Source of the DNA: Levilactobacillus enshiensis
GTDB taxonomy: Bacteria; Bacillota; Bacilli; Lactobacillales; Lactobacillaceae
DNA: 64,000 bases
Direction of reading: 5' to 3'
Assembly: GCF_007115095.1 (NCBI RefSeq)
Contig: NZ_SULH01000007.1
Location: forward strand, 61,933-125,932
Shown: in pieces, positions 1 to 64,000 of the stretch
Layout: each line of letters begins with the position of its first letter
Numbering within the stretch: the stretch's first letter is position 1
Translations under genes and position numbers: made by a program
The notes under the pieces: model-generated
Database searches by the model: none
What the model was told of the DNA's origin: nothing
The model's input: only the letters and a program-made list of their open reading frames with translations

Positions 1-738
1 GCTTTGTAACTGTCGTCGTGTCTCTAAGAATTTCATGCGTTTGCGTAAGATCTTCTTGCCATCAAAGAATCGTGTTTTCCCCAGGTAATCATGAACTGTT
101 GCTAAGAAACGCAACCCACGGTCAATGCCGACAATCTTGGACTGGCTTGTTGGCTCAAAATCAGCGACTTCTTTCGTAACGCCAATATGTAAGTACCACT
201 TGCCTTGAGAATGGACTAGCTTGGCTGTCCCAAACTTCCAGCCACTCTGAAAGTATTGTTCAAAGCCTTTGCTAGTAAAGCTCATCTTAGTTCTCTTGCC
301 TAATGTTATGAGTGAAATTTCAGTCATTCCATTGACAAAGGAATAATTACTTTGTCGAACTAAGTCTGCTTGGGGCTTCGAGAAATGGATAGGCTTGAAC
401 AGCCAGGTTAGGTCTTTCGGGGTCCGAACCCATTTTTTATCAACATCTTGGTAACGGAAAGGATGTTGTTTTATCTGTTCTAAGACGGTTTTGTAACGAG
501 CGACAACCGTCCTGAAGACGGACTGGATCATTTGACTGTTCAAAGGAGATTCTTGCCGGAACTTTTTATACAGGGCATGATTAATTTTTAAATAGTTCAT
601 TGGGAACGCATGGTTAAATACCCATTCACTAACGATGTTGGCTAATCGCTGATACTCTTGGCTCTCCGCCAAAAGCTGAACTGCTCGTATTGAATTAGGA
701 TAGAGTCTGATTTTTGCTGTTCGGCCTAATAGCACCAT
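1..738 (-). CDS. tnpB: TnpB-family protein of an IS200/IS605-type element, 5' part (runs off window)
   Basis: An open frame begins at ATG 738 after a strong GGGGAGGTGAACG ribosome site and continues without a stop to base 1, giving 246 visible codons. Residues about 204-208 read GIDRG, the first RuvC-type aspartate motif of OrfB/TnpB proteins. The preceding region (about 160-200) is the typical WYLHIGV strand segment. TnpB proteins are RNA-guided DNA nucleases carried by IS200/IS605 elements; they are not the transposase itself. No tnpA is visible on this side. The C-terminal RuvC motifs, zinc finger and the guide-RNA region lie outside the window, so activity cannot be judged. The element interrupts a toxin gene just upstream. 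Confidence 0.88.
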   Translation of the reverse strand, partial: MVLLGRTAKIRLYPNSIRAVQLLAESQEYQRLANIVSEWVFNHAFPMNYLKINHALYKKFRQESPLNSQMIQSVFRTVVARYKTVLEQIKQHPFRYQDVDKKWVRTPKDLTWLFKPIHFSKPQADLVRQSNYSFVNGMTEISLITLGKRTKMSFTSKGFEQYFQSGWKFGTAKLVHSQGKWYLHIGVTKEVADFEPTSQSKIVGIDRGLRFLATVHDYLGKTRFFDGKKILRKRMKFLETRRQLQS

Positions 739-765
739 CGTTCACCTCCCCAAAAGGTTGAATTA

Positions 766-771
766 ATTATA
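766..771 (-). promoter_or_regulatory. Likely extended -10 box of tnpB
   Basis: Reading the minus strand, TGCTATAAT lies about 28 bases before the tnpB start. TATAAT is perfect and is preceded by TG (extended -10). No convincing -35 is visible 17 bases upstream. Confidence 0.5.
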
Positions 772-835
772 GCATGATTTAATCACCCATAAGGGGAACA
801 TATGTTTTAAAAAGAGTTAAGCTTTCGCATTCATT

Positions 836-853
836 CTTTGATTGAAATCAAAG
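836..853. promoter_or_regulatory. Perfect palindrome CTTTGATT-GA-AATCAAAG (IS-end hairpin or FNR-type box)
   Basis: Eight-base arms separated by GA. It lies about 100 bases upstream of tnpB and 15-20 bases inside the point where the toxin reading frame stops resembling its family. That is where IS200/IS605 left ends carry a subterminal hairpin. The core also matches TTGAT-N4-ATCAA, and 16 identical bases occur at 7035-7050, so a regulator site is the alternative. Confidence 0.5.
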
Positions 854-898
854 GTTTTCTGCTGAGGTTATATAAAATATATCGCCTTGGCTTACCAT
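848..898 (-). pseudogene. Truncated PemK/MazF-type toxin (first ~10 codons only)
   Basis: An ATG at 898 overlaps the stop codon of the upstream antitoxin (ATGGTAA), the usual arrangement of PemI/PemK operons. It encodes MVSQGDIFYI, which matches the conserved start of PemK/MazF toxins. Family resemblance then ends abruptly and a stop follows at 850-848. The tnpB element begins at about this point. The rest of the toxin is absent from the window, so it was either deleted or lies beyond the element, outside view. Confidence 0.7.
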
Positions 899-1155
899 GG
901 AAGTTCATTACCTTCTGACTTTCCCCAATCAAGCTCGTGATCTCGTTTTCCATCGTCTTGCCATTCCTTAAATAATTCATGAATATTGGTCGGATTCTTT
1001 CTTATTGGTGTTAAAATGATAGATCCATTTTCAATTGTTATTGTCATATCTTGATTATCATCTAAATTCAATTGCTTAATAATCTGGCTTGGAATTCTAA
1101 CAGCTCTGTCGTTCCCCAATATTGCCAAGCTTGTTTGTTCTTTTATAAGTTCCAT
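892..1155 (-). CDS. MazE/PemI-type antitoxin (AbrB fold), orphaned
   Basis: 87 residues. The N-terminal ~50 residues look like an AbrB/SpoVT swapped-hairpin DNA-binding domain (pattern GNDRAVRIPSQIIKQL). The acidic, tryptophan-rich tail (about 60-87, KEWQDDGKRDHELDWG) is typical of PemI/MazE antitoxins, which use it to cover the toxin. The start ATG follows a TAGGAGG-like site. Its toxin partner is reduced to a stub downstream, so it can no longer neutralise a cognate toxin encoded here, though it could still bind DNA or protect against related toxins. Confidence in the family is high; the present function is inferred. Confidence 0.8.
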   Translation of the reverse strand: MELIKEQTSLAILGNDRAVRIPSQIIKQLNLDDNQDMTITIENGSIILTPIRKNPTNIHELFKEWQDDGKRDHELDWGKSEGNELPW

Positions 1156-1235
1156 ATTTTCCTCCTAAATTATTATCTTTAAGCTAAAGATGTCCCATGT
1201 AGATACAAGATGCAACTATCATACTCTATTTACTT

Positions 1236-1270
1236 AAAAAGGCTCTCCCATTTGAATTCTGGGAGAGTCT
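1236..1270 (-). terminator. Rho-independent terminator after the RHH gene
   Basis: A ten-base stem (GGCTCTCCCA with TGGGAGAGTC, one G-T pair) is followed on the minus strand by TTTTT, directly after the stop of the 1277-1483 gene. Confidence 0.85.
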
Positions 1271-1276
1271 TTTACT

Positions 1277-1483
1277 TTAATCGATATTCAATTCCTTCAA
1301 CGTATCCCGCCACGACAGACTCATCGTGGGTCGCTTTACGACGCGTTCAGTTGGCCGGTTCTCCAGACTAGCTGCCACGACCTGCTTGATGTAGTCCTCG
1401 TCGTTGATGCGGTGCAGGCGGGTGTAACTTTCCAACCGTCGTTCTGTTTCCTTATCCAAACGAATCGAAATTGTTTCTGCCAT
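1277..1483 (-). CDS. Small ribbon-helix-helix protein, orphan antitoxin-like
   Basis: 68 residues with AAAGAGG upstream of the ATG. The first 45 residues (ISIRLDKETERRLE, then two helices) are a classic ribbon-helix-helix DNA-binding domain of the CopG/RelB/DinJ type. The tail (about 46-68) is basic then acidic, like the toxin-binding tails of RelB-type antitoxins. No toxin follows: a terminator starts 7 bases after the stop, and the next upstream gene is azlD. It is either an orphan antitoxin or a stand-alone small repressor. Two palindromes with TGAC/GTCA half-sites lie just upstream and suggest autoregulation. Confidence 0.65.
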   Translation of the reverse strand: MAETISIRLDKETERRLESYTRLHRINDEDYIKQVVAASLENRPTERVVKRPTMSLSWRDTLKELNID

Positions 1484-1533
1484 AATAATACAGCCTCTTT
1501 TCTGCGGCTAACGATAGGCCCTTTTAGGGAGAA

Positions 1534-1565
1534 GGTCAATTAAAATGACCGCAAATGACTAGTCA
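1534..1565. promoter_or_regulatory. Paired palindromes upstream of the RHH gene, candidate operator
   Basis: GGTCAATTAAAATGACC (1534-1550) and TGACTAGTCA (1556-1565) are separate palindromes sharing TGAC/GTCA halves. They lie 50-80 bases upstream of the RHH start. RHH repressors usually bind such repeated short half-sites. Confidence 0.4.
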
Positions 1566-1567
1566 CT

Positions 1568-1598
1568 AAAAAAAGGCCAAGCATCCGCCCAGCCTTTC
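1568..1598 (-). terminator. Terminator of the azlCD operon
   Basis: On the minus strand, AAAGGCTGGGC pairs imperfectly with GCTTGGCCTTT and is followed by a T run, 20 bases after the azlD stop. Confidence 0.75.
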
Positions 1599-1617
1599 AA
1601 CTCATCATTAATTTTAA

Positions 1618-1965
1618 TCACGCAATAAACATCGACAACAGGAACACAGCAATCAATCCCGTAATCACTGAAATCGCCATTGATCGCGTTCTGTAGGCAA
1701 TGATGACTACCACGACGGCCGCCAACATTTCTGAAAAGTGGTTCAAAATCAGCGCGTAACTAGCACTATCAATGAAGATGTCCTTAACGACTAGTGCCGT
1801 AAACAGCGACACCGGCACAAACTTCATCCATTCGTTGAACCATTCAGGAATTGCCCGTTTGGTGAATAACATTAGGGGCAGGAAGCGCGGCACGAAGGCA
1901 ACGCAAAAGCCCAAAATAATCAACCAAAAGTGTTGCGTACTGTTCCACGTATTAACTGCACTCAT
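1618..1965 (-). CDS. azlD: AzlD family branched-chain amino acid transport subunit
   Basis: 115 residues with four hydrophobic segments (about 12-32, 50-65, 70-90, 95-113). The motif PRFLPLMLFTKRAIPEW near residue 25 is typical of the AzlD family. AzlD is the small partner of AzlC, and together they export branched-chain amino acids across the membrane. It starts 17 bases after azlC, so the two form one transcript ending at the terminator 1568-1598. The length is normal for the family. Confidence 0.9.
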   Translation of the reverse strand: MSAVNTWNSTQHFWLIILGFCVAFVPRFLPLMLFTKRAIPEWFNEWMKFVPVSLFTALVVKDIFIDSASYALILNHFSEMLAAVVVVIIAYRTRSMAISVITGLIAVFLLSMFIA

Positions 1966-1982
1966 ATAGCGTCTCCCGTATC

Positions 1983-2783
1983 CTATTCGTCCGTATTTTC
2001 AACTGCCGACTTCTTGGCGCCCGGTCCCCGGAGCTTCCACAGCCAGTGACTGTCGGGTAAATGCTTCCGCAGCGTTGTTTCTAAGTAGAAGCCAATCAAC
2101 GAAGCAATGATCGTCGAAATAACTAATCCTAACGTACTCTTGGTCAGCATCATACATACCGCCGCCAGCACACCAGAAATTAAGCAGATTACCACCGTCA
2201 ACCGGTTCTTGATCTGCATCACGATCATGTACAAGAAGAGCGCCGTTAGGGCAAAGTTAACGATTCCCAAGTCGATCTTCAACGTACTCCCAATCAAGCT
2301 CCCAACAATGTTGCTGACAGCCCAGAACAGTAAGGAATAGTGTTCCACCATCAAGGCTTCCTTACCCGTCCACTTTTTATCGGTGGCGAATTTTAAGTAG
2401 TTAATGGCGTAGTTTTCATCGTTTAAAGACACCGCGAAGATGAACAAAAAGTGGTTGGATTGCCCCTTTAAGTAAGGCGATAAACTCGAACTCAGTAAAG
2501 CATACCGTAATTCCAAGAAGAACAGCATCAAAACAATTGAAAGTAATGGGGAATTAATGGTCAACATCGTGGCAATTAAAAATTGTGCCCCACCGGAAAA
2601 GATCAAGATCGAAACTAATCCAGTCAGTAAGGTATTGAACCCTGCCGCGTGTAGCAAAATCCCACAAGCCAGCCCGATTGGGATGTAACTCAAATTAAGG
2701 GGCATGGCTACCCGCAGTGTAGACCGCCATAAGGGTTCATTCGGGTCCGCCACCTGCTTGGGGTTTGGCCGTCGTTTATTCAA
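1983..2783 (-). CDS. azlC: AzlC family branched-chain amino acid exporter
   Basis: 266 residues. The best start is TTG 2783, nine bases after GGAGG. The protein has about seven to eight membrane segments and the AzlC signature around residues 27-50 (AMPLNLSYIPIGLACGILL), followed by SGGAQFLIATML near 65. It forms a two-gene operon with azlD. Substrate range (leucine/isoleucine/valine, azaleucine) is known for the family and inferred here. No dedicated regulator (azlB) is adjacent. Confidence 0.9.
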   Translation of the reverse strand: MNKRRPNPKQVADPNEPLWRSTLRVAMPLNLSYIPIGLACGILLHAAGFNTLLTGLVSILIFSGGAQFLIATMLTINSPLLSIVLMLFFLELRYALLSSSLSPYLKGQSNHFLFIFAVSLNDENYAINYLKFATDKKWTGKEALMVEHYSLLFWAVSNIVGSLIGSTLKIDLGIVNFALTALFLYMIVMQIKNRLTVVICLISGVLAAVCMMLTKSTLGLVISTIIASLIGFYLETTLRKHLPDSHWLWKLRGPGAKKSAVENTDE

Positions 2784-2992
2784 GAATGTTTGCCTCCGTC
2801 GAATACTCTGAGATATGAATCAGGTTAACGGGTTTACCCATTAGCCATAAAACCACACGATGATATTTTAACATGTTTCAAGTCATTTTCATATAACAAC
2901 TCTAATATTTATCAAGCTGTATCCCGGATTTCACCGCGGTTGCTTCCCGCTTTGTGAAAGGCCGCGGTCAATTTTCATACCCGTGCTTTCAC

Positions 2993-3487
2993 TTAGAAAT
3001 GCTTCCCATACACCTCTAGATCCGCCGTAAAACCGGCCATGTCAGCGATTGCTGGTAAATGGCCCCAGTGTGCATAACCGGCCTTCTCAAACAGGCCGCG
3101 ACTCGCCCGATTGTGCCCAAAAATTCGCGAAATGATGGTGGTGAGCCCTAATTTCGGCGCTTGCTCATCCACCCAAGCCACTGCCTGGCTCCCCATATGT
3201 TGACCCTGTGCTGTATGAGCCAAATAAAGGGCTATTTCGGCCGTATAACGGTAACCTGCACGATCACTGTAAGGTTCTAGCCCCACGTAGCCAACGACCT
3301 CACCGGCGCTCTCAATCACCCACAATGGAAAATGGTCATCCGTAAACTCCGCAAACCACGCTTGACGTTGCGCCACCGTGGTTGGTTCCAAATCCGCCGT
3401 ACTCCCTTTGGTGGCAATGGCCTCATTATAGATTTCAATAATTCGTGGTTGATCTGTAGAAGTTGCTAAACGAAACGTTGCTGCCAT
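2993..3487 (-). CDS. GNAT N-acetyltransferase, phosphinothricin acetyltransferase-like
   Basis: 164 residues after AAGAGGAACTGAG. The fold order fits GNAT enzymes: N-terminal RLATSTDQPRIIEIYNEAI, a VGYVGLEPY strand near 65, acetyl-CoA loop AQGQHMGSQA near 93-102, and HNRASRGLFEKAGYAHWG near 125-142. The PAT/YwnH-like subgroup acetylates methionine sulfoximine or phosphinothricin-type amino acid analogues, but the substrate cannot be read from the sequence. It stands alone. A CCGCGG hairpin lies downstream (2934-2967) without a T run. Confidence 0.82.
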   Translation of the reverse strand: MAATFRLATSTDQPRIIEIYNEAIATKGSTADLEPTTVAQRQAWFAEFTDDHFPLWVIESAGEVVGYVGLEPYSDRAGYRYTAEIALYLAHTAQGQHMGSQAVAWVDEQAPKLGLTTIISRIFGHNRASRGLFEKAGYAHWGHLPAIADMAGFTADLEVYGKHF

Positions 3488-3568
3488 CTCAGTTCCTCTT
3501 TTCTCTTACTGCGTTCCATTATACGCAAAAATGATGACACCGCTACGACCAATTTTCCTGATTTAGCC

Positions 3569-3598
3569 AAAAAAAAGCCTGGATTTTCATCCAGACTT
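3569..3598 (-). terminator. Terminator of the YhgE-family gene
   Basis: GTCTGGAT/ATCCAGGC stem with a GAAA-type loop followed by TTTTTTTT on the minus strand, just after the stop at 3613. Confidence 0.85.
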
Positions 3599-3612
3599 CT
3601 CGATAATCATTT

Positions 3613-6600
3613 TTATGAATGAGAGTTTGACGTTGGATCTTCAACCTCTTGTAACTTCTGGTTGTCATCCAACTGTGACTTGCCCATCAAATGCTTCTTC
3701 TGCAACCAGACCATCGTTGGCCATAGCAATGCTAACGCCAGAATCGTGAAGAGGGTCAGCATCCAAACAGCTTGTCCAACCTCGCCGCTCATCCCTGATG
3801 TAATGGCTTCACGGAATCCGAGGATCGAGTAAGTCATTGGCAAGAATGGGTGCACAACGTTGTAGAAGTGGTTCGTGACTTCCATTGGGAACGTCCCACC
3901 GGAACCACCAAGTTGCAACATCAGGAGAACCATGGCGATGAAACGACCAGGGTTGTCCAGTAACATCGACAGGAACATGACGATAAACATCGACGCCTCC
4001 GCGAAGAACACGGAAACCAGGATCATTTGACCTGGATTGTCGACCGTCAAGCCACCTAACATCATCAGTACCGGTTCAACAACCCCCATTGCCAGTGCTT
4101 CAAAAGCACCAATGGAAACCTTGCTGAGGAACCAGCCCGTTGCAGTCCCGTCTTCACGTGAGACCTTCCGAATTGGGAAGGCAAAGTTGAAGACCAAGGC
4201 CCCAACGTAGAGGGCAACGGACAGAACGTATGGTGCTAAGGCATGACCATAGTTTGGCACGTAACTGTAGTTTTCATGCTTCAGCTTCGTTGGTGCGGCA
4301 AACATGTCCGCCGTCTTGTTCGTCAATGGTTGGGCGGCCAATTGATCAGCACCACTCTTCAAGGACTTCGCTAAGGTACCGCTCCCGTCCTTCAGTTTGT
4401 TGGCGCCATCGACCAATTTACCACTATTGTCGTTCAACTTAGCGGACCCATCAGCCAGCTGGTTAACCCCACTGGTCAAAGTTGGCACACTGTCGTTCAA
4501 CGTGGTCAAACCAGAGCTCAACTGACTTGCCCCTTGGTTCAACTTGTTCGAGTTGCTGGTCAACTTGTTGCCGGCAGCCGTCAACTTAAGCGTGTTGGCA
4601 TTTAATTGTGAACCAGCAGCAGAGAGTTTTCCTGAACTAGACGTTAACTTCGACCCAGCAGCGTTCAGCTTACCCGTGTTGGCGTTCAGCTTGTTCACCC
4701 CAGCAGCGGCCGTTTGTAACCCACTATCCAGCGTTGTCACACCACCAGCAACTTGCTTAGAACCGCTCTTCAAGGCAGCACCGTTCTTAGCCAATTCAGC
4801 AGTCCCGTTCAGAATTTGGGTAACCCCATTCGTCAACGTTGGGACTTGGCTGTTCAGTGTGTTCAAGCCGTTCTTCAAGGTCGTGGAACCGGCGAAGGCT
4901 TGGTCGACACCAGACGTGTACGCCTTAACCCCGTTAGCTAACGTGTTCACACCAGACGTTAAGGTCGTGGAACCACCGTTGACTTGGGCGTTAAGCGATT
5001 GTACACCCTGAGCAAATGCGGATAATTGACCAATTGTGCTTCCTAAATCTGTACTTGATAATTCTGTCATCACTTGCGTTAAACCAGCAGAAACTTGACT
5101 AGTTGCTTGAGCAACACCAGCCGTTAATGCTACCAATTGTGCGCTAGCCTTGGTCGATTCAACGGTTTTGGTCGTGGTCGTATTCGTTGCATTAGAGGTT
5201 CCAGTTGACACACTATCCGCAGCTTTTTTAGCTGCAGCTGCATCATTAACCATCTGACCTGCTAATGAAGCAACTTCCGAACTATTGTCTTCTTTACCAG
5301 TAGCTGCCTTTAACGCAGCTGCCGTTGCAACCGCGGTATTCGCAGCACTCTTCGCCGCAGCAGCACCGTTATCAGAAGAACCATTACCGTTAGTCGTACT
5401 TTGACTAGAAACTGTGTTTGCTTGCGGTTGTGCCTGATTTTCTTGCTGTGCCAATGCGGCTGCTTTTTGCGCATATGTGTCTGCCGCCTTTGCACCTGCA
5501 TCGATTTTACCCAATCCAGCCGCTAAGTTAGTTAATTGTGCCGTAGCACTTGGATTGTTGGCATCACCATTAATCTTAGCTAATACTTGATCAGCAGCAG
5601 TTCCCAATTGACTAACACCATCTGACAAGCTCTGTGCTTGTACCGCTAAGGTGTTGGCACCGGAAGCTAGGTCAGTCGAATTGCCACTTAAAGTCGACAA
5701 CCCAGAATTCAATGAAGAACTCCCGTCGTACAACTGAGAAACACCACTAGCCAGTGAAGTTGCCCCACTACCTAACTTCTGGACACCAGTGTTCAACGTG
5801 TAGACCCCGTCGACGTACTTGTAGACACCAGAGTTCAATGAGTTGGCCCCATTAGCGAGCTTCTTGGTCCCAGCCGTCAGTTGTGGCATCCCAGCACTTA
5901 ACTGGCTAACACCACTTGTGAATTGGTTGACCCCACTGACATATTGGCCAGTTCCACTCGTGTACTGGTTAACCCCAGCAGTATATTGACCGACACCAGA
6001 CGTGTACTGGTTAACCCCAGTTGCGTACTGGCCGACCCCTGCCGTGTAGGTGCTTAACCCACTTTGCAGGGTCTTCGAACCAGACGACAACTTTTGAATC
6101 CCGGTTGCCAAAGGCGTCACGGAAGTCTTCATTTGTTGTAGACCATTGTTCAAGGTCTTGACCCCAGTCGTGTAGGTGTTCAGGCCGTCAGTCAACGTGA
6201 CCGTCCCATCCTTCAACTGGTTCGACCCCTTGGCCGCCTTGTTCATCCCTTTACCAACCGCATAGATCTGCTTAAAGGTTGCTTGGGCGTATGCCTTCGT
6301 CACCTTAGCTCGAATCTGGCTATTCAGCTGGTCTGAACCAACATCACTCATTACTTTTGCGATGTAGTTCGCCGATGCGTTAGTTTTATACGTAAAGGTC
6401 ATTTTCTTGGGGTGCTTGTCCAAGGCCGTTGCTGCATTGGCCGAGAAGTTCTTCGGAATCGTGATGACCGTGTAATACTTGTGGTCTTTCAATCCCTGCG
6501 CTGCCGTCTTGGCAGAAACGAACCGCCAACCCAATTGATGATTTTTCTTCAAATTGGTGATGGTCTGATCCCCAACATTTAACGTTTGCCCTTGGTAGGT

Positions 6601-6780
6601 CACAGGTTTATCCTGATTGACCACCGCCACGGGTAACTTTCCAGTCTCGCCATATGGATCCCAGACTGACTTCAGAAAGAAGATACTGTAGAGAAATGGA
6701 ATAAACATAATGGCCAAGACGGAGATTAAAATCAACCGGTTGTGCCGAATGTATTTCCATTCACCTTTTACCATGTTCAC
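3613..6780 (-). CDS. Giant YhgE/Pip-family membrane protein
   Basis: About 1055 residues. A GTG start at 6780 sits nine bases after AAAGGGAG; the longer TTG start at 6789 touches the ribosome site. There is one N-terminal membrane segment (about 15-35). Then follows a very long extracellular region of repeated ten-residue units such as YTSGVGQYTAGVNQ and LTSGVNQLADGSAK, likely helical, and a C-terminal block of five to six membrane segments (about 830-1040). This is the ABC-2-like architecture of the YhgE/Pip proteins (L. lactis Pip is the phage c2 adsorption protein). The middle (about residues 385-590) is rich in Ala/Gln/Ser/Thr and uses more A/T-ending codons than its flanks. It is monocistronic. 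Its role in the envelope is inferred. Confidence 0.85.
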   Translation of the reverse strand: MNMVKGEWKYIRHNRLILISVLAIMFIPFLYSIFFLKSVWDPYGETGKLPVAVVNQDKPVTYQGQTLNVGDQTITNLKKNHQLGWRFVSAKTAAQGLKDHKYYTVITIPKNFSANAATALDKHPKKMTFTYKTNASANYIAKVMSDVGSDQLNSQIRAKVTKAYAQATFKQIYAVGKGMNKAAKGSNQLKDGTVTLTDGLNTYTTGVKTLNNGLQQMKTSVTPLATGIQKLSSGSKTLQSGLSTYTAGVGQYATGVNQYTSGVGQYTAGVNQYTSGTGQYVSGVNQFTSGVSQLSAGMPQLTAGTKKLANGANSLNSGVYKYVDGVYTLNTGVQKLGSGATSLASGVSQLYDGSSSLNSGLSTLSGNSTDLASGANTLAVQAQSLSDGVSQLGTAADQVLAKINGDANNPSATAQLTNLAAGLGKIDAGAKAADTYAQKAAALAQQENQAQPQANTVSSQSTTNGNGSSDNGAAAAKSAANTAVATAAALKAATGKEDNSSEVASLAGQMVNDAAAAKKAADSVSTGTSNATNTTTTKTVESTKASAQLVALTAGVAQATSQVSAGLTQVMTELSSTDLGSTIGQLSAFAQGVQSLNAQVNGGSTTLTSGVNTLANGVKAYTSGVDQAFAGSTTLKNGLNTLNSQVPTLTNGVTQILNGTAELAKNGAALKSGSKQVAGGVTTLDSGLQTAAAGVNKLNANTGKLNAAGSKLTSSSGKLSAAGSQLNANTLKLTAAGNKLTSNSNKLNQGASQLSSGLTTLNDSVPTLTSGVNQLADGSAKLNDNSGKLVDGANKLKDGSGTLAKSLKSGADQLAAQPLTNKTADMFAAPTKLKHENYSYVPNYGHALAPYVLSVALYVGALVFNFAFPIRKVSREDGTATGWFLSKVSIGAFEALAMGVVEPVLMMLGGLTVDNPGQMILVSVFFAEASMFIVMFLSMLLDNPGRFIAMVLLMLQLGGSGGTFPMEVTNHFYNVVHPFLPMTYSILGFREAITSGMSGEVGQAVWMLTLFTILALALLWPTMVWLQKKHLMGKSQLDDNQKLQEVEDPTSNSHS

Positions 6781-6864
6781 GAATGCCAACTCCCTTTATC
6801 CTCAAAATATCCTTAAAAATGCATGTCTTAGGCTAATATTAAAGGTATCTTCGCACATTAATAC

Positions 6865-6876
6865 TTGACTTGTCAA
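6865..6876. promoter_or_regulatory. Palindrome TTGACTTGTCAA upstream of the YhgE gene
   Basis: A perfect 12-base palindrome 85 bases before the start codon. On the minus strand it contains TTGACA, so it may overlap a -35 element. No good -10 is seen at standard spacing. It could be an operator. Confidence 0.3.
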
Positions 6877-7036
6877 AACAATAACACGCCATAGACAATT
6901 TTTAGAAAGCGGCACCAGCCTTGTCCCACATGCATTTAGAGCACTTTGAAATTTATTTTTAAATTTTATTACTTATCAAGTTCAACTCATGTTCTGATGA
7001 TATGTCCTAGTATAGCGGCGAGGTCCGCACTTTACT

Positions 7037-7050
7037 TTGATTGAAATCAA
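7037..7050. promoter_or_regulatory. FNR-type box TTGATTGAAATCAA upstream of the YhgE gene
   Basis: Exact match to TTGAT-N4-ATCAA, the CRP/FNR-family consensus, 257 bases upstream of the YhgE start. On the minus strand it is followed by TATACT (about 7010-7015), a plausible -10, so the site would lie near the -35 region. The same 16 bases occur at 836-851. Confidence 0.4.
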
Positions 7051-7088
7051 GTTGGGGTGTCACTTTCTACTATTATATTTGCGCACAG

Positions 7089-7123
7089 AAAAAGAGCCAC
7101 TGCCCACTAACGGTCAGTGACTC
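7089..7123 (-). terminator. Terminator of the D,D-carboxypeptidase gene
   Basis: GAGTCACTG/CAGTGGCTC stem followed by TTTTT on the minus strand, 12 bases after the stop. Confidence 0.85.
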
Positions 7124-7134
7124 CCAACTTCACT

Positions 7135-8463
7135 TTAGAATAACGAAACAATTGCACGCCACATCCGCACGAAGATGTTGGCCTTTTCAACGGCTTTGGT
7201 CACCTTAACGGGCACCTTGGTCGTCTTGGTGTTCCCCAAGAAGCCCAGTTGATCGCCCTTCAATGAAATATTGGCGGTCCCAACTTCCGCATTCTTGGCA
7301 ACTGGTGCCTCTAGCGCTTTGTTCTTAGTCAGCTTCGACTTCAACGTGGTCGTTGCGGAAATGTTGCTGGCAATTTGATCATCACGAATCCACAATTTAA
7401 CGCCATCTGACAAGACCGTCTTGGCCGTCTTTTCCTTGGCGTCGTTGGTTTTCACACTCTTCGCGCCCTTAACTTGGTCGCCGGCCTTGTAGCTCACCGT
7501 CTTAAAGTTGTTGTAAACGTAAGACATCATCTTCTGGGTCTGTTGGAACCGAGAAGCGTCGGTCTCTGACTTGTGGGCCGCGTGAAGCACGACCGTCACA
7601 ATTCGGTTGCCGTCATTGTTGGCGGTCCCGGTAAAGTTAGCCCCGGCCGCTTTGGACGTTCCCGTCTTCAGACCGTCAACGTGGAGTTTGGCATAAGAAG
7701 CGGTCAGCCCCTTCAGCATCCAATTCCAGTTTTCCATCTTCGTGGCATCCTGCGTGCCCTTTTCAAACCACATCTTAGCGATCTTCGTGGTTTGCAGCAC
7801 TTCCGGATACTTCTTCAACAACGCAACCGTCAACGTCGCTTGGTCGGCTGCGGACCATTCGTTTTCAGCAGAACCCTTGACGTTGCTGTACCCGAGATTC
7901 CCGACCTGCTTATTGGTCAGGCCACAAGCGTTGTAAATTTTAACGTCGGTCATGCCCAACTTCTTCGCCTGCGCCTTCATCTGATCGACAAAGGCATGCG
8001 GCGTACCAGCAACTGCGACTCCCAGCGCTTCAATGGCGCCGTTAGCTGAATAGATCAAGGATGCTTGGTACAACGACTTGACCGTATACTTGTGACCGGC
8101 CCGCAATGGGACGTTCGACAGGTTCGTGTCCTTGGCCACTTTCGCAATGTCCTTGTTGATGGTAATCTTTTGGTCCCACTTGAGCTTACCGCTGTGTACG
8201 GCATCCAGGACCAGGTAGATGGATAACAATTTTGTCATCGAAGCGACTGGTAATGCTTGGTCACTGTTCTTGCTGTATAGAATCTGACCGGTCTGGGCGT
8301 CAACGGCGATTCCCGCCTTCGCCTTTAGGTTGACCGTGGTGCTGGTGCTCTTGGTGCTGGCCGCGTGCGCCGTCATGGTTGGCGTCACTGCCGTACTCAG
8401 GCCACCGGCAAACAGCGTGACCGCCGTCACCAGGCCCATCACAACTTGCTTTAAACGTTTCAT
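7135..8463 (-). CDS. dacA: D-alanyl-D-alanine carboxypeptidase (peptidase S11, PBP5/DacA type)
   Basis: 442 residues from ATG 8463, preceded by GAGGAG; upstream codons belong to a non-coding leader. A signal peptide ends around residue 34 (MTAHA). The three penicillin-binding motifs are in order: SMTK (75-78, catalytic serine), SAN (139-141) and KTG (266-268). A C-terminal beta domain follows (about 320-420), and the tail IFVRMWRAIVSLF looks like a membrane-anchoring amphipathic helix. It trims terminal D-Ala from peptidoglycan pentapeptides at the cell surface. It lies downstream of a two-component system, separated by a repeat element. A second S11 enzyme is at 48585-49844. Confidence 0.93.
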   Translation of the reverse strand: MKRLKQVVMGLVTAVTLFAGGLSTAVTPTMTAHAASTKSTSTTVNLKAKAGIAVDAQTGQILYSKNSDQALPVASMTKLLSIYLVLDAVHSGKLKWDQKITINKDIAKVAKDTNLSNVPLRAGHKYTVKSLYQASLIYSANGAIEALGVAVAGTPHAFVDQMKAQAKKLGMTDVKIYNACGLTNKQVGNLGYSNVKGSAENEWSAADQATLTVALLKKYPEVLQTTKIAKMWFEKGTQDATKMENWNWMLKGLTASYAKLHVDGLKTGTSKAAGANFTGTANNDGNRIVTVVLHAAHKSETDASRFQQTQKMMSYVYNNFKTVSYKAGDQVKGAKSVKTNDAKEKTAKTVLSDGVKLWIRDDQIASNISATTTLKSKLTKNKALEAPVAKNAEVGTANISLKGDQLGFLGNTKTTKVPVKVTKAVEKANIFVRMWRAIVSLF

Positions 8464-8564
8464 TCTCGAAAACTCCTCTATCTTACGTAGTACCGGCGAA
8501 CCGGTGCTTGTTACCAAATTATCGTCGCTACGTCTCCCCAGCGACCAACTTGAATGCAGTTGTT

Positions 8565-8608
8565 CTAATCAGTTTTTTTTGCTAATCTCAGTTTTTTTTG
8601 CTAATCAA
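8565..8608. repeat. Short tandem repeat with T8 tracts
   Basis: CTAATC-AG-TTTTTTTT-G occurs twice (second copy with TC inserted), followed by a third CTAATC that also forms the left direct repeat of the adjacent element. It lies about 100 bases upstream of dacA. Confidence 0.6.
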
Positions 8609-8992
8609 CTAAGGGTTGAAAGTTCCAAAGTACAGCTCATGCCTGTTCTACCAACAACAGTTGCTCTAAAAGTAGGCAACACAGTGATTAAGTCGCCTTA
8701 CCGGCCGGCAGCTGGTGTCGTGATAAAACCCAATCAGTGCCGGAGGAGGCCAGGGATGGAGCCAGCCGTGAAAGTGGTGTTAGCTGGCGCCTTTTCAGCC
8801 AGCTTACAGCACGGGCGACTTTGAAGACACGTGGTTTTCGTGGCTTCAAATCGAGCGAGAAGACTGGTGTTCTGCCAGGCTGAAGCGTCCCCACAGCAGG
8901 CGGAATCCCTGGCAGCCGGAGTGCGCCCAATTTAGCTTAATTTAACGGTGCAACTGCTTATCCATACTGAGATTTTATCTTTCAGCCTCTAG
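8609..8992 (+). mobile_element. MITE-like non-coding repeat, copy A (384 bp, internally deleted)
   Basis: The ends are CTAAGGGTTGAAAG and CTTTCAGCCTCTAG (imperfect inverted repeat). They are flanked by CTAATCAA (8601-8608) and CTAATCGA (8993-9000), an 8-base duplication with one mismatch. The sequence is homologous to copies at 15927, 55355 and 62341 but lacks about 240 internal bases. The junction reads cggCAGCTGgtgtcgtg, consistent with recombination between two CAGCT repeats present in the long copies. The insertion abuts the stop codon of the histidine kinase gene. No conserved protein is encoded. Confidence 0.8.
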
Positions 8993-10168
8993 CTAATCGA
9001 GACTTCCTGGTGCCTTCAAGCGTTGGGGAATCTGTAACGGGGCATCGTGTTTGACCGGCAAATGGATCACAAAGCTGGTCAGCGCATCGTCGGATTCCAC
9101 GTAAATGTACCCGCCGTGGAGCGCCACAATGCTCTGGGCAATGGCTAAGCCTAGACCCGTGCCACCAGTTTCCTTGGAACGCGATTCCTCAACCCGGTAG
9201 AACCGTTCGAAGATCATCGACAAAGACTCTTTCGGAATCTTCGGGCCATCGTTGGTCACGCGAACCTCTAATTCGGCATCGCTGATCTGTTTGGCATTTA
9301 AATTAATGTGCTTCCCGCCATCCCCGTACTTCAACGCATTGGAAACTAAATTGTTAAATACTCGGACTAATTTTTCCGGATCAGCCTCCATCATCAATAT
9401 CGCCGGGGTGCTGCTGGCGCCAATCGTCATGCCCTTCTTCTGACCTTCCAGCTCGAAGCTGGCCGCCAATTGTTCCAACATCGCTGCCAGATCAATATTC
9501 GTCAGGCTCAACGGCGTATCCGTTTGCCGCACCTTCGTGTATTCAAAGAGATCGTCAACCAACGATTTCATCTGTTTTGATTTCAGAAAGGCCGTGTGCG
9601 TGTATTTCAACAGGTCATCCGTCGAGTGGTACTGCTTATCTTCAATCAAGCCTAAATAACCAATGATCGAGGTCAGTGGCGTGCGGATATCGTGACTAAC
9701 GTTGGTAATCAGTTCGTCTTTCGACTTCTCAATTGCCCGCTCCTCATCCATCGAATGAATGACGGAATCGACCAGCGCGTTGACCGAATCGACCACCCGT
9801 TGGACGTCCCCACTGACCCGAAACGGAATCCGATGGTCAAAGTGGCCATTCGCAATGTAGTGCAATTCTTCAATGATATGGTGCAGCTGCATTTGCCGGT
9901 AACGCCGAATCAGTCGCCACCAGACGACCAATGCATCACCGATCACCATCAGGCCAATGAAGAGGTTTTCCCAACTCCACAGTTGAAAGTGATTGGGGCC
10001 GAACACGACGGACCGTTTGATAATGAAAATCCCATCCCGCAATCCGGGGTTACTCTCAATGGCCTGAATGATCAGGACCAGTAACGCCAAATTTAACATA
10101 AATAGCAGGATGACGGTCACAACGCCTTCCATGAACAGCGCGCTCTTCTCACGCGTGGTTAACTTCAT
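8993..10168 (-). CDS. Sensor histidine kinase of a two-component system
   Basis: 391 residues from ATG 10168, seven bases after GGGGGG; the upstream TTG is less likely. Two membrane segments (about 12-36 and 65-88) enclose a short external loop. A HAMP-like linker follows, then a HisKA domain with NVSHDIRTPLTSIIGYL (phospho-accepting His about 159), N-box NNLVSNALKYG, and ATP-lid GTGLGLAIAQ. It is paired with the response regulator 39 bases upstream and lies next to dacA, so a cell-wall or stress signal is likely but unproven. The stop codon coincides with a repeat-element insertion, so its original terminator has been displaced. Confidence 0.9.
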   Translation of the reverse strand: MKLTTREKSALFMEGVVTVILLFMLNLALLVLIIQAIESNPGLRDGIFIIKRSVVFGPNHFQLWSWENLFIGLMVIGDALVVWWRLIRRYRQMQLHHIIEELHYIANGHFDHRIPFRVSGDVQRVVDSVNALVDSVIHSMDEERAIEKSKDELITNVSHDIRTPLTSIIGYLGLIEDKQYHSTDDLLKYTHTAFLKSKQMKSLVDDLFEYTKVRQTDTPLSLTNIDLAAMLEQLAASFELEGQKKGMTIGASSTPAILMMEADPEKLVRVFNNLVSNALKYGDGGKHINLNAKQISDAELEVRVTNDGPKIPKESLSMIFERFYRVEESRSKETGGTGLGLAIAQSIVALHGGYIYVESDDALTSFVIHLPVKHDAPLQIPQRLKAPGSLD

Positions 10169-10207
10169 CTTGCGGCCCCCCAGCAACGCGTAAACTTACG
10201 ACTTTGA

Positions 10208-10897
10208 TTAGTGCGATTCAATCTTGTACCCCACACCCCAAACGGTTTGAATCACTTTCTCACCGTTCGTGGCATCTTCAATCTTGTCCCGCAAATGACT
10301 CACGTGGACCATGACGGTCTTGGCAGAAACGATACTCTCCTGGCGCCAAACACGTTCAAAAATCTCATCAGCGGAGAAGACCCGGTTAGGATGGCTCGCC
10401 AACAAATAGAGAATCCCAAATTCCAACGCTGTCAGTGACACCGTCTTGCCGGCGATCGTCTTGACTTCGTGAGAATCCTTGTTGATGGTCAACGTACCGA
10501 TATCCAAGATGTCAGGGCTATCATCGGTCACTTGGTCTTGGCTCCGCCGTAGCAGCGACTTGACCCGGGCCATCACCTCTAAGGGATTGAATGGCTTGGT
10601 CACATAATCATCGGCACCGGTGATCAGGCCCTGAATCTTATCCATGTCCCCCGTCTTTGCGGACAGAATCAAGATTGGAATCTGAGAATCCTTCCGCACT
10701 TCCTTCACAACTTCGATTCCGCTCATTTCTGGCATCATAATGTCCAAAATCATCAAGGCGATATCAGGCGTGGTGTGCAGTTTGGTCAGCGCCTCCTTAC
10801 CGTTGTAGGCGGTTAAGGGTTCGTAACCTTCGTTTTTAATGTAGATTTCAAGTAATTGGGCAATTTCTTTATCATCATCGACAACTAAAATTTTCAT
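10208..10897 (-). CDS. OmpR-family response regulator
   Basis: 229 residues. The receiver domain (1-115) has acidic pocket VVDDD and phospho-acceptor Asp about 52 in LMILDIMMPEMSG, plus KPF at about 101. A C-terminal winged-helix DNA-binding domain follows (about 130-226, with LTALEFGILYLLASHPNRVF and GVGYKIE). It resembles VanR/YycF-type regulators. It is first in an operon with the kinase. The 405-base upstream region should hold its promoter, but I see no clear -35/-10. Confidence 0.92.
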   Translation of the reverse strand: MKILVVDDDKEIAQLLEIYIKNEGYEPLTAYNGKEALTKLHTTPDIALMILDIMMPEMSGIEVVKEVRKDSQIPILILSAKTGDMDKIQGLITGADDYVTKPFNPLEVMARVKSLLRRSQDQVTDDSPDILDIGTLTINKDSHEVKTIAGKTVSLTALEFGILYLLASHPNRVFSADEIFERVWRQESIVSAKTVMVHVSHLRDKIEDATNGEKVIQTVWGVGYKIESH

Positions 10898-11255
10898 ATT
10901 GCGCTAATCTCCTTTGCCAGCTAGGCAATTCCACTAGCCGTCTTCCCCGTGGGTTTAATTCCATTCTAACAAATAACCCTGGCGGTGCGGCCGGAAAACC
11001 CGAACCTTTAGTCGGGCGTAAGGCACTTTACCATTCCTTAATTTTACACTATTTATTCCCGTCTAGCCAACCTCAAGTTTAACGGGGACTTAAGGCGAAA
11101 TGAGGCGTTTACGGTGAAAAATGAACTACCTGTCTCATCTCAGTATTGGTCAGGATTCACATGGCCAGTACTTTGATGTCGGATCCTCCATACCATCAAT
11201 ATTTGTATAAAGCCAACGAGAGATAAGTAGTGCCTGATGCTTATCCATTTTTTTC
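10898..11255. other. Intergenic region between the response regulator and guaB
   Basis: No gene. It must contain the minus-strand promoter of the two-component operon. A short vestige CTCATCTCAGTATTGGT (11134-11150) resembles the 3' end of the repeat family. A small stem GATAAG/CTTATC with a following T7 (11222-11254, plus strand) looks like a weak terminator with no obvious gene in front. Confidence 0.4.
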
Positions 11256-11292
11256 AAAAAAAAGCCGACCCAGAAATAACTTCTGCATCGGC
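11256..11292 (-). terminator. Terminator of guaB
   Basis: GCCGATGCAGAAG pairs with CTTCTG-like and GGTCGGC halves, followed by TTTTTTTT on the minus strand. Confidence 0.8.
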
Positions 11293-11302
11293 CAATCATT
11301 AT

Positions 11303-12466
<1,164 letters not shown>

Positions 12467-12510
12467 TCAGTCTCAGGCTCGGCTAGGAATCCTGGGAGAT
12501 ATTGTTTCTT

Positions 12511-12539
12511 AATTTACCAGTCTAGGCCACTTTGGTCAA
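12511..12539 (-). promoter_or_regulatory. Promoter of guaB
   Basis: Minus strand TTGACC (12539-12534), 17-base spacer, TAAATT (12516-12511), about 68 bases before the start codon. Confidence 0.6.
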
Positions 12540-12741
12540 GGGTTCTCATCAAACTATAACGGTATATTGAAAATAGTTGGTGTTACCTGTCTACTGCTGA
12601 ACGGCCAATTTTGGTCTAAAATCAGGCGCCTTAACTGCCGGTTGCTCGGCTGGTCACCTCTAAATTCGCTAACGGTGGATTGCCGTCTTGCCGTTCGCTA
12701 AATTTATTACCTGGCGTCAGAAATCACTGGCGGCCACCGTC

Positions 12742-14388
12742 CTACGCTTTTTTCTGAAACAACCAATAGGTGACGTTGGTACCCTCAAAGAGTTGGGTGT
12801 GGTACGCGATAGCCCGATAGCTATGGTCCAGCGTCTTGGCTAGCTTGGCCGTACCCGGATTCAGATTGCCACTAGTGATTCGACCACTGCCACCCTGCCA
12901 CTGTTTGATCGATTTGCCAGCTGGCGTGTTGAGGACGACCCATTCGACCTGGTGATGCTTGATTACGTTGGTTTGATCACGTAAAATCTGTGGATCGGCC
13001 GACTGTGAAATGTTGTAATTTTGAAAATAGTACGTCGACGGCACCGCGCCCGAAGTGGTGTAGAAGCCCATGTCGATCGACCCATAGTTTAACAGCGTCA
13101 GTTTTTGGCCAACCGGCGTACGTTGCCGCATCAACTGGCCAAAGACGACCTGGGCGGGTTGCTGTGGCTTGGTGGTTGCCTCTTCCGTAATGGCCGTGTT
13201 GTTCGGAAAGACCCGCGAGTCGGTCACGTTATTGTTGACCCCCAGAACCAAGAACAGGCTCAGCGCTAACGTCCCCAGAATAGCAAACGGTTCATCCCCA
13301 TTTGGCAACGGTACCCGCTTGAAGAATACCTGGCCAAAGTAGATCAGTGGGAGCACGAAGAAGGCAAAATAAATCAATTCATAATACTGATAGACCGCGT
13401 CCGCTTGATACCCATACAGCGCCAAAAGTGCACTCATCAGGCCAACCGCCACGTAGAGTCCCCGGGTAAAGTGGTGATGGAAGACTGCCGGCTGAAATAA
13501 AATTGCCAGCGTGCCCAAGACGCCCAAGAGGAAGAACAGGATGTTACCCAGGTAAAATTGAGCCAAAATCGAGGTCGACTGAATCAAGTTGGCGAAGAAG
13601 GCGACCGACGACGTGAGGTAGACGTGCGTGTTGAACAGAAAGTAGACCTTAATGAATGCGCCGAGAGATTTAGTCAGTAAGAAATACACCAGCCACGGCC
13701 CCGTTGTCACCACGAAACCCGCCGCGCTCCAGCCAACCAATTTGCCCAGATCCCGCCACCGCTTGTGCACCAGAAAGTACGTCCCCATGGCCAGATAGAA
13801 CATGATCCAGGCCCCCAGCAGCGTGTACTTCGACAACAGGACCACACCGACCAGTGCTCCCTGCGCAAAGTACCACCAGTGATTGGCGTGGAAATTGTGC
13901 CGGTCCAGCAATACCAATAAATAGATCAGCGAGAGCAAGAATGGCAGTGTGAAAAATTCGACCGTATCGCCATAATCGTAGTACGGGTGATACAGAAACA
14001 ACATGGGCGACAATAGCGCCACCAAAAATGCCGGTAGGGGCGCTAATCGCAACAGTTTCCCCAAACGATACGTCAGGTACATCGCCGCGACCAGTGTGAG
14101 CACCTCGTAGCCAAAGACCAGAATAAAGCTCCGTGACGACACCAGGTACGCCAAGCCATGCAAGAAGTAGACGTAAGGCCCCTTCTGCTCAAAGATATCC
14201 TTATAGGGCACGATGCCGTTCATCATCGCCTTCCCCACCGTAAAGAACGCGTTGTTGTCCGGCGAATCGTCCACGTAAAAGGCGGGTGACGTGTACGAAC
14301 AAAACAGCATGATGAACGTCCCAACAATGGTCAGTAACGCGAGATGCTGGGCGTCACGGCTCCGTAATTTTTGGCCTAATCCTCTCAT
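12742..14388 (-). CDS. GT-C type membrane glycosyltransferase, family not resolved
   Basis: 548 residues after AAGGAGG. About eleven membrane segments from residue 18 to 385, then a soluble C-terminal domain (about 390-548). The first external loop carries YVDDSPDNNAFFTVGKAM and FEQKGPYVYFLHGLAY, the acidic motif and layout of GT-C (GT39/ArnT-like) enzymes. These use polyprenyl-linked sugars outside the membrane. Such proteins in lactobacilli are often annotated as teichoic acid glycosylation enzymes; the acceptor here is unknown. The neighbouring gene encodes a secreted wall-type protein but is a separate transcript. Confidence 0.72.
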   Translation of the reverse strand: MRGLGQKLRSRDAQHLALLTIVGTFIMLFCSYTSPAFYVDDSPDNNAFFTVGKAMMNGIVPYKDIFEQKGPYVYFLHGLAYLVSSRSFILVFGYEVLTLVAAMYLTYRLGKLLRLAPLPAFLVALLSPMLFLYHPYYDYGDTVEFFTLPFLLSLIYLLVLLDRHNFHANHWWYFAQGALVGVVLLSKYTLLGAWIMFYLAMGTYFLVHKRWRDLGKLVGWSAAGFVVTTGPWLVYFLLTKSLGAFIKVYFLFNTHVYLTSSVAFFANLIQSTSILAQFYLGNILFFLLGVLGTLAILFQPAVFHHHFTRGLYVAVGLMSALLALYGYQADAVYQYYELIYFAFFVLPLIYFGQVFFKRVPLPNGDEPFAILGTLALSLFLVLGVNNNVTDSRVFPNNTAITEEATTKPQQPAQVVFGQLMRQRTPVGQKLTLLNYGSIDMGFYTTSGAVPSTYYFQNYNISQSADPQILRDQTNVIKHHQVEWVVLNTPAGKSIKQWQGGSGRITSGNLNPGTAKLAKTLDHSYRAIAYHTQLFEGTNVTYWLFQKKA

Positions 14389-14405
14389 CGGTGTGCCTCC
14401 TTAAT

Positions 14406-14420
14406 TTGTTTCGTAAACAA
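14406..14420. promoter_or_regulatory. Palindrome TTGTTTCGTAAACAA upstream of the glycosyltransferase gene
   Basis: Six-base arms around CGT, about 18 bases before the start codon. It could be an operator or leader hairpin. Confidence 0.3.
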
Positions 14421-14437
14421 TCAATCTGTGGGGATAA

Positions 14438-14467
14438 GAAAAGACGTGGTCCCCGCCACGTCTTTTC
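14438..14467 (-). terminator. Strong hairpin between the secreted-protein gene and the glycosyltransferase gene
   Basis: GAAAAGACGTGG and CCACGTCTTTTC form a perfect 12-bp stem, with T tracts usable in both directions. It is probably the terminator of the upstream minus-strand gene, although that stop is about 230 bases away. The intervening 14468-14695 shows nothing recognisable. Confidence 0.65.
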
Positions 14468-14695
14468 CAATACTGATTTTCGTAAAATTCATCACCGGTC
14501 GGCGCTAAATTCCACGCTGAGAAACGACCACAAGCCCCCGCATCCAGCAGGTTTTGTGGCTCATTTCCAACTCACTATTGCAACGCCAAGCGCAGCCATC
14601 GCCACTTCAAGAATTAACTTGGCGTTTGGTTTTCACGAATCGAAAACAGGCTATCCATCCCTAATTCAACGTTTTCGCTTCGTCACGATTGCTCC

Positions 14696-15439
14696 CTATT
14701 TCTTGTAAATGGTGTAGCGAACCGTGTAAGTCTTGTAGCCCTTTTCAGCTACGGCAAACTTGAAGTAAGTTGCTTTCTTGGCAGCTAACTTGTCGGCTTC
14801 CTTCTTGGTTAACTTGACCGTGAAACGCCCGGTCTTCTTAACTTTGAACGTCAAAACCTTCTTGCCCTTGTTCGTCAACAAGGTCACCACGGCGCCCTTA
14901 CGCCCCTTCTGGAACAAGAGGGTGCGGCTGTAACGAGCATAGTGCTTGCGGCCACGGAGTCGCTTGGAAGCAGCTAATTTCTTGGCTGGCTTCTTAGCTG
15001 GTTTCGTTGGCTTAGTTGGCTTCACCGGCGTCGTTGGCTTGTTAGGTTTCGTTGGCTTTGACGTCGCCGTTGACGTTGCGGTCGAGCTAGCCGTACTGCT
15101 GTTAGTCGTGTCAGTGACGGCACCACCATTGTCAGTCGTCGTGCCAGCTCCGGTATCGGTTGCTGGCGTGCTAGTGGCGGTAGAGTCCGCAGAACTGCTG
15201 GAACTCGTTGTCCCGGTTGCTGGCGCTGTCCGGCCACCGTTTTCAGCAACGGTCGCAGAACTACTGCCAGCTGGGGCGACAGAACTCTTGGTTGAGTCGA
15301 CCACGGCGCTGACGGTACCACTGCCGCTACCACTCAAGGCGTTGGCGTTACCCCCGTCAGCGTTCGCCGAAGTCGCAATGACGCCGGCCGTTGACAGTGC
15401 AGCGACTAACCCTAAAACATACCCAAAAACTCGTTTCAT
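14696..15439 (-). CDS. Secreted Ser/Thr-rich protein with Lys/Pro linker
   Basis: 247 residues from ATG 15439 with GGGGAGGA; the upstream extension is not part of the protein. A signal peptide ends near residue 28 (TSANA). A low-complexity Ser/Thr/Ala region follows (about 30-130), then a repetitive KPTKPNKPTTPVKPTK linker (about 132-160) typical of wall-spanning or wall-binding stalks. A basic C-terminal domain (about 165-247) has repeated TFKVKKTGRFTVKL strands, possibly an Ig-like fold. No LPXTG motif is present, so attachment may be electrostatic. I do not recognise a named family. Confidence 0.7.
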   Translation of the reverse strand: MKRVFGYVLGLVAALSTAGVIATSANADGGNANALSGSGSGTVSAVVDSTKSSVAPAGSSSATVAENGGRTAPATGTTSSSSSADSTATSTPATDTGAGTTTDNGGAVTDTTNSSTASSTATSTATSKPTKPNKPTTPVKPTKPTKPAKKPAKKLAASKRLRGRKHYARYSRTLLFQKGRKGAVVTLLTNKGKKVLTFKVKKTGRFTVKLTKKEADKLAAKKATYFKFAVAEKGYKTYTVRYTIYKK

Positions 15440-15604
15440 ACAAAATCCTCCCCACAGATCATGATAGTTTTTCGTCAAGCTAGTCACCAACTTGACTACT
15501 TGCTGGCATCATAGGTCCGCGGGAAATCCGGGTCAAGACGGCCCTTTTCATAATTAAGTTAATTTTTGGAAAGCACTAGTTGCATAATCATTTTCTGTAC
15601 ACGG

Positions 15605-15835
15605 CTAGAGAACATATGAACTCTCGGGTTGGTCGCCTGCCACGCCATCAGGTTTATTCATTTTATGTATAATGTTCCCAAATTTAACCCTTGATGAAAT
15701 TTTGGCTTGTGTTTCTAACCTAACCAAAGCGCCCGTGACGCTTGCAACCCCAAGGACTAATCCACTCACCACCTGATTGGCTGAACGGTTGTCGGGCAAG
15801 ATCTTGTGGGCAAACGACAATTGCCAGCTGGCCAC
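15605..15835 (-). CDS. Possible small membrane protein (GTG start)
   Basis: 76 codons. GTG 15835 follows GAGGTGG at about ten bases, and an in-frame stop lies just upstream. The middle (about 21-42, NQVVSGLVLGVASVTGALVR) is a credible hydrophobic helix with N-terminal aromatic residues. The C-terminal third is polar and unremarkable. No family is recognised and the gene has no clear terminator. It lies downstream of the hairpin 15868-15917. It may be a spurious frame. Confidence 0.3.
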   Translation of the reverse strand: MASWQLSFAHKILPDNRSANQVVSGLVLGVASVTGALVRLETQAKISSRVKFGNIIHKMNKPDGVAGDQPESSYVL

Positions 15836-15867
15836 ATTGCCGGCCCCACCTCACTAGAACCACCAGC

Positions 15868-15917
15868 AAAAAAGCATCGCCAGAGCCTTCCAAAGTGAAA
15901 GGTTCTGACGATGCTTT
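15868..15917 (-). terminator. Terminator, probably the original one of the rsmG...DUF1129 operon
   Basis: AAAGCATCG-CAGA-CCTT pairs over about 18 bases with AAGGTTCTGACGATGCTTT and is followed by TTTTTT on the minus strand. The nearest minus-strand gene end is at 16510, with repeat copy B lying between. This suggests the element inserted between the last gene and its terminator. Confidence 0.75.
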
Positions 15918-15926
15918 GCTATCAAG

Positions 15927-16482
15927 TAATGGTTAACAATTCCAGAGTACCGACTATGCCTGTTCTAGTCACGACAATGGACCTAAAACTAGGCAACATG
16001 GTGGTTGAGTCGCCTTACCGGCCGGCAGCTATGGGCTGGATCGGTGCGAACACAACTTGAAGCCTCGCAACCCACGAGTCTACAAGCTTGGTTTTCTACT
16101 AAGCCAGTAAGCAGGTCACTTACTGACCAAGTAGAACGACGCGCCTGAGCCCATAGTTGCCGACCTCTCGGCTTATATTGTGTTCTCAGACGACACTGAG
16201 ATTAACGATAACTATTGTTATTGATTGGACCAAAACCTGTTCTACAGCTGATGTCGTGATAAAACACAATCAGCGCCGGAGGAGGTCAGGGATGGAGCCA
16301 GCCGTGAAAGTGGCGTTAGTTGGCGTTTCTTCAGCCAGCTTACACCACGGGCGACTTTGGAGACACGTGGTTTTCGTGGCTTCAAAGCGAGCGAGAAGAC
16401 TGGTGGTTTTCCAGTCTGAAGCGTCCCCACAGCAGGTGGAATCCCTGACAGCCGGAGTGCGCCAAATTTAGACTAATTTAAT
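15927..16482 (+). mobile_element. MITE-like non-coding repeat, copy B (~556 bp, right end decayed)
   Basis: Homologous along its length to the 55355 and 62341 copies. The left end (TAATGGTTAACAATTCC) is a diverged version of CTAAGGGTTGAAAGTTCC; the right terminus is lost after CTAATTTAATT. It contains two long helices. The first is 16021-16037 with 16148-16164. The second is GTCAGGGAT (16285-16293) with ATCCCTGAC (16441-16449). Both keep pairing although the bases differ from the other copies. It lies in the 3' untranslated region of the partition operon. Confidence 0.8.
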
Positions 16483-16509
16483 TGCCAGCGAGCTGACACA
16501 CTATATGGT

Positions 16510-17235
16510 CTAACCGAAGAAGCCCCCACGAATTGGGTAGCGACGGCGCATCCAGAACATGGCTGCGATGGATAAGGCCCCCAGAATGATACTTGGCCAA
16601 GCCCCAATGACGGGGTTGATGATTGGTGGCAGGAGTTGGGCCGCGTAGAACAGCAACATCCAGACCATGAACCCTAATAACACGAATAGGGCACGAATCC
16701 AACCATTGTACTTGTGCTTGATCTTGGGATCGAATAGCCGGGGCATGATTGGCAAAATGAAGCCGGCAACCAAGGCACTGACCAAGATCGCCGTAATGCC
16801 AACTGGGCTACTCGTCTGGAGTAACTTGGGACTGAAGAGGTACATCAGTCCAAACATCAAGTTGAAGATCATGAAGAACGTTAAGGCGTTGTACGCCATG
16901 TTAGGCCAGTAATCTGGTCCCCCGATGATAGCATCGGGATGTTGTGGGCCTTCAACAACTAGCTTGATCTGGCTGTCGATGTCGCCATAGAGGTTCTTGG
17001 CCGTCTTCCCGCTCTTTTGGCCATCGACCAGTTCATTGACCATGTTTTGAATGGCCTCGGCCTTTTTTTCGGGTGAGAGCTTGGTCTTGTCCAAAGCCCG
17101 ATTGAAACGGAACATGTAGTCGGCATTCCGTTTGGTTAACCCAACGTTGTCGAAGACCGCCCGTTCGTTCGCCGCAACGTCATTGCGTTTTTGGTGAACG
17201 CCCGCGTTACGCGGTTGCTTTTTGTTATCACTCAT
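16510..17235 (-). CDS. DUF1129 family membrane protein
   Basis: 241 residues. A soluble N-terminal half (about 1-110) with a helical NADYMFRFNRALDK segment is followed by four membrane segments (about 117-137, 143-163, 180-200, 208-228). This matches the DUF1129 family found in Firmicutes next to ychF. Function is unknown. It starts 15 bases after ychF, last gene of the operon. Confidence 0.85.
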   Translation of the reverse strand: MSDNKKQPRNAGVHQKRNDVAANERAVFDNVGLTKRNADYMFRFNRALDKTKLSPEKKAEAIQNMVNELVDGQKSGKTAKNLYGDIDSQIKLVVEGPQHPDAIIGGPDYWPNMAYNALTFFMIFNLMFGLMYLFSPKLLQTSSPVGITAILVSALVAGFILPIMPRLFDPKIKHKYNGWIRALFVLLGFMVWMLLFYAAQLLPPIINPVIGAWPSIILGALSIAAMFWMRRRYPIRGGFFG

Positions 17236-17250
17236 TTATCTGTTTCCCTT

Positions 17251-18351
17251 CTAAACGTTGAAGCGGAATTCGACGATGTCGCCGTCTTCCATCACGTAAT
17301 CTTTACCTTCAACCCGCAGCTTACCGGCTTCTTTAACGGCAGCTTCGGATTCGTATTGGTCTAAATCGTCAAAGGCCATCACTTCGGCCCGAATAAAGCC
17401 GCGTTCGAAGTCGGAGTGAATGATGCCGGCTGCTTGTGGCGCCTTCGTTCCAGTCTTAAACGTCCACGCCCGGGTTTCCTTACCACCAGCCGTGAAGAAC
17501 GTTTGCAGACCTAAGAGATGGTATGAGGCCCGAATCAGCCGGTTCAACCCAGGTTCCTCAACGCCTTCAGCTTCCAAAAAGTCTTGCTTTTCGTCGTCAT
17601 CCAACTGCGCAATTTCTTCTTCGGCTTCTGCAGCAACCGCAATGGCTTCGGCGCCTTCTTTGGCAGCGTAGTCCTTGATGGCCCCAAAGTACTTGGAGTC
17701 TTCGGGATCGGCCATGTCGTCTTCAGCAATGTTGGCCACGTAGAGCACTGGCTTGGACGTCAGTAAGAAGAGGCCCTTCACGATTGGGGCTTCGTCTTCG
17801 TCAAAGTCGATGGACCGCACAGCGCCACCCTTTTCGAGGACGGGCTTGATCTTTTCTAAGACGGCCAATTCGGCTTTGGCTTCCTTGTCGCTCCCCTTGG
17901 CAGCCCGTTCAACCTTAGCCAAACGCTTGTTGACGGCTTCCAAGTCAGACAACCCGAGTTCCAAGTTAATGGTCTCGATGTCGTCGATTGGGTCGATCTT
18001 ACCGGAAACGTGGGTGATGTTATCGTCGTCAAACGCCCGCACAACGTGAACGATGGCGTCGACTTGGCGAATGTTTTCCAGAAATTGGTTTCCTAGACCT
18101 TCACCCTTGCTGGCCCCCTTAACGATTCCGGCAATGTCGGTAAATTCAAACGTCGTTGGGACGACCTTCTTGGCTGGAATCAAAGCTTGAATCCGGTCCA
18201 GGCGACTGTCTGGGACTTCAACCATCCCGACGTTGGGGTCGATCGTGGCGAAAGGATAGTTCGCCATTTCGGCACCGGCCTTGGTAATCGCGTTAAATAG
18301 AGTTGACTTGCCGACGTTTGGCAGACCAACGATTCCTGCAGTTAATGACAT
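17251..18351 (-). CDS. ychF: Redox-regulated ATPase YchF (Obg-like)
   Basis: 366 residues. The G1 motif GLPNVGKST is at 8-16 and FTDIAG (G3-like) about 70. The NxxE-type motif of YchF replaces NKxD, explaining its preference for ATP. A coiled-coil insert (about 125-215) and a C-terminal TGS domain (about 280-366, ending DIVEFRFNV) follow. It is a ribosome-associated translation and stress factor. It lies in the operon 18 bases after DUF951. Confidence 0.96.
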   Translation of the reverse strand: MSLTAGIVGLPNVGKSTLFNAITKAGAEMANYPFATIDPNVGMVEVPDSRLDRIQALIPAKKVVPTTFEFTDIAGIVKGASKGEGLGNQFLENIRQVDAIVHVVRAFDDDNITHVSGKIDPIDDIETINLELGLSDLEAVNKRLAKVERAAKGSDKEAKAELAVLEKIKPVLEKGGAVRSIDFDEDEAPIVKGLFLLTSKPVLYVANIAEDDMADPEDSKYFGAIKDYAAKEGAEAIAVAAEAEEEIAQLDDDEKQDFLEAEGVEEPGLNRLIRASYHLLGLQTFFTAGGKETRAWTFKTGTKAPQAAGIIHSDFERGFIRAEVMAFDDLDQYESEAAVKEAGKLRVEGKDYVMEDGDIVEFRFNV

Positions 18352-18369
18352 AGCAATTATTCACTCTTT

Positions 18370-18564
18370 CTATTTGTCGGCATCGGCTTGGTGCACCAAT
18401 ACCTTTTTTAATTTCTTTTCAAATTCGCGGCGTGACAACATGACCACGTGACCGCAATTCGTACACTTAATCTTGATGTCCGCACCCATCCGGGTAATCT
18501 CCCAGCGGTTCGTGCCACAAGGGTGCGGCTTCTTCATTTCAACCAAATCACCTAAATCATACAT
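18370..18564 (-). CDS. DUF951 family protein
   Basis: 64 residues after AAGGAGG. The pattern is MYDLGDLVEMKKPHPCGTNRWEITRMG (shown here in parts): VEMKKPHPCG near 8-17, WEITRMGADIKIKC, then CTNCGHVVMLSR (34-45). Three cysteines and a histidine suggest a small zinc-ribbon or nucleic-acid-binding fold. The family is conserved between parB and ychF in Firmicutes. Function unknown. Confidence 0.88.
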   Translation of the reverse strand: MYDLGDLVEMKKPHPCGTNRWEITRMGADIKIKCTNCGHVVMLSRREFEKKLKKVLVHQADADK

Positions 18565-18596
18565 GGCAGGTCCTCCTTCAGGGCTGACGATCGGTG

Positions 18597-19478
18597 CTAG
18601 TCCGACTGAATGTTCAAAAGATCCAAGATGCGGTTCAAATCATCGTTTGACAGGTATTCAATCTCAATGTGTCCTTGATGATCCTTGCTGCCTTCGTTGA
18701 TGGAAACCTGTGTGCCGAAGCGTTCTTGCAACTGATTTTCCGTTGAGCGCAGGAATGGTGACTTCTTCTTGGCTGGTTTCTTGGCGAGCTTCTTTGCGGC
18801 GCCGTTCAGCTTGTTGACCTCGGCTTCAACAGCCCGGACGGTCATGCCTTCACTGACGGCACGTTTGGCTAAGGCGACCAGTTTGGTCTTGTCCTTCAAG
18901 GACAGCAACGTCCGCGCTTGCCCCATGGACAGTTCGTTACGTTGCAGCATGTCCTTGACGGCTTTAGGCAGGCCCAGCAACCGCAGATAGTTGGCAATGT
19001 AAGGCCGACTCTTCCCTAGTCGTTCGGAAACTTGAGCCTGGGTCAGCGTCAACTTGGTCATCAACGTATCGTAGGCTTCAGCTTCTTCCAGTGGGGTCAG
19101 GTCTTCTCGTTGTAAGTTCTCTAGGACCGCAATTTCCATCATTTGTTCTTTGGTAACCTCCCGGATAATGCCCGGAATGGTACTCTTTCCGGCAATCTTC
19201 GACGCCCGGAAACGCCGTTCACCAGCAAGAATCTCGTAACGTTGAATCTGTTTGTCAGGTTGACGGACGATAATCGGTTGAAAGACCCCGGTCTTCTCGA
19301 TGGAAGCCGCCAGATCATTCAACCCTTTGGTATCAAATTTTTGGCGGGGTTGATAAGGGTTGGGCCGAATATCAGCCAACGTCAAGTCAACGACGGTCTC
19401 TTCACCGGCGTCCACGCCATTTTCAGCAAACAGCGCATCAATTCCCCGACCTAAACTTTTCTCTTTCTTACTTGCCAT
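18597..19478 (-). CDS. parB: Chromosome partitioning protein ParB/Spo0J
   Basis: 293 residues. N-terminal ParA-stimulating segment KSLGRGIDALF (8-18), the CTP-binding motif GERRFRA (86-92), ENLQREDLTPLEEA box, a helix-turn-helix around 140-170 (TQAQVSERLGKSRPYIANYL), and a C-terminal dimerisation domain. It binds parS sites and slides as a CTP clamp to load SMC. The start overlaps the end of parA by 11 bases. A second ParB-type gene, noc, lies upstream. Confidence 0.95.
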   Translation of the reverse strand: MASKKEKSLGRGIDALFAENGVDAGEETVVDLTLADIRPNPYQPRQKFDTKGLNDLAASIEKTGVFQPIIVRQPDKQIQRYEILAGERRFRASKIAGKSTIPGIIREVTKEQMMEIAVLENLQREDLTPLEEAEAYDTLMTKLTLTQAQVSERLGKSRPYIANYLRLLGLPKAVKDMLQRNELSMGQARTLLSLKDKTKLVALAKRAVSEGMTVRAVEAEVNKLNGAAKKLAKKPAKKKSPFLRSTENQLQERFGTQVSINEGSKDHQGHIEIEYLSNDDLNRILDLLNIQSD

Positions 19479-20235
19479 GGGCAGCTAGCACTTCCTTTGC
19501 GAGTTCGGTGTAAACTTCGGCGCCCTTAGACTTCGGCGCATAATCAATGATCGGCATGCCGTGACTCGGTGCCTCCGCTAACTGAACGTTACGCGGAATA
19601 ATCGTGGCGTAAACCTTGTTTTGGAAATACTTCTTCACTTCTTCGTTGACCTGCTTCCCCAGGTTCGTGCGGGCGTCGTACAACGTCAACAGGACCCCTT
19701 CGATCTTCAGGTCGCGGTTAAAGTGCTTTTGAACCAACTTGACCGTGTTCAACAATTGCGTCAGCCCTTCCAGCGCATAGTACTCGCTCTGAACGGGAAT
19801 CAAAATGGAATCGGCGGCCGTAAACGCGTTGATCGTCAGTAAGCCTAACGAAGGCGGGCAGTCGATCAGGATGTAGTCGTAGTTGTCCCGCACGTCATCC
19901 AACGCCGCCTTCAAGCGCGTTTCCCGCGCCATCATTGGCGTTAACTCGATTTCAGCACCGGAAAGCTGGATGGTTGCCGGAACGATATCCAATCCCGGGT
20001 GTTCCGTGTGTAAAATGGCCTCTTGAATCGGCGTTTCGTTGACCAAAACGTCGTAAACTTCCCGTTCAATGGTGGCCTTTTGAATACCAACTCCACTGGT
20101 TGCGTTTCCTTGGGCATCAGTATCGACCAGCAAGACTTGTTTGCCGGCACTCGCCAATGCAGCCCCCAGGTTAACGCCGGTCGTGGTTTTTCCCACGCCG
20201 CCCTTTTGGTTGGCTAAAGCAATGATATAGCCCAT
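19468..20235 (-). CDS. parA: Chromosome partitioning ATPase ParA/Soj
   Basis: 255 residues from ATG 20235 with AGAGGTG; the GTG four codons upstream is inside the ribosome site. Deviant Walker A KGGVGKTT (11-18), Walker A' DTDAQGN and Walker B LIDCPPSLG are intact. It forms ATP-dependent dimers on DNA and works with ParB in origin segregation and DnaA control. Overlaps parB; preceded 14 bases upstream by noc. Confidence 0.96.
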   Translation of the reverse strand: MGYIIALANQKGGVGKTTTGVNLGAALASAGKQVLLVDTDAQGNATSGVGIQKATIEREVYDVLVNETPIQEAILHTEHPGLDIVPATIQLSGAEIELTPMMARETRLKAALDDVRDNYDYILIDCPPSLGLLTINAFTAADSILIPVQSEYYALEGLTQLLNTVKLVQKHFNRDLKIEGVLLTLYDARTNLGKQVNEEVKKYFQNKVYATIIPRNVQLAEAPSHGMPIIDYAPKSKGAEVYTELAKEVLAAHGK

Positions 20236-20249
20236 ATGTCGTTTCACCT

Positions 20250-21083
20250 CTAGCTTTCTTTTGGAATGTCAATTGTGATGCGATACCCGTTCGGTGTCTC
20301 TTCTTCCTTCGTGGTCAGCGCCATCCCCGCATCGGTCACCATCTTGACCGATTGGCGAATCGTGTTGACCGCTACCCGTGTATCGCCGGAAACACCGTGC
20401 TTGGTAACCTTACGGCGGTGCTTCTTGGGTTGCTGCTGCTTGGTGATCAGCGCTTCGGTCTCCTTGACCGTCAGCTTGTCGTTAACGATCTTTTTGACCA
20501 AGTCGGCCTGCTGCTCTTCCGGCACGGCTAACAATGCGCGGCCGTGTCGTTCGCTGATCTGCCGGTTTAAAATGGCGTTGCGCACCGCTTCGCTGAGTTT
20601 GAGTAGCCGCAGCTTGTTGGCTACGAACCCCTGACTCTTGCCAATCCCCTCGGCCAGTTGGGCCTGGGTCATGTGGTTTAAGTCCATCAGCTGGCGGTAA
20701 GCGTGGGCCTCTTCAATGGCGGAAAGTTCCTCGCGTTGCAGATTTTCAATCAACGCCATGGATGCCGTCTCGTCGTCGTTCATGACCTCGATGATGGCGG
20801 GTACCGTTTCCCATTTGAGACTGGAAATGGCCCGGAAACGCCGTTCACCAGCAATAATCTCATAATGGTCCGGTTCGTACTCCCGTAACACGATGGGTTG
20901 TAGAAGACCGTGTTCTTCAATAGTCTGCGCCAACTCCGCAATGGCAGTCGGGTCAAACCGTTGCCGTGGTTGGAAGCGGTTCGGAATGATCTGGGCGACC
21001 GGAATCATCACCACGTTTTGTTTCACGGGATGAGCCGGTTGCGTCGCTTTTTCCCGATTATTTCCAAATAATGAAAATGGCAA
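20250..21083 (-). CDS. noc: Nucleoid occlusion protein Noc (ParB paralogue)
   Basis: 277 residues from a TTG start (21083) after GGGGG. The N-terminal MPFSLFGNNREK looks like the amphipathic membrane-targeting helix of Noc. GERRFRA is at 79-85 and the helix-turn-helix near 135-160 (TQAQLAEGIGKSQGFVANKL). Position between rsmG and parA, as in Bacillus, and the divergent DNA-recognition helix support Noc over a second Spo0J. It couples DNA location to inhibition of septum formation. Confidence 0.9.
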   Translation of the reverse strand: MPFSLFGNNREKATQPAHPVKQNVVMIPVAQIIPNRFQPRQRFDPTAIAELAQTIEEHGLLQPIVLREYEPDHYEIIAGERRFRAISSLKWETVPAIIEVMNDDETASMALIENLQREELSAIEEAHAYRQLMDLNHMTQAQLAEGIGKSQGFVANKLRLLKLSEAVRNAILNRQISERHGRALLAVPEEQQADLVKKIVNDKLTVKETEALITKQQQPKKHRRKVTKHGVSGDTRVAVNTIRQSVKMVTDAGMALTTKEEETPNGYRITIDIPKES

Positions 21084-21102
21084 TTATCTTACCCCCATCC
21101 CA

Positions 21103-21831
21103 TTAATCTTCTAACGGCTCCCGGTTGGGTGTGCCGGCTTTACGCGGATACCGCTTGGGTGTCTTGCGTACTTTGTCGATGACCACGATGTGCCGTGGGT
21201 CATTGGACACTGGTAAGTTGAAGGCCTCGTCCGCCTTGAGTTGACCGCCCAAAGTAGTGATTGCCGTTTGACTGACCGCCAGTTCATTTTCCGTTTGCGC
21301 GGCCTTCAAGGCGACGAATTGACCGCCGACCTTGGCGAGTGGCAAGCAGAGTTCGCTCAACACGGACATGCGGGCCACGGCACGGGCCAAGACTAAGTCG
21401 TAGCTCTCACGCGTTGCAGCGCGTTTGCCACCGAATTCCTCGGCCCGGGCGTGATGGAACGCCACCCCACTCAAGTTGAGCTTGGCGGCGAGGTCATTTA
21501 AGAACGTGATGCGCTTGTTCAGCGAATCGACGATGGTCACCTGGAGCTGTGGAAAGACGATTTTGAGCGGTAATGACGGGAAACCGGCCCCGGCACCCAC
21601 GTCACAGATGCTGAGTGGCTCTGTGCGCATAGCGGGTACGTAAAAAGCGGGGGTCAACGAGTCGTAGAAATGTTTCAAATAGACATCGGGCTCCGCGGTA
21701 ATCGTGGTTAAATTAACATGTTCGTTGGTTGCGACTAAGAAATGATAATAGTCAGCGAATTGTTGTTCCTGCGTTGTGGTTAATTGGATGCCCTGCGTGG
21801 CTAGCGCGGCACGAAACTCTTCTGGATTCAT
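21103..21831 (-). CDS. rsmG: 16S rRNA (guanine527-N7) methyltransferase RsmG
   Basis: 242 residues from ATG 21831 (the upstream in-frame start is two codons earlier without better spacing). The SAM-binding motif [17 protein letters not shown] lies about 75-92 and [17 protein letters not shown] follows. A basic tail ends [16 protein letters not shown]. It methylates G527 of 16S rRNA. First gene of the seven-gene minus-strand operon rsmG-noc-parA-parB-DUF951-ychF-DUF1129. Confidence 0.95.
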
Positions 21832-21854
21832 ACACACTCTCCCAGTTCACTTCT

Positions 21855-21874
21855 GTGAAACACAATTGTTTCAC
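21855..21874. promoter_or_regulatory. Palindrome GTGAAACACAATTGTTTCAC upstream of rsmG
   Basis: Eight-base perfect arms. The right side continues TGTTTCACGT, half of a parS consensus site (TGTTTCACGTGAAACA). It lies 24 bases before rsmG. It could be a degenerate ParB/Noc site or an operator; no full parS was found nearby. Confidence 0.35.
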
Positions 21875-22148
21875 GTTTGATTATACTTTACCTTACTTAC
21901 TAGCGAAACGCAACCGAACCACCACGGGTTGTGCCCTTCGGGGTGTGATTGTTTTCGTTGTGACGTCGTTTCCTATTATACCGAAAACCGGCGTCACATG
22001 AAACGCTTATTCCGGAGTTAAATTAGATGTAGGCAAAACTAACACGGCTAATTGCCTAGTGGCGTTCAGGATGCCATTGGGGCTGGCCATACACCAAAAT
22101 TTGTCTAGTCACGATAACCAGTGCGGCCAATCACCGAAATTTCTGTAC
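21875..22148. other. Intergenic region upstream of rsmG
   Basis: It should hold the promoter of the partition operon. A pyrimidine-rich stretch and CACATGAAACG (21994-22004), another parS-like half, are visible. No gene. Confidence 0.3.
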
Positions 22149-22191
22149 AAAAAACGCCATGATCACCGAGGATAGGCTGGTGACCATGGCG
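22149..22191 (-). terminator. Terminator of the metallophosphoesterase gene
   Basis: CGCCATGGTCACC pairs with GGTGATCATGGCG, followed by TTTTTT on the minus strand. Confidence 0.85.
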
Positions 22192-22205
22192 TGCGTTAGC
22201 AATTT

Positions 22206-23087
22206 TTAGAATGGCACACTGTCGCTAGTCCGATGCTGACCAGTCAGCCGGGGACGGTGTTTGGCGAAACCTGTGTTGCCAATGGTAATCGTGTCGATGA
22301 CGGATTGACCGAGATAGAGCGGATGATTGGTGACGCTTGCCATGCCCCGCTGAATGGTAATGATATTATAGCTCACCCCATCATAAACCTCGTGGCGGTG
22401 GGGATCTTGACAGTCAATATAGGTCGTTGCTGACCCCACGCTGGTGACCGGAATCGAATTATCCACCAGATAGCTCGCGCCAAAGTGGAGATGACCGGTA
22501 AAGATGCCGCCAATATTGTGACCATGTAAGATTGCCAGTAACTCCCGGTTATTCTGGAGAATAGCGTAACGCATCCCCCGTAATGCAGGGGTGTCCAACG
22601 GATGATGCAAGAAAATAAAGGCCCGGCGGCGGGGGGCCAGGTGAAGATTTTTATTGAGCCAGTCGAGTTGCTCGCGCTCTAGCCAGCCGGCCTCTTTATT
22701 CGGCTCCCATTTGGAATCTAAAAAGTAGAAGTCCATGTTCTGATAAACTTGTTTATAGGCGTAATAGGGCTGATGCTTTTGCGCTAAGTATCCCACATTG
22801 AAGGCTTCCCGGTCGTCCTGATCCCCCAGAATCACCTGTACGGGCGCCCCAATGCGCTGAGATTGCTGTTGGAAATAAGTATGGAGCCGCGCGTAGTCAT
22901 CGCTAGTTCCGCCCTGTAAAAGGTCACCACTCACCACAATCAGGTCTGGTTCCACCTGATGGGCCACGATGTCGTCAAAAATACGTTGTAACTTGGCAGT
23001 CGGCGCGACTTGCTGGTGATACTGCGGTGACTGCGCCGATGCCGTTAATTGCGGATCTGATAAATGAACGATTGTAAACTTATTCAT
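22206..23087 (-). CDS. Calcineurin-like metallophosphoesterase (CpdA-like) with altered motifs
   Basis: 293 residues. The five metallophosphoesterase motifs are placed as in CpdA-type phosphodiesterases, but two are altered: DPQ (11-13) instead of DxH, GD (54-55), GDQD (88-91) instead of GNHD, HH (161-162) and GHLH (198-201). The catalytic histidine of GNHD is therefore glutamine and the asparagine ligand is aspartate. Substrate is unknown; cAMP is the family prototype but is not expected in lactobacilli. Monocistronic with its own terminator. Confidence 0.8.
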   Translation of the reverse strand: MNKFTIVHLSDPQLTASAQSPQYHQQVAPTAKLQRIFDDIVAHQVEPDLIVVSGDLLQGGTSDDYARLHTYFQQQSQRIGAPVQVILGDQDDREAFNVGYLAQKHQPYYAYKQVYQNMDFYFLDSKWEPNKEAGWLEREQLDWLNKNLHLAPRRRAFIFLHHPLDTPALRGMRYAILQNNRELLAILHGHNIGGIFTGHLHFGASYLVDNSIPVTSVGSATTYIDCQDPHRHEVYDGVSYNIITIQRGMASVTNHPLYLGQSVIDTITIGNTGFAKHRPRLTGQHRTSDSVPF

Positions 23088-23293
23088 GCCCCCGTTGCCC
23101 CCATCAAAATAGACTCATGGTCCCCGGGAACGGTCCACCCGGCGACAGTTAAACCCGACTATCACTAAGTTAGTTCTAGCATAGCGAAGTTTTGTAAATT
23201 ATTGGTGTGGTCTACGTCAACATCTTGTAAAGTTTCCGCAAAGGTTGAGCAAGGGAACTAACTGGTTGTAGTGACTGCAACCGCGATATAACA
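23088..23293. other. Intergenic region between the phosphoesterase and the small peptide gene
   Basis: Upstream region of the phosphoesterase gene; no clear promoter. If the hairpin 23294-23333 is shared with a convergent antisense RNA, its plus-strand promoter would have to be here; I could not identify one. Confidence 0.25.
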
Positions 23294-23333
23294 AAATAGC
23301 GTGACAGCCCCCAGCGGAACCGCAACGCTATTT
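23294..23333. terminator. Bidirectional hairpin downstream of the small peptide gene
   Basis: AAATAGCG and CGCTATTT enclose a GC-rich loop with inner pairing (GCGGTTCCGC). The minus strand continues TTTTGTTA. It can terminate the 23382-23471 transcript and possibly a convergent plus-strand RNA. Confidence 0.55.
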
Positions 23334-23381
23334 CAACCGTCGCTAGTCACCGAATCTCAGTTCAGCCTACCAGCGGATCTA

Positions 23382-23471
23382 TTATGGATGCTTAGGTGGT
23401 CGGGAAAACCATAACATCGGTAACCAAGTAATAATAAGTAAGATCAACGTATCCGTATCCATGGCAGACAT
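23382..23471 (-). CDS. Small hydrophobic peptide, type I toxin-like candidate
   Basis: 29 codons with AAGAGGATGATCGT before the ATG. The peptide starts MSAMDTDT, has one hydrophobic helix (about 9-22, LILLIITWLPMLWF) and a basic, proline-containing tail SRPPKHP. A single short membrane helix with a charged tail and a downstream bidirectional hairpin is the layout of type I toxins of the Fst/Ldr kind. No sequence identity to a named family is claimed. TATGAT (about 23512-23507) is a possible -10. No antisense promoter was identified. Confidence 0.45.
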   Translation of the reverse strand: MSAMDTDTLILLIITWLPMLWFSRPPKHP

Positions 23472-23584
23472 ACGATCATCCTCTTCCCCTTGATATACCC
23501 CCATCATAGCAAGTCAGTATGTTATTTATGTATTGAAACCTTTCAGAACACGTAAAGGTTTCTTTACACGACCAACGATTCCCG

Positions 23585-23746
23585 TAACCACAAGCCTTTC
23601 CCGTGGTTTCAAGGCGAGCGAACAGTCTGATCTGCGGTGTGTCCCTCTTGGAGTCCCTGGCAGCCATCCTGCACCCAATTTAGAGCACTAATTTAATGGT
23701 GCAACTGCCTATCAATACTGAAACGAGGTCAGCCTTTCATCTTTAG
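23585..23746 (+). mobile_element. MITE-like repeat, copy E (3' fragment)
   Basis: About 160 bases homologous to the last third of the long copies (CGTGGTTTCAAGGCGAGCGAA, CCCTGGCAGCC, AATGGTGCAACTGCCTATCAATACTG in parts), ending in the terminus CTTTCATCTTTAG. The 5' two thirds are missing. Confidence 0.7.
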
Positions 23747-23755
23747 ATCTAACCC

Positions 23756-23792
23756 AAAAAGTCGCCCCCACCATCACGGTGCGGACGACTTC
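23756..23792 (-). terminator. Terminator of the nucleoside hydrolase gene
   Basis: AAGTCGTCC-GCACC pairs with GGTG-GGGGCGACTT, followed by TTTTT on the minus strand. Confidence 0.8.
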
Positions 23793-23824
23793 ATGATTTT
23801 AAATTTTATAGCTTAAGCGCGCGC

Positions 23825-24739
23825 CTAGTTCTTAATGGCACGAACTTCTTCAAGGAACCACTTGTTGAAGGCTACGGCGTCGATGTCGACAGAAACCTTG
23901 GCGTTGGTCTTGCCATCATGGTAAGCACCACGGATGTCACCAACCGTTTCACCAATAGCTGGGCCGTCAGTCACAACGTCGATCCACATGTCTTCCGTCT
24001 TGATTGCTTCTGGGTGAAGCAGGTAGAAGATGGTGTTCACGTCATGCATGGCGATACCGCTGTCACTGTTGTCACCATCGTTAATGATGATGTCATGCAG
24101 CATCTTCCCGGTTTCGCTGATCTTTGGCAGTTCTTCAATGCTTTCGTGGGTCAAGAGGGCCTTCATGGTAATGTCCAAACCAACCATGACGATTGGAATA
24201 CCAGACTTGTAAACGATAGCGGCAGCATCTGGGTCGGTGAAGACGTTGAATTCAGCGGCACTAGTCATGTTACCCTTACCTAAAGCACCACCCATGGCGA
24301 CGATACGGTCGATGTGGCTCTTAACTTCTGGGTATTCTGAGAAGAGCAACGCGATGTTCGTGTATGAACCGGTTGGAACCAACGTGATTGGGTCAGCACT
24401 GGCCATGATTTCATCATGTAAGGCTTCAACGGCCGTCTTGTGTAATGGCGTTGGTAAATCAGTTGGGAATTCGTAGCCAGGCATCCCTGAAGCACCGTGA
24501 ATCCGGGCTGCGTCTTCGAAGTCCTTGAACAATGGTTGTTCAGCACCAGCAGCAACTGGAATGTCTTGGTTGAAGAACCGAACGATCTTCAATGCGTTGA
24601 TCGTGGTCTTGTCAACCGTCACGTTACCAGCAACCGTCGTGATCAACTTTAAGTCGATGTTAGGGTCGTTGATGGCCATCGTCAAAGCAGCTGCATCGTC
24701 AATACCTGGGTCTGTATCCATAAGAATTTTAATTGTCAT
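23825..24739 (-). CDS. Inosine-uridine preferring nucleoside hydrolase family protein
   Basis: 304 residues from ATG 24739 after GGGAGGAAA. N-terminal DTDPGIDDAAAL (about 8-19) is the calcium-binding signature of the IUNH family. The VPTGSYTNIALL and AEFNVFTDPDAAAIV regions (the latter supplying Asn and a metal Asp) follow. The C-terminal HDVNTIFYLLHPE supplies the active-site histidine and last Asp. It hydrolyses ribonucleosides to base and ribose in the cytosol. It lies 82 bases downstream of the purine permease with no terminator between them, so likely cotranscribed. Confidence 0.92.
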   Translation of the reverse strand: MTIKILMDTDPGIDDAAALTMAINDPNIDLKLITTVAGNVTVDKTTINALKIVRFFNQDIPVAAGAEQPLFKDFEDAARIHGASGMPGYEFPTDLPTPLHKTAVEALHDEIMASADPITLVPTGSYTNIALLFSEYPEVKSHIDRIVAMGGALGKGNMTSAAEFNVFTDPDAAAIVYKSGIPIVMVGLDITMKALLTHESIEELPKISETGKMLHDIIINDGDNSDSGIAMHDVNTIFYLLHPEAIKTEDMWIDVVTDGPAIGETVGDIRGAYHDGKTNAKVSVDIDAVAFNKWFLEEVRAIKN

Positions 24740-24821
24740 GTTAATTTCCTCCCAATGAAATGAATTCAATTTTTTAGCGCGGTCAGTAACCGCTTACGTT
24801 TAACCCTTGGTCAAGCTCCTA

Positions 24822-26135
24822 CTAGAGCATGGCACTGAAGACCAAATCGAGTAGGAACAAAACACCTAACAAGTACACTGGCCAGGTCAATTCTTTACCT
24901 TTGCCCAAGGCCAGCTTCATAATCGGGTAGCAAACGAAACCAAACGCTAGCCCGGTCGAAATACTGTTCGTGAATGGAATCAGCACAATGATCAGAAAAG
25001 CTGGGAACCATTCAGAGAAATCAGCCATCTTAATGTTACCAATGGCCGCCATCATCAACGCACCGGTAATGATGATTACGGGCGCAATGGCGGCTGATGG
25101 CACATATGCCAGCAGTGGCACGAAGATCAGCGATAGCGCGAAGAGAACGGCGGCAGTTAATGCCATGATTCCCGTTCGGCCCCCACTTTCAATCCCCGAA
25201 GCACTTTCGGCAGCAGCCACAGTCGGACTCGTTCCCAAGAAACTCGACAGGAACGTGGTCACTGAACTGCCTTCGAAGGTCTTCTTGAACTTCTTCTGGT
25301 CGGGCAACAGGCCTTGTAGCAGCCCCATCGACTCAAAGACCAAAATCATGGTCATGGAGAAGGCTGCCAAAATGAAGGGCGTCGTTAACCAGTTAGAAAA
25401 GTCGTTCTGGAAGACAATCTTGTGATACTGCCCCAGTCGTGCCAAGTCGACGCTAGGCGTGTCAGAATCCTTCACGCCTAAGAAAAATGCCAACAAACTG
25501 GTCGCGATAATCGCGATGAAGAAATTACCCTTAATCTTTCGGATGAACAGAATCAAGCTGAGGACTAAGCCGAAGAGCGCCAGTAACGGCGTTGGCTTAG
25601 TCAAATCACCCAGTACGATTAAGGAAGATTTCCCGGCAACGATCAGGCCCGCTTTTTCCAGGCCGATTTCGACCAGGAAGAGTCCAATCCCCGCGGTAAT
25701 CCCACTCTTCAACGATTCCGGAATGGCCTCGGAAAGAATCGTGGAAATCTTGGTAAAGGCGATCAGCATGTAAATAAAACTGGCGACCGCCGCAATTCCC
25801 AACGCCTCTTGCCAACTCAAGCCCATGTTCACGACAATCGTGTATGTGAAGAAGGCGTTGACGCCCATGCCGGGGGTCAAGATGACTGGTGCATTTGCCC
25901 AGAAGGCCATAATCAAACAGCCAATCACGGACGAAAAGATGGTAGCAAAGACACTTAAATCGGTCGGAATCCCGGCGTCTTTAAGAATCAGCGGATTCAC
26001 GATGATAATGTATGAAATGGCGAAGAAGCCAGTCACACCTGCGATCAGTTCGTTGCGGACGACATCCTTATGTCGCAGCGCTTCTCTTAGCGTCATATCG
26101 TTGGCTAAGTCCACCTGCGTTTGTTGCTTATCCAT
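24822..26135 (-). CDS. NCS2 family purine permease (AzgA/PbuG-like)
   Basis: 437 residues from ATG 26135 with ATAGGGA; upstream codons belong to a structured leader. About 12 to 14 membrane segments. Family motifs: VTGFFAISYIIIVNPLILKDAG near 35-56 (in parts), APVILTPGMGVNAFFTY near 87-103, and SFLGTSPTVAAAESASGIE near 300 (in parts). AzgA-type carriers import hypoxanthine, guanine or adenine with protons. Grouped with a nucleoside hydrolase and a nucleoside permease, so it belongs to purine salvage. Confidence 0.9.
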   Translation of the reverse strand: MDKQQTQVDLANDMTLREALRHKDVVRNELIAGVTGFFAISYIIIVNPLILKDAGIPTDLSVFATIFSSVIGCLIMAFWANAPVILTPGMGVNAFFTYTIVVNMGLSWQEALGIAAVASFIYMLIAFTKISTILSEAIPESLKSGITAGIGLFLVEIGLEKAGLIVAGKSSLIVLGDLTKPTPLLALFGLVLSLILFIRKIKGNFFIAIIATSLLAFFLGVKDSDTPSVDLARLGQYHKIVFQNDFSNWLTTPFILAAFSMTMILVFESMGLLQGLLPDQKKFKKTFEGSSVTTFLSSFLGTSPTVAAAESASGIESGGRTGIMALTAAVLFALSLIFVPLLAYVPSAAIAPVIIITGALMMAAIGNIKMADFSEWFPAFLIIVLIPFTNSISTGLAFGFVCYPIMKLALGKGKELTWPVYLLGVLFLLDLVFSAML

Positions 26136-26169
26136 AAAAATCCCTATCTTTCGGTGCGCCAATTCACGA

Positions 26170-26341
26170 CGCACAGACTTCACGGGCTTTGCAACCGAAT
26201 GGTCTCAAACATCCGGCTGGGTTTCACTCCCTGAGGAAGGTCGGCACCCGTACGGACCGAACGGGTTATCCCGTCAGCCGCTAGCCACCAGTGAAGTGGG
26301 CATCGCGGTCCACCCCAGTCTGAGGCAGTTCCGCATTTTTT
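26170..26341. ncRNA. GC-rich structured region upstream of azgA, riboswitch- or sRNA-like
   Basis: Nested helices: 26215-26221 with 26314-26320 (7 bp), TTCACT 26223-26228 with AGTGAA 26290-26295, GTGG 26296-26299 with CCAC 26310-26313, ACCCGT 26246-26251 with ACGGGT 26261-26266. A further GTGCG/CGCAC hairpin (26154-26174) sits by the azgA ribosome site. On the minus strand it is a leader of the permease gene; on the plus strand it ends in T6, as for an independent RNA. No known class was recognised. Confidence 0.45.
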
Positions 26342-26347
26342 GACACA

Positions 26348-26380
26348 GATAGCCCAGGAAGCAAACGCCCCTGGGCTATC
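26348..26380. terminator. Hairpin downstream of nupC
   Basis: GATAGCCCAGG and CCTGGGCTATC, perfect 11-bp stem. The minus strand lacks a good T run, so termination there may be partial. Confidence 0.55.
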
Positions 26381-26416
26381 AATTTTAAAACCCACGGTTA
26401 CCCGCGAGCAATCATT

Positions 26417-27676
26417 TTACCAAACGAACAAACCAACGATCCCGGCAGAAAGTAAGGAAACCAAGATCCCGGAAAGTAACATGTAACCAACGTTCTTAGA
26501 AATAAGTTCGTTGTTTTCACGGTCGACGATACCCTTGAAACAACCGATAATCATCCCAGTAGTTGAGAAGTTAGCGAATGAAGTCAAGAAGACAGTCAAG
26601 ATGGCACGGTAGTGATTAGAGAATGCGCCGGTGTTGATGGTTGAAGAAATCTTACCCATAACAACGAATTCATTCGTAACCAGCTTAGTACCCATGTACT
26701 GTGCAAAACCGAAGGCGTCGTGGACGTTCAGACCCATTAACCAAGCAAATGGGAACATGATGATCCCTAAGATGTGTTCCAAGGATAACCATGGGTTGAA
26801 CAGACCAAGCAACTTGTCGATCAAGGCAGCTAAGGCAACGAAGGCGATAACGTTAGCAGCAATGATTAAGATCAGACGGCCGGCACCCAGGATAGAGTCA
26901 CCCAAGAATGAGAAGAATGGTTCCTTCTTGCCGTCGTCTTCAACGTCGCCCTCTTCAGCAGCTGCAGTGTTAGAACCACCAATTTTGGCGATGGTGTCTT
27001 CTTCTGGGGCAACTTCAACAGGGTTCAACATGTTGGTCACGATGATGGCGTTCAAGATGTTAATTGGAACGGCCGTCAATACGAATTGACCAGGAACCAT
27101 TTGGGTATATGCACCCAGAATGGAAGCAGTGATACATGACATTGACATCATGGCAAGGGTCAAGTTACGTTCCTTACGCATGCTCTTTAATTGTAATTGA
27201 GAAACGGCTAAGGCTTCAGTGTTACCTAAGAACATCATTTCAACAGAGAAGAATGATTCGAACTTAGGTTGACCAGTAATGAAGGAAAGGCCACGACCAA
27301 CCCACTTGATGATCCAAGGAAGAATCCCGATGTAAGTCAAGATATCAAACATTGGAACAACTAATAAGATTGGCAGCAATGAACTGGTAACGAAGTTCAT
27401 TGACTTAGCAGTACCACCATAGTCAGGCGTTACCCAGTTAGGTAAGGCGAAGACGATACCTTGATAAGCCACTTGAACTAACCAGTTGAATCCATCGGCG
27501 GCACCCTTAACGATGTCTTGCCCGAGTGAGAAACTAGTGAAGAACCATGCCAAGACTAAGTTAAGAACTAAGACAATGGCAGTTGACTTCCAGTTGATCT
27601 TCTTCTTGTTCTTTGAGAACAAGAAAGCGATTGCGAGGTAAACAATTACCCCTAAAATATTGACTGCGACTAGCAT
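26417..27676 (-). CDS. nupC: Concentrative nucleoside transporter NupC
   Basis: 419 residues with about ten membrane segments. CNT-family motifs include FFSVEMMFLGNTEALAV near 140-156, MTSC-like MSMSCITASILGAYTQMVP, and C-terminal SFANFSTTGMIIGCFKG near 370. An insert with acidic residues (about 225-250, AEEGDVEDDGKKE) faces the cytosol. It imports nucleosides with protons or sodium. Upstream lies an 11-bp inverted repeat (27778-27806), a likely operator. Part of the nucleoside cluster. Confidence 0.93.
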   Translation of the reverse strand: MLVAVNILGVIVYLAIAFLFSKNKKKINWKSTAIVLVLNLVLAWFFTSFSLGQDIVKGAADGFNWLVQVAYQGIVFALPNWVTPDYGGTAKSMNFVTSSLLPILLVVPMFDILTYIGILPWIIKWVGRGLSFITGQPKFESFFSVEMMFLGNTEALAVSQLQLKSMRKERNLTLAMMSMSCITASILGAYTQMVPGQFVLTAVPINILNAIIVTNMLNPVEVAPEEDTIAKIGGSNTAAAEEGDVEDDGKKEPFFSFLGDSILGAGRLILIIAANVIAFVALAALIDKLLGLFNPWLSLEHILGIIMFPFAWLMGLNVHDAFGFAQYMGTKLVTNEFVVMGKISSTINTGAFSNHYRAILTVFLTSFANFSTTGMIIGCFKGIVDRENNELISKNVGYMLLSGILVSLLSAGIVGLFVW

Positions 27677-27777
27677 TGGTCAAAATACCTCTTTCCGATA
27701 TTATTCTTTGATGTACGGACAATTTCCCTACAAAAGTTGACACGATGTTGATGCAGAAATTATGTAACGCATAACTT

Positions 27778-27806
27778 CTGTTACGAACGAGAACAGTTCG
27801 TAACAG
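27778..27806. promoter_or_regulatory. Inverted repeat CTGTTACGAAC-N7-GTTCGTAACAG upstream of nupC
   Basis: Perfect 11-base arms about 100 bases before nupC. A shorter related palindrome TTATG-TAACG-CATAA lies adjacent (27760-27774). It is a likely operator for a nucleoside-responsive repressor; the regulator is not in the window. Confidence 0.55.
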
Positions 27807-27945
27807 TTGGATTTCAGCGGCCACCAGGGAATGGTGAAATTTGGTGAATAATTGATGAATCGGTTCCTGATGTGCGCTGACCTTTGCAACCCAACGGTTA
27901 CCCCCTGAGACTGATGCTTGCCCCACCCCCTTTCAAGGTTAAGTC

Positions 27946-28773
27946 CTATTGCGTAATTTCATTTAAAAAGCTATGTCCAGCCGCGTGTCCCGCTAAGCCG
28001 AAATTTTCCAAGACCGTTGCGCCAACATCGGCCAACGTCCGCCGAATCCCCAATGCATGGGTGCTCGGTCGTGACGGCGAATAAGCCAGTAGCGGCAAAT
28101 ACTCGCGGGTCGGCGTGACGGCAATGGTTGGATCATCAGCATGGGTCGCCGTAATAATGAGCAAGTCGTTGGCTCCCATGTCATGCATGAGTTGCGCCAC
28201 GTAGCGATCTGCTAACATTAACGCTTCGCCAAATGCCTGAGTCTCTTGCTGTTCACCAGCAAACCGGAATTCCGGCAACAAGACGTAAGTCAATCCAGAC
28301 GCCGGCTGCGCCAGACGGTCATATAGGATACGAAAGGCATCCTTATTGTCTCCTAGCTGAACACGTTCTGCCAAAGACTGAGTTTCTAAGTAGCTTAGAA
28401 ACGGCCCGGCGACAGTGACTGTGTATCCAGCAGCAGGCAAGGTATCGAAGACGCTCTCCGTTCGAGTGGCCCCATTGTAGTCCCACATCTCACGAAGTCC
28501 GGTTGCCCGGCGATTGGTCTGCGCGCTCACGTGCAGACGGCCGAAGAAGCCGGTTGGGGATTCCACGGGATCAATCCCCGGCAAGGGATGGTCAATCCGA
28601 ATATTACCCAGACCTAACTGCTGTAATGTTGGAAGATTTAGTTTGTCAGCCCAACTAACCGCCACATGACCCAGCGTGTCGGCGCCTACCGATTGAAAGC
28701 GGTTTGCATCTGGGGCTTCCCCCAGACCCAAGCTAGCAAAATCGATCACGAAGATGCGATGAAAGGCCACCAT
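27946..28773 (-). CDS. Phosphopentomutase-like protein, shortened and probably inactive
   Basis: 275 residues after AAGGAGTGAG. N-terminal GLGEAPDANRFQSVGADTLGH (about 16-36, in parts) and LNLPTLQQLGLGNI (45-58) are clear DeoB signatures, and the C-terminus aligns with DLLIITADHGNDPT and DHTREYIPLL. DeoB has about 390 residues; most of the cap domain is missing here. Key metal-binding positions are changed: ADH is ATH (209-211) and DHTRE is TPTRE (220-224). The region corresponding to the DFD-x2-YGH motif reads PEFRFAGEQ. Asp 11 and Thr 91 (nucleophile position) remain. It stands upstream of nupC, so it may bind nucleoside-derived sugar phosphates rather than isomerise them. Confidence 0.75.
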   Translation of the reverse strand: MVAFHRIFVIDFASLGLGEAPDANRFQSVGADTLGHVAVSWADKLNLPTLQQLGLGNIRIDHPLPGIDPVESPTGFFGRLHVSAQTNRRATGLREMWDYNGATRTESVFDTLPAAGYTVTVAGPFLSYLETQSLAERVQLGDNKDAFRILYDRLAQPASGLTYVLLPEFRFAGEQQETQAFGEALMLADRYVAQLMHDMGANDLLIITATHADDPTIAVTPTREYLPLLAYSPSRPSTHALGIRRTLADVGATVLENFGLAGHAAGHSFLNEITQ

Positions 28774-28790
28774 TTCTCACTCCTTAGGTC

Positions 28791-28819
28791 AATATCGGGA
28801 ATTGAACTGTCCCAATATT
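28791..28819 (-). promoter_or_regulatory. Leader hairpin before the phosphopentomutase-like gene
   Basis: On the minus strand AATATTGGGA pairs with TCCCGATATT (one G-U), ending just before the ribosome site. Confidence 0.4.
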
Positions 28820-28835
28820 TTTTCGGTCTAGTAAT

Positions 28836-28864
28836 AATATACCTTTTCCGAACCGGCCTGTAAA
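28836..28864 (-). promoter_or_regulatory. Promoter of the phosphopentomutase-like gene
   Basis: Minus strand TTTACA (28864-28859), 17-base spacer, TATATT (28841-28836). Confidence 0.6.
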
Positions 28865-30152
28865 TGGTCGATTTAAGAAAATCGTAAAAACTCTATTTCC
28901 GAACATTGCGGGTGTTAATGATTGTCAAACTGCTACCCTGTCCGTCAGCCACCGAACTTTCCATTTTATTTGCTAAAAGGATTTACCTTGAAAAATAATT
29001 CCCGTTGGCCACCCACTAAACGGTTGCTGGTAGCCCTACCAGCCCGCCTCGATGGTGACCGAACGGTTTGTAAGATAATCTTTTTCAAAATGGAACGTGA
29101 CGCGACTGACCCGAACGACTAAGGCTCCTTACGTCATAAAAACGGGCTTCAAGTATGGGATGACAACTCACTTGAAGTCCGCTAACTCTCGGAAAGGAGG
29201 TTGTGATTACTAAATTTCCGTTTCATAATCATTTTAATTCTTAATCGCCTCATAACTAGATATTCCTACTGACTGACACAGCCGTTTTTTCATTCTGAGT
29301 AATTTCAGACTGTCGTTTCAGCACGTTACCAAAATCTTAATTCCTTCATTACTTCAACGGGTCGACACTTTAACGATTCTTTTTGAAATCCTTGTGCGAT
29401 CGCGCTAACGCAACATCCGAGCTCTAGCTATTACCTGGAACTGTTTACAAGTCTTAAAACAAGTATGCTTACGTGAAGCACTAAGCTATAACACTATTCA
29501 ATTGTCTTGTTGCCAGAAACCTGATACCTGAATCTTACCAGAGTTCGTTAGAAGGTTTATCGGAGTTGTCATACATCTTTCAGTTTCTCGGTGCTACTTA
29601 CTAGTAAAACCTAACTTACGTCTAAAACGGAAATTGGTTTCATTAACATTGTATCAACTAGATTAACTGGAGCTTTGAATCACAACCCTTAATTCCTTTC
29701 CGCACCATAATAGTACCATGAGCTGTAAGCGTTTGCAATAGAAATGCCCGATTTTTTTGCTCATTTTTGAACATATTTTGTCGCACCGGATAGCCAACCC
29801 CTGTGAACCAGCTGGTCGCAAGTGCTGCGGATCCTCGTCTAATTTTAAGCAAAAAAAATACCGCTGGCGATGAATGACCGCTAACGATATTTCCGCAACG
29901 TATGAATCAATTTCCGGCAAATCCATGGGTTCTTGTTTGGAGGAAAAGTTTCACAGAATGAGCGTAGTAAAATTGATTCCAAAATTAAGGTTTTACTCCC
30001 CCGAGCCTGTGCGGAGTTCTTCTCGCGCACACCATAGTTATACCGCGAAACGGCTCGAATTGCACCCTTTTTGTCCGGTCAATTCGACATGTGAAACGAC
30101 CGAATGCCGGCGTTTAGGCATTTATAGGAAGAAAAATTTTTATCTTTATTTT
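28865..30152. other. Gene-poor 1.3-kb region
   Basis: No convincing long gene. Visible items: a CTTCAAGT/ACTTGAAG stem (about 29150-29178) followed by a strong GGAAAGGAGG (29191-29200) and a 13-codon frame GTG 29203-29244 whose start is too close for comfort; a cre-like TGTAAGCGTTTGCA (29724-29737, one mismatch); and a hairpin CGAGCC...GGCTCG (about 30000-30055). The stretch 29250-29850 is AT-rich and may be a decayed gene. Confidence 0.4.
29851..29892 (-). terminator. Terminator-like hairpin in the gene-poor region
   Basis: AATATCGTTAGCGG pairs imperfectly with CCAGCGGTATT, followed by TTTTTTTT on the minus strand. It may end the transcript of the gene at 30153-30794, 260 bases upstream. 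Confidence 0.6.
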
Positions 30153-30794
30153 TTAATACCAGGCTGGCTTATCACCATCGGTATTGGGCTTGTTGACCCC
30201 TAAGGATTCCCGAACTGCCTGCGTTGGATTGGCGACAAGACGTGCGACCAGTGCGGCAATACTCTTTCGTGAGACTTCGGTCCCTTTGAAGGCTTCACCC
30301 TTACGCGTCGTCTCGTAAGCCACCTCGTCGTGATTCGTGAGCCAGGCTGGTCGGATAACCGTGTAGTCCAGGTCGGATGATTCGATTACCTTAGCGGCAG
30401 CCGCATACGTCTCCAGATACCCGCCATCCAGCATGGAATGGTTCCACTCACCATACTTGCCAGGCACTTCATCGTAGATTCCTAACGTGGAGATCCAGAT
30501 CAACCGTTTGACTTGCGCGGCGTCCATCGCCGTAACGACGGCCTTGGCTTCATCTTCAATGTTGTGACCGGCTAGGTTGGCGTACACGATGTCGGCGCCC
30601 TTAATGGCAGCCTCGATATCAGCAGCTTGGCTGGCGTCTCCATCGACAACGTCCACGCGATTGCTGGCGGCATTGGCCAACCGTTTAGCATTGCGTAGGA
30701 ACAACGTTAAGTGGTTCTCCGAATTTTCTAACAGTTGGACCGTGGCTAACTTGGCGATGTTGCCGTTAGCACCTAAAATAACGACATTTGTCAT
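30153..30794 (-). CDS. NAD(P)-binding oxidoreductase, NmrA/SDR-a5-like
   Basis: 213 residues after GAGGGATTTTTC. The Rossmann motif is VVILGANGNIAKLA (4-17). A DVVDGDAS segment (about 48-55) follows, then ADIVYANLAGHN, LIWISTLGIYDEVPGK (about 98-113) and the IRPAWLT strand near 147. The full catalytic Tyr-x3-Lys is not obvious, which fits the NAD(P)H-binding NmrA-like group acting as isomerase or redox sensor. Substrate unknown. Confidence 0.8.
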   Translation of the reverse strand: MTNVVILGANGNIAKLATVQLLENSENHLTLFLRNAKRLANAASNRVDVVDGDASQAADIEAAIKGADIVYANLAGHNIEDEAKAVVTAMDAAQVKRLIWISTLGIYDEVPGKYGEWNHSMLDGGYLETYAAAAKVIESSDLDYTVIRPAWLTNHDEVAYETTRKGEAFKGTEVSRKSIAALVARLVANPTQAVRESLGVNKPNTDGDKPAWY

Positions 30795-30926
30795 GAAAAA
30801 TCCCTCGTTTCGTTTTAGTTTACGGTTATACTGTAATACTCACAGTTACATTTAGCAAGTCAAACGGTTCCACCCACGCATCGTTCGGCGCGCTCAGGGT
30901 TGACGGGACACTGGTTTTGGCCAATT

Positions 30927-30959
30927 AAAAAAGCACCGCGGCGGTCAGCCCCAGTACTT
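30927..30959 (-). terminator. Terminator of the 30972-31238 gene
   Basis: AAGTAC/GTGCTT-type stem with GC-rich interior, followed by TTTTTT on the minus strand. Confidence 0.65.
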
Positions 30960-30971
30960 CCTCTCAAGTCA

Positions 30972-31238
30972 TTAGATTAACATCAACGTAACGCCCTTGA
31001 TTGGCGTCAAGCTGTCACCCAAATCGCCGAAGACCAGTTCCTTCTTGAAGACAGGTTGGTCAAGTTCGGTCAAATTCGTCTTCTCAATGGTCAGATGATA
31101 ACGGCCATGCCGGTCACGCGAGAGTTCGTAGTTGACGAATTCTTGTTCTGGCGCATAATCCGCAAAACGAACGGCGTAGTGGCCGAGTTGGTGGGAAACG
31201 ACCAGGCGAATCCCGTTTTCATCTCTAAATATATGCAA
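30972..31238 (-). CDS. Small protein of unknown function
   Basis: 88 residues from a TTG start, seven bases after AGGAGTG; no ATG in this frame has such spacing. The sequence is mostly predicted beta: RLVVSHQLGHYAVRFADY, then RHGRYHLTIEKTN. It has few hydrophobic runs and no signal peptide, so it is likely cytosolic. I do not recognise the family. Monocistronic with a terminator 12 bases after the stop. Confidence 0.55.
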   Translation of the reverse strand: MHIFRDENGIRLVVSHQLGHYAVRFADYAPEQEFVNYELSRDRHGRYHLTIEKTNLTELDQPVFKKELVFGDLGDSLTPIKGVTLMLI

Positions 31239-31292
31239 AATTGTTCACTCCTAAATTGGTTAAAACTTTTACTGGTGCGTGGCAATTAAAAC

Positions 31293-31325
31293 AAAAAGGA
31301 AGAGCCGCCAGCGCGCCCCTTCCTC
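31293..31325 (-). terminator. Terminator of a small minus-strand transcript
   Basis: AGGAAG-GGGC pairs with GC-CTCTTCCT, followed by TTTTTG on the minus strand. No long gene precedes it; see 31345-31437. Confidence 0.65.
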
Positions 31326-31344
31326 TATATCGTCATTTAAGCGA

Positions 31345-31437
31345 TCAAAGATTTAGGGCAACCGCCGCGACTTTCGACAACCACGGTCCGTTAAACCCAT
31401 GATCAGCTAAAAATGCGCACAGTGATGTCAGCCTCAC
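31345..31437 (-). CDS. Possible small ORF in a short transcript
   Basis: 30 codons from GTG 31437, ending ...GPWLSKVAAVALNL. Composition looks protein-like (DHGFNGPWLSKV), but there is no good ribosome site. An alternative frame encodes MGLTDRGCRKSRRLP. On the minus strand TGGTACAAT (about 31491-31499) is an extended -10, and a terminator follows at 31293-31325, so a transcript of about 200 bases is likely. It could be a small RNA instead. Confidence 0.28.
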   Translation of the reverse strand: MRLTSLCAFLADHGFNGPWLSKVAAVALNL

Positions 31438-31654
31438 CAAACCACGTTACGTTTGGTATCACCAGAATTAAGTCCTCTATGTACTCTGATTGTACCATAC
31501 TTACTCAGAAAAAATTAGGGCGGGCCAAAACTCGCCGAAAATTAAATGATTTCTGAATGTTTTACCTTGCACTTCTCAGATAAATGCCGCAATATTAATA
31601 ACTAGAAGATTCAATTATTAATTGGATAATGATTAATACAATGGAGGCACTGAC

Positions 31655-32242
31655 ATGGCAAACACTAAGAACAGTCAGGCAGCAAAGATTCGGCAACAAA
31701 TCATCACGTGGTTACAGGACGACCAAGAAACGGAAGTCGTTTCGCCTACCAAATTCCCCGGAATTCGGGGCATCCGCGCAGTCAAACTCCGCCAAATGCT
31801 AGGTGCCTTAGGATTTGCGTCCTCCGTCGTAATGGGCGCCGTCTCCGCCGCACCGTCGATCGACCGGCGAATCAAGAAAGCGGCGTTGAAGCCCCGTGAA
31901 GTCTATTACTATTTTGACGCGAACACCGCCGTCGCCGACAAATCGCAAGCGCCTGTATCCGTGGCCACAGCAACAACGGTGGTGGCCGCTGCCAAGCCCG
32001 CTGCTGTCACTGCACCAACAACGACCGGCTTAACGGCGACCACTGCCTTTACACGCCTCACGGCTAGCAACCACCAACTGAATGACGACCTGAATGACCT
32101 ATTGACGGCTGCCCAGCAACAACGGCCCCTGACCGACCTTGATCTGGACTTCTTGACGGCCTTTTCTGCACAAGTCGCCAAGCAGGCCGAACTCTTGCAG
32201 ACCTTCACCACCCAATCACGAATTAACCAACTGCGGCATTAA
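31655..32242 (+). CDS. Unknown protein with possible N-terminal DNA-binding segment
   Basis: 195 residues with GGAGGCACTGAC before the ATG. Residues 10-60 (KIRQQIITWLQDD to VKLRQMLGALGF) look like a helical, basic domain that could bind nucleic acid. Residues 80-140 are Ala/Thr/Val-rich low complexity, and the last 60 are helical (LNDDLNDLLTAAQQQRPLTDLDLDFL in parts). No membrane segment. No family recognised. Confidence 0.6.
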   Translation: MANTKNSQAAKIRQQIITWLQDDQETEVVSPTKFPGIRGIRAVKLRQMLGALGFASSVVMGAVSAAPSIDRRIKKAALKPREVYYYFDANTAVADKSQAPVSVATATTVVAAAKPAAVTAPTTTGLTATTAFTRLTASNHQLNDDLNDLLTAAQQQRPLTDLDLDFLTAFSAQVAKQAELLQTFTTQSRINQLRH

Positions 32243-32369
32243 GTCGTTAGCTTATTAACTAATTAGCGAATTCTTTTAACCATTTTGTCCTTTTTCGCGG
32301 AATTTCCTTGACTTTTCGTCACTCGACCTTTACTCTGTTATAAATTACTTTTATGGGGGACGATTGCTT

Positions 32370-32630
32370 ATGGCATTGCACGAAAATAATCGGGTGTTTT
32401 GTGAAAAAACGGAACTCTTCTCTGATTCTTTTTACGGTACGATCACCAAAATTTACGAACACTCCGCGCTAGTTAAAGTTGAGCCTAAACAACTGAACAA
32501 GAAGGAAACCGACAAGATTGATTCATTCGGCGACCTCGTTGTGATCCGGCTGAGCGAGCTCCAACTAGTCGACGCCGCAGGTAAGCCCCTGAAGGAACCA
32601 GTCGAAGAACCACTTGAAGCGGCTGAATAA
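32370..32630 (+). CDS. Small protein resembling DUF2187/KOW-type
   Basis: 86 residues from ATG 32370, about nine bases after GGGGGA. The core FYGTITKIYEHSALVKVEP (about 21-39) and GDLVVIRLSELQLV fit the small beta-barrel pattern of DUF2187 (YkvS-like) proteins. A Glu/Pro-rich tail follows (PLKEPVEEPLEAAE). Function is unknown. Followed by a plus-strand terminator. Confidence 0.5.
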   Translation: MALHENNRVFCEKTELFSDSFYGTITKIYEHSALVKVEPKQLNKKETDKIDSFGDLVVIRLSELQLVDAAGKPLKEPVEEPLEAAE

Positions 32631-32650
32631 TTCTTATAATGGTTTAATTG

Positions 32651-32682
32651 ATCAGTGTCCCTTAGTGGATGCTGATTTTTTT
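32651..32682 (+). terminator. Terminator after the DUF2187-like gene
   Basis: ATCAGTGTCC pairs with GGATGCTGAT, followed by TTTTTTT. Confidence 0.85.
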
Positions 32683-32817
32683 ATTATTAATTATTACTAG
32701 ATTGACCCGCACCACATAACAAACGGGCCCAAGACAACTTCATCTCAGACCCGTTTGCCATTCACCACAACCGCGTGGCCGTCCGGTTGCACAGTCACCC
32801 GGTTGTGGCGAGAACTT

Positions 32818-33210
32818 CTACTCCGCTGACGTCTCAATAATATCCGCCAGCTGCCGCATTAATTCTGGCAGCTCGCCAGACAGAACGTCACTGACGTGTT
32901 CTTCAACGCGCCGTCCCCGTGGCGTAATCTGGAAAACGTGATACCGCCGGTCAGTTGGCAACGTTTCATCTTGAATGAACCCCCCGTTCAACAGTCGGCT
33001 GATCTGAATGGAGACCATTGACTGCCCAACGTTTAGGCGACGAGACAGTTCGCTCGTGCTGATTTTCTCAGACGCAAGCTCGTGTAAGATGCGGTACTGC
33101 TCAAACGTAATTGCATCTCCAGTGCTGGGCCGTTTAATAAAGGGTCGTAGCAGCGAATTCAGTTGGTGGATTCGCTCCACGTCCACGGCCAGTTTATTGG
33201 CTTCCATCAT
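32818..33210 (-). CDS. MarR-family transcriptional regulator
   Basis: 130 residues from ATG 33210, eight bases after GAGGAGGA. The winged helix spans about 30-100: TFEQYRILHELASEKISTSELSRRLNVGQSMVSIQISRL in parts, then wing LPTDRRYHVFQITPRGR. Dimerisation helices lie at both ends. No divergent or operon partner is obvious, so the target is unknown. The upstream region 33211-33445 is AT-rich with short palindromes. Confidence 0.88.
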   Translation of the reverse strand: MMEANKLAVDVERIHQLNSLLRPFIKRPSTGDAITFEQYRILHELASEKISTSELSRRLNVGQSMVSIQISRLLNGGFIQDETLPTDRRYHVFQITPRGRRVEEHVSDVLSGELPELMRQLADIIETSAE

Positions 33211-33445
33211 GACACTCTTCCTCCTCGTGACCACTGACACCCATGCCGTGGGTACCAGTTCGTCTTTAACATAGCCATCATACACATTGGTCGCTTAATA
33301 ACTGATTATCACAGCGACTAAGTGGCCTACCCCAATTATCCTATCATAGATAACCGACTATATTATAAACAAATCACATCTTGGCCAAATTTGCTATTAT
33401 ATCACTTATATTTAATGGTGCCAGCCTTGGTTTAACGGGGATTCA

Positions 33446-34222
33446 TCAGGGATCGAGCGGCGGCTCCATGCCACGTTGATTGTCCCGCAAAACTTGCCAG
33501 AGGGCCTCTTCGTTGACCGCACTAGCAACATTGGGCTGCGTCTTCTTCATGTAAGCGGTTAATAATCGTTTGGCAAAATATTGGCGGTAAGTCAGCTTAT
33601 CCACTCGCATCGGCCGCGCAATCAGCGGACCTGCCTGTGGCGTCTGCATATACTGTGCCACCCATCTTTGCTGTAACCGCTGCACTTGAAGCACTTCATC
33701 CCAACTCTTGTTCAGGCGGGTGGTCGAGTCCCGGATAATCATCTCCATCCTAACTGTCAAGGAGATCCGGCTCTCCTCTTTGCGGGCAGTTGTGTTGACG
33801 CTCTGCAAGTAGCGGCCATTCAGCCAGCTATAGTATTTGCCAAGTTGGGCGCGTTCCGTTGCAAACAATAGCAGATCACCCTGAACAAATGGCGTCGGAC
33901 TTGTCAGCTTTAAAAAGTCCTTTTCCACGCGGCAATCAAACCAATCATTCCCAACACACTTACTCAACGACTGAATCAGTGCACGGGGTGTTCGCTCGGT
34001 GCGATAAAAACCAGCAGTTGTCCAAATGACAGTATCTGCGGCATGCTCGCTGGAACTATAATTTTTCAAATACAAGAGCGTCGACCAATCAATCTCGACC
34101 TGATCACCGGGAACAAATGTCATCACATCTGCCGGTTGTAGGTCCGTAAAATCTACGACCTGCTCCGTTGCAATCTTTTCCTGGTACTCCGCCGTTAAAC
34201 CATGGGTCAACGAATTAGCCAT
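33446..34222 (-). CDS. Possible ComK-like competence transcription factor
   Basis: 258 residues after GGAGGAG. The segment about 85-140 follows the ComK pattern: SLSKCVGNDWFDCRVEKDF, then P-x8-LLLFATERA, then YSWLNGRYLQSV, comparable to ComK RSCRFFGSSYAGRK ... IFLFPT ... CGWISHVHV. The N-terminus resembles the NRNTMAIL strand only weakly. ComK activates DNA-uptake genes. The match is by eye and partial; the alternative is an unrelated lactobacillus-specific protein. Confidence 0.45.
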   Translation of the reverse strand: MANSLTHGLTAEYQEKIATEQVVDFTDLQPADVMTFVPGDQVEIDWSTLLYLKNYSSSEHAADTVIWTTAGFYRTERTPRALIQSLSKCVGNDWFDCRVEKDFLKLTSPTPFVQGDLLLFATERAQLGKYYSWLNGRYLQSVNTTARKEESRISLTVRMEMIIRDSTTRLNKSWDEVLQVQRLQQRWVAQYMQTPQAGPLIARPMRVDKLTYRQYFAKRLLTAYMKKTQPNVASAVNEEALWQVLRDNQRGMEPPLDP

Positions 34223-34548
34223 CGACTATCTCCTCCTCAGGACGATTGAGGTGTGTGATAACTTAGCATGGCCCCTTGTTTGCCCAGCTATAGATTCTCA
34301 CAAAAACCGAATAATAGCAAGAAAGACAGCCTGCTTTTTTAAAATAGTTTTTACACTATATCGGCCATATTTTGCGGATATTAATGTGTTTTGGCAGAAA
34401 CTATCGTCAAAACTATCACGAACTATAAATATATTAATATCCAGTTTATTCGATTTTTCTCATAATTCTTGCTGGGATTGTTACCTAAATTTCATGCAAT
34501 CTGTTAGTTAACTTGCTATACTCAAAGTAATAAGGAGGCGACGGGCGT
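34223..34548. promoter_or_regulatory. AT-rich divergent promoter region
   Basis: Between the ComK-like gene (minus) and an HTH-like gene (plus). On the plus strand TGCTATACT (extended -10, 34515-34522) precedes GGAGG at 34532-34536. The rest is AT-rich without other signals. Confidence 0.5.
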
Positions 34549-35217
34549 ATGCAAGAATATCGGCATCCGTTGGGCGAAACGCTCCGTCAGATGCGGCTAA
34601 TTTTAGCAGATGGTGCGATGCCCGACGAGATTTTAGCCATGGTCGATCTGCCGGCCTGGTACTTACTTGAATTAGAACGGGGCCACATCACCCGCCCCAA
34701 CCCGGATACACTCACGTTGATCTATGATTGTTATCAAATGACCGCAGAACAAGTTGCTCATTTTCGGATGGCCCCAGACTTAAAAGTAGCCATCACCGCC
34801 ATTGTCACCAGCAAAAAAGCGGTTGGGGAAACTTACCGGCGGCAGGGAAACCAAAAATGGCCCAGCAGCGACCTGTACGCCACGGAACATCGCGTTGTCC
34901 ACATGGCTGACCCCGCGGCACGCCACAGCTACGCGGATATTTTACGGTGCGTGCGTCAACGCATCGAGTGGTGTCCATTGCTGATCAGTAGTTTCTACTA
35001 CCGGCTGTCGCCCATGGCCTACTGGCAAATGGAGGCGGCACAATTGCCCGTGACGGACGCTGTCATTCAGATTCTCTGTCAGCGGCTGAACGTCGCGACC
35101 CTCGATCCGTTTATTTACGCTGACGACTTATATGCCACATTGTGTCACCATTTAAACTTATCACAGCAAGATATCCCCACCCAATTACGTTTTCCCATGG
35201 GCGGCGACAGTCACTAA
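34549..35217 (+). CDS. XRE-like helix-turn-helix protein
   Basis: 222 residues after AAGGAGG. Residues 8-70 look like a diverged XRE domain (LGETLRQMRLILADG, then ELERGHITRPNPDTLTLIYDCYQM in parts). The middle contains basic and aromatic residues without a recognisable effector domain. The C-terminal 70 residues repeat a helix-turn-helix-like pattern (MEAAQLPVTDAVIQILCQRLNV in parts). Likely a transcription regulator; target unknown. It ends at a shared terminator. Confidence 0.55.
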   Translation: MQEYRHPLGETLRQMRLILADGAMPDEILAMVDLPAWYLLELERGHITRPNPDTLTLIYDCYQMTAEQVAHFRMAPDLKVAITAIVTSKKAVGETYRRQGNQKWPSSDLYATEHRVVHMADPAARHSYADILRCVRQRIEWCPLLISSFYYRLSPMAYWQMEAAQLPVTDAVIQILCQRLNVATLDPFIYADDLYATLCHHLNLSQQDIPTQLRFPMGGDSH

Positions 35218-35223
35218 ATTTTA

Positions 35224-35260
35224 AAACCCACTAGCGAGAAATCGACTTGCTAGTGGGTTT
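35224..35260. terminator. Bidirectional terminator after the XRE-like gene
   Basis: AAACCCACTAGC/GCTAGTGGGTTT, perfect 12-bp stem with A/T flanks. Confidence 0.85.
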
Positions 35261-35580
35261 ATTAATTATTAGGGACAATGATTAATTGGCGAACCTTTTG
35301 AACAGTTTTTTAAAGGTACGGCAAACTAACGAACGGCGTCACTTTAGCAGGACCTTTCTACTAGGCTAATATCCTAGCTCTGATTCCATTCAATTACTTC
35401 TTGATCACAATCACTGCTCTCAGAAGCTATCTGTGGCTTTTTCCCGGTTCCATATAGTTATTCCTTATGTCCCCACGTAACCTACCTCAAATTACACTTT
35501 AGAGCTAAATTCCGTATAGTATTTACACGCTTTAAGCAATCTGTTACATTTGCGGCCACAACTCATATTATCCAAAATAA
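35261..35580. other. Intergenic region
   Basis: 320 bases between the XRE-like gene and the terminator of the first S-layer gene. No gene or strong signal seen. Confidence 0.4.
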
Positions 35581-35618
35581 ATCCCCCACTCAAGTGCAAT
35601 CAAGCTTGAGTGGGGGAT
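35581..35618 (-). terminator. Terminator of the first S-layer-type gene
   Basis: TCCCCCACTCAAG/CTTGAGTGGGGGA stem, 13 bp, followed by TTTATTTT on the minus strand. Confidence 0.85.
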
Positions 35619-35666
35619 GGCTAAATCACTTGTAGTAAAACGTGGTTTGGAGGGACGTCTTAGAAA

Positions 35667-37205
35667 CTAAGCAATCCAGTTATTGTTGGAAGATGTGTTA
35701 TCAACAGCACCCGCTGTCAAGGTTGCATCAAAGCTGGCAGTCACATTGCCACCAAAGACAGCTAACCGGTTGTCGCTCTTAAAGAACTTATCGCTAAATG
35801 CAAACGTGTAGTGGTATGCCGTTCCATCAGTCGTGTAGAAGGTCTTGGCACCCGTGATCTTCACCTTGCCTAATTCTGTTGCAAGTTTGTCCAAATTGTC
35901 GCCTAATTGTTGACCTTTCTTACCAGAAAGTAAGGCCATTCCTTCGGTTGACAACGTAGTAAGCGTCTTAATATCTGAGCTAGTCAAGGTATTTCCGGTC
36001 TTCAATGCACCGCTAACCTTAACTTCGGCACCATTAGTTCCAATCTTATTATTAACATCGCCGACCTTCAATTGAACCTTAGAAGTAGCCGCTTCATCAA
36101 CGTTAACATAGACAGTATTACCATAAGTTGCCGTGTTAGCTAGCTTATCTGCCATTTCACCTTGAACTAACTTGTAACCAACCGGCGCTGAACCCGCAAT
36201 GAAAGCAGATAGTGTCTGACCAGCTACGTTTGTTGGCAACTTAACTTCTTTAGCTTGTTGTGTGGTCGTATCTGGCTTCACTGCCACAGCAGAGGCCGTG
36301 CTTGTGCTACCAGCCTTGGCAGTCGTTGCTTTGGTAGCAGGTGTTAAGTTTGTTGCTGGTTTTGCAGCTGCTACCGTAGGATTGACTAAGTCACCGGCTT
36401 TGGTTTTAGGTGTTGTCGTGATCCAAGTAGCCGTGCCAACCTGAGTTGAACCATGACGGTAGATAACCTTTACACTGTTGTCATTAGTTGCTTCATCTTC
36501 AGCAGTGGTAAGTGTTAACCCACCTAAGTCTTTGCTAGTAGCATCCTTGTAGCCTTCACCAGCAAAAATCCAGCCAGAAATGCTTGGATTAGATGTGCTC
36601 GTGACGTAATAGTATAAAGAACCTTCTCTAGTCTTCGTTTCGGCTTTCGTTACTTTGAAGGTATCCTTCTTGGAAGAACCATACAGGCTAACCTTGCTTG
36701 CCTTGTATGCTGTATACTTGGGCGCTGACCACAGCGTGTTCTTCTTAACATCTTTCAAGTGAAAGCCAGTCGTCCGAGTTGGTAAGGTAGCTGCCTTTGT
36801 TGTCTCAACAACCTTCACACCATCAGCAATCACACCTTGCACCTTACCACCATAAACGTAGCCACGGTACTTCCCATTCATGGAAACAACTTTGTAGTAA
36901 ATCGTTCCCCGATTGGTAACATTCATATGGTATGCGCGGAAATAATCCGTTGATTTTTTGGATTCCGCTAACTTTTTAACCATGGTCTTAGAAGCAACTA
37001 CCTTGGCACCTTTAACCGTTCCCGGCTTAGTGTAGATTGCGTTCGTTCCCGTAATCTCAACGTTCTTACTCCCATTAGGAATAGCCGTACTAGAAATAAC
37101 CGTGGCCTTAGTCGCAGCATCCGCTGTAGTTGACAGGTTAGTAACCGCCCCAAAACTCAGAACAGCGGCACCCAAATACAATGACTTCGCTAAACGTGAT
37201 TTCAT
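35667..37205 (-). CDS. S-layer protein paralogue 1 (L. brevis Slp type)
   Basis: 512 residues after AGGGGAG. A signal peptide ends around residue 30 (TTADAA). Residues about 45-260 are the conserved wall-binding part: [47 protein letters not shown] and SGWIFAGEG. The variable C-terminal part (about 260-510) forms the lattice. A Thr/Ala-rich insert at about 275-330 is absent from the two paralogues downstream of it on the map. The protein ends NNNWIA. The codon mix is less biased than in paralogue 3, suggesting lower expression. Confidence 0.9.
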   Translation of the reverse strand: MKSRLAKSLYLGAAVLSFGAVTNLSTTADAATKATVISSTAIPNGSKNVEITGTNAIYTKPGTVKGAKVVASKTMVKKLAESKKSTDYFRAYHMNVTNRGTIYYKVVSMNGKYRGYVYGGKVQGVIADGVKVVETTKAATLPTRTTGFHLKDVKKNTLWSAPKYTAYKASKVSLYGSSKKDTFKVTKAETKTREGSLYYYVTSTSNPSISGWIFAGEGYKDATSKDLGGLTLTTAEDEATNDNSVKVIYRHGSTQVGTATWITTTPKTKAGDLVNPTVAAAKPATNLTPATKATTAKAGSTSTASAVAVKPDTTTQQAKEVKLPTNVAGQTLSAFIAGSAPVGYKLVQGEMADKLANTATYGNTVYVNVDEAATSKVQLKVGDVNNKIGTNGAEVKVSGALKTGNTLTSSDIKTLTTLSTEGMALLSGKKGQQLGDNLDKLATELGKVKITGAKTFYTTDGTAYHYTFAFSDKFFKSDNRLAVFGGNVTASFDATLTAGAVDNTSSNNNWIA

Positions 37206-37421
37206 CTTTTTTTCTCCCCTAAAATTTAGTAATTGAACACCAATCAGTATAGCAAGAGTGCAGCTAAAAATGGAAGAGCGTATTTAAAATCCATCATGTA
37301 TATAATTATCATTGACCATAATTATATATATAAATATCGTTAAAATCCTTTTCCAGCCTTAATTTTCATTGGTACAATTGCTAAAAAATTTGTTTTTAAA
37401 TAATGTGATTTTTTCTCATTA

Positions 37422-37949
37422 TCAAAATAGCGTGTCATATTTCCCCTTACTTTTCCTAAGCAGTTCATCTGCATCCATTCCTGCCTTAACACACCGTTCC
37501 CAAATAAAATCGCGATGAGTATTGACAATTTCTGCAAAAATAGAACGCTCCATCAACCATCGTAGCTTAATCTCTTGATCAAAGGATTGTAATGCGACAT
37601 CATCTTCAATTTCAATCAACTGCTGTGGATCCATTGCTAAAATGACCGCAACTTCACCAATCCTCAATCCCAGATGCTTTCGGGCTAGCTTAATCTCACC
37701 TGGTTCTAGAAAGTGATATTTCTTTCGATAAAGTGCAAAATCCATCCGAAAATTATAGTCCGGATCATCCACGGGTTCTAAATACTCTTCCTCATCATCA
37801 ATTTCAACCGTGACTGGTACCCAGTAACGGTGTGTATTGGTCAGTGGCGTATCGAACATCACCACTTCTTCATCAACTTCAATCACATTAAATTCAACCG
37901 GTGCTCCCGTCAAATCCTGATGTGTTACCCTCGCAATCAATTTAGTCAT
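37422..37949 (-). CDS. XRE-family regulator within the S-layer cluster
   Basis: 175 residues after AAAAGGGGAG. The N-terminal ~75 residues are acidic and mostly beta (VTVEIDDEEEYLEPVDDPDYN in parts). Residues about 80-130 form an XRE helix-turn-helix (EIKLARKHLGLRIGEVAVILAMDPQQLIEIE in parts). A helical tail follows. The layout resembles antitoxin-type regulators of the MqsA/HigA sort, but no toxin is adjacent. Position between two slp genes hints at control of S-layer expression; this is inference. Confidence 0.65.
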   Translation of the reverse strand: MTKLIARVTHQDLTGAPVEFNVIEVDEEVVMFDTPLTNTHRYWVPVTVEIDDEEEYLEPVDDPDYNFRMDFALYRKKYHFLEPGEIKLARKHLGLRIGEVAVILAMDPQQLIEIEDDVALQSFDQEIKLRWLMERSIFAEIVNTHRDFIWERCVKAGMDADELLRKSKGKYDTLF

Positions 37950-38083
37950 CGTTCAGCTCCCCTTTTTGAAAAACACCTACTGGCAAAAATTCAACACCCA
38001 AAAAGCGCCAATTTATTTTTCTGGTTACATCTACTCACTATACAGGTCAACAACAAAACTACGGCGCAAAACGTCTTACAAAT

Positions 38084-38141
38084 AACTTCATAATAAAAAT
38101 CCCAGACCACCAACGTGATCTGGGATTTTTATTATGAAGTT
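38084..38141 (-). terminator. Very long palindromic terminator of the second S-layer gene
   Basis: Arms 38084-38106 and 38119-38141 are perfectly complementary over 23 bases with a 12-base loop. The core CCCAGA/TCTGGG is followed by TTTTTATT on either strand, so it can stop transcription from both sides. Confidence 0.9.
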
Positions 38142-38152
38142 AGAGATTAAGC

Positions 38153-39529
38153 TTAAGCTAACCAGCTGTTATCAACAGTGTTAGTAGAAGCAGCGCCCTT
38201 AACGGCCTTAGCAGTAAAGCTGGCAGTTAAAGTGTCACCGTAAGTCTTAACCCGGTTGTCGCTCTTGAAGTTCGTTGGGTTGAAAGTGAATTCGTAGTGG
38301 TAAGCATCACCATTGGCAGCGTAGTAGTTCTTCGTGCCTTTGAAGGTCGTGCTGAAACCAGATGCAATAACACCCAAGTTGTCTTGAGAAATCGTTGCGC
38401 CCTTAGTACCAGACAATGCCTTAATACCAGCAGCACTCAATGCAACAGATGCTTCGCTAGAGTTCAAAGTACCAGTCGTTAATGGACTAGTAATTGAAAC
38501 ACCTGCGTTATCAACGCTTTCAACACTCAAGCTAACCTTAGACGTTGCAGCAGCAGTAACGTCAACGTACAACGTGTTGCCGTAAGTAGCGTTAGTTGTT
38601 GAAACAGTTGCATTCGTCAATTGGAAACCAGCAGGAACTGAACTTGAAGCAAAGCTTGATAAGGTTTGCTTTGCTGCATTAACATCTTTTGTAGTGTCAG
38701 AACCTACAGTTGAACCTGCCTTAGTGTCAGTCCGAGTAGTAATCCAAGTAGCAGTACCAACTTGTGAACCGTTGTTTTGGTAAACAACCTTGACACTGTT
38801 ATCGTTAGTAGCTGCAGCTTCGGCAGAACTAGTTGATAAACCACCAAAGGTAGTAGCAGTAGCACTGTAACCAGTACCGGCAAAGATCCAGCCTGAAATA
38901 GCACTGTTTTGTTCGTCAGTTACGTAGTAGTACAAGCTACCTTCACGCGTCTTAGTAGCGGCATCTGAAACCTTGAACGTGTCAGTGTCCTTAACACCAT
39001 ACATGCTAACTTTCTTAGCCTTGTATTGGGTGTTTTGTGGGGCAGTCCAAAGGGTATTCTTCTTAGCGTTAACTAAGTGGAAGCCAGTCGTCCGAGTAGG
39101 CAAAGTAGCCTTGGTCGTCGTAGCAGCAGTCTTGATCCCACCAGCAAACGTGTCAGTGCTCTTACCACCGTAGATGTAACCACGGTACTTGCCGTTCATA
39201 GTAACGACTTTGTAGTAAACAGAGCCCTTGCTAGTAACAGCAACACGGTAAGCACGGAAGTAGTCAGCAGACTTCTTTGAATCTGCAAGCTTCTTCATAG
39301 TCGTCTTTGATGCAACAACCTTAGCACCCTTAACAGTACCTGGCTTGCTGTAAAGCGCATTGGTCCCAGTAGATTCAACGTTGCGTGTTTCAGCAGCGGT
39401 CTTCATCGTAACATCTGACTTGATTGAAGCCTTTGATGCAGCATTAGCAGAAGTGCTAACAGCAGTAACGGCACCTAAACTCAAAACAGCTAAACCTAAG
39501 TACAATGAATTCTTTAAACTTGATTGCAT
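38153..39529 (-). CDS. S-layer protein paralogue 2 (L. brevis Slp type)
   Basis: 458 residues after TTGGAGGAGC. Signal peptide to about residue 30 (STSANAA). The conserved N-terminal half has [33 protein letters not shown] and TREGSLYYYV. The lattice-forming C-terminal half ends VDNSWLA. It lacks the Thr/Ala insert of paralogue 1. In L. brevis, slpB, slpC and slpD are co-located and expressed under different conditions; the exact orthology cannot be assigned by eye. It is monocistronic with its own terminator. Confidence 0.92.
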   Translation of the reverse strand: MQSSLKNSLYLGLAVLSLGAVTAVSTSANAASKASIKSDVTMKTAAETRNVESTGTNALYSKPGTVKGAKVVASKTTMKKLADSKKSADYFRAYRVAVTSKGSVYYKVVTMNGKYRGYIYGGKSTDTFAGGIKTAATTTKATLPTRTTGFHLVNAKKNTLWTAPQNTQYKAKKVSMYGVKDTDTFKVSDAATKTREGSLYYYVTDEQNSAISGWIFAGTGYSATATTFGGLSTSSAEAAATNDNSVKVVYQNNGSQVGTATWITTRTDTKAGSTVGSDTTKDVNAAKQTLSSFASSSVPAGFQLTNATVSTTNATYGNTLYVDVTAAATSKVSLSVESVDNAGVSITSPLTTGTLNSSEASVALSAAGIKALSGTKGATISQDNLGVIASGFSTTFKGTKNYYAANGDAYHYEFTFNPTNFKSDNRVKTYGDTLTASFTAKAVKGAASTNTVDNSWLA

Positions 39530-39671
39530 GTTTGTGCTCCTCCAAAATAGAAACTAAATTTTTATAGAACTGTCATCAATCATAGCTCTATAACGACTAT
39601 CAGTATACCAATAAAAGACGGGAAAAGCTAAATTAATACAATGAACTTATGAAAAATTTACCAGAAAATAC

Positions 39672-39706
39672 AAAAAAGCCCGAATCCGAAGATTCAGGCT
39701 TTTTAT
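39672..39706 (-). terminator. Terminator of the third S-layer gene
   Basis: AAAGCCTGAATC-TTCG-GATTCGGGCTTT with a T run on the minus strand; UUCG tetraloop. Confidence 0.9.
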
Positions 39707-39745
39707 TTAACTTAGGATAAAAGCTAAATTCAATTTGGAATTGAA

Positions 39746-41173
39746 TTAAGCAATCCAGCTACTGTCTGAAGTGTTGGTAGAAGCAGGACCAGCAACTAAA
39801 GTAGCAGTAACACTAGCCTTCAAGGTGTCGCCGTAGTTAGCCAAACGGTTATCCGTAGCGAACGTAGAAGAAGGAGTACCAGTAGAAGAAGTAGTAGTAG
39901 TCAATGCATAAGTGTAGTGGTAAGCAGCACCCTTAGCATCGTAGTAGTTAGTAGTACCTTCAGCCTTAGTGATACTCAAAGCTGAATCGATGGTAGCAAG
40001 GTTAGTTTCACCAATTTGGGTACCCTTATCACCAGTCAAAGCTTTGATACCAGTTTCAGCAAGAGTTGCAGAAATTTCACTCTTTGCAACAGTAGAACCT
40101 AACTTAACACCATTAGCAACTGTACCAGCGTCAGTATTCACTTTATCAACGACAAAGGAAATCTTTGATGAAGCGGCAGCAGTAACGTCAACGTAAACAG
40201 TGTTGCCGTATTGTGCAGCGTTAGGAGTGGTTGCCGTAGTAACCTTGTAACCACTAGGTAATGAGTTAGTTACGAAGTTAGCGAACGTAACACCAGCAGC
40301 GTTGACAGCGGCAGTGTTAACAGTGTCGCCGGCCTTGGTAGCAGCATCGCCAGTCTTAGGTGAGTTTACCCAAGTACTAGTAGCAACTTGCTTGTTGCTT
40401 GCATCACGGTAAACAACCTTGACACTGTTGTCGTTAGTAGCGGCATCAGAAGCAACGTTCAATGATAAACCACCAAGATCTTGCTTAGCAGGGTCGGTGA
40501 TAGTAGTATCGTAACCCTTACCAGCGAAGACCCAGCCAGAGATTGAAGAATCTTTGCTGTCAGTTACGTGGTAGTATAATGAACCTTCTTGCGTCTTAGT
40601 AACAGCGCTATCTACAGTGAATGGATCGTTCTTAGTTGCACCGTAAAGGTTAACCTTGCTTGCCTTGTATTGGGTAAAGCGAGGGGCAGTCCAAAGAGTG
40701 TTCTTTGAAGTATCCTTCAAGTAGTAACCAGTAGTACGAACTGGGGTAGTAGCCTTAGTAGTCGTTTCAGCGGCCTTAACACCACCAGCAAAGGCGTCAG
40801 CAGACTTGCCACCGTAAACGTAACCACGGTACTTACCGTCCATAGTAACTACACGGTAGTAAACTGAACCACGGTTAGTGGTCTTAACACCGTAAGCACG
40901 GAAGTAGTTAGCAGACTTCTTTGAAGAAGCCAACGTAGCCATAGTTGCTTTAGAAGCAACAACCTTAGCACCCTTAACAGTACCAGGCTTAGTGTACAGA
41001 GCGTTTGTACCAGTAGCTTGAACGTTACGCTTAGTAGCGTCAGCGGTCAAAGTAGTATAGGCACCGGCAGTAGCATATGACTTAGCTGAAGCAGTAGTTG
41101 AAACTGCAGCAACTGAGGCAAAGCTTAAAGCAGCCAGACCCAAGTAAAGAGATTTCTTTAAACTTGATTGCAT
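39746..41173 (-). CDS. S-layer protein paralogue 3, probably the major one
   Basis: 475 residues from ATG 41173, with TTGGAGGAAG. It starts [19 protein letters not shown], nearly identical to what I recall of L. brevis SlpA, with a signal peptide ending at about residue 30 (TTASA). The N-terminal half ([20 protein letters not shown] in part, [12 protein letters not shown]) binds the wall carbohydrate; the rest assembles the lattice and ends SDSSWIA. Codons are strongly biased to GTT, ACT, GCT, AAC and TAC, as expected for a very highly expressed protein. Its long upstream region (41174-41400) is AT-rich and should carry strong promoters. Confidence 0.93.
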
Positions 41174-41574
41174 AATTTTTCTTCCTCCAAACATAATATA
41201 TGTAATTTATCAAGCAAGAATAGTATAACCGAAGTTAGCGCTTTTGTTAAGAAATTCATTCCAACTAGGTGCCAACCCGTTAAAGCCATTCCGTAACTAC
41301 AAGTATGATTATAGCCGGGAAAGCGTTTAGAAACAAGGAATATGTTCTTTTTGTCGTTGGAATGAAACAATCAGGCCGGTTCTGTAATATTTCTGTCATT
41401 TATACGCTTTATGCATTTCTTAATTAAGTGACTTAGCTTCTATATTTATCGCTTTAATTTTTGGTTCTTTAGTTATGTATAAGTTTAATGCCCCCTTAAG
41501 GTAAGTCAACTTACTTGCAAAACGTCCTCTAGCGGTCCATACTGCAAGTATCAAATGAAAGGGGGTGATGCTTT

Positions 41575-41634
41575 TTGGCAACAGGAAATTGTTACCTTAA
41601 AGTGATCGCTTCCGCGGAGAACGGAAACGACTAA
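41575..41634 (+). CDS. Possible 19-residue peptide (TTG start)
   Basis: TTG 41575 lies about nine bases after AAAGGGGG. The frame reads MATGNCYLKVIASAENGND then TAA. The reading frame lies inside a stem-loop, as in leader peptides. No known peptide is matched with confidence; an overlapping frame MKGGDAFWQQEIVTLK also exists. Confidence 0.35.
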   Translation: MATGNCYLKVIASAENGND

Positions 41635-41647
41635 CTTCTTTAAGGTA

Positions 41648-41683
41648 AAGGCCCGGCGAAATGTTATTCGCCGGGCCTTTTTG
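41648..41683 (+). terminator. Strong terminator GGCCCGGCGAA/TTCGCCGGGCC + T5
   Basis: Perfect 11-bp GC-rich stem followed by TTTTT on the plus strand. It may also act on the aminotransferase transcript arriving from the other side. Confidence 0.9.
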
Positions 41684-41695
41684 TGCCTTCTTTTT

Positions 41696-42907
41696 CTAAA
41701 CTACCGGTCGGGTCTCCCGGATTGCCGCCTTCATCTGGTCACCCAGTCGCTTCATACCCACCGCAATCTCAGCCGGCGTCATACCTGTGAAGCACAGCCG
41801 GAGACCGTTGTGAATGTCACGACTCGGGTAGAAGTTCGTCCCCGGCACATAGCTCACGTGGCTCTGTGGAATGATCTGCTCCGTCAAGAGCTTCCCCGCG
41901 TCGATTTCCGCCGGTAACGTGACCCAGTCGAAGAAGCCCCCCTGTGGCATCGTAAAAGTAACCTCATCCGGGAAGTCTGCCCGTAACGCCGCGACCATCG
42001 CCGCACACTGCTCACGGTAGTGGTTTTTCAGCACCTTAACGTGCGCATCCAAATCGTTTTCTTCCATGAATAGATTAATTGCTGCATGGGTCACACCGGT
42101 CGTTTCCAAGTCACTACCGAAGCGGACCTTCATGATGGCCGTCAATAACTCCCCGTCAGCGACCAACCAGCCCGTACGTAGCGCCGGCATTAAAATCTTG
42201 GACATACTCGATACAAAGACGACTCTACCTTGTGTGTCAAAGCTCTTGATCGCTGGTAGCGGTAACTGAGCATACCCCAAGTCGCGATACGGGGAATCCT
42301 CCAAGATCACGAAATCATACCGGTTCGCCAAGTCGACCAACTGACGCCGCTTGGCTACACTCATCGTGATACCAGTCGGATTGTGATAGTCCGGCACCGT
42401 GTACAACAGCTTGATGCCCGGGTGCCGGCGCAACGTTTCCTCTAATTGATCGAGGTCGAGGCCATCCGCCTGCAACCCCACCGCATGATACGTTGGTTGA
42501 TACAGATCAAACGCCGCCAACGCCCCCACATACGTTGGCACCTCCACGGCCACCTCATCGCCCGGGTCCAGCAACGCCTTGGCCACCAACTCGATGGCCT
42601 GTTGTCCGCCGACCGTTAAGACGACGTTAGCCGCAGTCGCTGTCACCTGGCCCCACTTGCCAATCCGCGCCGCCAACTTCGCCCGCAAGTCCGGATTGCC
42701 TTGCGCCGTTTGATATTGAAACAAGTGGGCCCCCTGCTGATCAATGACATCGTGAAATGCCCGCTGCATCGCTTTGACCGGGAATAAGCTTTCCTTGGGA
42801 CTGCCCGCCGCAAAGGAAATGGCATCCGGGTGCGGATCATTTGGAAATAAACCTTCTAAGGCCGATGCAACATCGGGATTGGCACGTTGCGCTAACAAAT
42901 TTTTCAT
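41696..42907 (-). CDS. PLP-dependent aminotransferase, class I fold type (LysN/2-aminoadipate-like)
   Basis: 403 residues from ATG 42907 after AAAGGTGGA. Fold-type I motifs: GGQQAIELVAKALLDPGDEV (about 100-119), PDYHNPTGITMS near 173, and the PLP lysine in SSMSKILMPALRTGW (about 230). It resembles the aminotransferase domain of MocR proteins without the GntR part, a group using aromatic, branched-chain or 2-aminoadipate substrates. It is divergent from a LysR gene that probably controls it. Confidence 0.85.
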   Translation of the reverse strand: MKNLLAQRANPDVASALEGLFPNDPHPDAISFAAGSPKESLFPVKAMQRAFHDVIDQQGAHLFQYQTAQGNPDLRAKLAARIGKWGQVTATAANVVLTVGGQQAIELVAKALLDPGDEVAVEVPTYVGALAAFDLYQPTYHAVGLQADGLDLDQLEETLRRHPGIKLLYTVPDYHNPTGITMSVAKRRQLVDLANRYDFVILEDSPYRDLGYAQLPLPAIKSFDTQGRVVFVSSMSKILMPALRTGWLVADGELLTAIMKVRFGSDLETTGVTHAAINLFMEENDLDAHVKVLKNHYREQCAAMVAALRADFPDEVTFTMPQGGFFDWVTLPAEIDAGKLLTEQIIPQSHVSYVPGTNFYPSRDIHNGLRLCFTGMTPAEIAVGMKRLGDQMKAAIRETRPVV

Positions 42908-43075
42908 AAAAGAGTCCACCTTTCTGGCGAGTCCAGCCCCCAGCCAAACCCACCGGTACTATCGTCATCATTCACTGCCGGCATCGCATTTAGCCGTTAC
43001 CTTACCGACCGGCCAAACTACCGACTGAGGCTTCCTGCTAACCTGAGAGTATGATAGAATACCTTTGAAAGAAAA

Positions 43076-43100
43076 GCTATTTCAACCATCTCGAAATAGC
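43076..43100 (+). promoter_or_regulatory. Leader hairpin GCTATTTC-N9-GAAATAGC before the LysR gene
   Basis: Perfect 8-base arms ending about 37 bases before the start. TATGAT (43050-43055) upstream is a likely -10. It could be an operator for the divergent promoter pair. Confidence 0.45.
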
Positions 43101-43137
43101 GTGAATGTTATTCATCTTTACCAAGGAGGTGTCCCCG

Positions 43138-44046
43138 ATGTTACCCTTTGCCTATCGCGTCTTTCAAGCTATCGTCCAAGAACAAACCTTTTATCGGGCT
43201 GCGCAAACGCTGAACGTGACGCCCTCAGCCATCAGCCATTCCGTCAATCAACTGGAAAAAGAACTCGGGTTTCCCCTCTTCATCCGTAATCGGACTGGGG
43301 TTGAGCTCACCCCAGACGGCAAGACCATCCTGCCACTGATTCAGGGCGTCATCAACGCCGAAGACCGACTCCAGCAAGCCGCCGCCAACATCAACGGCAT
43401 GAATGCCGGCTCCGTGCGCATGGGGGCCTTCTCATCCGTGTGCATTGCCTGGTTGCCACCGATTATTCGCCAATTCAAACAGGATTTCCCCCAAATCGAC
43501 ATTACCCTTGAGCAAGCCGGCTTTGGCGAAATTGCCTCAGCGGTGAAGACAGGCCGGTTGGATCTCGGTCTGTCCGCGCTCCCGGTCGCTGAAAAATTGA
43601 CCGTACTACCCCTGATCAAGGACGAAATTTACTGCATCACCCCCAGCGACTTCATCCCCGCTAACCGAACCACGGTCACGGCGGCGGACTTGGTCGACCA
43701 GAACTTTATCCTGCAACGTGGCGACTACGACAAGGATACGAAGTCCGCGCTGGACCACTATCAGATTCGCCCGAATGCCCTGCGCTTCTCCATCGACGAC
43801 CAATCCATTCTCGCCATGGTCGAAGCCGGCATGGGCATGGGCATCTTACCCGAGCTGGCCTTGGAACGGGTCAGCGGAAACGTGAACGTCTATCCATTTG
43901 ACACCCGCTTTTACCGGACCATCTGTCTGGTCGTCAACTCCGAGCAGGCCAAAGCCCCTTCGACGGCGAAAATGATTGCCGCGATTACCCGGTACGTCGC
44001 GGAGACTTATCCGGATAAGGTGCTGGAACATCCGCACGTGGGGTGA
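43138..44046 (+). CDS. LysR-family transcriptional regulator
   Basis: 302 residues from ATG 43138, six bases after AAGGAGGTG. The N-terminal winged helix reads FQAIVQEQTFYRAAQTLNVTPSAISHSVNQLE in parts (about 7-38). A periplasmic-binding-like effector domain follows (about 85-300). It is transcribed away from the aminotransferase, the usual layout for a LysR activator and its target, so an amino acid or keto acid effector is plausible. Confidence 0.9.
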   Translation: MLPFAYRVFQAIVQEQTFYRAAQTLNVTPSAISHSVNQLEKELGFPLFIRNRTGVELTPDGKTILPLIQGVINAEDRLQQAAANINGMNAGSVRMGAFSSVCIAWLPPIIRQFKQDFPQIDITLEQAGFGEIASAVKTGRLDLGLSALPVAEKLTVLPLIKDEIYCITPSDFIPANRTTVTAADLVDQNFILQRGDYDKDTKSALDHYQIRPNALRFSIDDQSILAMVEAGMGMGILPELALERVSGNVNVYPFDTRFYRTICLVVNSEQAKAPSTAKMIAAITRYVAETYPDKVLEHPHVG

Positions 44047-44274
44047 CGGTGCGTGAATACCCATCTTCGCTTCCATTTGTGGAACACTAAATTACTTCAA
44101 ACCTTAACGGGCCACCAACATCAAGTTTCACTGATGTCGATGACCTGTTTTTTAATACGCTTCCAGCCAGCCACCGTTCAGTCACCTAATTATCAAACGC
44201 CCTGCACACCTCATCGGCTCCGTGCCAGCCCTAAAATACCCTAAACCCACATCGATGGGCGACAGATTGGACTG

Positions 44275-44868
44275 ATGACGATGTTATTTCTCACTTACAC
44301 CCCCGCAAAAGCCCGCTTGCTTTTGTTGGGCAATGCACTTCTCTTACTACTGAACTGGCTGGCACAGCTGACCCATTTCCAAGCAGGCTACCTGCAACCT
44401 GTGCGGTCTCGTGCTGACTTGTTGGCCTTCTCCGCCATTTTTCTATTGCTGCTGGCCGCCAATTTTGTGGCCAAATCGACGACCTTCGCCAAGTTGTTTC
44501 TGGACGCCAACCTGGTTTTTGCCCTCTACGCGGTGATTCTCCTCATCTTCCCCAGAGTGCTTCAAGCCGCCACGCTAGATCATAATCTTGGCGGGATCGC
44601 ACTCATTTTTTCTCTCCTTGCACTCTGACTTCCCTACGTTTCACGCAACCATCTCGTTGGCATTCGACTCCCCTGGACCTACAATTCCCCCATCGTTTGG
44701 CAAAAGACAAATCTGCTCGGCGCCCAACTGTTACTCGCCACTGGAATCATCAGTGGGTTCTTCGCCCAACTAAGTGCCTTCTGGCTGACGAGCGTCCAGC
44801 TCACGGGTATCATCATTATGGCGGTGATCACGACCATTTATTCTTATCGCTTGTCAAAGACCGTTTGA
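44275..44868 (+). pseudogene. SdpI-family immunity protein, split by an in-frame TGA
   Basis: The frame from 44275 encodes three membrane segments, then hits TGA at 44626-44628. The same frame continues LPYVSRNHLVGIRLPWTYNS and VWQKTNLLGAQLLLATG, the diagnostic SdpI C-terminal motif (GIRTPWTL, VWRKTH-x-G), to a final stop at 44866-44868. A single-base nonsense mutation is the simplest reading, as no shift is needed. SdpI-type proteins protect against the SdpC-like killing factor; no toxin is nearby. The ribosome site is weak. Confidence 0.75.
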
Positions 44869-44896
44869 AGTTCTCTCCCTACACTAAATCCATTAC

Positions 44897-44932
44897 AAAA
44901 AACAGTCACCTCGAAAAAGGATGGCTGTTTTT
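44897..44932 (+). terminator. Terminator after the SdpI remnant
   Basis: AAAACAG-TCA-CC pairs with GG-ATGGCTGTTTT, followed by a T run. Confidence 0.7.
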
Positions 44933-45160
44933 GTTGTGGTCAAAGTGCGTCGTTATTAACACTGTGGCTACACACTATTTTTTCAAGTTTTGCTCAAAAA
45001 ATGTTAAATTCTCTAAAAAGTCATACTATTTTTAAACATATAATCATGTTATAATTTGGATATGTCAGGGAAATATACTAAAAATAAACATATATTTTTG
45101 ATTATTTTCAGAATTATACCACGATATTAAAATACGTCAATACAGTAAAGGTGATTTTCA

Positions 45161-46009
45161 ATGCTACGAGATCCAAACAGGAAACCCATTTATTTCACCA
45201 TTATTATCGACCTTAAAGGGAGTCGCACAAATTTTGTGGATCAAGAAGCTACCAGTGACTTTATCTCCTACTTCGTCCATAAGTTAAATGCCGAATTTAT
45301 TATGAACGCGGGGACGTCCACCTTCCAGCAAAAGGATGGCGACTCAATTATGATTGTTTTACAAGAGGGTATGGAGGCTTTAGTCTACCGCATCTATCAA
45401 TTTTGCAATTCATTATATTATCGATCTGAATTCCAAAAAGTCGCTACTACAAAAATGATTTCAGGAAAAGACTTAGCGTTCTACTTTTCTGTCGGGGTCG
45501 GTACTGTTGACACCAACGTTAACCAATTAAACAATGTCGATGTTGTCAATGGGTCCTCCATCTCACGGGCCACTGAAGGCATTATGATAATCAAAAGGAT
45601 TGTAACCCATCAAGTCTCAACGCCACAGTTTTCTTTTAAGAAATCACCATTTAAACTTTTTATCAATACAGGGTCTGAGCACAACACACAGCCTAGCGCT
45701 GATGCCATCACAGGTTTGTTCTACCTGTTATACGAAAAAATTTTGAATACCAAAAGCAAAAGATTTGGTTATGCGCTCCTTTACCCCGAACGACAAATTT
45801 CAAATATTGATTTAGCCCATGAATTAGCCGAAAAATATAATATGTCAGCTTTCAATGTAGACTACAATGACCCTATTCAACGATCTCAGGTTTCCTCAAA
45901 GATTTCTGTTATGCTAGCACCTGTAAAGAAAGAACCTATTGTCCTTATTCAAAATGCTATCATAAATGGGCTCCGCAATATCAAGGAAGAGTTGGTACAA
46001 AAACTATGA
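45161..46009 (+). CDS. SatD-family protein (nucleotidyl-cyclase-like fold)
   Basis: 282 residues after AAAGGTGATTTTCA. Signature pieces of the SatD family: FTIIIDLKGSR (about 11-21), FQQKDGDSIMIVL (about 55-67, the GD position), FYFSVGVGTVD (about 107-117) and NGSSISRATEGI (about 130). The C-terminal 110 residues contain a helix-turn-helix-like region (DLAHELAEKYNMSAFNVDY in part). The fold is related to class III cyclases, but catalytic residues cannot be assigned. The stop overlaps the DUF3307 gene start (ATGA). The locus is more AT-rich than its surroundings, suggesting transfer. Confidence 0.6.
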   Translation: MLRDPNRKPIYFTIIIDLKGSRTNFVDQEATSDFISYFVHKLNAEFIMNAGTSTFQQKDGDSIMIVLQEGMEALVYRIYQFCNSLYYRSEFQKVATTKMISGKDLAFYFSVGVGTVDTNVNQLNNVDVVNGSSISRATEGIMIIKRIVTHQVSTPQFSFKKSPFKLFINTGSEHNTQPSADAITGLFYLLYEKILNTKSKRFGYALLYPERQISNIDLAHELAEKYNMSAFNVDYNDPIQRSQVSSKISVMLAPVKKEPIVLIQNAIINGLRNIKEELVQKL

Positions 46010-46509
46010 CCATCATCATGATGACCTATCTGACCCACCTACTAGTTGACTTTATTTTTCAGCGAGACATCACTGTCAAAACTAAATCTGAAAAAATGTC
46101 TTGGCAAAAAACAAAATGTTTATTCGGTCACGCAGTCATCTCTAATTTAGTAATTGGTTTAGCTTTATACTCAATCATTTGGTCATACCAATGGGTTATT
46201 GATGGGGACAGTCATGCCGGCTTCAACCTTCTTGATTACCTTTTGATTCTACTCTGGATATCTGGATTTCATTTTGTACTGGACGCAATCAAGCGCCCAA
46301 TCCAAAACAAACTTAAGGACTTTTGGTTCCAGAAACAGTCCGATGTTGTCACGTATACGTTAGATCAAATCCTACATTTAATCGTCATCTTTGTATCAAT
46401 TGGAATTATCCTTGGTTTTAATCAATTAGCCACTGTATTCAATCAACTTCAAAACTCTCTAAAGAGTGGTAATATCATCGTTATGCTACAAGGCAGTGAC
46501 TCGCTTTAA
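46006..46509 (+). CDS. DUF3307 membrane protein, possibly extended by +1 shift to 46621
   Basis: 167 residues in the zero frame with four membrane segments. YLTHLLVDFIFQRD near 8-21, GHAVISNLVIGLAL near 40, FHFVLDAIKRPIQ near 93, and LDQILHLIVIFVSIG near 122 define DUF3307. The frame ends CTT-TAA at 46504-46509. The +1 frame continues without break through KTLEDNSNFAEYYLLGSILS to a stop at 46619-46621, adding another membrane helix. The junction is either a one-base indel or a prfB-like programmed shift (CUU slipping to UUU before a stop). It is translationally coupled to the SatD-like gene. Confidence 0.7.
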   Translation: MTIIMMTYLTHLLVDFIFQRDITVKTKSEKMSWQKTKCLFGHAVISNLVIGLALYSIIWSYQWVIDGDSHAGFNLLDYLLILLWISGFHFVLDAIKRPIQNKLKDFWFQKQSDVVTYTLDQILHLIVIFVSIGIILGFNQLATVFNQLQNSLKSGNIIVMLQGSDSL

Positions 46510-46634
46510 AACTTTGGAAGATAACTCAAATTTTGCGGAGTACTACTTATTGGGAAGCATCCTAAGTCTACTATTAGGTTGTCTATTTCCACTAATCACT
46601 CACCAGTTGTTTTACGCATAATTTCGCGATGGAC

Positions 46635-46686
46635 GCAACCCAAAACGACCGCCACCCCCTTAAGGATGACGGCCGTTTTAGGTTGC
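46635..46686 (-). terminator. Terminator of the sigma factor operon
   Basis: GCAACC-AAAACG-CCG pairs with CGG-CGTTTT-GGTTGC over about 17 bases. The T tract is short, but the stem is long. Confidence 0.65.
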
Positions 46687-46717
46687 GTTACGTTAGGACT
46701 ATTGAAACGATGGCACG

Positions 46718-46957
46718 TTAGACAGCTGGTACCGCGGGCTTAGCCGTGACCAGCGCCGTCTTGGTCGTTTCCACGACACTAGCGGTTTGGGGTTCGGCGT
46801 ACAGTTCAATGCCATCCTTAGCAAACAACTTGGCGGCGGCAATCTGCTTCATGAGGCTCTCGACCTCAGCCGGGGCCAATTCCGTGTTGACGTACTTCAG
46901 ACGCAGGTGCTTGATGCGCGTGTCGGAGCCTTTAAAACTCATTTCTAATGCTTTCAT
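46718..46957 (-). CDS. DUF2922 family protein
   Basis: 79 residues. Pattern LEMSFKGSDTRIKHLRLKYV then ELAPAEVESLMKQIAAAKLF (together about 4-46, in parts) matches DUF2922. The Ala/Val/Thr-rich tail is variable. Function is unknown. It is third in a transcript behind the sigma factor and DUF1659, 28 bases after DUF1659. Confidence 0.75.
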   Translation of the reverse strand: MKALEMSFKGSDTRIKHLRLKYVNTELAPAEVESLMKQIAAAKLFAKDGIELYAEPQTASVVETTKTALVTAKPAVPAV

Positions 46958-46985
46958 TGCATGACTTCCTTTCTATTAATAAGCG

Positions 46986-47183
46986 TTAGGCAACAGCGTT
47001 TTGGGTGGCAATGACGGCGTTACGAAATGGCAAGCCCGTCAAACCGGAGAGGTAGCCGCCGAAATCCTCGACCTGTTTGGCTGCCGGATCGGCAATCGCG
47101 TTTTGCAACACGATCTTCACCGGATGGTCAACGTCGGCCCCGAGGATAAAGGTAATAGTCGTTTTCTTCCAATTTGTTTGCAT
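46986..47183 (-). CDS. DUF1659 family protein
   Basis: 65 residues from ATG 47183 with AAAGGAG; longer frames upstream lack a ribosome site. MQTNWKKTTITFIL and the GLTGLPFRNAVIATQNAV tail match DUF1659, which often pairs with DUF2922 in Firmicutes. It is second in the operon after a ComX-like sigma factor. Function unknown. Confidence 0.75.
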   Translation of the reverse strand: MQTNWKKTTITFILGADVDHPVKIVLQNAIADPAAKQVEDFGGYLSGLTGLPFRNAVIATQNAVA

Positions 47184-47282
47184 GGTGGTGCTCCTTTCGT
47201 GGTGCGATTTTGGTAAGTGTTGGCCAACCCCTACACTCTTACTAACGAAATCCGGGCCGATTTTGTAACGCTGTTTGCGCAA

Positions 47283-47843
47283 TTAATTTAAAAAATCACG
47301 GGCCGGCGTCAACTGCTGAATCAATCGTTGGGTCAGTGATCGGCGCCAGCGGTAGACCGTGTTGCGGCTCACCTGGTGTTTCTCGGCAATTTCAGCTACC
47401 GTCAATTGGTCGACCAGCGTGCCCACGAGAAAGTGCCACTCGCCCCGTTTGCCGGACGCGCCGATCAGTTTCAGGAGATACTGGCGATAATCGGTAAGGC
47501 CAATCATTGCCAGGACATCGTCATCGCCGGGAAGTTCACCCAGTAGCGTATCGCCATCCCCGCTCTCCTGGTGGCTATTCTCCCGAAAGTCGTGCCGGCG
47601 CTGGTCCATCAGCGTCCAATACAATTTCTGCTGGGCATAGGCCAAGAATTGGTGTGGTTTTACCAGCGGATCTTCCGGGAAGGCGTGATAAATGTCGGGG
47701 AACAGTACGCGGGCCTCTTGGAAATAATCCTCGTAGTCCGGGTGGCCGGGTTTCAGATTGAGTTTCTTCAACACGGCATACAGTATGGTCTCATGGTCGC
47801 CGGTAAATAGAAATTGGTACGCAGCGGCGTTATCGGTGGTCAT
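47283..47843 (-). CDS. ComX/SigH-like alternative sigma factor
   Basis: 186 residues; ATG 47843 is preferred because the upstream ATG touches the AGAGG site. Region 2-like: ETILYAVLKKLNLKPGHPDYEDYFQEARVLF in parts (about 18-48). Region 4-like: LTVAEIAEKHQVSRNTVYRWRRSL (about 150-173), a clear helix-turn-helix. Such small sigma factors in lactobacilli (SigH/ComX) drive competence genes. It heads a transcript with DUF1659 and DUF2922. With a ComK-like gene at 33446, competence control is worth testing. Confidence 0.72.
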   Translation of the reverse strand: MTTDNAAAYQFLFTGDHETILYAVLKKLNLKPGHPDYEDYFQEARVLFPDIYHAFPEDPLVKPHQFLAYAQQKLYWTLMDQRRHDFRENSHQESGDGDTLLGELPGDDDVLAMIGLTDYRQYLLKLIGASGKRGEWHFLVGTLVDQLTVAEIAEKHQVSRNTVYRWRRSLTQRLIQQLTPARDFLN

Positions 47844-48396
47844 TTTATGAATCATCCTCTCAGTTTTGATGATCCATAGCGCTATGGACAAGCACCACCC
47901 TATCAGCTACTGAGAAAAGAATCGAACCACCAAAAACGGGCACGCGTTGCGATAATTTTAATTATGTTCTTGTTTACTTAACCCCCAAGAGATCAACCGG
48001 CGGGAAAATCTCGGCGTTGGGTGGTTGACTAATTGATTCAGTTTTCGCACCAATTTTGGGGGGAAATCACTGAATTAGCGGTAAATTTTTTCGTATTACC
48101 CCCTAGCTTGATCAGGTCCGCGAAAGATTGCGAGTGCGGCGCTAATTGACAACTGGTTAGGGTGGACATTACTGATGGGTTAATTACCGCGGTACGCTGA
48201 CCCGCTAGCCCTCGCCATCGTCACGTTTTGGGGCTTTCCCTTGGCACCTGACTCGCGGACCCGTGACCCTTTTTGTAGGCCAGCCACCCCCTACCGCGCG
48301 GCTGGCTATTGTTAGGGTTAGTTGTCCAGGTGACACCTAATTGGGGGCAGCCGACCGTTGACACCCCCGTAAGAAGGCGAATTTGGAACACAACTC
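47844..48396. other. Long intergenic region
   Basis: 550 bases without a gene. Visible: GCCAGCC/GGCTGGC hairpin (48282-48310), several G/C-rich runs (GGGGG, CCCCC) and a palindrome-rich stretch 47990-48050. It should hold the sigma factor promoter. Nothing else recognised. Confidence 0.4.
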
Positions 48397-48441
48397 AAAA
48401 ATCAGCCTTTTCAGAAGAATTTTTCTGAAAAGACTGATTTT
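48397..48441. terminator. Bidirectional terminator downstream of the second carboxypeptidase
   Basis: AAAATCAGCCTTTTCAGAA pairs with TTCTGAAAAGACTGATTTT (one mismatch-type pair), with A/T flanks on both sides. Confidence 0.85.
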
Positions 48442-48584
48442 ATTTTTGCTATTATCATGGCGAAACGTGCGTCACCAGGCAGTTTGTTGCGCTTAACCCG
48501 ATAACGGGAATTATGCCAAGGCCAGGCATAACCCCTGTTCTCGCAAACTAATCGCCTGATGTCCCATTCTCGCCTAATATCGGC

Positions 48585-49844
48585 TTATTCAAATGCAACG
48601 TTCATTGGTCGGCCTAACGCCGTCAATAAGTGATCCGTCGCCGCTTTACTTGTGAAGACGACCCGGTCGGCGAACAACGTGGCGTTCTGTTGTGACCGGT
48701 ACATGACCTGCTGCTTGGCGCCCGTCGTCGTGTCCGTGACCGTGGCCTGGGCGACCGTCTCCCCAGCATCCACGATACCGGAGGACAATTGGGCTGGCGT
48801 CAGCTTTGTTTGAACCTTAGTCGTCAAATTAGCCGACTGATCAAGGTACCACACGCCCGCCTGACTCACGATTGGCGCCGCCGTGACCGTCGTAATCCCA
48901 TTGGACAGCGAAATCTGTTTGCTGGTCAATGGGGTCGTTTCCAACTGGTACTTCTGCTTCAACTGTTTGATCAGTTTATTCATGGCCGAGAACGTCGTGT
49001 CCCCACCCAGAATCGTAGCGATCATGCGTTGGCCATTGACCGTATACGTTGCGGTGAAACACAACTTTGCATTTTCCGTGAATCCGGTCTTGAGACCATC
49101 AATGTGGCTTTCCTTCTTATACTGTGCTTGCCCTGGCAAACAACTATTTTCATTAAAGATCTGCGTGCCGTTGATGCTGGTCTCCGTCTTGCTGGAAATC
49201 GTCGTGATGTCCGGGTCGGCAGCGAGGAGATGTTGCGCCACAATAGTAATCGCCTTGGCTGACACCAAGTTCTCTTCCTTTTCACCCGTTCCCGGCAAGA
49301 CTAGGTTGTAGTCCTTCAAGTCCGTGTTGTCCAGCCCCGATGAACTAATGAAGTGGGCCTCGATTCCCCAGTCTGCGCTCTGCTGATTCATAAGCTGGAT
49401 GAACTGACCATTGCTACCAGCCACGTACTCACCCAGCGCAGTCGCCGCACTATTGGACGAGGCAATCATCGCCGCTGCCACCAACTGTCTGACCGTAAAG
49501 GTGTCGCTACGTTTCATCCGCAATGAGGAATAGGCATAGCTGTGGCTGAGTTTGAGCAAGTCTTTGCTGATTGGCACGGGATCGTCCCAACCAATCTGAC
49601 CGTCATTGATCGCTTTGACCGTTAAATACACGGTCAATAACTTTGACAGTGAGGCAATCGGATACTTTTTGTCCGCATTTTGCTGGTACAGGACCTGACC
49701 ACTCGTTGCGTCCATGACAAAGGCTGCCCGGGCGGGAACTTTGGTCACGGTGGCGGCTTTCGCGGTCACCCCAATTCCCCCTAAAATGGTCATCACCAGA
49801 GCCAGTACGACTCCTCGCCATAACCAGTATTTTATTCTAACCAC
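48585..49844 (-). CDS. D-alanyl-D-alanine carboxypeptidase (peptidase S11), second copy
   Basis: 419 residues from GTG 49844 after AAAGGAG; the ATG ten codons further up lacks a good site. N-terminal signal or anchor helix about 8-30 (ends TAKAA). Motifs SLSK (65-68), SSN (129-131) and KTG (252-254) are intact. The C-terminal domain (about 310-419) lacks the amphipathic anchor of the first copy, so it may be released or held by its N-terminal helix. It trims pentapeptides; overlap with the 7135 gene is likely only partial. Confidence 0.92.
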   Translation of the reverse strand: MVRIKYWLWRGVVLALVMTILGGIGVTAKAATVTKVPARAAFVMDATSGQVLYQQNADKKYPIASLSKLLTVYLTVKAINDGQIGWDDPVPISKDLLKLSHSYAYSSLRMKRSDTFTVRQLVAAAMIASSNSAATALGEYVAGSNGQFIQLMNQQSADWGIEAHFISSSGLDNTDLKDYNLVLPGTGEKEENLVSAKAITIVAQHLLAADPDITTISSKTETSINGTQIFNENSCLPGQAQYKKESHIDGLKTGFTENAKLCFTATYTVNGQRMIATILGGDTTFSAMNKLIKQLKQKYQLETTPLTSKQISLSNGITTVTAAPIVSQAGVWYLDQSANLTTKVQTKLTPAQLSSGIVDAGETVAQATVTDTTTGAKQQVMYRSQQNATLFADRVVFTSKAATDHLLTALGRPMNVAFE

Positions 49845-49879
49845 AAGCGCGAACGCTCCTTTCACCCTAACTTTCATCT

Positions 49880-49904
49880 GTGAGGGACGGCTCGCCGTCC
49901 TCAC
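49880..49904 (-). promoter_or_regulatory. Leader hairpin before the second carboxypeptidase
   Basis: GTGAGGACGGC/GCCGTCCCTCAC, 11 pairs with one bulged base, about 36 bases before the GTG start. Confidence 0.4.
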
Positions 49905-50418
49905 CGGATCATAAGTAAATTAATTTAGCGGCTTAGTTGCCAGCAGTCATCGCCAATTCACCACTAAGATTATTAAAATAGCGCATTTTCGGCGGGTTGA
50001 CAAGTCTTAATTATGTGACCGAACTTCCAGTCAAATCGCTAGTCGCTGCCCTTCATCAGCCAGAATCCCGGCAAACCAGCAACGACCGTTAACATAGTCT
50101 AACTTTGATTATACAAAGTGTACCAAGAGATAGCATGAATATGGTGATTCTTGCCAAAATTTTAACTTCTAAGTGATTAATTTGTGAAACCGCTATATGA
50201 CAGCTTTTGTTAATGACCATGATGACTTAGACAAGTCACTGGCCGAACACCGCAATCCAACGGCGCCGACAACCCGCTTGTGCTGGCTAACAGTTACAAT
50301 GAGAAGCGTTAGCCCCCCTTTTAGGTGCTCGCGCTAGCAGATCCTTGGCGCTGCGCGTTTGCTGACTGGCATAACTTCACCCCATCCGACCAAAAGATCA
50401 GCCCCCAACATGTTCTGC
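49905..50418. other. Intergenic region between the carboxypeptidase and copY
   Basis: No gene. A near cop-box TACAAAGTGTA (50112-50122, three-base centre) and a GCTAAC/GTTAGC hairpin (about 50287-50314) are visible. The leftward promoter of the carboxypeptidase should be here. Confidence 0.35.
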
Positions 50419-50447
50419 TTGACAGGAAACCTGGGAGGCGGTAGACT
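50419..50447 (+). promoter_or_regulatory. copYB promoter
   Basis: TTGACA (50419-50424), 17-base spacer, TAGACT (50442-50447). Confidence 0.75.
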
Positions 50448-50465
50448 AAGGTCATCAATTAAGAT

Positions 50466-50475
50466 TACATTTGTA
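50466..50475. promoter_or_regulatory. CopY operator (cop box) TACATTTGTA
   Basis: Exact match to TACANNTGTA about 20 bases downstream of the expected start of transcription, directly before copY. CopY binding here represses the operon until copper displaces zinc. Confidence 0.8.
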
Positions 50476-50494
50476 AACGAAAGGGGTTGTTAAG

Positions 50495-50941
50495 ATGGCC
50501 ACCACAGAATTAGCCGTTACCATTTCCGATGCCGAATGGCGCGTCATGCGGATCGTTTGGACCTTGGGCCAAGCGGATAGCCGCACCATCATTGATTTAC
50601 TCGAACAACAACACGACTGGAAGGCACCAACCATTAAAACGCTGATTGGCCGCCTGGTAAAGAAGGGCGCGCTGGGGACCACCAAGAACGGCCGCCAATT
50701 TATCTACACCCCGCTCATCAAGGAACAGGCGGCCATGGACGGCGCGCTCCTAAACGAACTTGATCAGATGTGTGCGATGCACCGCGGAACGTCACTGGTG
50801 CACGTGCTGGAACAGACTGAGTTGAGCAAGACTGATGTTCAAAATTTAATTGACTGTTTAACCCAAAAGTTACCGTCGGCCCCCACTATGGTCGACTGTG
50901 ACTGCTTGCCGGACGGTTGCGAGGGGAGTTGTGACGTATGA
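50495..50941 (+). CDS. copY: Copper-responsive repressor CopY
   Basis: 148 residues after AAAGGGG. BlaI/CopY winged helix (about 8-85: ISDAEWRVMRIVWTLGQADS, then KTLIGRLVKKGALGT). The C-terminal metal motif CDCLPDGCEGSC (about 134-145) has the CxC-x4-CxxxC form of CopY proteins. It represses itself and copB at the cop box. Its stop overlaps copB (ATGA), so the two are translationally coupled. Confidence 0.95.
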   Translation: MATTELAVTISDAEWRVMRIVWTLGQADSRTIIDLLEQQHDWKAPTIKTLIGRLVKKGALGTTKNGRQFIYTPLIKEQAAMDGALLNELDQMCAMHRGTSLVHVLEQTELSKTDVQNLIDCLTQKLPSAPTMVDCDCLPDGCEGSCDV

Positions 50942-53085
50942 AAGAACGCGAACACGTTGGCATGTCACACATGAACATGCAGGGAGATATGAAGGGCATG
51001 AAGATGCCGGATGACGCTAAACAAACGCCGCCTGAAGACATGGCTATGGATCACGGCGATATGGATATGAGCAACATGGACATGGCTCACATGGATATGG
51101 ACATGGGCGACGGTCACATGATGCACATGGGTAACTTGAAACGCAAGTTCTGGGTCTCCCTCATCCTGACCATCCCCGTGGTATTGATGTCCCCCATGAT
51201 GGGCATGACGCTTCCCTTCCAACTGGTCTTTCCGGGGAGTGACTGGGTCGTTGCCATCCTGGGCTCGATTCTCTTCTTCTACGGCGGCGGTCCCTTCTTC
51301 AGCGGGGCCAAGGCTGAGCTCCAATTGAAGCAACCCGCCATGATGACCTTGATCAGCATGGGGGTCGGCGTGGCCTACGTCTACAGTATCTACGCCGTCA
51401 TTGCCAATGACTTACTTCACGTGACGCCGACCGTCAACAATTTCTTCTGGGAGTTGTCGACCCTGATCGTCATCATGTTACTGGGGCACTGGATCGAAAT
51501 GAACACTGTCATGAACGCGGGATCGGCGGTCGATGCACTGGGAAAATTATTACCACAGACCGCCCACGTGATCGATGACCAGGGCAACAGCACAGATGTC
51601 CAATTGAGCGACCTCCAAGTCGGCCAAACGTTGGCTGTACGGGCGGGAGAACAAATCCCAGCCGATGCCGTCATTCTCACCGGGACTTCCGATGTCAATG
51701 AATCCTTGGTCACTGGGGAATCTAAGGCCATTAAGAAAATGGCTGGCGACAAAGTTATCGGGGGTTCGGTCAACGGCACGGGAACGTTCACCGCTAAAGT
51801 CACGGGGACCGGGGATTCCGGCTACCTCGCTCAAGTTATGGACCTGATTCAAAATGCGAAGAACGCCAAGTCTAAGTCAGAAAATCTGGCGAACCGAGTT
51901 GCTGGTTGGTTATTCTACGCCGCCCTCTTCGCTGGGATTCTGGCCTTCATCGTCTGGCTGACCGTTGCTAACTTAGCCGTCGCCTTACCCGTGGCCGTCG
52001 CGGTCTTTGTTATCGCCTGCCCCCACGCTTTAGGACTGGCTGTGCCCCTGGTCGTTTCTCGTAGCACGGCCCTCGCCGCACAAAACGGGTTGTTGATCCG
52101 TAACCGTGACGCTATGGAACAAGTTAACCACTTAAAGTTTGCGTTGATGGATAAGACCGGGACGTTAACCATGGGTAAATTTAAGGTCAACCACCTGGTT
52201 AGTTTGGATGATCAGTTCAGTGAAGCTGACGTTCTGCGCCTGATGGCCGGTCTCGAAAGTGGCTCCAGTCATCCCCTGGCGACTGGCATCTTAGCCGCCG
52301 CTAAGGAACAACAATTGACGGTGACCGCCGCCACCGATACACATCAGGAAACCGGACTGGGTCAGTTTGGGACGCTGGACAACACCACGTACGGTGTCGT
52401 TTCCGTTGCCTACTTGGACCAACACCAGCTGGACTACGACCACGACCAGTTCACCACTTTTGCCGCCGAGGGAAACTCCATTAGTTTCTTAGTTGCTGGC
52501 GATAAAGTGCTGGGACTCGTGGCTGAAGGTGACCAGATCAAGCCTAATGCCAAGAAATTGATCACGGCACTCAAGGCGCAAGGAATCACGCCAGTCATGT
52601 TGACGGGTGACAACCAGGAAACGGCCCACAAGGTCGCTACCAGCATTGGCATCGATGACGTGCAGGCCCGTTTGCTGCCGGAGGACAAGGAACGACTGGT
52701 GCAGAAATACCAGCAGAATGGTAAAGTCCTCTTCATCGGTGATGGCGTCAACGATGCCCCAAGTCTGGCGCGGGCTGACATTGGGATGGCCATTGGTTCC
52801 GGAACCGACGTGGCGATCGAATCCGCCGACATCATCCTGGTCGCCAGTGATCCGGCCGATGTCATTCAATTCCTTGACTTGGCGCGGGCAACGAACCGGA
52901 AGATGACCGAGAACCTCTGGTGGGGAGCTGGCTATAACTTAATTGCCATCCCACTAGCCGCCGGTGTCTTAGCCCCAATTGGCTTCATGCTCAACCCAAT
53001 GGCTGGCGCCGTCGTTATGTCCTTGAGTACGATCATCGTGGCGATTAACGCGATGACTTTGAAGATCAAAGCAGTTGAAGACTAA
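50938..53085 (+). CDS. copB: Copper-exporting P1B-type ATPase CopB
   Basis: 715 residues. Residues 1-65 are extremely rich in Met, His and Asp (repeats like MDMSNMDMAHMDM), a metal-binding leader replacing the usual CxxC domains. The membrane metal-site motif is CPH (361-363), the P1B-3/CopB signature, rather than CPC. TGES, DKTGT (Asp about 405) and GDGVNDAP follow in order. Eight membrane segments. It exports Cu(I)/Cu(II) or silver. Operon with copY. Confidence 0.95.
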   Translation: MKEREHVGMSHMNMQGDMKGMKMPDDAKQTPPEDMAMDHGDMDMSNMDMAHMDMDMGDGHMMHMGNLKRKFWVSLILTIPVVLMSPMMGMTLPFQLVFPGSDWVVAILGSILFFYGGGPFFSGAKAELQLKQPAMMTLISMGVGVAYVYSIYAVIANDLLHVTPTVNNFFWELSTLIVIMLLGHWIEMNTVMNAGSAVDALGKLLPQTAHVIDDQGNSTDVQLSDLQVGQTLAVRAGEQIPADAVILTGTSDVNESLVTGESKAIKKMAGDKVIGGSVNGTGTFTAKVTGTGDSGYLAQVMDLIQNAKNAKSKSENLANRVAGWLFYAALFAGILAFIVWLTVANLAVALPVAVAVFVIACPHALGLAVPLVVSRSTALAAQNGLLIRNRDAMEQVNHLKFALMDKTGTLTMGKFKVNHLVSLDDQFSEADVLRLMAGLESGSSHPLATGILAAAKEQQLTVTAATDTHQETGLGQFGTLDNTTYGVVSVAYLDQHQLDYDHDQFTTFAAEGNSISFLVAGDKVLGLVAEGDQIKPNAKKLITALKAQGITPVMLTGDNQETAHKVATSIGIDDVQARLLPEDKERLVQKYQQNGKVLFIGDGVNDAPSLARADIGMAIGSGTDVAIESADIILVASDPADVIQFLDLARATNRKMTENLWWGAGYNLIAIPLAAGVLAPIGFMLNPMAGAVVMSLSTIIVAINAMTLKIKAVED

Positions 53086-53106
53086 CTAACAGAATAGAAG
53101 CATCTT

Positions 53107-53147
53107 AAAAAACTTCGGCAGCGTGACGCGCTACCGAAGTTTTTTTG
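53107..53147 (+). terminator. Terminator of copYB
   Basis: AAACTTCGG-AGCG pairs with CGCT-CCGAAGTTT, followed by TTTTTTT. Confidence 0.9.
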
Positions 53148-53159
53148 GTTCCGACAACA

Positions 53160-53275
53160 CCTAGTATTGGTCAACATTCGTACCGTTAAATTAGTCTCAG
53201 TATTGTGTGAGCACACAACGTAAGCCGAGAGGCCAGCCGGTAAGGCGGCTTAACCACTATGTTGCCTAGTTTTAG
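53160..53275 (-). mobile_element. MITE-like repeat, copy F (deleted remnant)
   Basis: On the minus strand it reads CTAAAACTAGGCAACATAG, GCCGCCTTACCGGC, then jumps to CTCTCGGCTTACGTTGTG and GACTAATTTAACGGT. The large central stem and most of the second domain are missing. It lies between copB and the MmcQ gene. Confidence 0.65.
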
Positions 53276-53301
53276 ATACATTTACATTTAGGTTCATACA
53301 A

Positions 53302-53649
53302 CTACTCAGTTAAGTGGTAACTGGCATTAACCAGATTGGCCAGAATTTCTCTGCTAGGCACCTGATCAACCGCCAGTGTCAGCCAATTTTGCTTCGTGAA
53401 ATGCTGACCTGGTAAAATGTAGGAAAAAGCGTCAACCAGCTCGTCAATCCGTGCGGGGTCACACTTCAGGTCAATGTAGAGGTTGTCCCCCTTCTCGTAG
53501 ACCAAGCCAAAAATCTTTCGACTGGCTTGGTGTCGCAGCGCATCGAAGATCACTTGATTCCGGTGGGCGGGGTTGTTGAATGGCTGATCAATGGTGACCG
53601 CTTTGCCTGCACTGCTGAATGCAATTAGTTCTGCTCGCGTGATTTTCAT
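53302..53649 (-). CDS. MmcQ/YjbR family protein
   Basis: 115 residues from ATG 53649 with GAGGAG. Features of the MmcQ/YjbR fold: FGLVYEKGDNLYIDLKCDP (about 47-65), LPGQHFTKQNWLTLAV (about 79-94) and PSREILANLVNASYHL. These small proteins adopt a CyaY-like fold and are proposed DNA-binding or metal-linked proteins, but the function is not settled. Monocistronic. Confidence 0.85.
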   Translation of the reverse strand: MKITRAELIAFSSAGKAVTIDQPFNNPAHRNQVIFDALRHQASRKIFGLVYEKGDNLYIDLKCDPARIDELVDAFSYILPGQHFTKQNWLTLAVDQVPSREILANLVNASYHLTE

Positions 53650-53686
53650 GGCGTCTTTTCTCCTCATCTAGATTATGGTTAAAACA

Positions 53687-53716
53687 TTAGCCACCAAAAC
53701 TAATTCTGGTGGCTAA
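53687..53716 (-). terminator. Terminator of the 53731-54192 gene
   Basis: TTAGCCACCA/TGGTGGCTAA perfect 10-bp stem followed by TGTTTT on the minus strand. Confidence 0.75.
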
Positions 53717-53730
53717 GTCGTTTCTATATT

Positions 53731-54192
53731 TTATTTTAATAATACCGCACTGGCCTTGGCGTTGTATTTCAAATGAACTGCTTTCGCCGTCACCTGCTGG
53801 AAAGGCTTGCCAGGCTTACGTTTACCGTATTCCTGTAAGGTTAGTTTCTTCCCGTGACGGGTGATTTTCGTATAGTTCCAGGTCTTCTCTACATCGAAGT
53901 AATCCCGTAAATAATACGTTCCCCGTTTAACATGATACGCGAGGTGCTTGCCACCATAGGCTTGATCCCCGAAACCGGTCATGACCGTTACCGAATCCTT
54001 GGCCAACATCAGGGCATTGGCCGAAACGTCGGTATCCGTTCCGATGTGTTTCACCCGTAGCTGAACCCAAGCTCCCCTGAGTTGCTTGGGCGAGCCAGCC
54101 GTCCACTGGGTCTTGGCCTGAGCAGTGGTTCCCCAACCGAGACTGCCAACCATGCCCAGGACAACGACGGCACCTGTTACAAATTTATTCAT
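53731..54192 (-). CDS. Small secreted protein of unknown function
   Basis: 153 residues from ATG 54192 after GGAGGGG. Signal peptide to about residue 27 (GTTAQA). The mature part is basic and mostly beta, with lysine-rich ends (HGKKLTLQEYGKRKPGKP). No wall anchor or known domain is recognised. It resembles the many small exported proteins of lactobacilli built on a YHVKRGTYYLRDYF type strand pattern. Confidence 0.65.
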   Translation of the reverse strand: MNKFVTGAVVVLGMVGSLGWGTTAQAKTQWTAGSPKQLRGAWVQLRVKHIGTDTDVSANALMLAKDSVTVMTGFGDQAYGGKHLAYHVKRGTYYLRDYFDVEKTWNYTKITRHGKKLTLQEYGKRKPGKPFQQVTAKAVHLKYNAKASAVLLK

Positions 54193-54236
54193 AAAATCCC
54201 CTCCGATAGTAATCAGTATACCACTACTGAACATCC

Positions 54237-54272
54237 AAAAAAGGGAGCCCTGACAGTCGTCATCGCTCCCTT
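54237..54272 (-). terminator. Terminator of the EamA transporter gene
   Basis: GGGAGC/GCTCCC stem, GC-rich interior, followed by TTTTTT on the minus strand. Confidence 0.75.
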
Positions 54273-54303
54273 CGTCTCTTCATATTCATAACCCATGCTA
54301 ATT

Positions 54304-55245
54304 TTAATCTACTTTTCGCCTCAGAATAAACTGCAACATCTTATGCCCATTCAGCGATAACGCCATGACCGCTAAGATGATCAGCAAGCCGCCAAAGAGA
54401 TCAAATCCAGTCAGTTGCACGCTCAGAAAAATCACCGAAAATACCGTTGCTGACAAGGGTTCGAACGCATCCAACAGGCTGGCCGTCGTTGGTAGAATGT
54501 ACCCCAGACTGTGTGCGAACATCAAGAAGGGGAAAATGGTTCCCAAAATGATGATCAGCACAATCAGGCCCCATTCATTCCACGTTAGGGTCACCGTTGC
54601 GCGCCACAACGGTCCGAACACGTTGAGGCAGAGGCCGGCGATGAAGAGCCCCCAGCCGGTAACGGCAATGGCCCCAAACCGCGGTAAGAGTGGCCGGGGA
54701 ATCAACGTGTTGGTTGCCACCCCAATCGCTGACAGACCGCCCCAGAACAGGACGACCGGTGAAATGGCCAGACTGTTGAGATGGCCGTGGGTCACAATCA
54801 GTAGGGTCCCAATGAACGCCATCACCATCCCAATCGCCTCTGGCCGAGTCGGTGTGAGGTGTTTAAATAAGAAATAATAAATGCTAATAATAAACGGTCC
54901 CAGAAATTGCAGAATGGTCGCAATCGGCGCATTCCCAAATTTAACCGCTTCAAAGTAGAACAATTGCACGGGCACCAGCCCTAACAAGCCATAACTGACC
55001 ACGCGGATGCCGGCCCTTTTATCGTGCCAAATCTGAAACGGGTGGACGCCCACGACTTGACCCATGACCAGTAGCAAGAATCCTGCCGTGATCATGCGGA
55101 CCTGCGTCAGCCACAGTGCCGTCACGTGGGGATTTAGCTTGAACAGCGTGCTCGCCGCAACCCCCGAGATGCCCCATAAGATACACGCGGTGCTGGCCAA
55201 AAGGACCCCGCGCAAATGATGCCGTTGTTGTACCACTACTGCCAC
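54304..55245 (-). CDS. EamA/DMT-superfamily transporter
   Basis: 313 residues from a GTG start at 55245 (a second GTG two codons in is possible). Ten membrane segments in two EamA repeats (about 13-145 and 160-300). FGNAPIATILQFLGPFIIS near 100 and PTTASLLDAFEPLSATVFSV near 260 are family hallmarks. These export metabolites such as amino acids; no substrate can be assigned. A repeat element lies directly upstream. Confidence 0.88.
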   Translation of the reverse strand: MAVVVQQRHHLRGVLLASTACILWGISGVAASTLFKLNPHVTALWLTQVRMITAGFLLLVMGQVVGVHPFQIWHDKRAGIRVVSYGLLGLVPVQLFYFEAVKFGNAPIATILQFLGPFIISIYYFLFKHLTPTRPEAIGMVMAFIGTLLIVTHGHLNSLAISPVVLFWGGLSAIGVATNTLIPRPLLPRFGAIAVTGWGLFIAGLCLNVFGPLWRATVTLTWNEWGLIVLIIILGTIFPFLMFAHSLGYILPTTASLLDAFEPLSATVFSVIFLSVQLTGFDLFGGLLIILAVMALSLNGHKMLQFILRRKVD

Positions 55246-55354
55246 TTCCCACTTCTACTCGAATTATGAATAAGATGCTACCTTGACTTTAAACTGCCTT
55301 TAAATCCTATCATTGTGCCTGATGTTGCGGTAAGCTCCCCCAATTTGATAGTAA

Positions 55355-55961
55355 CTAAAGGTTGAAAGATAAAATTCAGGTCTGATTTCAGTATTGATAA
55401 GCAGTCAAACCATTAAATTAGACTAAATTGGGCGCACTCCGGCTGCCAGGGATTCCACCAGCTGTGGGGACGCTTCAGCCTGGAAGAACACCAGTCTTCT
55501 CGCTCGCTTTGAAGCCACGAAAACCACGTGTCTCCAAAGTCGCCCGTGCTGTAAGCTGGCTCACCAGCTAACACCACTTTCACGGCCGGCTCCATCCCTG
55601 GCCTCCTCCGACGCTGATTGTGTTTTATCAAGACAACGGCTATAGTCCACAGCCATCTGACGTTTTGAGCTTCAATTGATAACGACCATTACGGTTATTC
55701 TCAGAGTTTTCTGAGAACACAATGTAAGCCGAGAGGTCGGCAGATATGAGCTCAGGCGCGTCGTTCTACTTAGTCAGTAAGTGATTTTCTTACTGGCTAA
55801 GTAGAAAACCAAGCTTGTAGACTCGGTTATTTCGAGGCTTCAAGCTGTGTTCGCACCGATCCGGCCCATAGCTGCCGGCCGGTAAGGCGACCCTGCCTAG
55901 TCTTAGTCTCAGTGTTGTTAGAACAGGCATAGGCCCTACTTTGAAGCTTTCAACTTTTAGA
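55355..55961 (-). mobile_element. MITE-like non-coding repeat, copy C (607 bp, complete)
   Basis: The ends CTAAAGGTTGAAAG and CTTTCAACTTTTAG match as an inverted repeat at 13 of 14 positions and are flanked by GATAGTAA (55347-55354) and ATAGTAA (55962-55968). The interior matches the copies at 15927 and 62341 in reverse orientation, including both large helices. One hairpin loop (TTAGCTGGTGAGCCAGCTTA) is shorter than in the others, while its stem is intact. It lies between the EamA gene and the FusB-like gene. Confidence 0.88.
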
Positions 55962-55968
55962 TAGTAAT

Positions 55969-56172
55969 CCTATCATTGGAATTGACCAATTTTTAAGCGG
56001 CTTAGCCAATCTGATTGTGCGAAGGCGCACCAAACTGCCGGCAACCCTGACGCAAAAGTTATGACACTAGGCACAAGGGATAAGTATAACAAACGTCTCA
56101 CGCTTACCGACCAACTCTGAGTGATTCATCATTAAATTATTACTTTGAAGCGGTTCCATTCTTAGACAACGC
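55969..56172. other. Intergenic region
   Basis: About 200 bases between the repeat and the FusB-like gene terminator. No gene seen. Confidence 0.4.
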
Positions 56173-56199
56173 AAAAGACACGACCAAATTTGGCCGTGC
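56173..56199 (-). terminator. Terminator of the FusB-like gene
   Basis: CACGGCCAAA/TTTGGTCGTG stem, then TCTTTTG on the minus strand, just after the stop. Confidence 0.7.
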
Positions 56200-56212
56200 C
56201 CATTCATTCAAC

Positions 56213-56860
56213 TTAACGTTTTGGCCGCACCACCGTAAGAAAATCGGTGAGGGCTTGTGGTTCAGTCAACTGCCGGTTACACTGCGCACTGTCCCGGCAA
56301 ATGTAATTACCGTTACGCGTGTACGTGCCTAGGCCAGACGTTTTTGTCGTGGAAACAAAGAGCGAGACGTTGCCAATTGTATGGCAGATTGCACACAGCC
56401 CTTTGATGGTCTCGGGGTTAAATTGCCCCTGAACGCCGATCAAACGGTCCTCGTACGGCGCTACCAGATATTTCTTCTGATTGCCGCCATCGTTCCAGCC
56501 CAGATAGGTCAGTTGATGCAAGTTCAAGCTAGCCCATTCTGGCTGCTTGAGCTTCTTCACTTTGCGAAATAGCTTACTCAATTGCTTCGTCGTCAGCCGT
56601 GGAAATGGGATAACGAGTGGTTCAATCATGCCGATCAATTTGGCTGCGGCTTCACGGGTCAACTTGTCTGGCTGTAACCCGCGCACAAACGCTTGGGCTA
56701 CCGGTTCGTCTGCAGGGAGTAGCGGCACAATCTTTTCTAGCGTTGTGGCGCGAACCACCCCACGCATCTTCACATCGTTGACAGACAGATAGGCGCTGAC
56801 CAGGTTGTTGACCTGCTGGGTAATATAACTATATTCGTAAGTGGTAATCGTTGGTTCCAT
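56213..56860 (-). CDS. FusB/FusC-type elongation factor G-binding protein
   Basis: 215 residues after AAAGGACG. The N-terminal helical domain (about 1-85) starts with the YEYSYITQQVNNLVSAY pattern of FusB proteins. The C-terminal treble-clef domain has zinc ligands C156-x2-C159 and C188-x5-C194 (CAICHTIGNVSLF, ICRDSAQC). FusB-type proteins bind EF-G and free it from fusidic-acid-stalled ribosomes. Many lactobacilli carry chromosomal versions. Upstream is a leader-peptide attenuator, consistent with induction by ribosome stalling. Confidence 0.85.
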   Translation of the reverse strand: MEPTITTYEYSYITQQVNNLVSAYLSVNDVKMRGVVRATTLEKIVPLLPADEPVAQAFVRGLQPDKLTREAAAKLIGMIEPLVIPFPRLTTKQLSKLFRKVKKLKQPEWASLNLHQLTYLGWNDGGNQKKYLVAPYEDRLIGVQGQFNPETIKGLCAICHTIGNVSLFVSTTKTSGLGTYTRNGNYICRDSAQCNRQLTEPQALTDFLTVVRPKR

Positions 56861-56892
56861 AATTTTGTGACGTCCTTTCAGATTTCAAACCT

Positions 56893-56948
56893 GACACTTC
56901 TCCGAAAGGTCCACTAGGAAAAGTGTCGCTAACAGACAGCACTCTTCC
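56893..56948 (-). promoter_or_regulatory. Mutually exclusive hairpins of the FusB-like attenuator
   Basis: On the minus strand: arm A GGAAGAGTG (56948-56940), arm B GACACTTTTCC (56927-56917), arm C GGAGAAGTGTC (56903-56893). B pairs with A over 9 bases or with C over 11 bases, each with one G-U. The B-C loop contains CCTTTC, which can pair with the gene's ribosome site GAAAGG. Pairing A-B would therefore free CCTTTC to block translation. Confidence 0.7.
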
Positions 56949-56951
56949 GTA

Positions 56952-56981
56952 CTAATAACGATCCAAGTTGTGGCATCGCAT
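56952..56981 (-). CDS. Leader peptide MRCHNLDRY of the FusB-like gene
   Basis: Nine codons then TAG. AAGGAG lies at 56993-56988; of three consecutive ATG codons the third (56981) has the best spacing. The frame ends four bases before arm A, so a ribosome stalled near its end would cover arm A and favour the B-C hairpin. Confidence 0.6.
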   Translation of the reverse strand: MRCHNLDRY

Positions 56982-57024
56982 CATCATCTCCTTATCCTCA
57001 GCCAAAATGGCTAAAGTAGTTGGT

Positions 57025-57053
57025 AGTATACCTGAAAAATAGTGCGTTGACAA
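57025..57053 (-). promoter_or_regulatory. Promoter of the FusB-like gene
   Basis: Minus strand TTGTCA (57053-57048), 17-base spacer, TATACT (57030-57025), about 38 bases before the leader peptide start. Confidence 0.75.
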
Positions 57054-57086
57054 GGACGGTGTAAACGCAGTGGCTACGAGAGTGAA

Positions 57087-57117
57087 CAAAAGAGAGTCTG
57101 GAATCACTCCCAGACTC
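57087..57117 (-). terminator. Terminator-like hairpin without a gene in front
   Basis: GAGTCTGG/CCAGACTC followed by TCTTTTG on the minus strand. No minus-strand gene is found between 57118 and 57449; it may end an unseen small RNA. The remaining 57118-57449 shows only the upstream region of the next gene. Confidence 0.55.
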
Positions 57118-57449
57118 CCCAACGAACCAGCATTAGACTCATGTCAGTCACTCTTGATGGTAGTCGTCTGACATCATCCAAAATTTGCTGCTAGCTGAGC
57201 ACAAGTCGCGCCGACCGGCCTGCGTGGCTCAAGTTTATTCTAACAAATAGTGGGATAAATCGTGATGGAAAGTCACTGGTTCGCTCGGCCAGTAAATTAA
57301 AGGGTCTCACTACTTAATGCCCAAACAATTGGTAGTTCGGTCGCAGTCTCCGTTATTGAATAAATCTGTTTAGTTACAATTAATCCGTATAAATAAAGCG
57401 CTTTCTATGCTAGAATATGACTAATATAACTCTGGAGGTAGACAAACAC

Positions 57450-58019
57450 ATGAAGACTGAAAAGGAAAAATTTTTAGCTGGCGAACCCTACAATATCATG
57501 GACCCCGAACTGGCTGCCGATGAGACCAAGGCGCGGCGACTCTGTAAACTGATGAATGATCTAGACGATACGGCAACCGCCGAAAAAGATGGCCTCATTC
57601 GCCAGCTCTTTGGCTCCGTTGGGAAACGTCCTTGGGTCCAACCCAACTTCCGCTGTGACTTCGGCTATAACATCCACGTTGGTGACGACTTCATGTGCAA
57701 CTACGACAACGTCATCTTGGACATCGCTCCCGTGACGATTGGCGACCACTGCATGATGGCTCCGCACGTGCAGATCTATTCCGCCTACCATCCCCTTGAC
57801 CCGGCTGGCCGTGATGCCTTCATCGGCCTGGGCAAGCCCGTCACGATTGGGGACCACGTCTGGATCGGTGGCGGCGCCGTCATCCTACCCGGCGTGACGT
57901 TAGGCAACAACGTAGTGGTTGGTGCCAACTCCACCGTCACCAAGTCCTTCGGTGACAACGTGGTTATCGCGGGTAGCCCGGCCCGCGTGATTCGTGAGAA
58001 CGTTCCTGAAAATAAGTAA
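57450..58019 (+). CDS. Maltose/galactoside O-acetyltransferase family (LacA/Maa)
   Basis: 189 residues from ATG 57450, after GGAGG at 11 bases. N-terminal MKTEKEKFLAGEPYNIMDPEL (in part) is the Maa domain. Left-handed beta-helix hexapeptides follow (IAPVTIGDHCMMAPHVQIYS, KPVTIGDHVWIGGGAVILPG). The active-site histidine is in SAYHPLDP. It transfers acetyl from acetyl-CoA to sugars such as maltose or galactosides. A second, diverged family member lies convergent at 58232. Confidence 0.9.
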   Translation: MKTEKEKFLAGEPYNIMDPELAADETKARRLCKLMNDLDDTATAEKDGLIRQLFGSVGKRPWVQPNFRCDFGYNIHVGDDFMCNYDNVILDIAPVTIGDHCMMAPHVQIYSAYHPLDPAGRDAFIGLGKPVTIGDHVWIGGGAVILPGVTLGNNVVVGANSTVTKSFGDNVVIAGSPARVIRENVPENK

Positions 58020-58035
58020 CTAACGCCCAAACACC

Positions 58036-58130
58036 GGTCATGCTCGTTTTAAACTAAAAACAACATGGTGGTTGGGTTCGCCTTACTGCCCGGCAGATAT
58101 AGGCTGGCTCGGTGCGAATACAACTACTTC
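58036..58130 (+). mobile_element. MITE-like repeat, copy G (5' fragment, degenerate)
   Basis: AACAACATGGTGGTTGGGTTCG, TTACTGCCCGGCAGATATAGGCTGG and TCGGTGCGAATACAACT (in parts) match the first third of the long copies. No second half or terminus is present. Confidence 0.6.
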
Positions 58131-58172
58131 CCCATACTAGAATAATCTGGATTTCATCTTTCTTTATCAGCT

Positions 58173-58230
58173 AAAACGCGTTGTGAGCCCCTCTACTCAT
58201 TGGTAGAAGTTGCTGACAACGCGTTTTTTT
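58173..58230 (+). terminator. Terminator shared by the convergent acetyltransferase genes
   Basis: AAAACGCGTTGT (58173-58184) and ACAACGCGTTTT (58216-58227) form a 12-bp stem enclosing a small CTAC/GTAG hairpin; T7 follows on the plus strand. Confidence 0.8.
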
Positions 58231-58231
58231 A

Positions 58232-58795
58232 TTATTTCGCTAATGATTTAATGACCTTCGCTGGCACGCCACCAACCAACGTGTTTGCTGGAACGTCCTT
58301 GGTCACAATGGCACCGGCCGCAATCACGACATTATCACCGACCGTGACGCCCGGCATAATTGCGACCTTCCCGCCGATCCAGACATCATTTCCAATCGTC
58401 ACCGGCTTGGCTTGGGCTAGATAAGCCCGTCGGCCAGTCGCCGTCATGGGATGGTTGACCGTGTAAATATCAACGTTGGGGCCAATCATCACGTGATTAC
58501 CGATGGTCACAGGGGCGATATCTAAGATCGTCAAATTATAATTGCTCAAAAAGTCTTCACCAACGTGAATGTTCTGGCCATTATCGCAATTAAACGTTGC
58601 CTGAACCGAAACGCGCTCACCGTGGCTCCCCAATATTTCTTTGATTTTAGCCGTCTGCGCTGTTGGGTCAGTCGCTGGAATCGCGTTAAACTCTTGACAC
58701 AATTTAGCCGCCCGCGCCTTGCGCGCCGCTACCTCCTGATCTAAGAAATAATACGGTTCCCCTGCTTCTAACTTCTGTAACTCACTTTCTGCCAT
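58232..58795 (-). CDS. Maltose/galactoside O-acetyltransferase family, second copy
   Basis: 187 residues from ATG 58795, eight bases after GAGG. The same architecture as the 57450 gene (Maa domain, then hexapeptide repeats [20 protein letters not shown] and [20 protein letters not shown]; histidine in TVNHPMTA). The two proteins are clearly related but well diverged, so the duplication is old or one copy was acquired. Convergent with the first copy. Confidence 0.9.
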
Positions 58796-58934
58796 TTCTT
58801 TCACCTCAAGTTTAGTCTACCACTGAGCTGCCTAAGAAAATACGGTGTTGATTCGCAACCACTATGACAGCAATCCGCTCAGTTGCGATGATCACTGTCT
58901 TCATCTATGCTAATTCCAACCAGGAGGTCTTCCC

Positions 58935-59351
58935 ATGACAACACTGATTGCCCACGCCTTAATTGCCACCCCAGCCGGCTACCTGCTCCTTCAACGAACA
59001 CCTGTCGAGCGCGGCCAATCCAACATTTACCCGCTATTTTGGGACATTCCTGGCGGTCGCACACAGCCCCACGAGACTGCCCGCCAAGCTGCTAAGCGGG
59101 AATGCCTTGAAGAAACAGGGCTTCACATTCAACCGACCACCATTATCGGCATCACAACCACCTATGATCAAAACCAGGAGCAACGCTTCACCCGGCTAAT
59201 TTTTACCGCCCACTTGCTCACGCCACTCACCGATTTAAAGCTGAATACCGCTGAGCACGGCCGCTATGCTACCTGTACGTCACTAGCAACTTGGCCAGCG
59301 GACCAGCAACTCGTTCCTTATCTCCGCAATCTGTTGACGACTGCCAATTAA
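58935..59351 (+). CDS. NUDIX hydrolase
   Basis: 138 residues after AGGAGG. The Nudix box is complete: G41-x5-E47-x7-R55-E56-x-L58-E59-E60-x-G62-L63 (GRTQPHETARQAAKRECLEE in part). The N-terminal HALIATPAGYLLLQR strand and IPGG precede it. It hydrolyses nucleoside diphosphates linked to another group; the substrate is unknown. Monocistronic. Confidence 0.92.
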   Translation: MTTLIAHALIATPAGYLLLQRTPVERGQSNIYPLFWDIPGGRTQPHETARQAAKRECLEETGLHIQPTTIIGITTTYDQNQEQRFTRLIFTAHLLTPLTDLKLNTAEHGRYATCTSLATWPADQQLVPYLRNLLTTAN

Positions 59352-59402
59352 AAAGGGTTGTGTCGATTACCCACTTAGCTGGTAATCGACGAAACCTTTT
59401 CA
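59351..59402. terminator. Bidirectional terminator between the NUDIX and surface protein genes
   Basis: GTCGATTACC/GGTAATCGAC within a longer AAAAGGGTT/AACCTTTT stem, with T runs on both sides (T11 on the plus strand). Confidence 0.85.
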
Positions 59403-59417
59403 CTTTTTTTTTTTAAT

Positions 59418-60419
59418 TTAAGCGATCCAACCACCGGTGCTCAGCACACTCACACTGCCAGTCGGGGCGACCTTGACGGTGTACCGGTACCCTTGAATAT
59501 CAAAGTCGGCATGGGCCTTGATATTCAGATTCTTCGTGCTCTGCGTAAAGGCCTGACTGCTAACGACCTTGCCATGAGCATTACGGTTCGTTAATTTGAC
59601 GGCCTTGCCCGCTTGGAAATCATAGATGGCCGTTTGACTATCCTGTTGTAATAAGACAACGCGTTGGACATTACCATTGGCGGTTGCGACCCCCACCTTA
59701 ACGTGACCCGCTTCATCGACCGTCGTGGTAGCCGTGGTAGCGGCCAGGTCACGAGTCAATTCGCGCTGCAGGAGATTTGGATAAGTGCCCTTGATAACGG
59801 CGTTGACGGGTAACCAACCGATGGCCTTGCCTGCCGCCGTTTCAAAGTAGAGGTACTGCTTCTTATTGATCGTCGTCAATGACTGAATCGCGTACAACGT
59901 CCGGTAGCCGTAGGAGTGACCATAGTGATTTGCCGCCGTGGTTCCCAACGTCTTCTTAGGCATGTTCCAGAAGTCATTGTTCGTCGTTGGCGTCCAGTAA
60001 GCGGTCTTCTTTACACTGGTCAGCTTACTGATCTGCTGATGGAATTTTAACTGGCTCAGTGCCACATAGCCGCCGACCAAGGTCGTGTTGGCCTTGCTGG
60101 GGTTCGGCACAGCGGTCCCGTGAGGCAAAGCTTTGGTCGTCACTTTGGCCAGGCGCACGTAGCGTTTGCCATTGACCTTGATGACCTTATCGACTGTCCA
60201 CTGCTTCGTAGTACTCTTGTCCGTCCCCAAGACCGTGCTCTTCGCGTAAGCTGCGCGCGGATAGCTGTACACCTTAGTTCCCTTAGCTTTAAATGTGAAA
60301 ATCCGTTGCTGGGGGTATTCTGGCAACGTGACTTTTTTAGCCGCATGGGCGGTCGTGCTGCCTCCCCACAAAATCAGTCCCAGACTGCCCGCCATTGCCA
60401 ACTTAATCCAGTTCTTCAT
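59418..60419 (-). CDS. Secreted surface protein with SH3-like segments, S-layer-like C-terminus
   Basis: 333 residues after GAGGAGCGCAC. Signal peptide to about residue 27 (STTAHAA). The middle contains SH3/GW-like pieces: YSYPRAAYAKSTVLG, KTAYWTPTTNNDFWNMP and LYFETAAGKAIGWLPVNAV, comparable to the wall-binding repeats of the Slp proteins. It ends TGGWIA, the same W-[IL]-A terminus as the three S-layer paralogues at 35-41 kb. Its smaller size and distance suggest an accessory S-layer-associated protein. Confidence 0.7.
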   Translation of the reverse strand: MKNWIKLAMAGSLGLILWGGSTTAHAAKKVTLPEYPQQRIFTFKAKGTKVYSYPRAAYAKSTVLGTDKSTTKQWTVDKVIKVNGKRYVRLAKVTTKALPHGTAVPNPSKANTTLVGGYVALSQLKFHQQISKLTSVKKTAYWTPTTNNDFWNMPKKTLGTTAANHYGHSYGYRTLYAIQSLTTINKKQYLYFETAAGKAIGWLPVNAVIKGTYPNLLQRELTRDLAATTATTTVDEAGHVKVGVATANGNVQRVVLLQQDSQTAIYDFQAGKAVKLTNRNAHGKVVSSQAFTQSTKNLNIKAHADFDIQGYRYTVKVAPTGSVSVLSTGGWIA

Positions 60420-60566
60420 GTGCGCTCCTCCTCAGAAGTTACCTGTCAACATCTCTTCCTCAACCTATTCGTCATTTTCCCGAAACGGTTCGTCCTAGTC
60501 ACACACCGTCCCATTAATTTATCAAAAAAACATTAAAGTAGCTTTACTGAAGTATACACCAAAAGA

Positions 60567-60609
60567 CAATTAATTGTGCGCGATAATCACTATCCGTAAC
60601 AATTAATTG
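60567..60609. promoter_or_regulatory. Duplicated palindrome CAATTAATTG upstream of the surface protein gene
   Basis: CAATTAATTG at 60567-60576 and 60600-60609, themselves palindromic, flank GATAATCACTATC. It lies about 150-190 bases before the surface protein start and downstream of pepD: an operator or large hairpin. Confidence 0.4.
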
Positions 60610-60693
60610 CCTTTTAGGGTTTATTTAGCTGAATTCTGGGTTGCTCTTAAAACGTTTAATCTAAAAACCAATTGGTCTACGACTCACGGTCGA

Positions 60694-62115
60694 TTACAGG
60701 TTTTGGCCCTTTTCCCAAACCGTCTTGGATAACAGCAGGCCCTGCTTAACCAAGTCATTGAACAACGCATGTGTCCGCTTAGAAATTTCACCGGCCGTTT
60801 CCAAATTGCTCTGCGTCAGGTAAGTTGTGGCGTCACCGGTGATGTTGTCATCGGTAGCCGCAACCCGACCGCGGGCATAGGATTGGCACCCATCGCGGAA
60901 GGCGTTGACCGTGGCGACGAACTCGTGGAAATGCGGTTCGATCAGAACGGACAAGGTCTTGTTCAACCAGTACACGTTGTCGACGGAAACTTCAGTCGTC
61001 GTATTCTTGTAGTCTTCCGGCGTGTCATTGATGTTCGTGAAGAATGGCATGTATGGCGCATAGGCAAAGAAGCCCATGGCGACCCACTGAATCGCAGCGT
61101 GGTCAGCCGGCACATCGTTACGAATTTGCAAGATGGATGAGCATTGATTCCGGTCCATCGCGATCGAACGGTACTTCTTCTGATCATCGGCGTTGCCTGA
61201 AGCAAATGTCCCAAATGGATCGTAAGGCGTGCCGTTGTAGTGGGAAGACAGGAAGAATTGAACGTCTTCAATCGCGATCTTCTTGGCTGGCTTCCGGGTA
61301 AATGGCATGTCTTGGTCAGTTGGGTGTTGGTCGGTAATTTCTGGATTAAATAACTTTTGGCCGTACCAGGTCCGTGGCGTGTTGTAGTACGCGTCATCTT
61401 CGCCGTGCGTGCCGAAGATTTCACGGAAGTTAAAGGTACCTGGGACCGGGTTCAAGTGGTGCTTCTCCACGAAGTCCACTAAGTCCGTAGCAACCAAGAA
61501 GTTATCGGTATCGTTTAAATCGACCTCTTGCATCAACGTCTGGTTGGGCGCAATGGCGTAGGTGTCTTCTGGCAACCGCATTGCGGCCCAGTGATGGCCC
61601 CCAGCCGTTTCCAAATACCAGATGTCATTGTGGTCGTTAAAGGAAATACTGTTGCTTTCGCCCGTCCCGTACTTTTCAATCAGGGCACCCAGACGTTGGG
61701 CCCCTTCTTTAGCACTCTTAATGTATGGCAAAACCAAGGTGATCATGGCTTCTTCATTGATGCCGTCGTCGACGAGTGGGTCGTAGCCCAACACGCGGGC
61801 GTTGGTCGCCGTGGTCTCAGTCGCACTCATGCCGACGTTCAATTCGTTAATGCCGGCCTCTTCATATTGGCCGTCACTTTGGTCAGCCTGTGGCGTCCCC
61901 GTATAGCGGTAGGCGTGGTCGGGTAATGGCACGTTGACGCCAGTCGTGATCGACGTGAACGATGCCCCCGTTTGGTCTACTGCTGGGTGGACCACAAACT
62001 TGATGGGATTGATGGGGCCGTAACCATCCTCGTTACGCGCCACAATCGTGGAACCGTCCATGCTAGCGGCTTTACCCACTAAAATCTCAGTACAATCGGA
62101 ACTCTTTTTCATCAT
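60694..62115 (-). CDS. pepD: Dipeptidase PepD (peptidase C69)
   Basis: 473 residues; ATG 62115 after AAGGGGGCGG. The N-terminal nucleophile cysteine is about residue 8 (SSDCTEILVGKAASMDGST in part), so the few residues before it are removed on maturation, as in other C69 enzymes. NEDGYGP and ISFNDHNDIWYLETAGGHHW (about 160) are conserved family segments. It cleaves a broad range of dipeptides in the cytosol. Its start codon could also be the next ATG (62112). Monocistronic. Confidence 0.93.
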   Translation of the reverse strand: MMKKSSDCTEILVGKAASMDGSTIVARNEDGYGPINPIKFVVHPAVDQTGASFTSITTGVNVPLPDHAYRYTGTPQADQSDGQYEEAGINELNVGMSATETTATNARVLGYDPLVDDGINEEAMITLVLPYIKSAKEGAQRLGALIEKYGTGESNSISFNDHNDIWYLETAGGHHWAAMRLPEDTYAIAPNQTLMQEVDLNDTDNFLVATDLVDFVEKHHLNPVPGTFNFREIFGTHGEDDAYYNTPRTWYGQKLFNPEITDQHPTDQDMPFTRKPAKKIAIEDVQFFLSSHYNGTPYDPFGTFASGNADDQKKYRSIAMDRNQCSSILQIRNDVPADHAAIQWVAMGFFAYAPYMPFFTNINDTPEDYKNTTTEVSVDNVYWLNKTLSVLIEPHFHEFVATVNAFRDGCQSYARGRVAATDDNITGDATTYLTQSNLETAGEISKRTHALFNDLVKQGLLLSKTVWEKGQNL

Positions 62116-62277
62116 TTGATGTTCCGCCCCCTTCTTCATTCTAGTATAAGATTAACTTTTGATTAGAGCTAGGGATTTCGCAAAATTCGCTGAATTGTCA
62201 GTGACTTTGTCCGTTGTCGTTGGCTGCGAATCGTCAGTCATATTTCCGAATAGCCAATCATTTTGCCTAAATTTGGC

Positions 62278-62310
62278 AAAAAAAAGAAACTAGACAATTT
62301 CTGTCTAGTC
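62278..62310 (-). terminator. Terminator, probably originally of the P-type ATPase gene
   Basis: ACTAGACA/TGTCTAGT stem followed by TTTTTTTT on the minus strand. The nearest upstream minus-strand gene ends at 63039, with repeat copy D in between. Confidence 0.75.
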
Positions 62311-62340
62311 TCTTCAGGTTTGCTTAGATTAAGTTAACCG

Positions 62341-62957
62341 TTAAAAGTTGAACTCCCCATGCCAATTCTAGCAACAACAGTGGTCCTAGAACTAGGCAAC
62401 TTGATGGACTAGTCGCCTTACCGGCCGGCAGATATGAGCTGGATCGGTGCGAACACAACTTGAAGCCTCGCAAAACACGAGTCTACAAGCTTGGTTTTCT
62501 ACTAAGCCAGTAAGAAAAACACTTACTGACTAAGTAGAACGACGCGCCTGAGCTCATATCTGCCGGCCTCTCGGCTTACATTGTGCTTTCGGACGACTTT
62601 GAGAATAACCGTAGCGATCGTTATCAGTCGAATGCAAAAAAAGTCAGGTAGCTGTATTTTACAGCCGTTGTCTTGATAAAATACCGTCAGCGCCGGAGGA
62701 GGCCAGGGATGGAGCCGGCCGTGAAAGTGGTGTTAGCTGGCGTTTTTCTTAGCCAGCTTACAGCACGGGCGACTTTGAAGACACGTGTTCTTCGTGGCTT
62801 CAAATCGAGCGAGAAGACTGGTGGTCTTCCAGGCTGAAGCGTCCCCACAGCAGGCGGAATCCCTGGCAGCCGGAGTGCGCTCAATTTAGACTAATTTAAT
62901 GGTGCGACTGCTCACCAATACTGAGATGAAGAGCCGGATCTTATCTTTCAAACTTCA
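62341..62957 (+). mobile_element. MITE-like non-coding repeat, copy D (617 bp, complete)
   Basis: Flanked by GTTAACCG on both sides (62333-62340 and 62958-62965). The ends TTAAAAGTTGAA and TTTCAAACTTCA are imperfect inverted repeats. A 17-bp perfect helix joins 62424-62440 with 62551-62567, and GCCAGGGAT (62702-62710) pairs with ATCCCTGGC (62859-62867). It lies between the P-type ATPase stop and the terminator at 62278-62310. Confidence 0.88.
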
Positions 62958-63038
62958 GTTAACCGTTAACCTTCATAACTTGGTCGTTAAAACCGGTCGT
63001 AACTTGAAAGGTCACGCTCACAGTTGCCAACGACACCA

Positions 63039-64000
63039 TTAGAAGTTACGTTGTTCCCGTGAAATGGTACTGGCATCGATGCGGTGGCGGATTGCCTTCG
63101 CAATTTCCGTGACGATCAGGACGATGGCCCCCGCCATGATTGGGATGCCCCAACCGTAGTGGAAGTTGACGCTGGTCGTGTGGAAGACCCCTTGCATGGC
63201 TGGCCAGTAGATGATCATGGCTTGTAGCGCCAGTAAGACACCCACGATGACGAAACTCATCTTGTTTCTGAAGAAGTATTTCGACAACACGGGGTGGTCA
63301 TTTTGCAGGTTAAACAGGTAGAAGACCTTTCCGAAGATGATCACGTTTAACGTCATCGTACTCCCGATAACGGCTGAAAGCCCTTGTGCCGTCAAGAAGT
63401 CGTAGGCAAACATCCCCAGCCCTGAAATCAGCAGGGAAACGTAAGTGACCTCGAAAACGTCCAGCTTGGATAAGATTCCACGCGTGACGTCCCGTGGCCC
63501 CCGTTTCATAATGCCGCTTTCGGCCGGTTCGAAGATGAAGGCAAATTGAATCGTCAAGGCGGACACCATATTGATCCACAACAGTTGGGTCGGGAACAAT
63601 GGCAGCTCTTGGTCCATCAGGATACTCAGCACCACGATCAAGCCTTCAGCGAAACTGGTTGGCAGTAGGAACCGAATCGTCTTCCGAATGTTATCGAAGA
63701 CGTGCCGGCCTTCCCGCACGGCACCCAGAATCGACGTGAAATCATCGTCGGCCAACACCATATCGGCGGAGTCCTTGGCAACGTCGGTTCCCCGAATTCC
63801 CATGGCAACCCCAATGTCGGCCTGCTTCAAGGCGGGCGCATCGTTGACCCCATCACCAGTCATGGAGACTACGTGACCGCGGGCCTGCTGGGCCTTCACG
63901 ATTCGCAGTTTGTCGGCTGGTGTGGTCCGGGCAAACACGGTGTACTTGTCGATCTGGCTCGCCAATTCGGCATCACTTAATTCGGCCAGTTCCGGCCCAG
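63039..64000 (-). CDS. P-type cation-transporting ATPase (P2/PacL-like), 3' part (runs off window)
   Basis: The frame is open to base 64000, so the gene continues beyond the window; 320 codons are visible. VFARTTPADKLRIVKAQQ and MTGDGVNDAPALKQADIGVAMG are the hinge and P-domain motifs; the visible TTG near 63965 is internal. Six C-terminal membrane segments include LFPTQLLWINMVSALTIQFA (TM6-like, with N and D positions partly changed). It is probably a Ca2+, Mg2+ or Mn2+ pump of the cation-ATPase C-terminal family. Repeat copy D lies in its 3' untranslated region. Confidence 0.9.
   Translation of the reverse strand, partial: GPELAELSDAELASQIDKYTVFARTTPADKLRIVKAQQARGHVVSMTGDGVNDAPALKQADIGVAMGIRGTDVAKDSADMVLADDDFTSILGAVREGRHVFDNIRKTIRFLLPTSFAEGLIVVLSILMDQELPLFPTQLLWINMVSALTIQFAFIFEPAESGIMKRGPRDVTRGILSKLDVFEVTYVSLLISGLGMFAYDFLTAQGLSAVIGSTMTLNVIIFGKVFYLFNLQNDHPVLSKYFFRNKMSFVIVGVLLALQAMIIYWPAMQGVFHTTSVNFHYGWGIPIMAGAIVLIVTEIAKAIRHRIDASTISREQRNF

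What the first reader, a model, noticed from the sequence alone, without database searches (positions are those of the whole stretch)
8609..62957. A ~600-bp non-coding mobile repeat family (MITE-like) with at least seven copies in 64 kb
Copies at 8609, 15927, 55355 (reverse) and 62341, plus fragments at 23585, 53160 and 58036, share one sequence but encode no conserved protein: frames differ by indels between copies. Three complete copies end in imperfect ~14-bp inverted repeats (around TTGAAAG/CTTTCAA) and have direct repeats of 7-8 bases (CTAATCAA/CTAATCGA, ATAGTAA, GTTAACCG). That is the signature of transposition by a transposase in trans. Seven copies in 64 kb is very dense. I do not recognise this as a described element.
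Basis: partly seen in the sequence, partly recalled or inferred. Interest (0 to 1): 0.85.

Follow-up and report, generated by a model that had tools for sequence, protein, structure and literature searches.

The report
Folded mobile repeats in lactobacilli
The repeats are small non-coding mobile elements, with up to more than a hundred copies in some genomes, built around one intricately folded 175-base unit shared by many lactobacilli; its role and what moves it are unknown.

Summary
The repeat family is real, mobile-looking and far larger than the window shows. This Levilactobacillus genome gives 132 matches to its core unit at E<=0.001, some partial. Ends follow a 14-bp inverted repeat (CTAAAGGTTGAAAG). 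Of 23 copies with both ends recognised, 11 carry a 7- or 8-bp target duplication, against 0.6 in shuffled pairings. No Rfam family matches (window; one copy). A structure taken from Levilactobacillus fits D of two other genera: 93.5% of cells pair against 75.4% shuffled. G-U against A-C asymmetry suggests RNA read outward from the element's centre, unproven. Left ends lie beside terminator-like hairpins more often than right ends (22 against 8 of 41). No autonomous element with these ends was found, though the search was partial. Verdict: a family-wide variant of bacterial MITE with an elaborate conserved fold.

The parts
8601..9000 (+). copy A with target duplications (CTAATCAA 8601-8608, CTAATCGA 8993-9000); element 8609-8992, D1 mostly missing
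   Evidence: locus L041
8733..8938 (+). D2 module of copy A (outward strand)
   Evidence: covariance model R2, 54.0 bits, full length
   Evidence: locus L022
15999..16176 (-). D1 module of copy B
   Evidence: R2 144.0 bits
16269..16474 (+). D2 module of copy B
   Evidence: R2 53.8 bits
55348..55967 (-). copy C (reverse) with 7-bp target duplications ATAGTAA; element 55355-55960
   Evidence: locus L009
55420..55618 (-). D2 module of copy C
   Evidence: R2 39.5 bits
55724..55901 (+). D1 module of copy C
   Evidence: R2 132.2 bits
62334..62965 (+). copy D with 7-bp target duplications TTAACCG; element 62341-62958
   Evidence: locus L001
62402..62579 (-). D1 module of copy D
   Evidence: R2 154.4 bits, E 3.2e-43
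62686..62892 (+). D2 module of copy D
   Evidence: R2 53.2 bits
23649..23723 (+). fragment: right end of an element
   Evidence: blastn 81-82%
53191..53282 (-). fragment with part of D1
   Evidence: blastn pieces 83-89%; R1 25.7 bits at 53220-53260
58061..58125 (+). fragment of D1
   Evidence: blastn 87-88%

Best explanation
A non-autonomous mobile element family of Lactobacillaceae. SHOWN: the core is a ~175-nt module D that folds into an outer stem carrying two hairpins; D occurs singly, as a divergent pair or in small arrays; in Levilactobacillus the pair is enclosed by 14-bp inverted ends and many copies have a 7-8 bp target duplication; one end tends to lie next to a terminator-like hairpin. 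INFERRED: a DNA-cutting enzyme acting in trans on the short ends moves it. INFERRED (about 0.6): the folded molecule is RNA, read from the element's centre outward or by read-through, so that whichever way the element is read the distal D folds correctly. INFERRED (about 0.4): the fold is needed in cis for the element's own spread, for example because the mobilising protein recognises D in folded form, rather than for a host function.
For: Inverted ends and target duplication. Divergent pairing among neighbouring listed hits: 38 of 39 in the own genome, 15 of 15 in G018, 12 of 12 in G281, 5 of 7 in G032. One module: model R1 built on D1 hits D2 on the other strand, and R2 hits the four D2 of the window full length. 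D against linkers in 38 of 41 own copies: pairwise difference 0.07-0.10 against 0.27-0.36. Fold: 32 of 50 pairs with two-sided changes across genera; 93.5% paired against 75.4% shuffled and at most 48.7% when slid; mean energy z about -7 on both strands of 21 representatives. Strand: on pairs predicted for both strands the outward strand has G-U in 40 columns and A-C in 15 (A1+A2+A5). Dispersal in another genus: seven of eight fetched G082 loci share one single D at 89-98% identity at different places. Terminator bias: 22 of 41 left flanks against 8 of 41 right (my count from the rows; P 0.0026).
Against: No mobilising enzyme or autonomous element was found. Strand evidence is uneven: the column test is significant alone only for A1, composition-corrected z-scores favour the outward strand in only 13 of 21, and G-U pairs are few. 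The corrected selection test does not separate private from shared changes, so it does not tell whether the fold serves mobility or the host. The D used were found with a model that contains the tested structure, which favours it. No clean empty site for a complete copy.
Confidence: 0.62

Rival explanations
1. The fold matters as DNA, not RNA: D forms hairpins in single-stranded or supercoiled DNA that a recombinase reads, as ends of IS200/IS605-type elements do (recalled).
For: Both strands fold almost equally well (mean z -6.9 and -7.3); wobble pairs are rare and A-C intermediates exist; insertion beside terminator hairpins suggests that hairpins are recognised.
Against: G-U exceeds A-C on the outward strand in three alignments together (40 against 15 columns). 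IS200/IS605-type elements lack inverted ends and target duplications (recalled); both are present here.
Confidence: 0.13
2. D is a host-used RNA element at gene ends that spread by mobility but is kept for function, as proposed for ERIC, BOX and Correia repeats.
For: Convergent gene pairs 15, divergent 5, tandem 18 among 38 of 41 loci with both neighbours called; many G018 arms abut terminators on both sides (by eye); within-genome transitions keep pairing 40 to 23, taking all kept one-sided changes as transitions (P 0.04); one-sided changes keep pairing more often than the 0.31 expected in that script, in private (27 of 58) and shared (13 of 25) changes alike (P 0.015 and 0.03), though with the transition share observed I estimate the expectation nearer 0.38.
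Against: Sites turn over between close species: at the 55-kb site G002 carries another D type and G013 has lost it. Many copies are truncated. Lying at gene 3' ends is also what selection against harm would leave.
Confidence: 0.17
3. An ordinary IS-derived MITE with palindromic ends whose compensated changes come from palindrome correction by template switching, not from selection on a fold.
For: D1 and D2 are inverted copies and each D is a quasi-palindrome; such repeats can be corrected during replication (recalled).
Against: Correction would erase loops and bulges, yet several unpaired loop positions are among the most invariant across genera while stems vary.
Confidence: 0.08

Closest known systems
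Prokaryotic MITEs in general (review PMC10969869, passages seen)
   Same: short inverted ends, target duplications, intergenic or 3' location, no transposase, highly paired transcripts; QMITE2 has 7-9 bp direct repeats
   Different: no autonomous partner found; core fold kept by compensated changes across genera; the string 'lactobacill' does not occur in that review's main text
BOX elements of Streptococcus pneumoniae (PMC3049150, passages seen)
   Same: modular interspersed repeats of another member of the Lactobacillales, predicted folded transcript; the passages mention similarity of BOX ends to an IS
   Different: boxA and boxC with tandem boxB between; here one ~175-nt module is repeated in divergent orientation (tandem units occur in G112). 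No sequence comparison with BOX was run
CIR repeats (PMC2229807, passages seen)
   Same: two folded arms joined by a linker, proposed structure conserved between Caulobacter and Brucella
   Different: arms there are inverted repeats; here each arm is a two-hairpin module with conserved loops
ERIC and Correia/NEMIS repeats (passages seen)
   Same: folded mobile intergenic repeats that can change mRNA stability
   Different: about 100-200 bp long stem-loops in other bacteria; no sequence test run here
IS110 bridge RNA and group II introns (recalled)
   Same: structured RNA tied to mobility; group IIC introns also insert after terminators
   Different: no Rfam match of any kind in the window or one copy; inverted ends and target duplication present; bridge RNA not tested

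Membership tests
MITE (non-autonomous DNA transposon) | terminal inverted repeats | tested here: met
   14-bp consensus ends, 57+65 hits against 16+12 control; 23 copies with both ends
MITE (non-autonomous DNA transposon) | target site duplication | tested here: met
   11 of 23 copies, shuffled mean 0.60; two lengths, 7 (6 copies) and 8 bp (5 copies)
MITE (non-autonomous DNA transposon) | no transposase gene, many copies | tested here: met
   no frame of 80 aa or more in the 55355 and 62341 copies; 132 D matches in the genome
MITE (non-autonomous DNA transposon) | an autonomous element with the same ends | tested here: inconclusive
   none in 311 overlapping loci nor at the exact end repeats fetched; the whole genome was not scanned
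MITE (non-autonomous DNA transposon) | empty orthologous sites with a single target copy | tested here: inconclusive
   G009 and G010 lack the 62341 element but the spacer is too diverged to align; G002 has another D there
Any Rfam RNA family | score at or above a family's gathering threshold | tested here: not met
   window: 0 matches; L003 copy with lax filters: 8 microRNA-model matches, all far below threshold
Structured nucleic acid (new) | compensated base changes beyond controls | tested here: met
   the sequences were found with a model holding the structure
Structured RNA (new) | strand polarity (G-U tolerated, A-C not) | tested here: inconclusive
   40 against 15 columns pooled, P 0.001; single sets P 0.003, 0.18, 0.38; z-scores 13 of 21
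Structured RNA (new) | transcription | not testable with these tools
   no expression data
REP/BIME (RAYT-mobilised) | no inverted ends and no target duplication (recalled) | tested here: not met
   both present

The most novel reading that the evidence does not exclude
D is a new class of large structured RNA that is itself the mobility signal: an RNA-dependent (or folded-strand-dependent) transposition system of Lactobacillaceae in which an unknown enzyme recognises the fold in the element and terminator hairpins in the target.
Probability: 0.2. Interest if true: 0.9.

Novelty: new variant of a known kind. Interest (0 to 1): 0.62.

Why it matters
A covarying fold of this size that matched no Rfam family here, repeated up to more than a hundred times per genome in food bacteria, is a large natural data set on a mobile folded element and a test of whether such repeats survive by serving their own spread or their host. 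Because the elements often lie beside terminators they may shape gene ends and read-through. The covariance model gives a direct way to annotate them, and the missing mover is a defined target to look for.

Tried and rejected
Rejected or not supported: a known Rfam family, group II intron included; a protein-coding element; a plasmid- or phage-borne element: of four D queries against 72,556 plasmids three found nothing and one found two Levilactobacillus brevis plasmids, nothing in 50,697 phages (one query), nothing in viral contigs for one exact pattern of the Levilactobacillus type. One search queried an unrelated window gene against plasmids: no match.

Autonomous element: the 3.1-kb span between two end repeats in L103 holds a histidine kinase and a response regulator gene and ordinary element pieces. 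In 311 overlapping loci 46 facing pairs of ends were seen, 40 of them 400-699 bp apart; the three spans over 750 bp hold kinase, response regulator or YfhO-like frames. Ten open frames next to D in other species: eight have ordinary Pfam domains, two have none; further frames of the 16 loci were judged by eye only. Against this: in one of the seven G082 copies (L319) an IS30-like frame (helix-turn-helix and integrase-core domains) lies beside the element; I take it as a chance neighbour because it is absent from the other six, but did not test its ends.

Selection test: one search suggested neutral private and selected shared changes, but it used the wrong strand for D1 and counted sequences. 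(right strand, events) gives one-sided private 27 kept to 31 broken and shared 13 to 12; two-sided private 8 to 3 and shared 4 to 1; no difference, so the first result is withdrawn. Closest-pair D/linker ratios are biased by the choice of pairs and not used.

Origin bias: in G018 (dnaA at base 337) the 89 listed of 122 hits, 74 loci, leave a 788-kb gap opposite the origin (approximate P 6e-10). G032 leans the same way, G005 and G030 do not (by eye), so it is not a family rule.

Alignment A6 mixed in Levilactobacillus D2 and was not used for a model. The script failed and was corrected. Literature: eight searches showed no description of these repeats in their listings; only open-licence papers are held. 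PMC10969869, PMC3049150, PMC2229807 and PMC2267715 were seen as passages only; all others as listings.
Full report
WHAT IS THERE. The window's copies at 8609, 15927, 55355 and 62341 and three fragments are one family. In the whole genome (G000, 3.07 Mb, 57 contigs) blastn gave 53 pieces with 40 of 163 candidates scored. Covariance model R2 gives 132 matches to the core module at E<=0.001, some partial, with 150 of 845 candidates scored. The genus is Levilactobacillus: same-genus handles have contigs of exactly the lengths of named records of L. andaensis (343,311), L. koreensis (16,954), L. hammesii (338,728) and L. fujinensis (145,060). 32 of 35 genomes of the genus, the own one included, have blast matches.

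ENDS AND TARGET. The alignment of own copies shows consensus ends CTAAAGGTTGAAAG and CTTTCAACCTTTAG. With up to two mismatches they occur 57 and 65 times against 16 and 12 for the control. In 23 copies with both ends recognised (19 of 41 loci, plus 4 loci fetched because both ends were seen) flanking bases agree beyond shuffled pairings only at lengths 7 (z 4.5) and 8 (z 3.8). At least 6/7 or 7/8 matches occur in 11 of 23, against 0.60 expected and 4 at most. Window copies A, C and D have duplications of 8 (7 matching), 7 and 7 bases. A terminator-like hairpin within 75 bases was detected at 22 of 41 left ends and 8 of 41 right ends (counted from the rows; Fisher P 0.0026). Neighbouring genes, called only as open frames of at least 80 aa, were convergent 15, divergent 5, tandem 18 in 38 of 41 loci.

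ONE FOLDED MODULE. Two blocks, D1 and D2, are far more conserved than the linkers (38 of 41 own copies). A model of D1 (R1) hits D2 on the opposite strand, and in another genus finds clear inverted pairs 25-46 bases apart (L134, L139, L142). So the element is a divergent pair of one module. Among neighbouring listed hits 38 of 39 pairs (G000), 15 of 15 (G018), 12 of 12 (G281) and 5 of 7 (G032) have this orientation. Other layouts exist: small arrays in G112, two or three D in tandem followed by one inverted, and single D in all eight G082 loci fetched. Seven of those eight share one D type at 89-98% identity at different places, with imperfect inverted ends of their own (11 of 14 by eye).

DISTRIBUTION. 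R1 finds D in 72 of 301 genomes of the family, 13 of 40 genera. R2 finds 24 of 395 in the order, 7 of 80 genera, all in this family, and only the own genome among 398 of the class. These large searches use strict filters and score few candidates per genome, so absences are soft. Genera other than Levilactobacillus are unnamed here. Copy numbers per genome vary: 9 matches in G082, 39 in G281, 63 in G155, 122 in G018, 146 in G237 (R1, at most 150 candidates scored each). Two L. brevis plasmids carry a full-length D (97.5 and 100.8 bits) beside a peptidase gene.

THE FOLD IS REAL. Within the genus 13 of 53 pairs of D1 and 24 of 50 of D2 show changes on both sides. Across genera 32 of 50 do, covariation term -10.9. 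As a stricter test the structure taken from Levilactobacillus D1 was laid on 31 D, 29 from one other genus, one from a second and one from Levilactobacillus: 93.5% of cells pair against 75.4% in shuffles, 276 two-sided cells against 83, and at most 48.7% paired when slid. Two cautions: those D were found with model R1, which holds this structure, and they are related, so the shuffle count is not a probability; the slid control keeps relatedness. One measure, further pair types, is not above shuffles (82 of 500 reach it). No Rfam family matches the window or the L003 copy.

WHICH MOLECULE. On pairs predicted for both strands the outward strand (from centre to end) has G-U in 40 and A-C in 15 columns over A1, A2 and A5 (one sequence is in both A1 and A5). 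Consensus energies favour it (-82.2 against -55.3; -63.7 against -26.8; -72.8 against -60.9). Against this, z-scores corrected for composition favour it in only 13 of 21 representatives, although raw energies do in 20 of 21, and G-U pairs are few. RNA is more likely than DNA, not settled.

WHAT THE FOLD IS FOR. A first test seemed to show that resident copies decay freely while the spreading lineage is constrained. Done on the right strand and by events the contrast disappears. A role in mobility and a host role both stay open. At the 55-kb site G002 has a D of another type (41.5 bits) and G013 lacks it, apparently by deletion between short repeats at the foot of the stem (by eye).

WHO MOVES IT. 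Unknown. Of ten open frames next to D in other species eight have ordinary domains and two none. End pairs in 311 overlapping loci show no long element with a transposase. An IS30-like frame lies beside one of seven G082 copies, probably by chance.

VERDICT. A family-wide MITE-like element with an exceptionally elaborate conserved fold. Known kind: folded MITEs such as BOX, ERIC, Correia and CIR (passages). New as far as eight literature searches show: the module, its divergent pairing, its range and its conservation.

Noticed in passing
G018 contig C1, 929-1717 kb: In this near-complete Levilactobacillus genome none of 89 listed D hits (of 122) lies in the 788 kb opposite dnaA; G005 and G030 do not show this.
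   Followed up: partly
L189:1348-1542 and L191 (G002 and G013, site of window 55.3 kb): A D present in one species and missing in a near relative, with breakpoints at short direct repeats at the stem base: looks like loss by deletion.
   Followed up: partly
L176, L178, L179, L184 (G018): One type of element arm carries a constant terminator-like hairpin (AGCTCTGTAAAAC...) outside D, while other arms abut varied terminators (by eye).
   Followed up: no
window 36415-41195: Three related long open frames (70-74% identical DNA stretches) in a row, an apparent local gene family.
   Followed up: no
window 38083-38142: A 60-base near-perfect palindrome (90%) just upstream of the frame 38153-39529.
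   Followed up: no
L331:1551-2157 and L332:1467-2190 (G112): Arrays of two or three D in tandem followed by one inverted D, reminiscent of modular BOX repeats.
   Followed up: partly
L306 and L307 (L. brevis plasmids NZ_CP021461.1, NZ_CP103392.1): Rare plasmid-borne D just after an S8 peptidase gene.
   Followed up: partly
L319:2196-3233 (G082): IS30-like transposase frame next to one of the recently dispersed single-D copies.
   Followed up: partly
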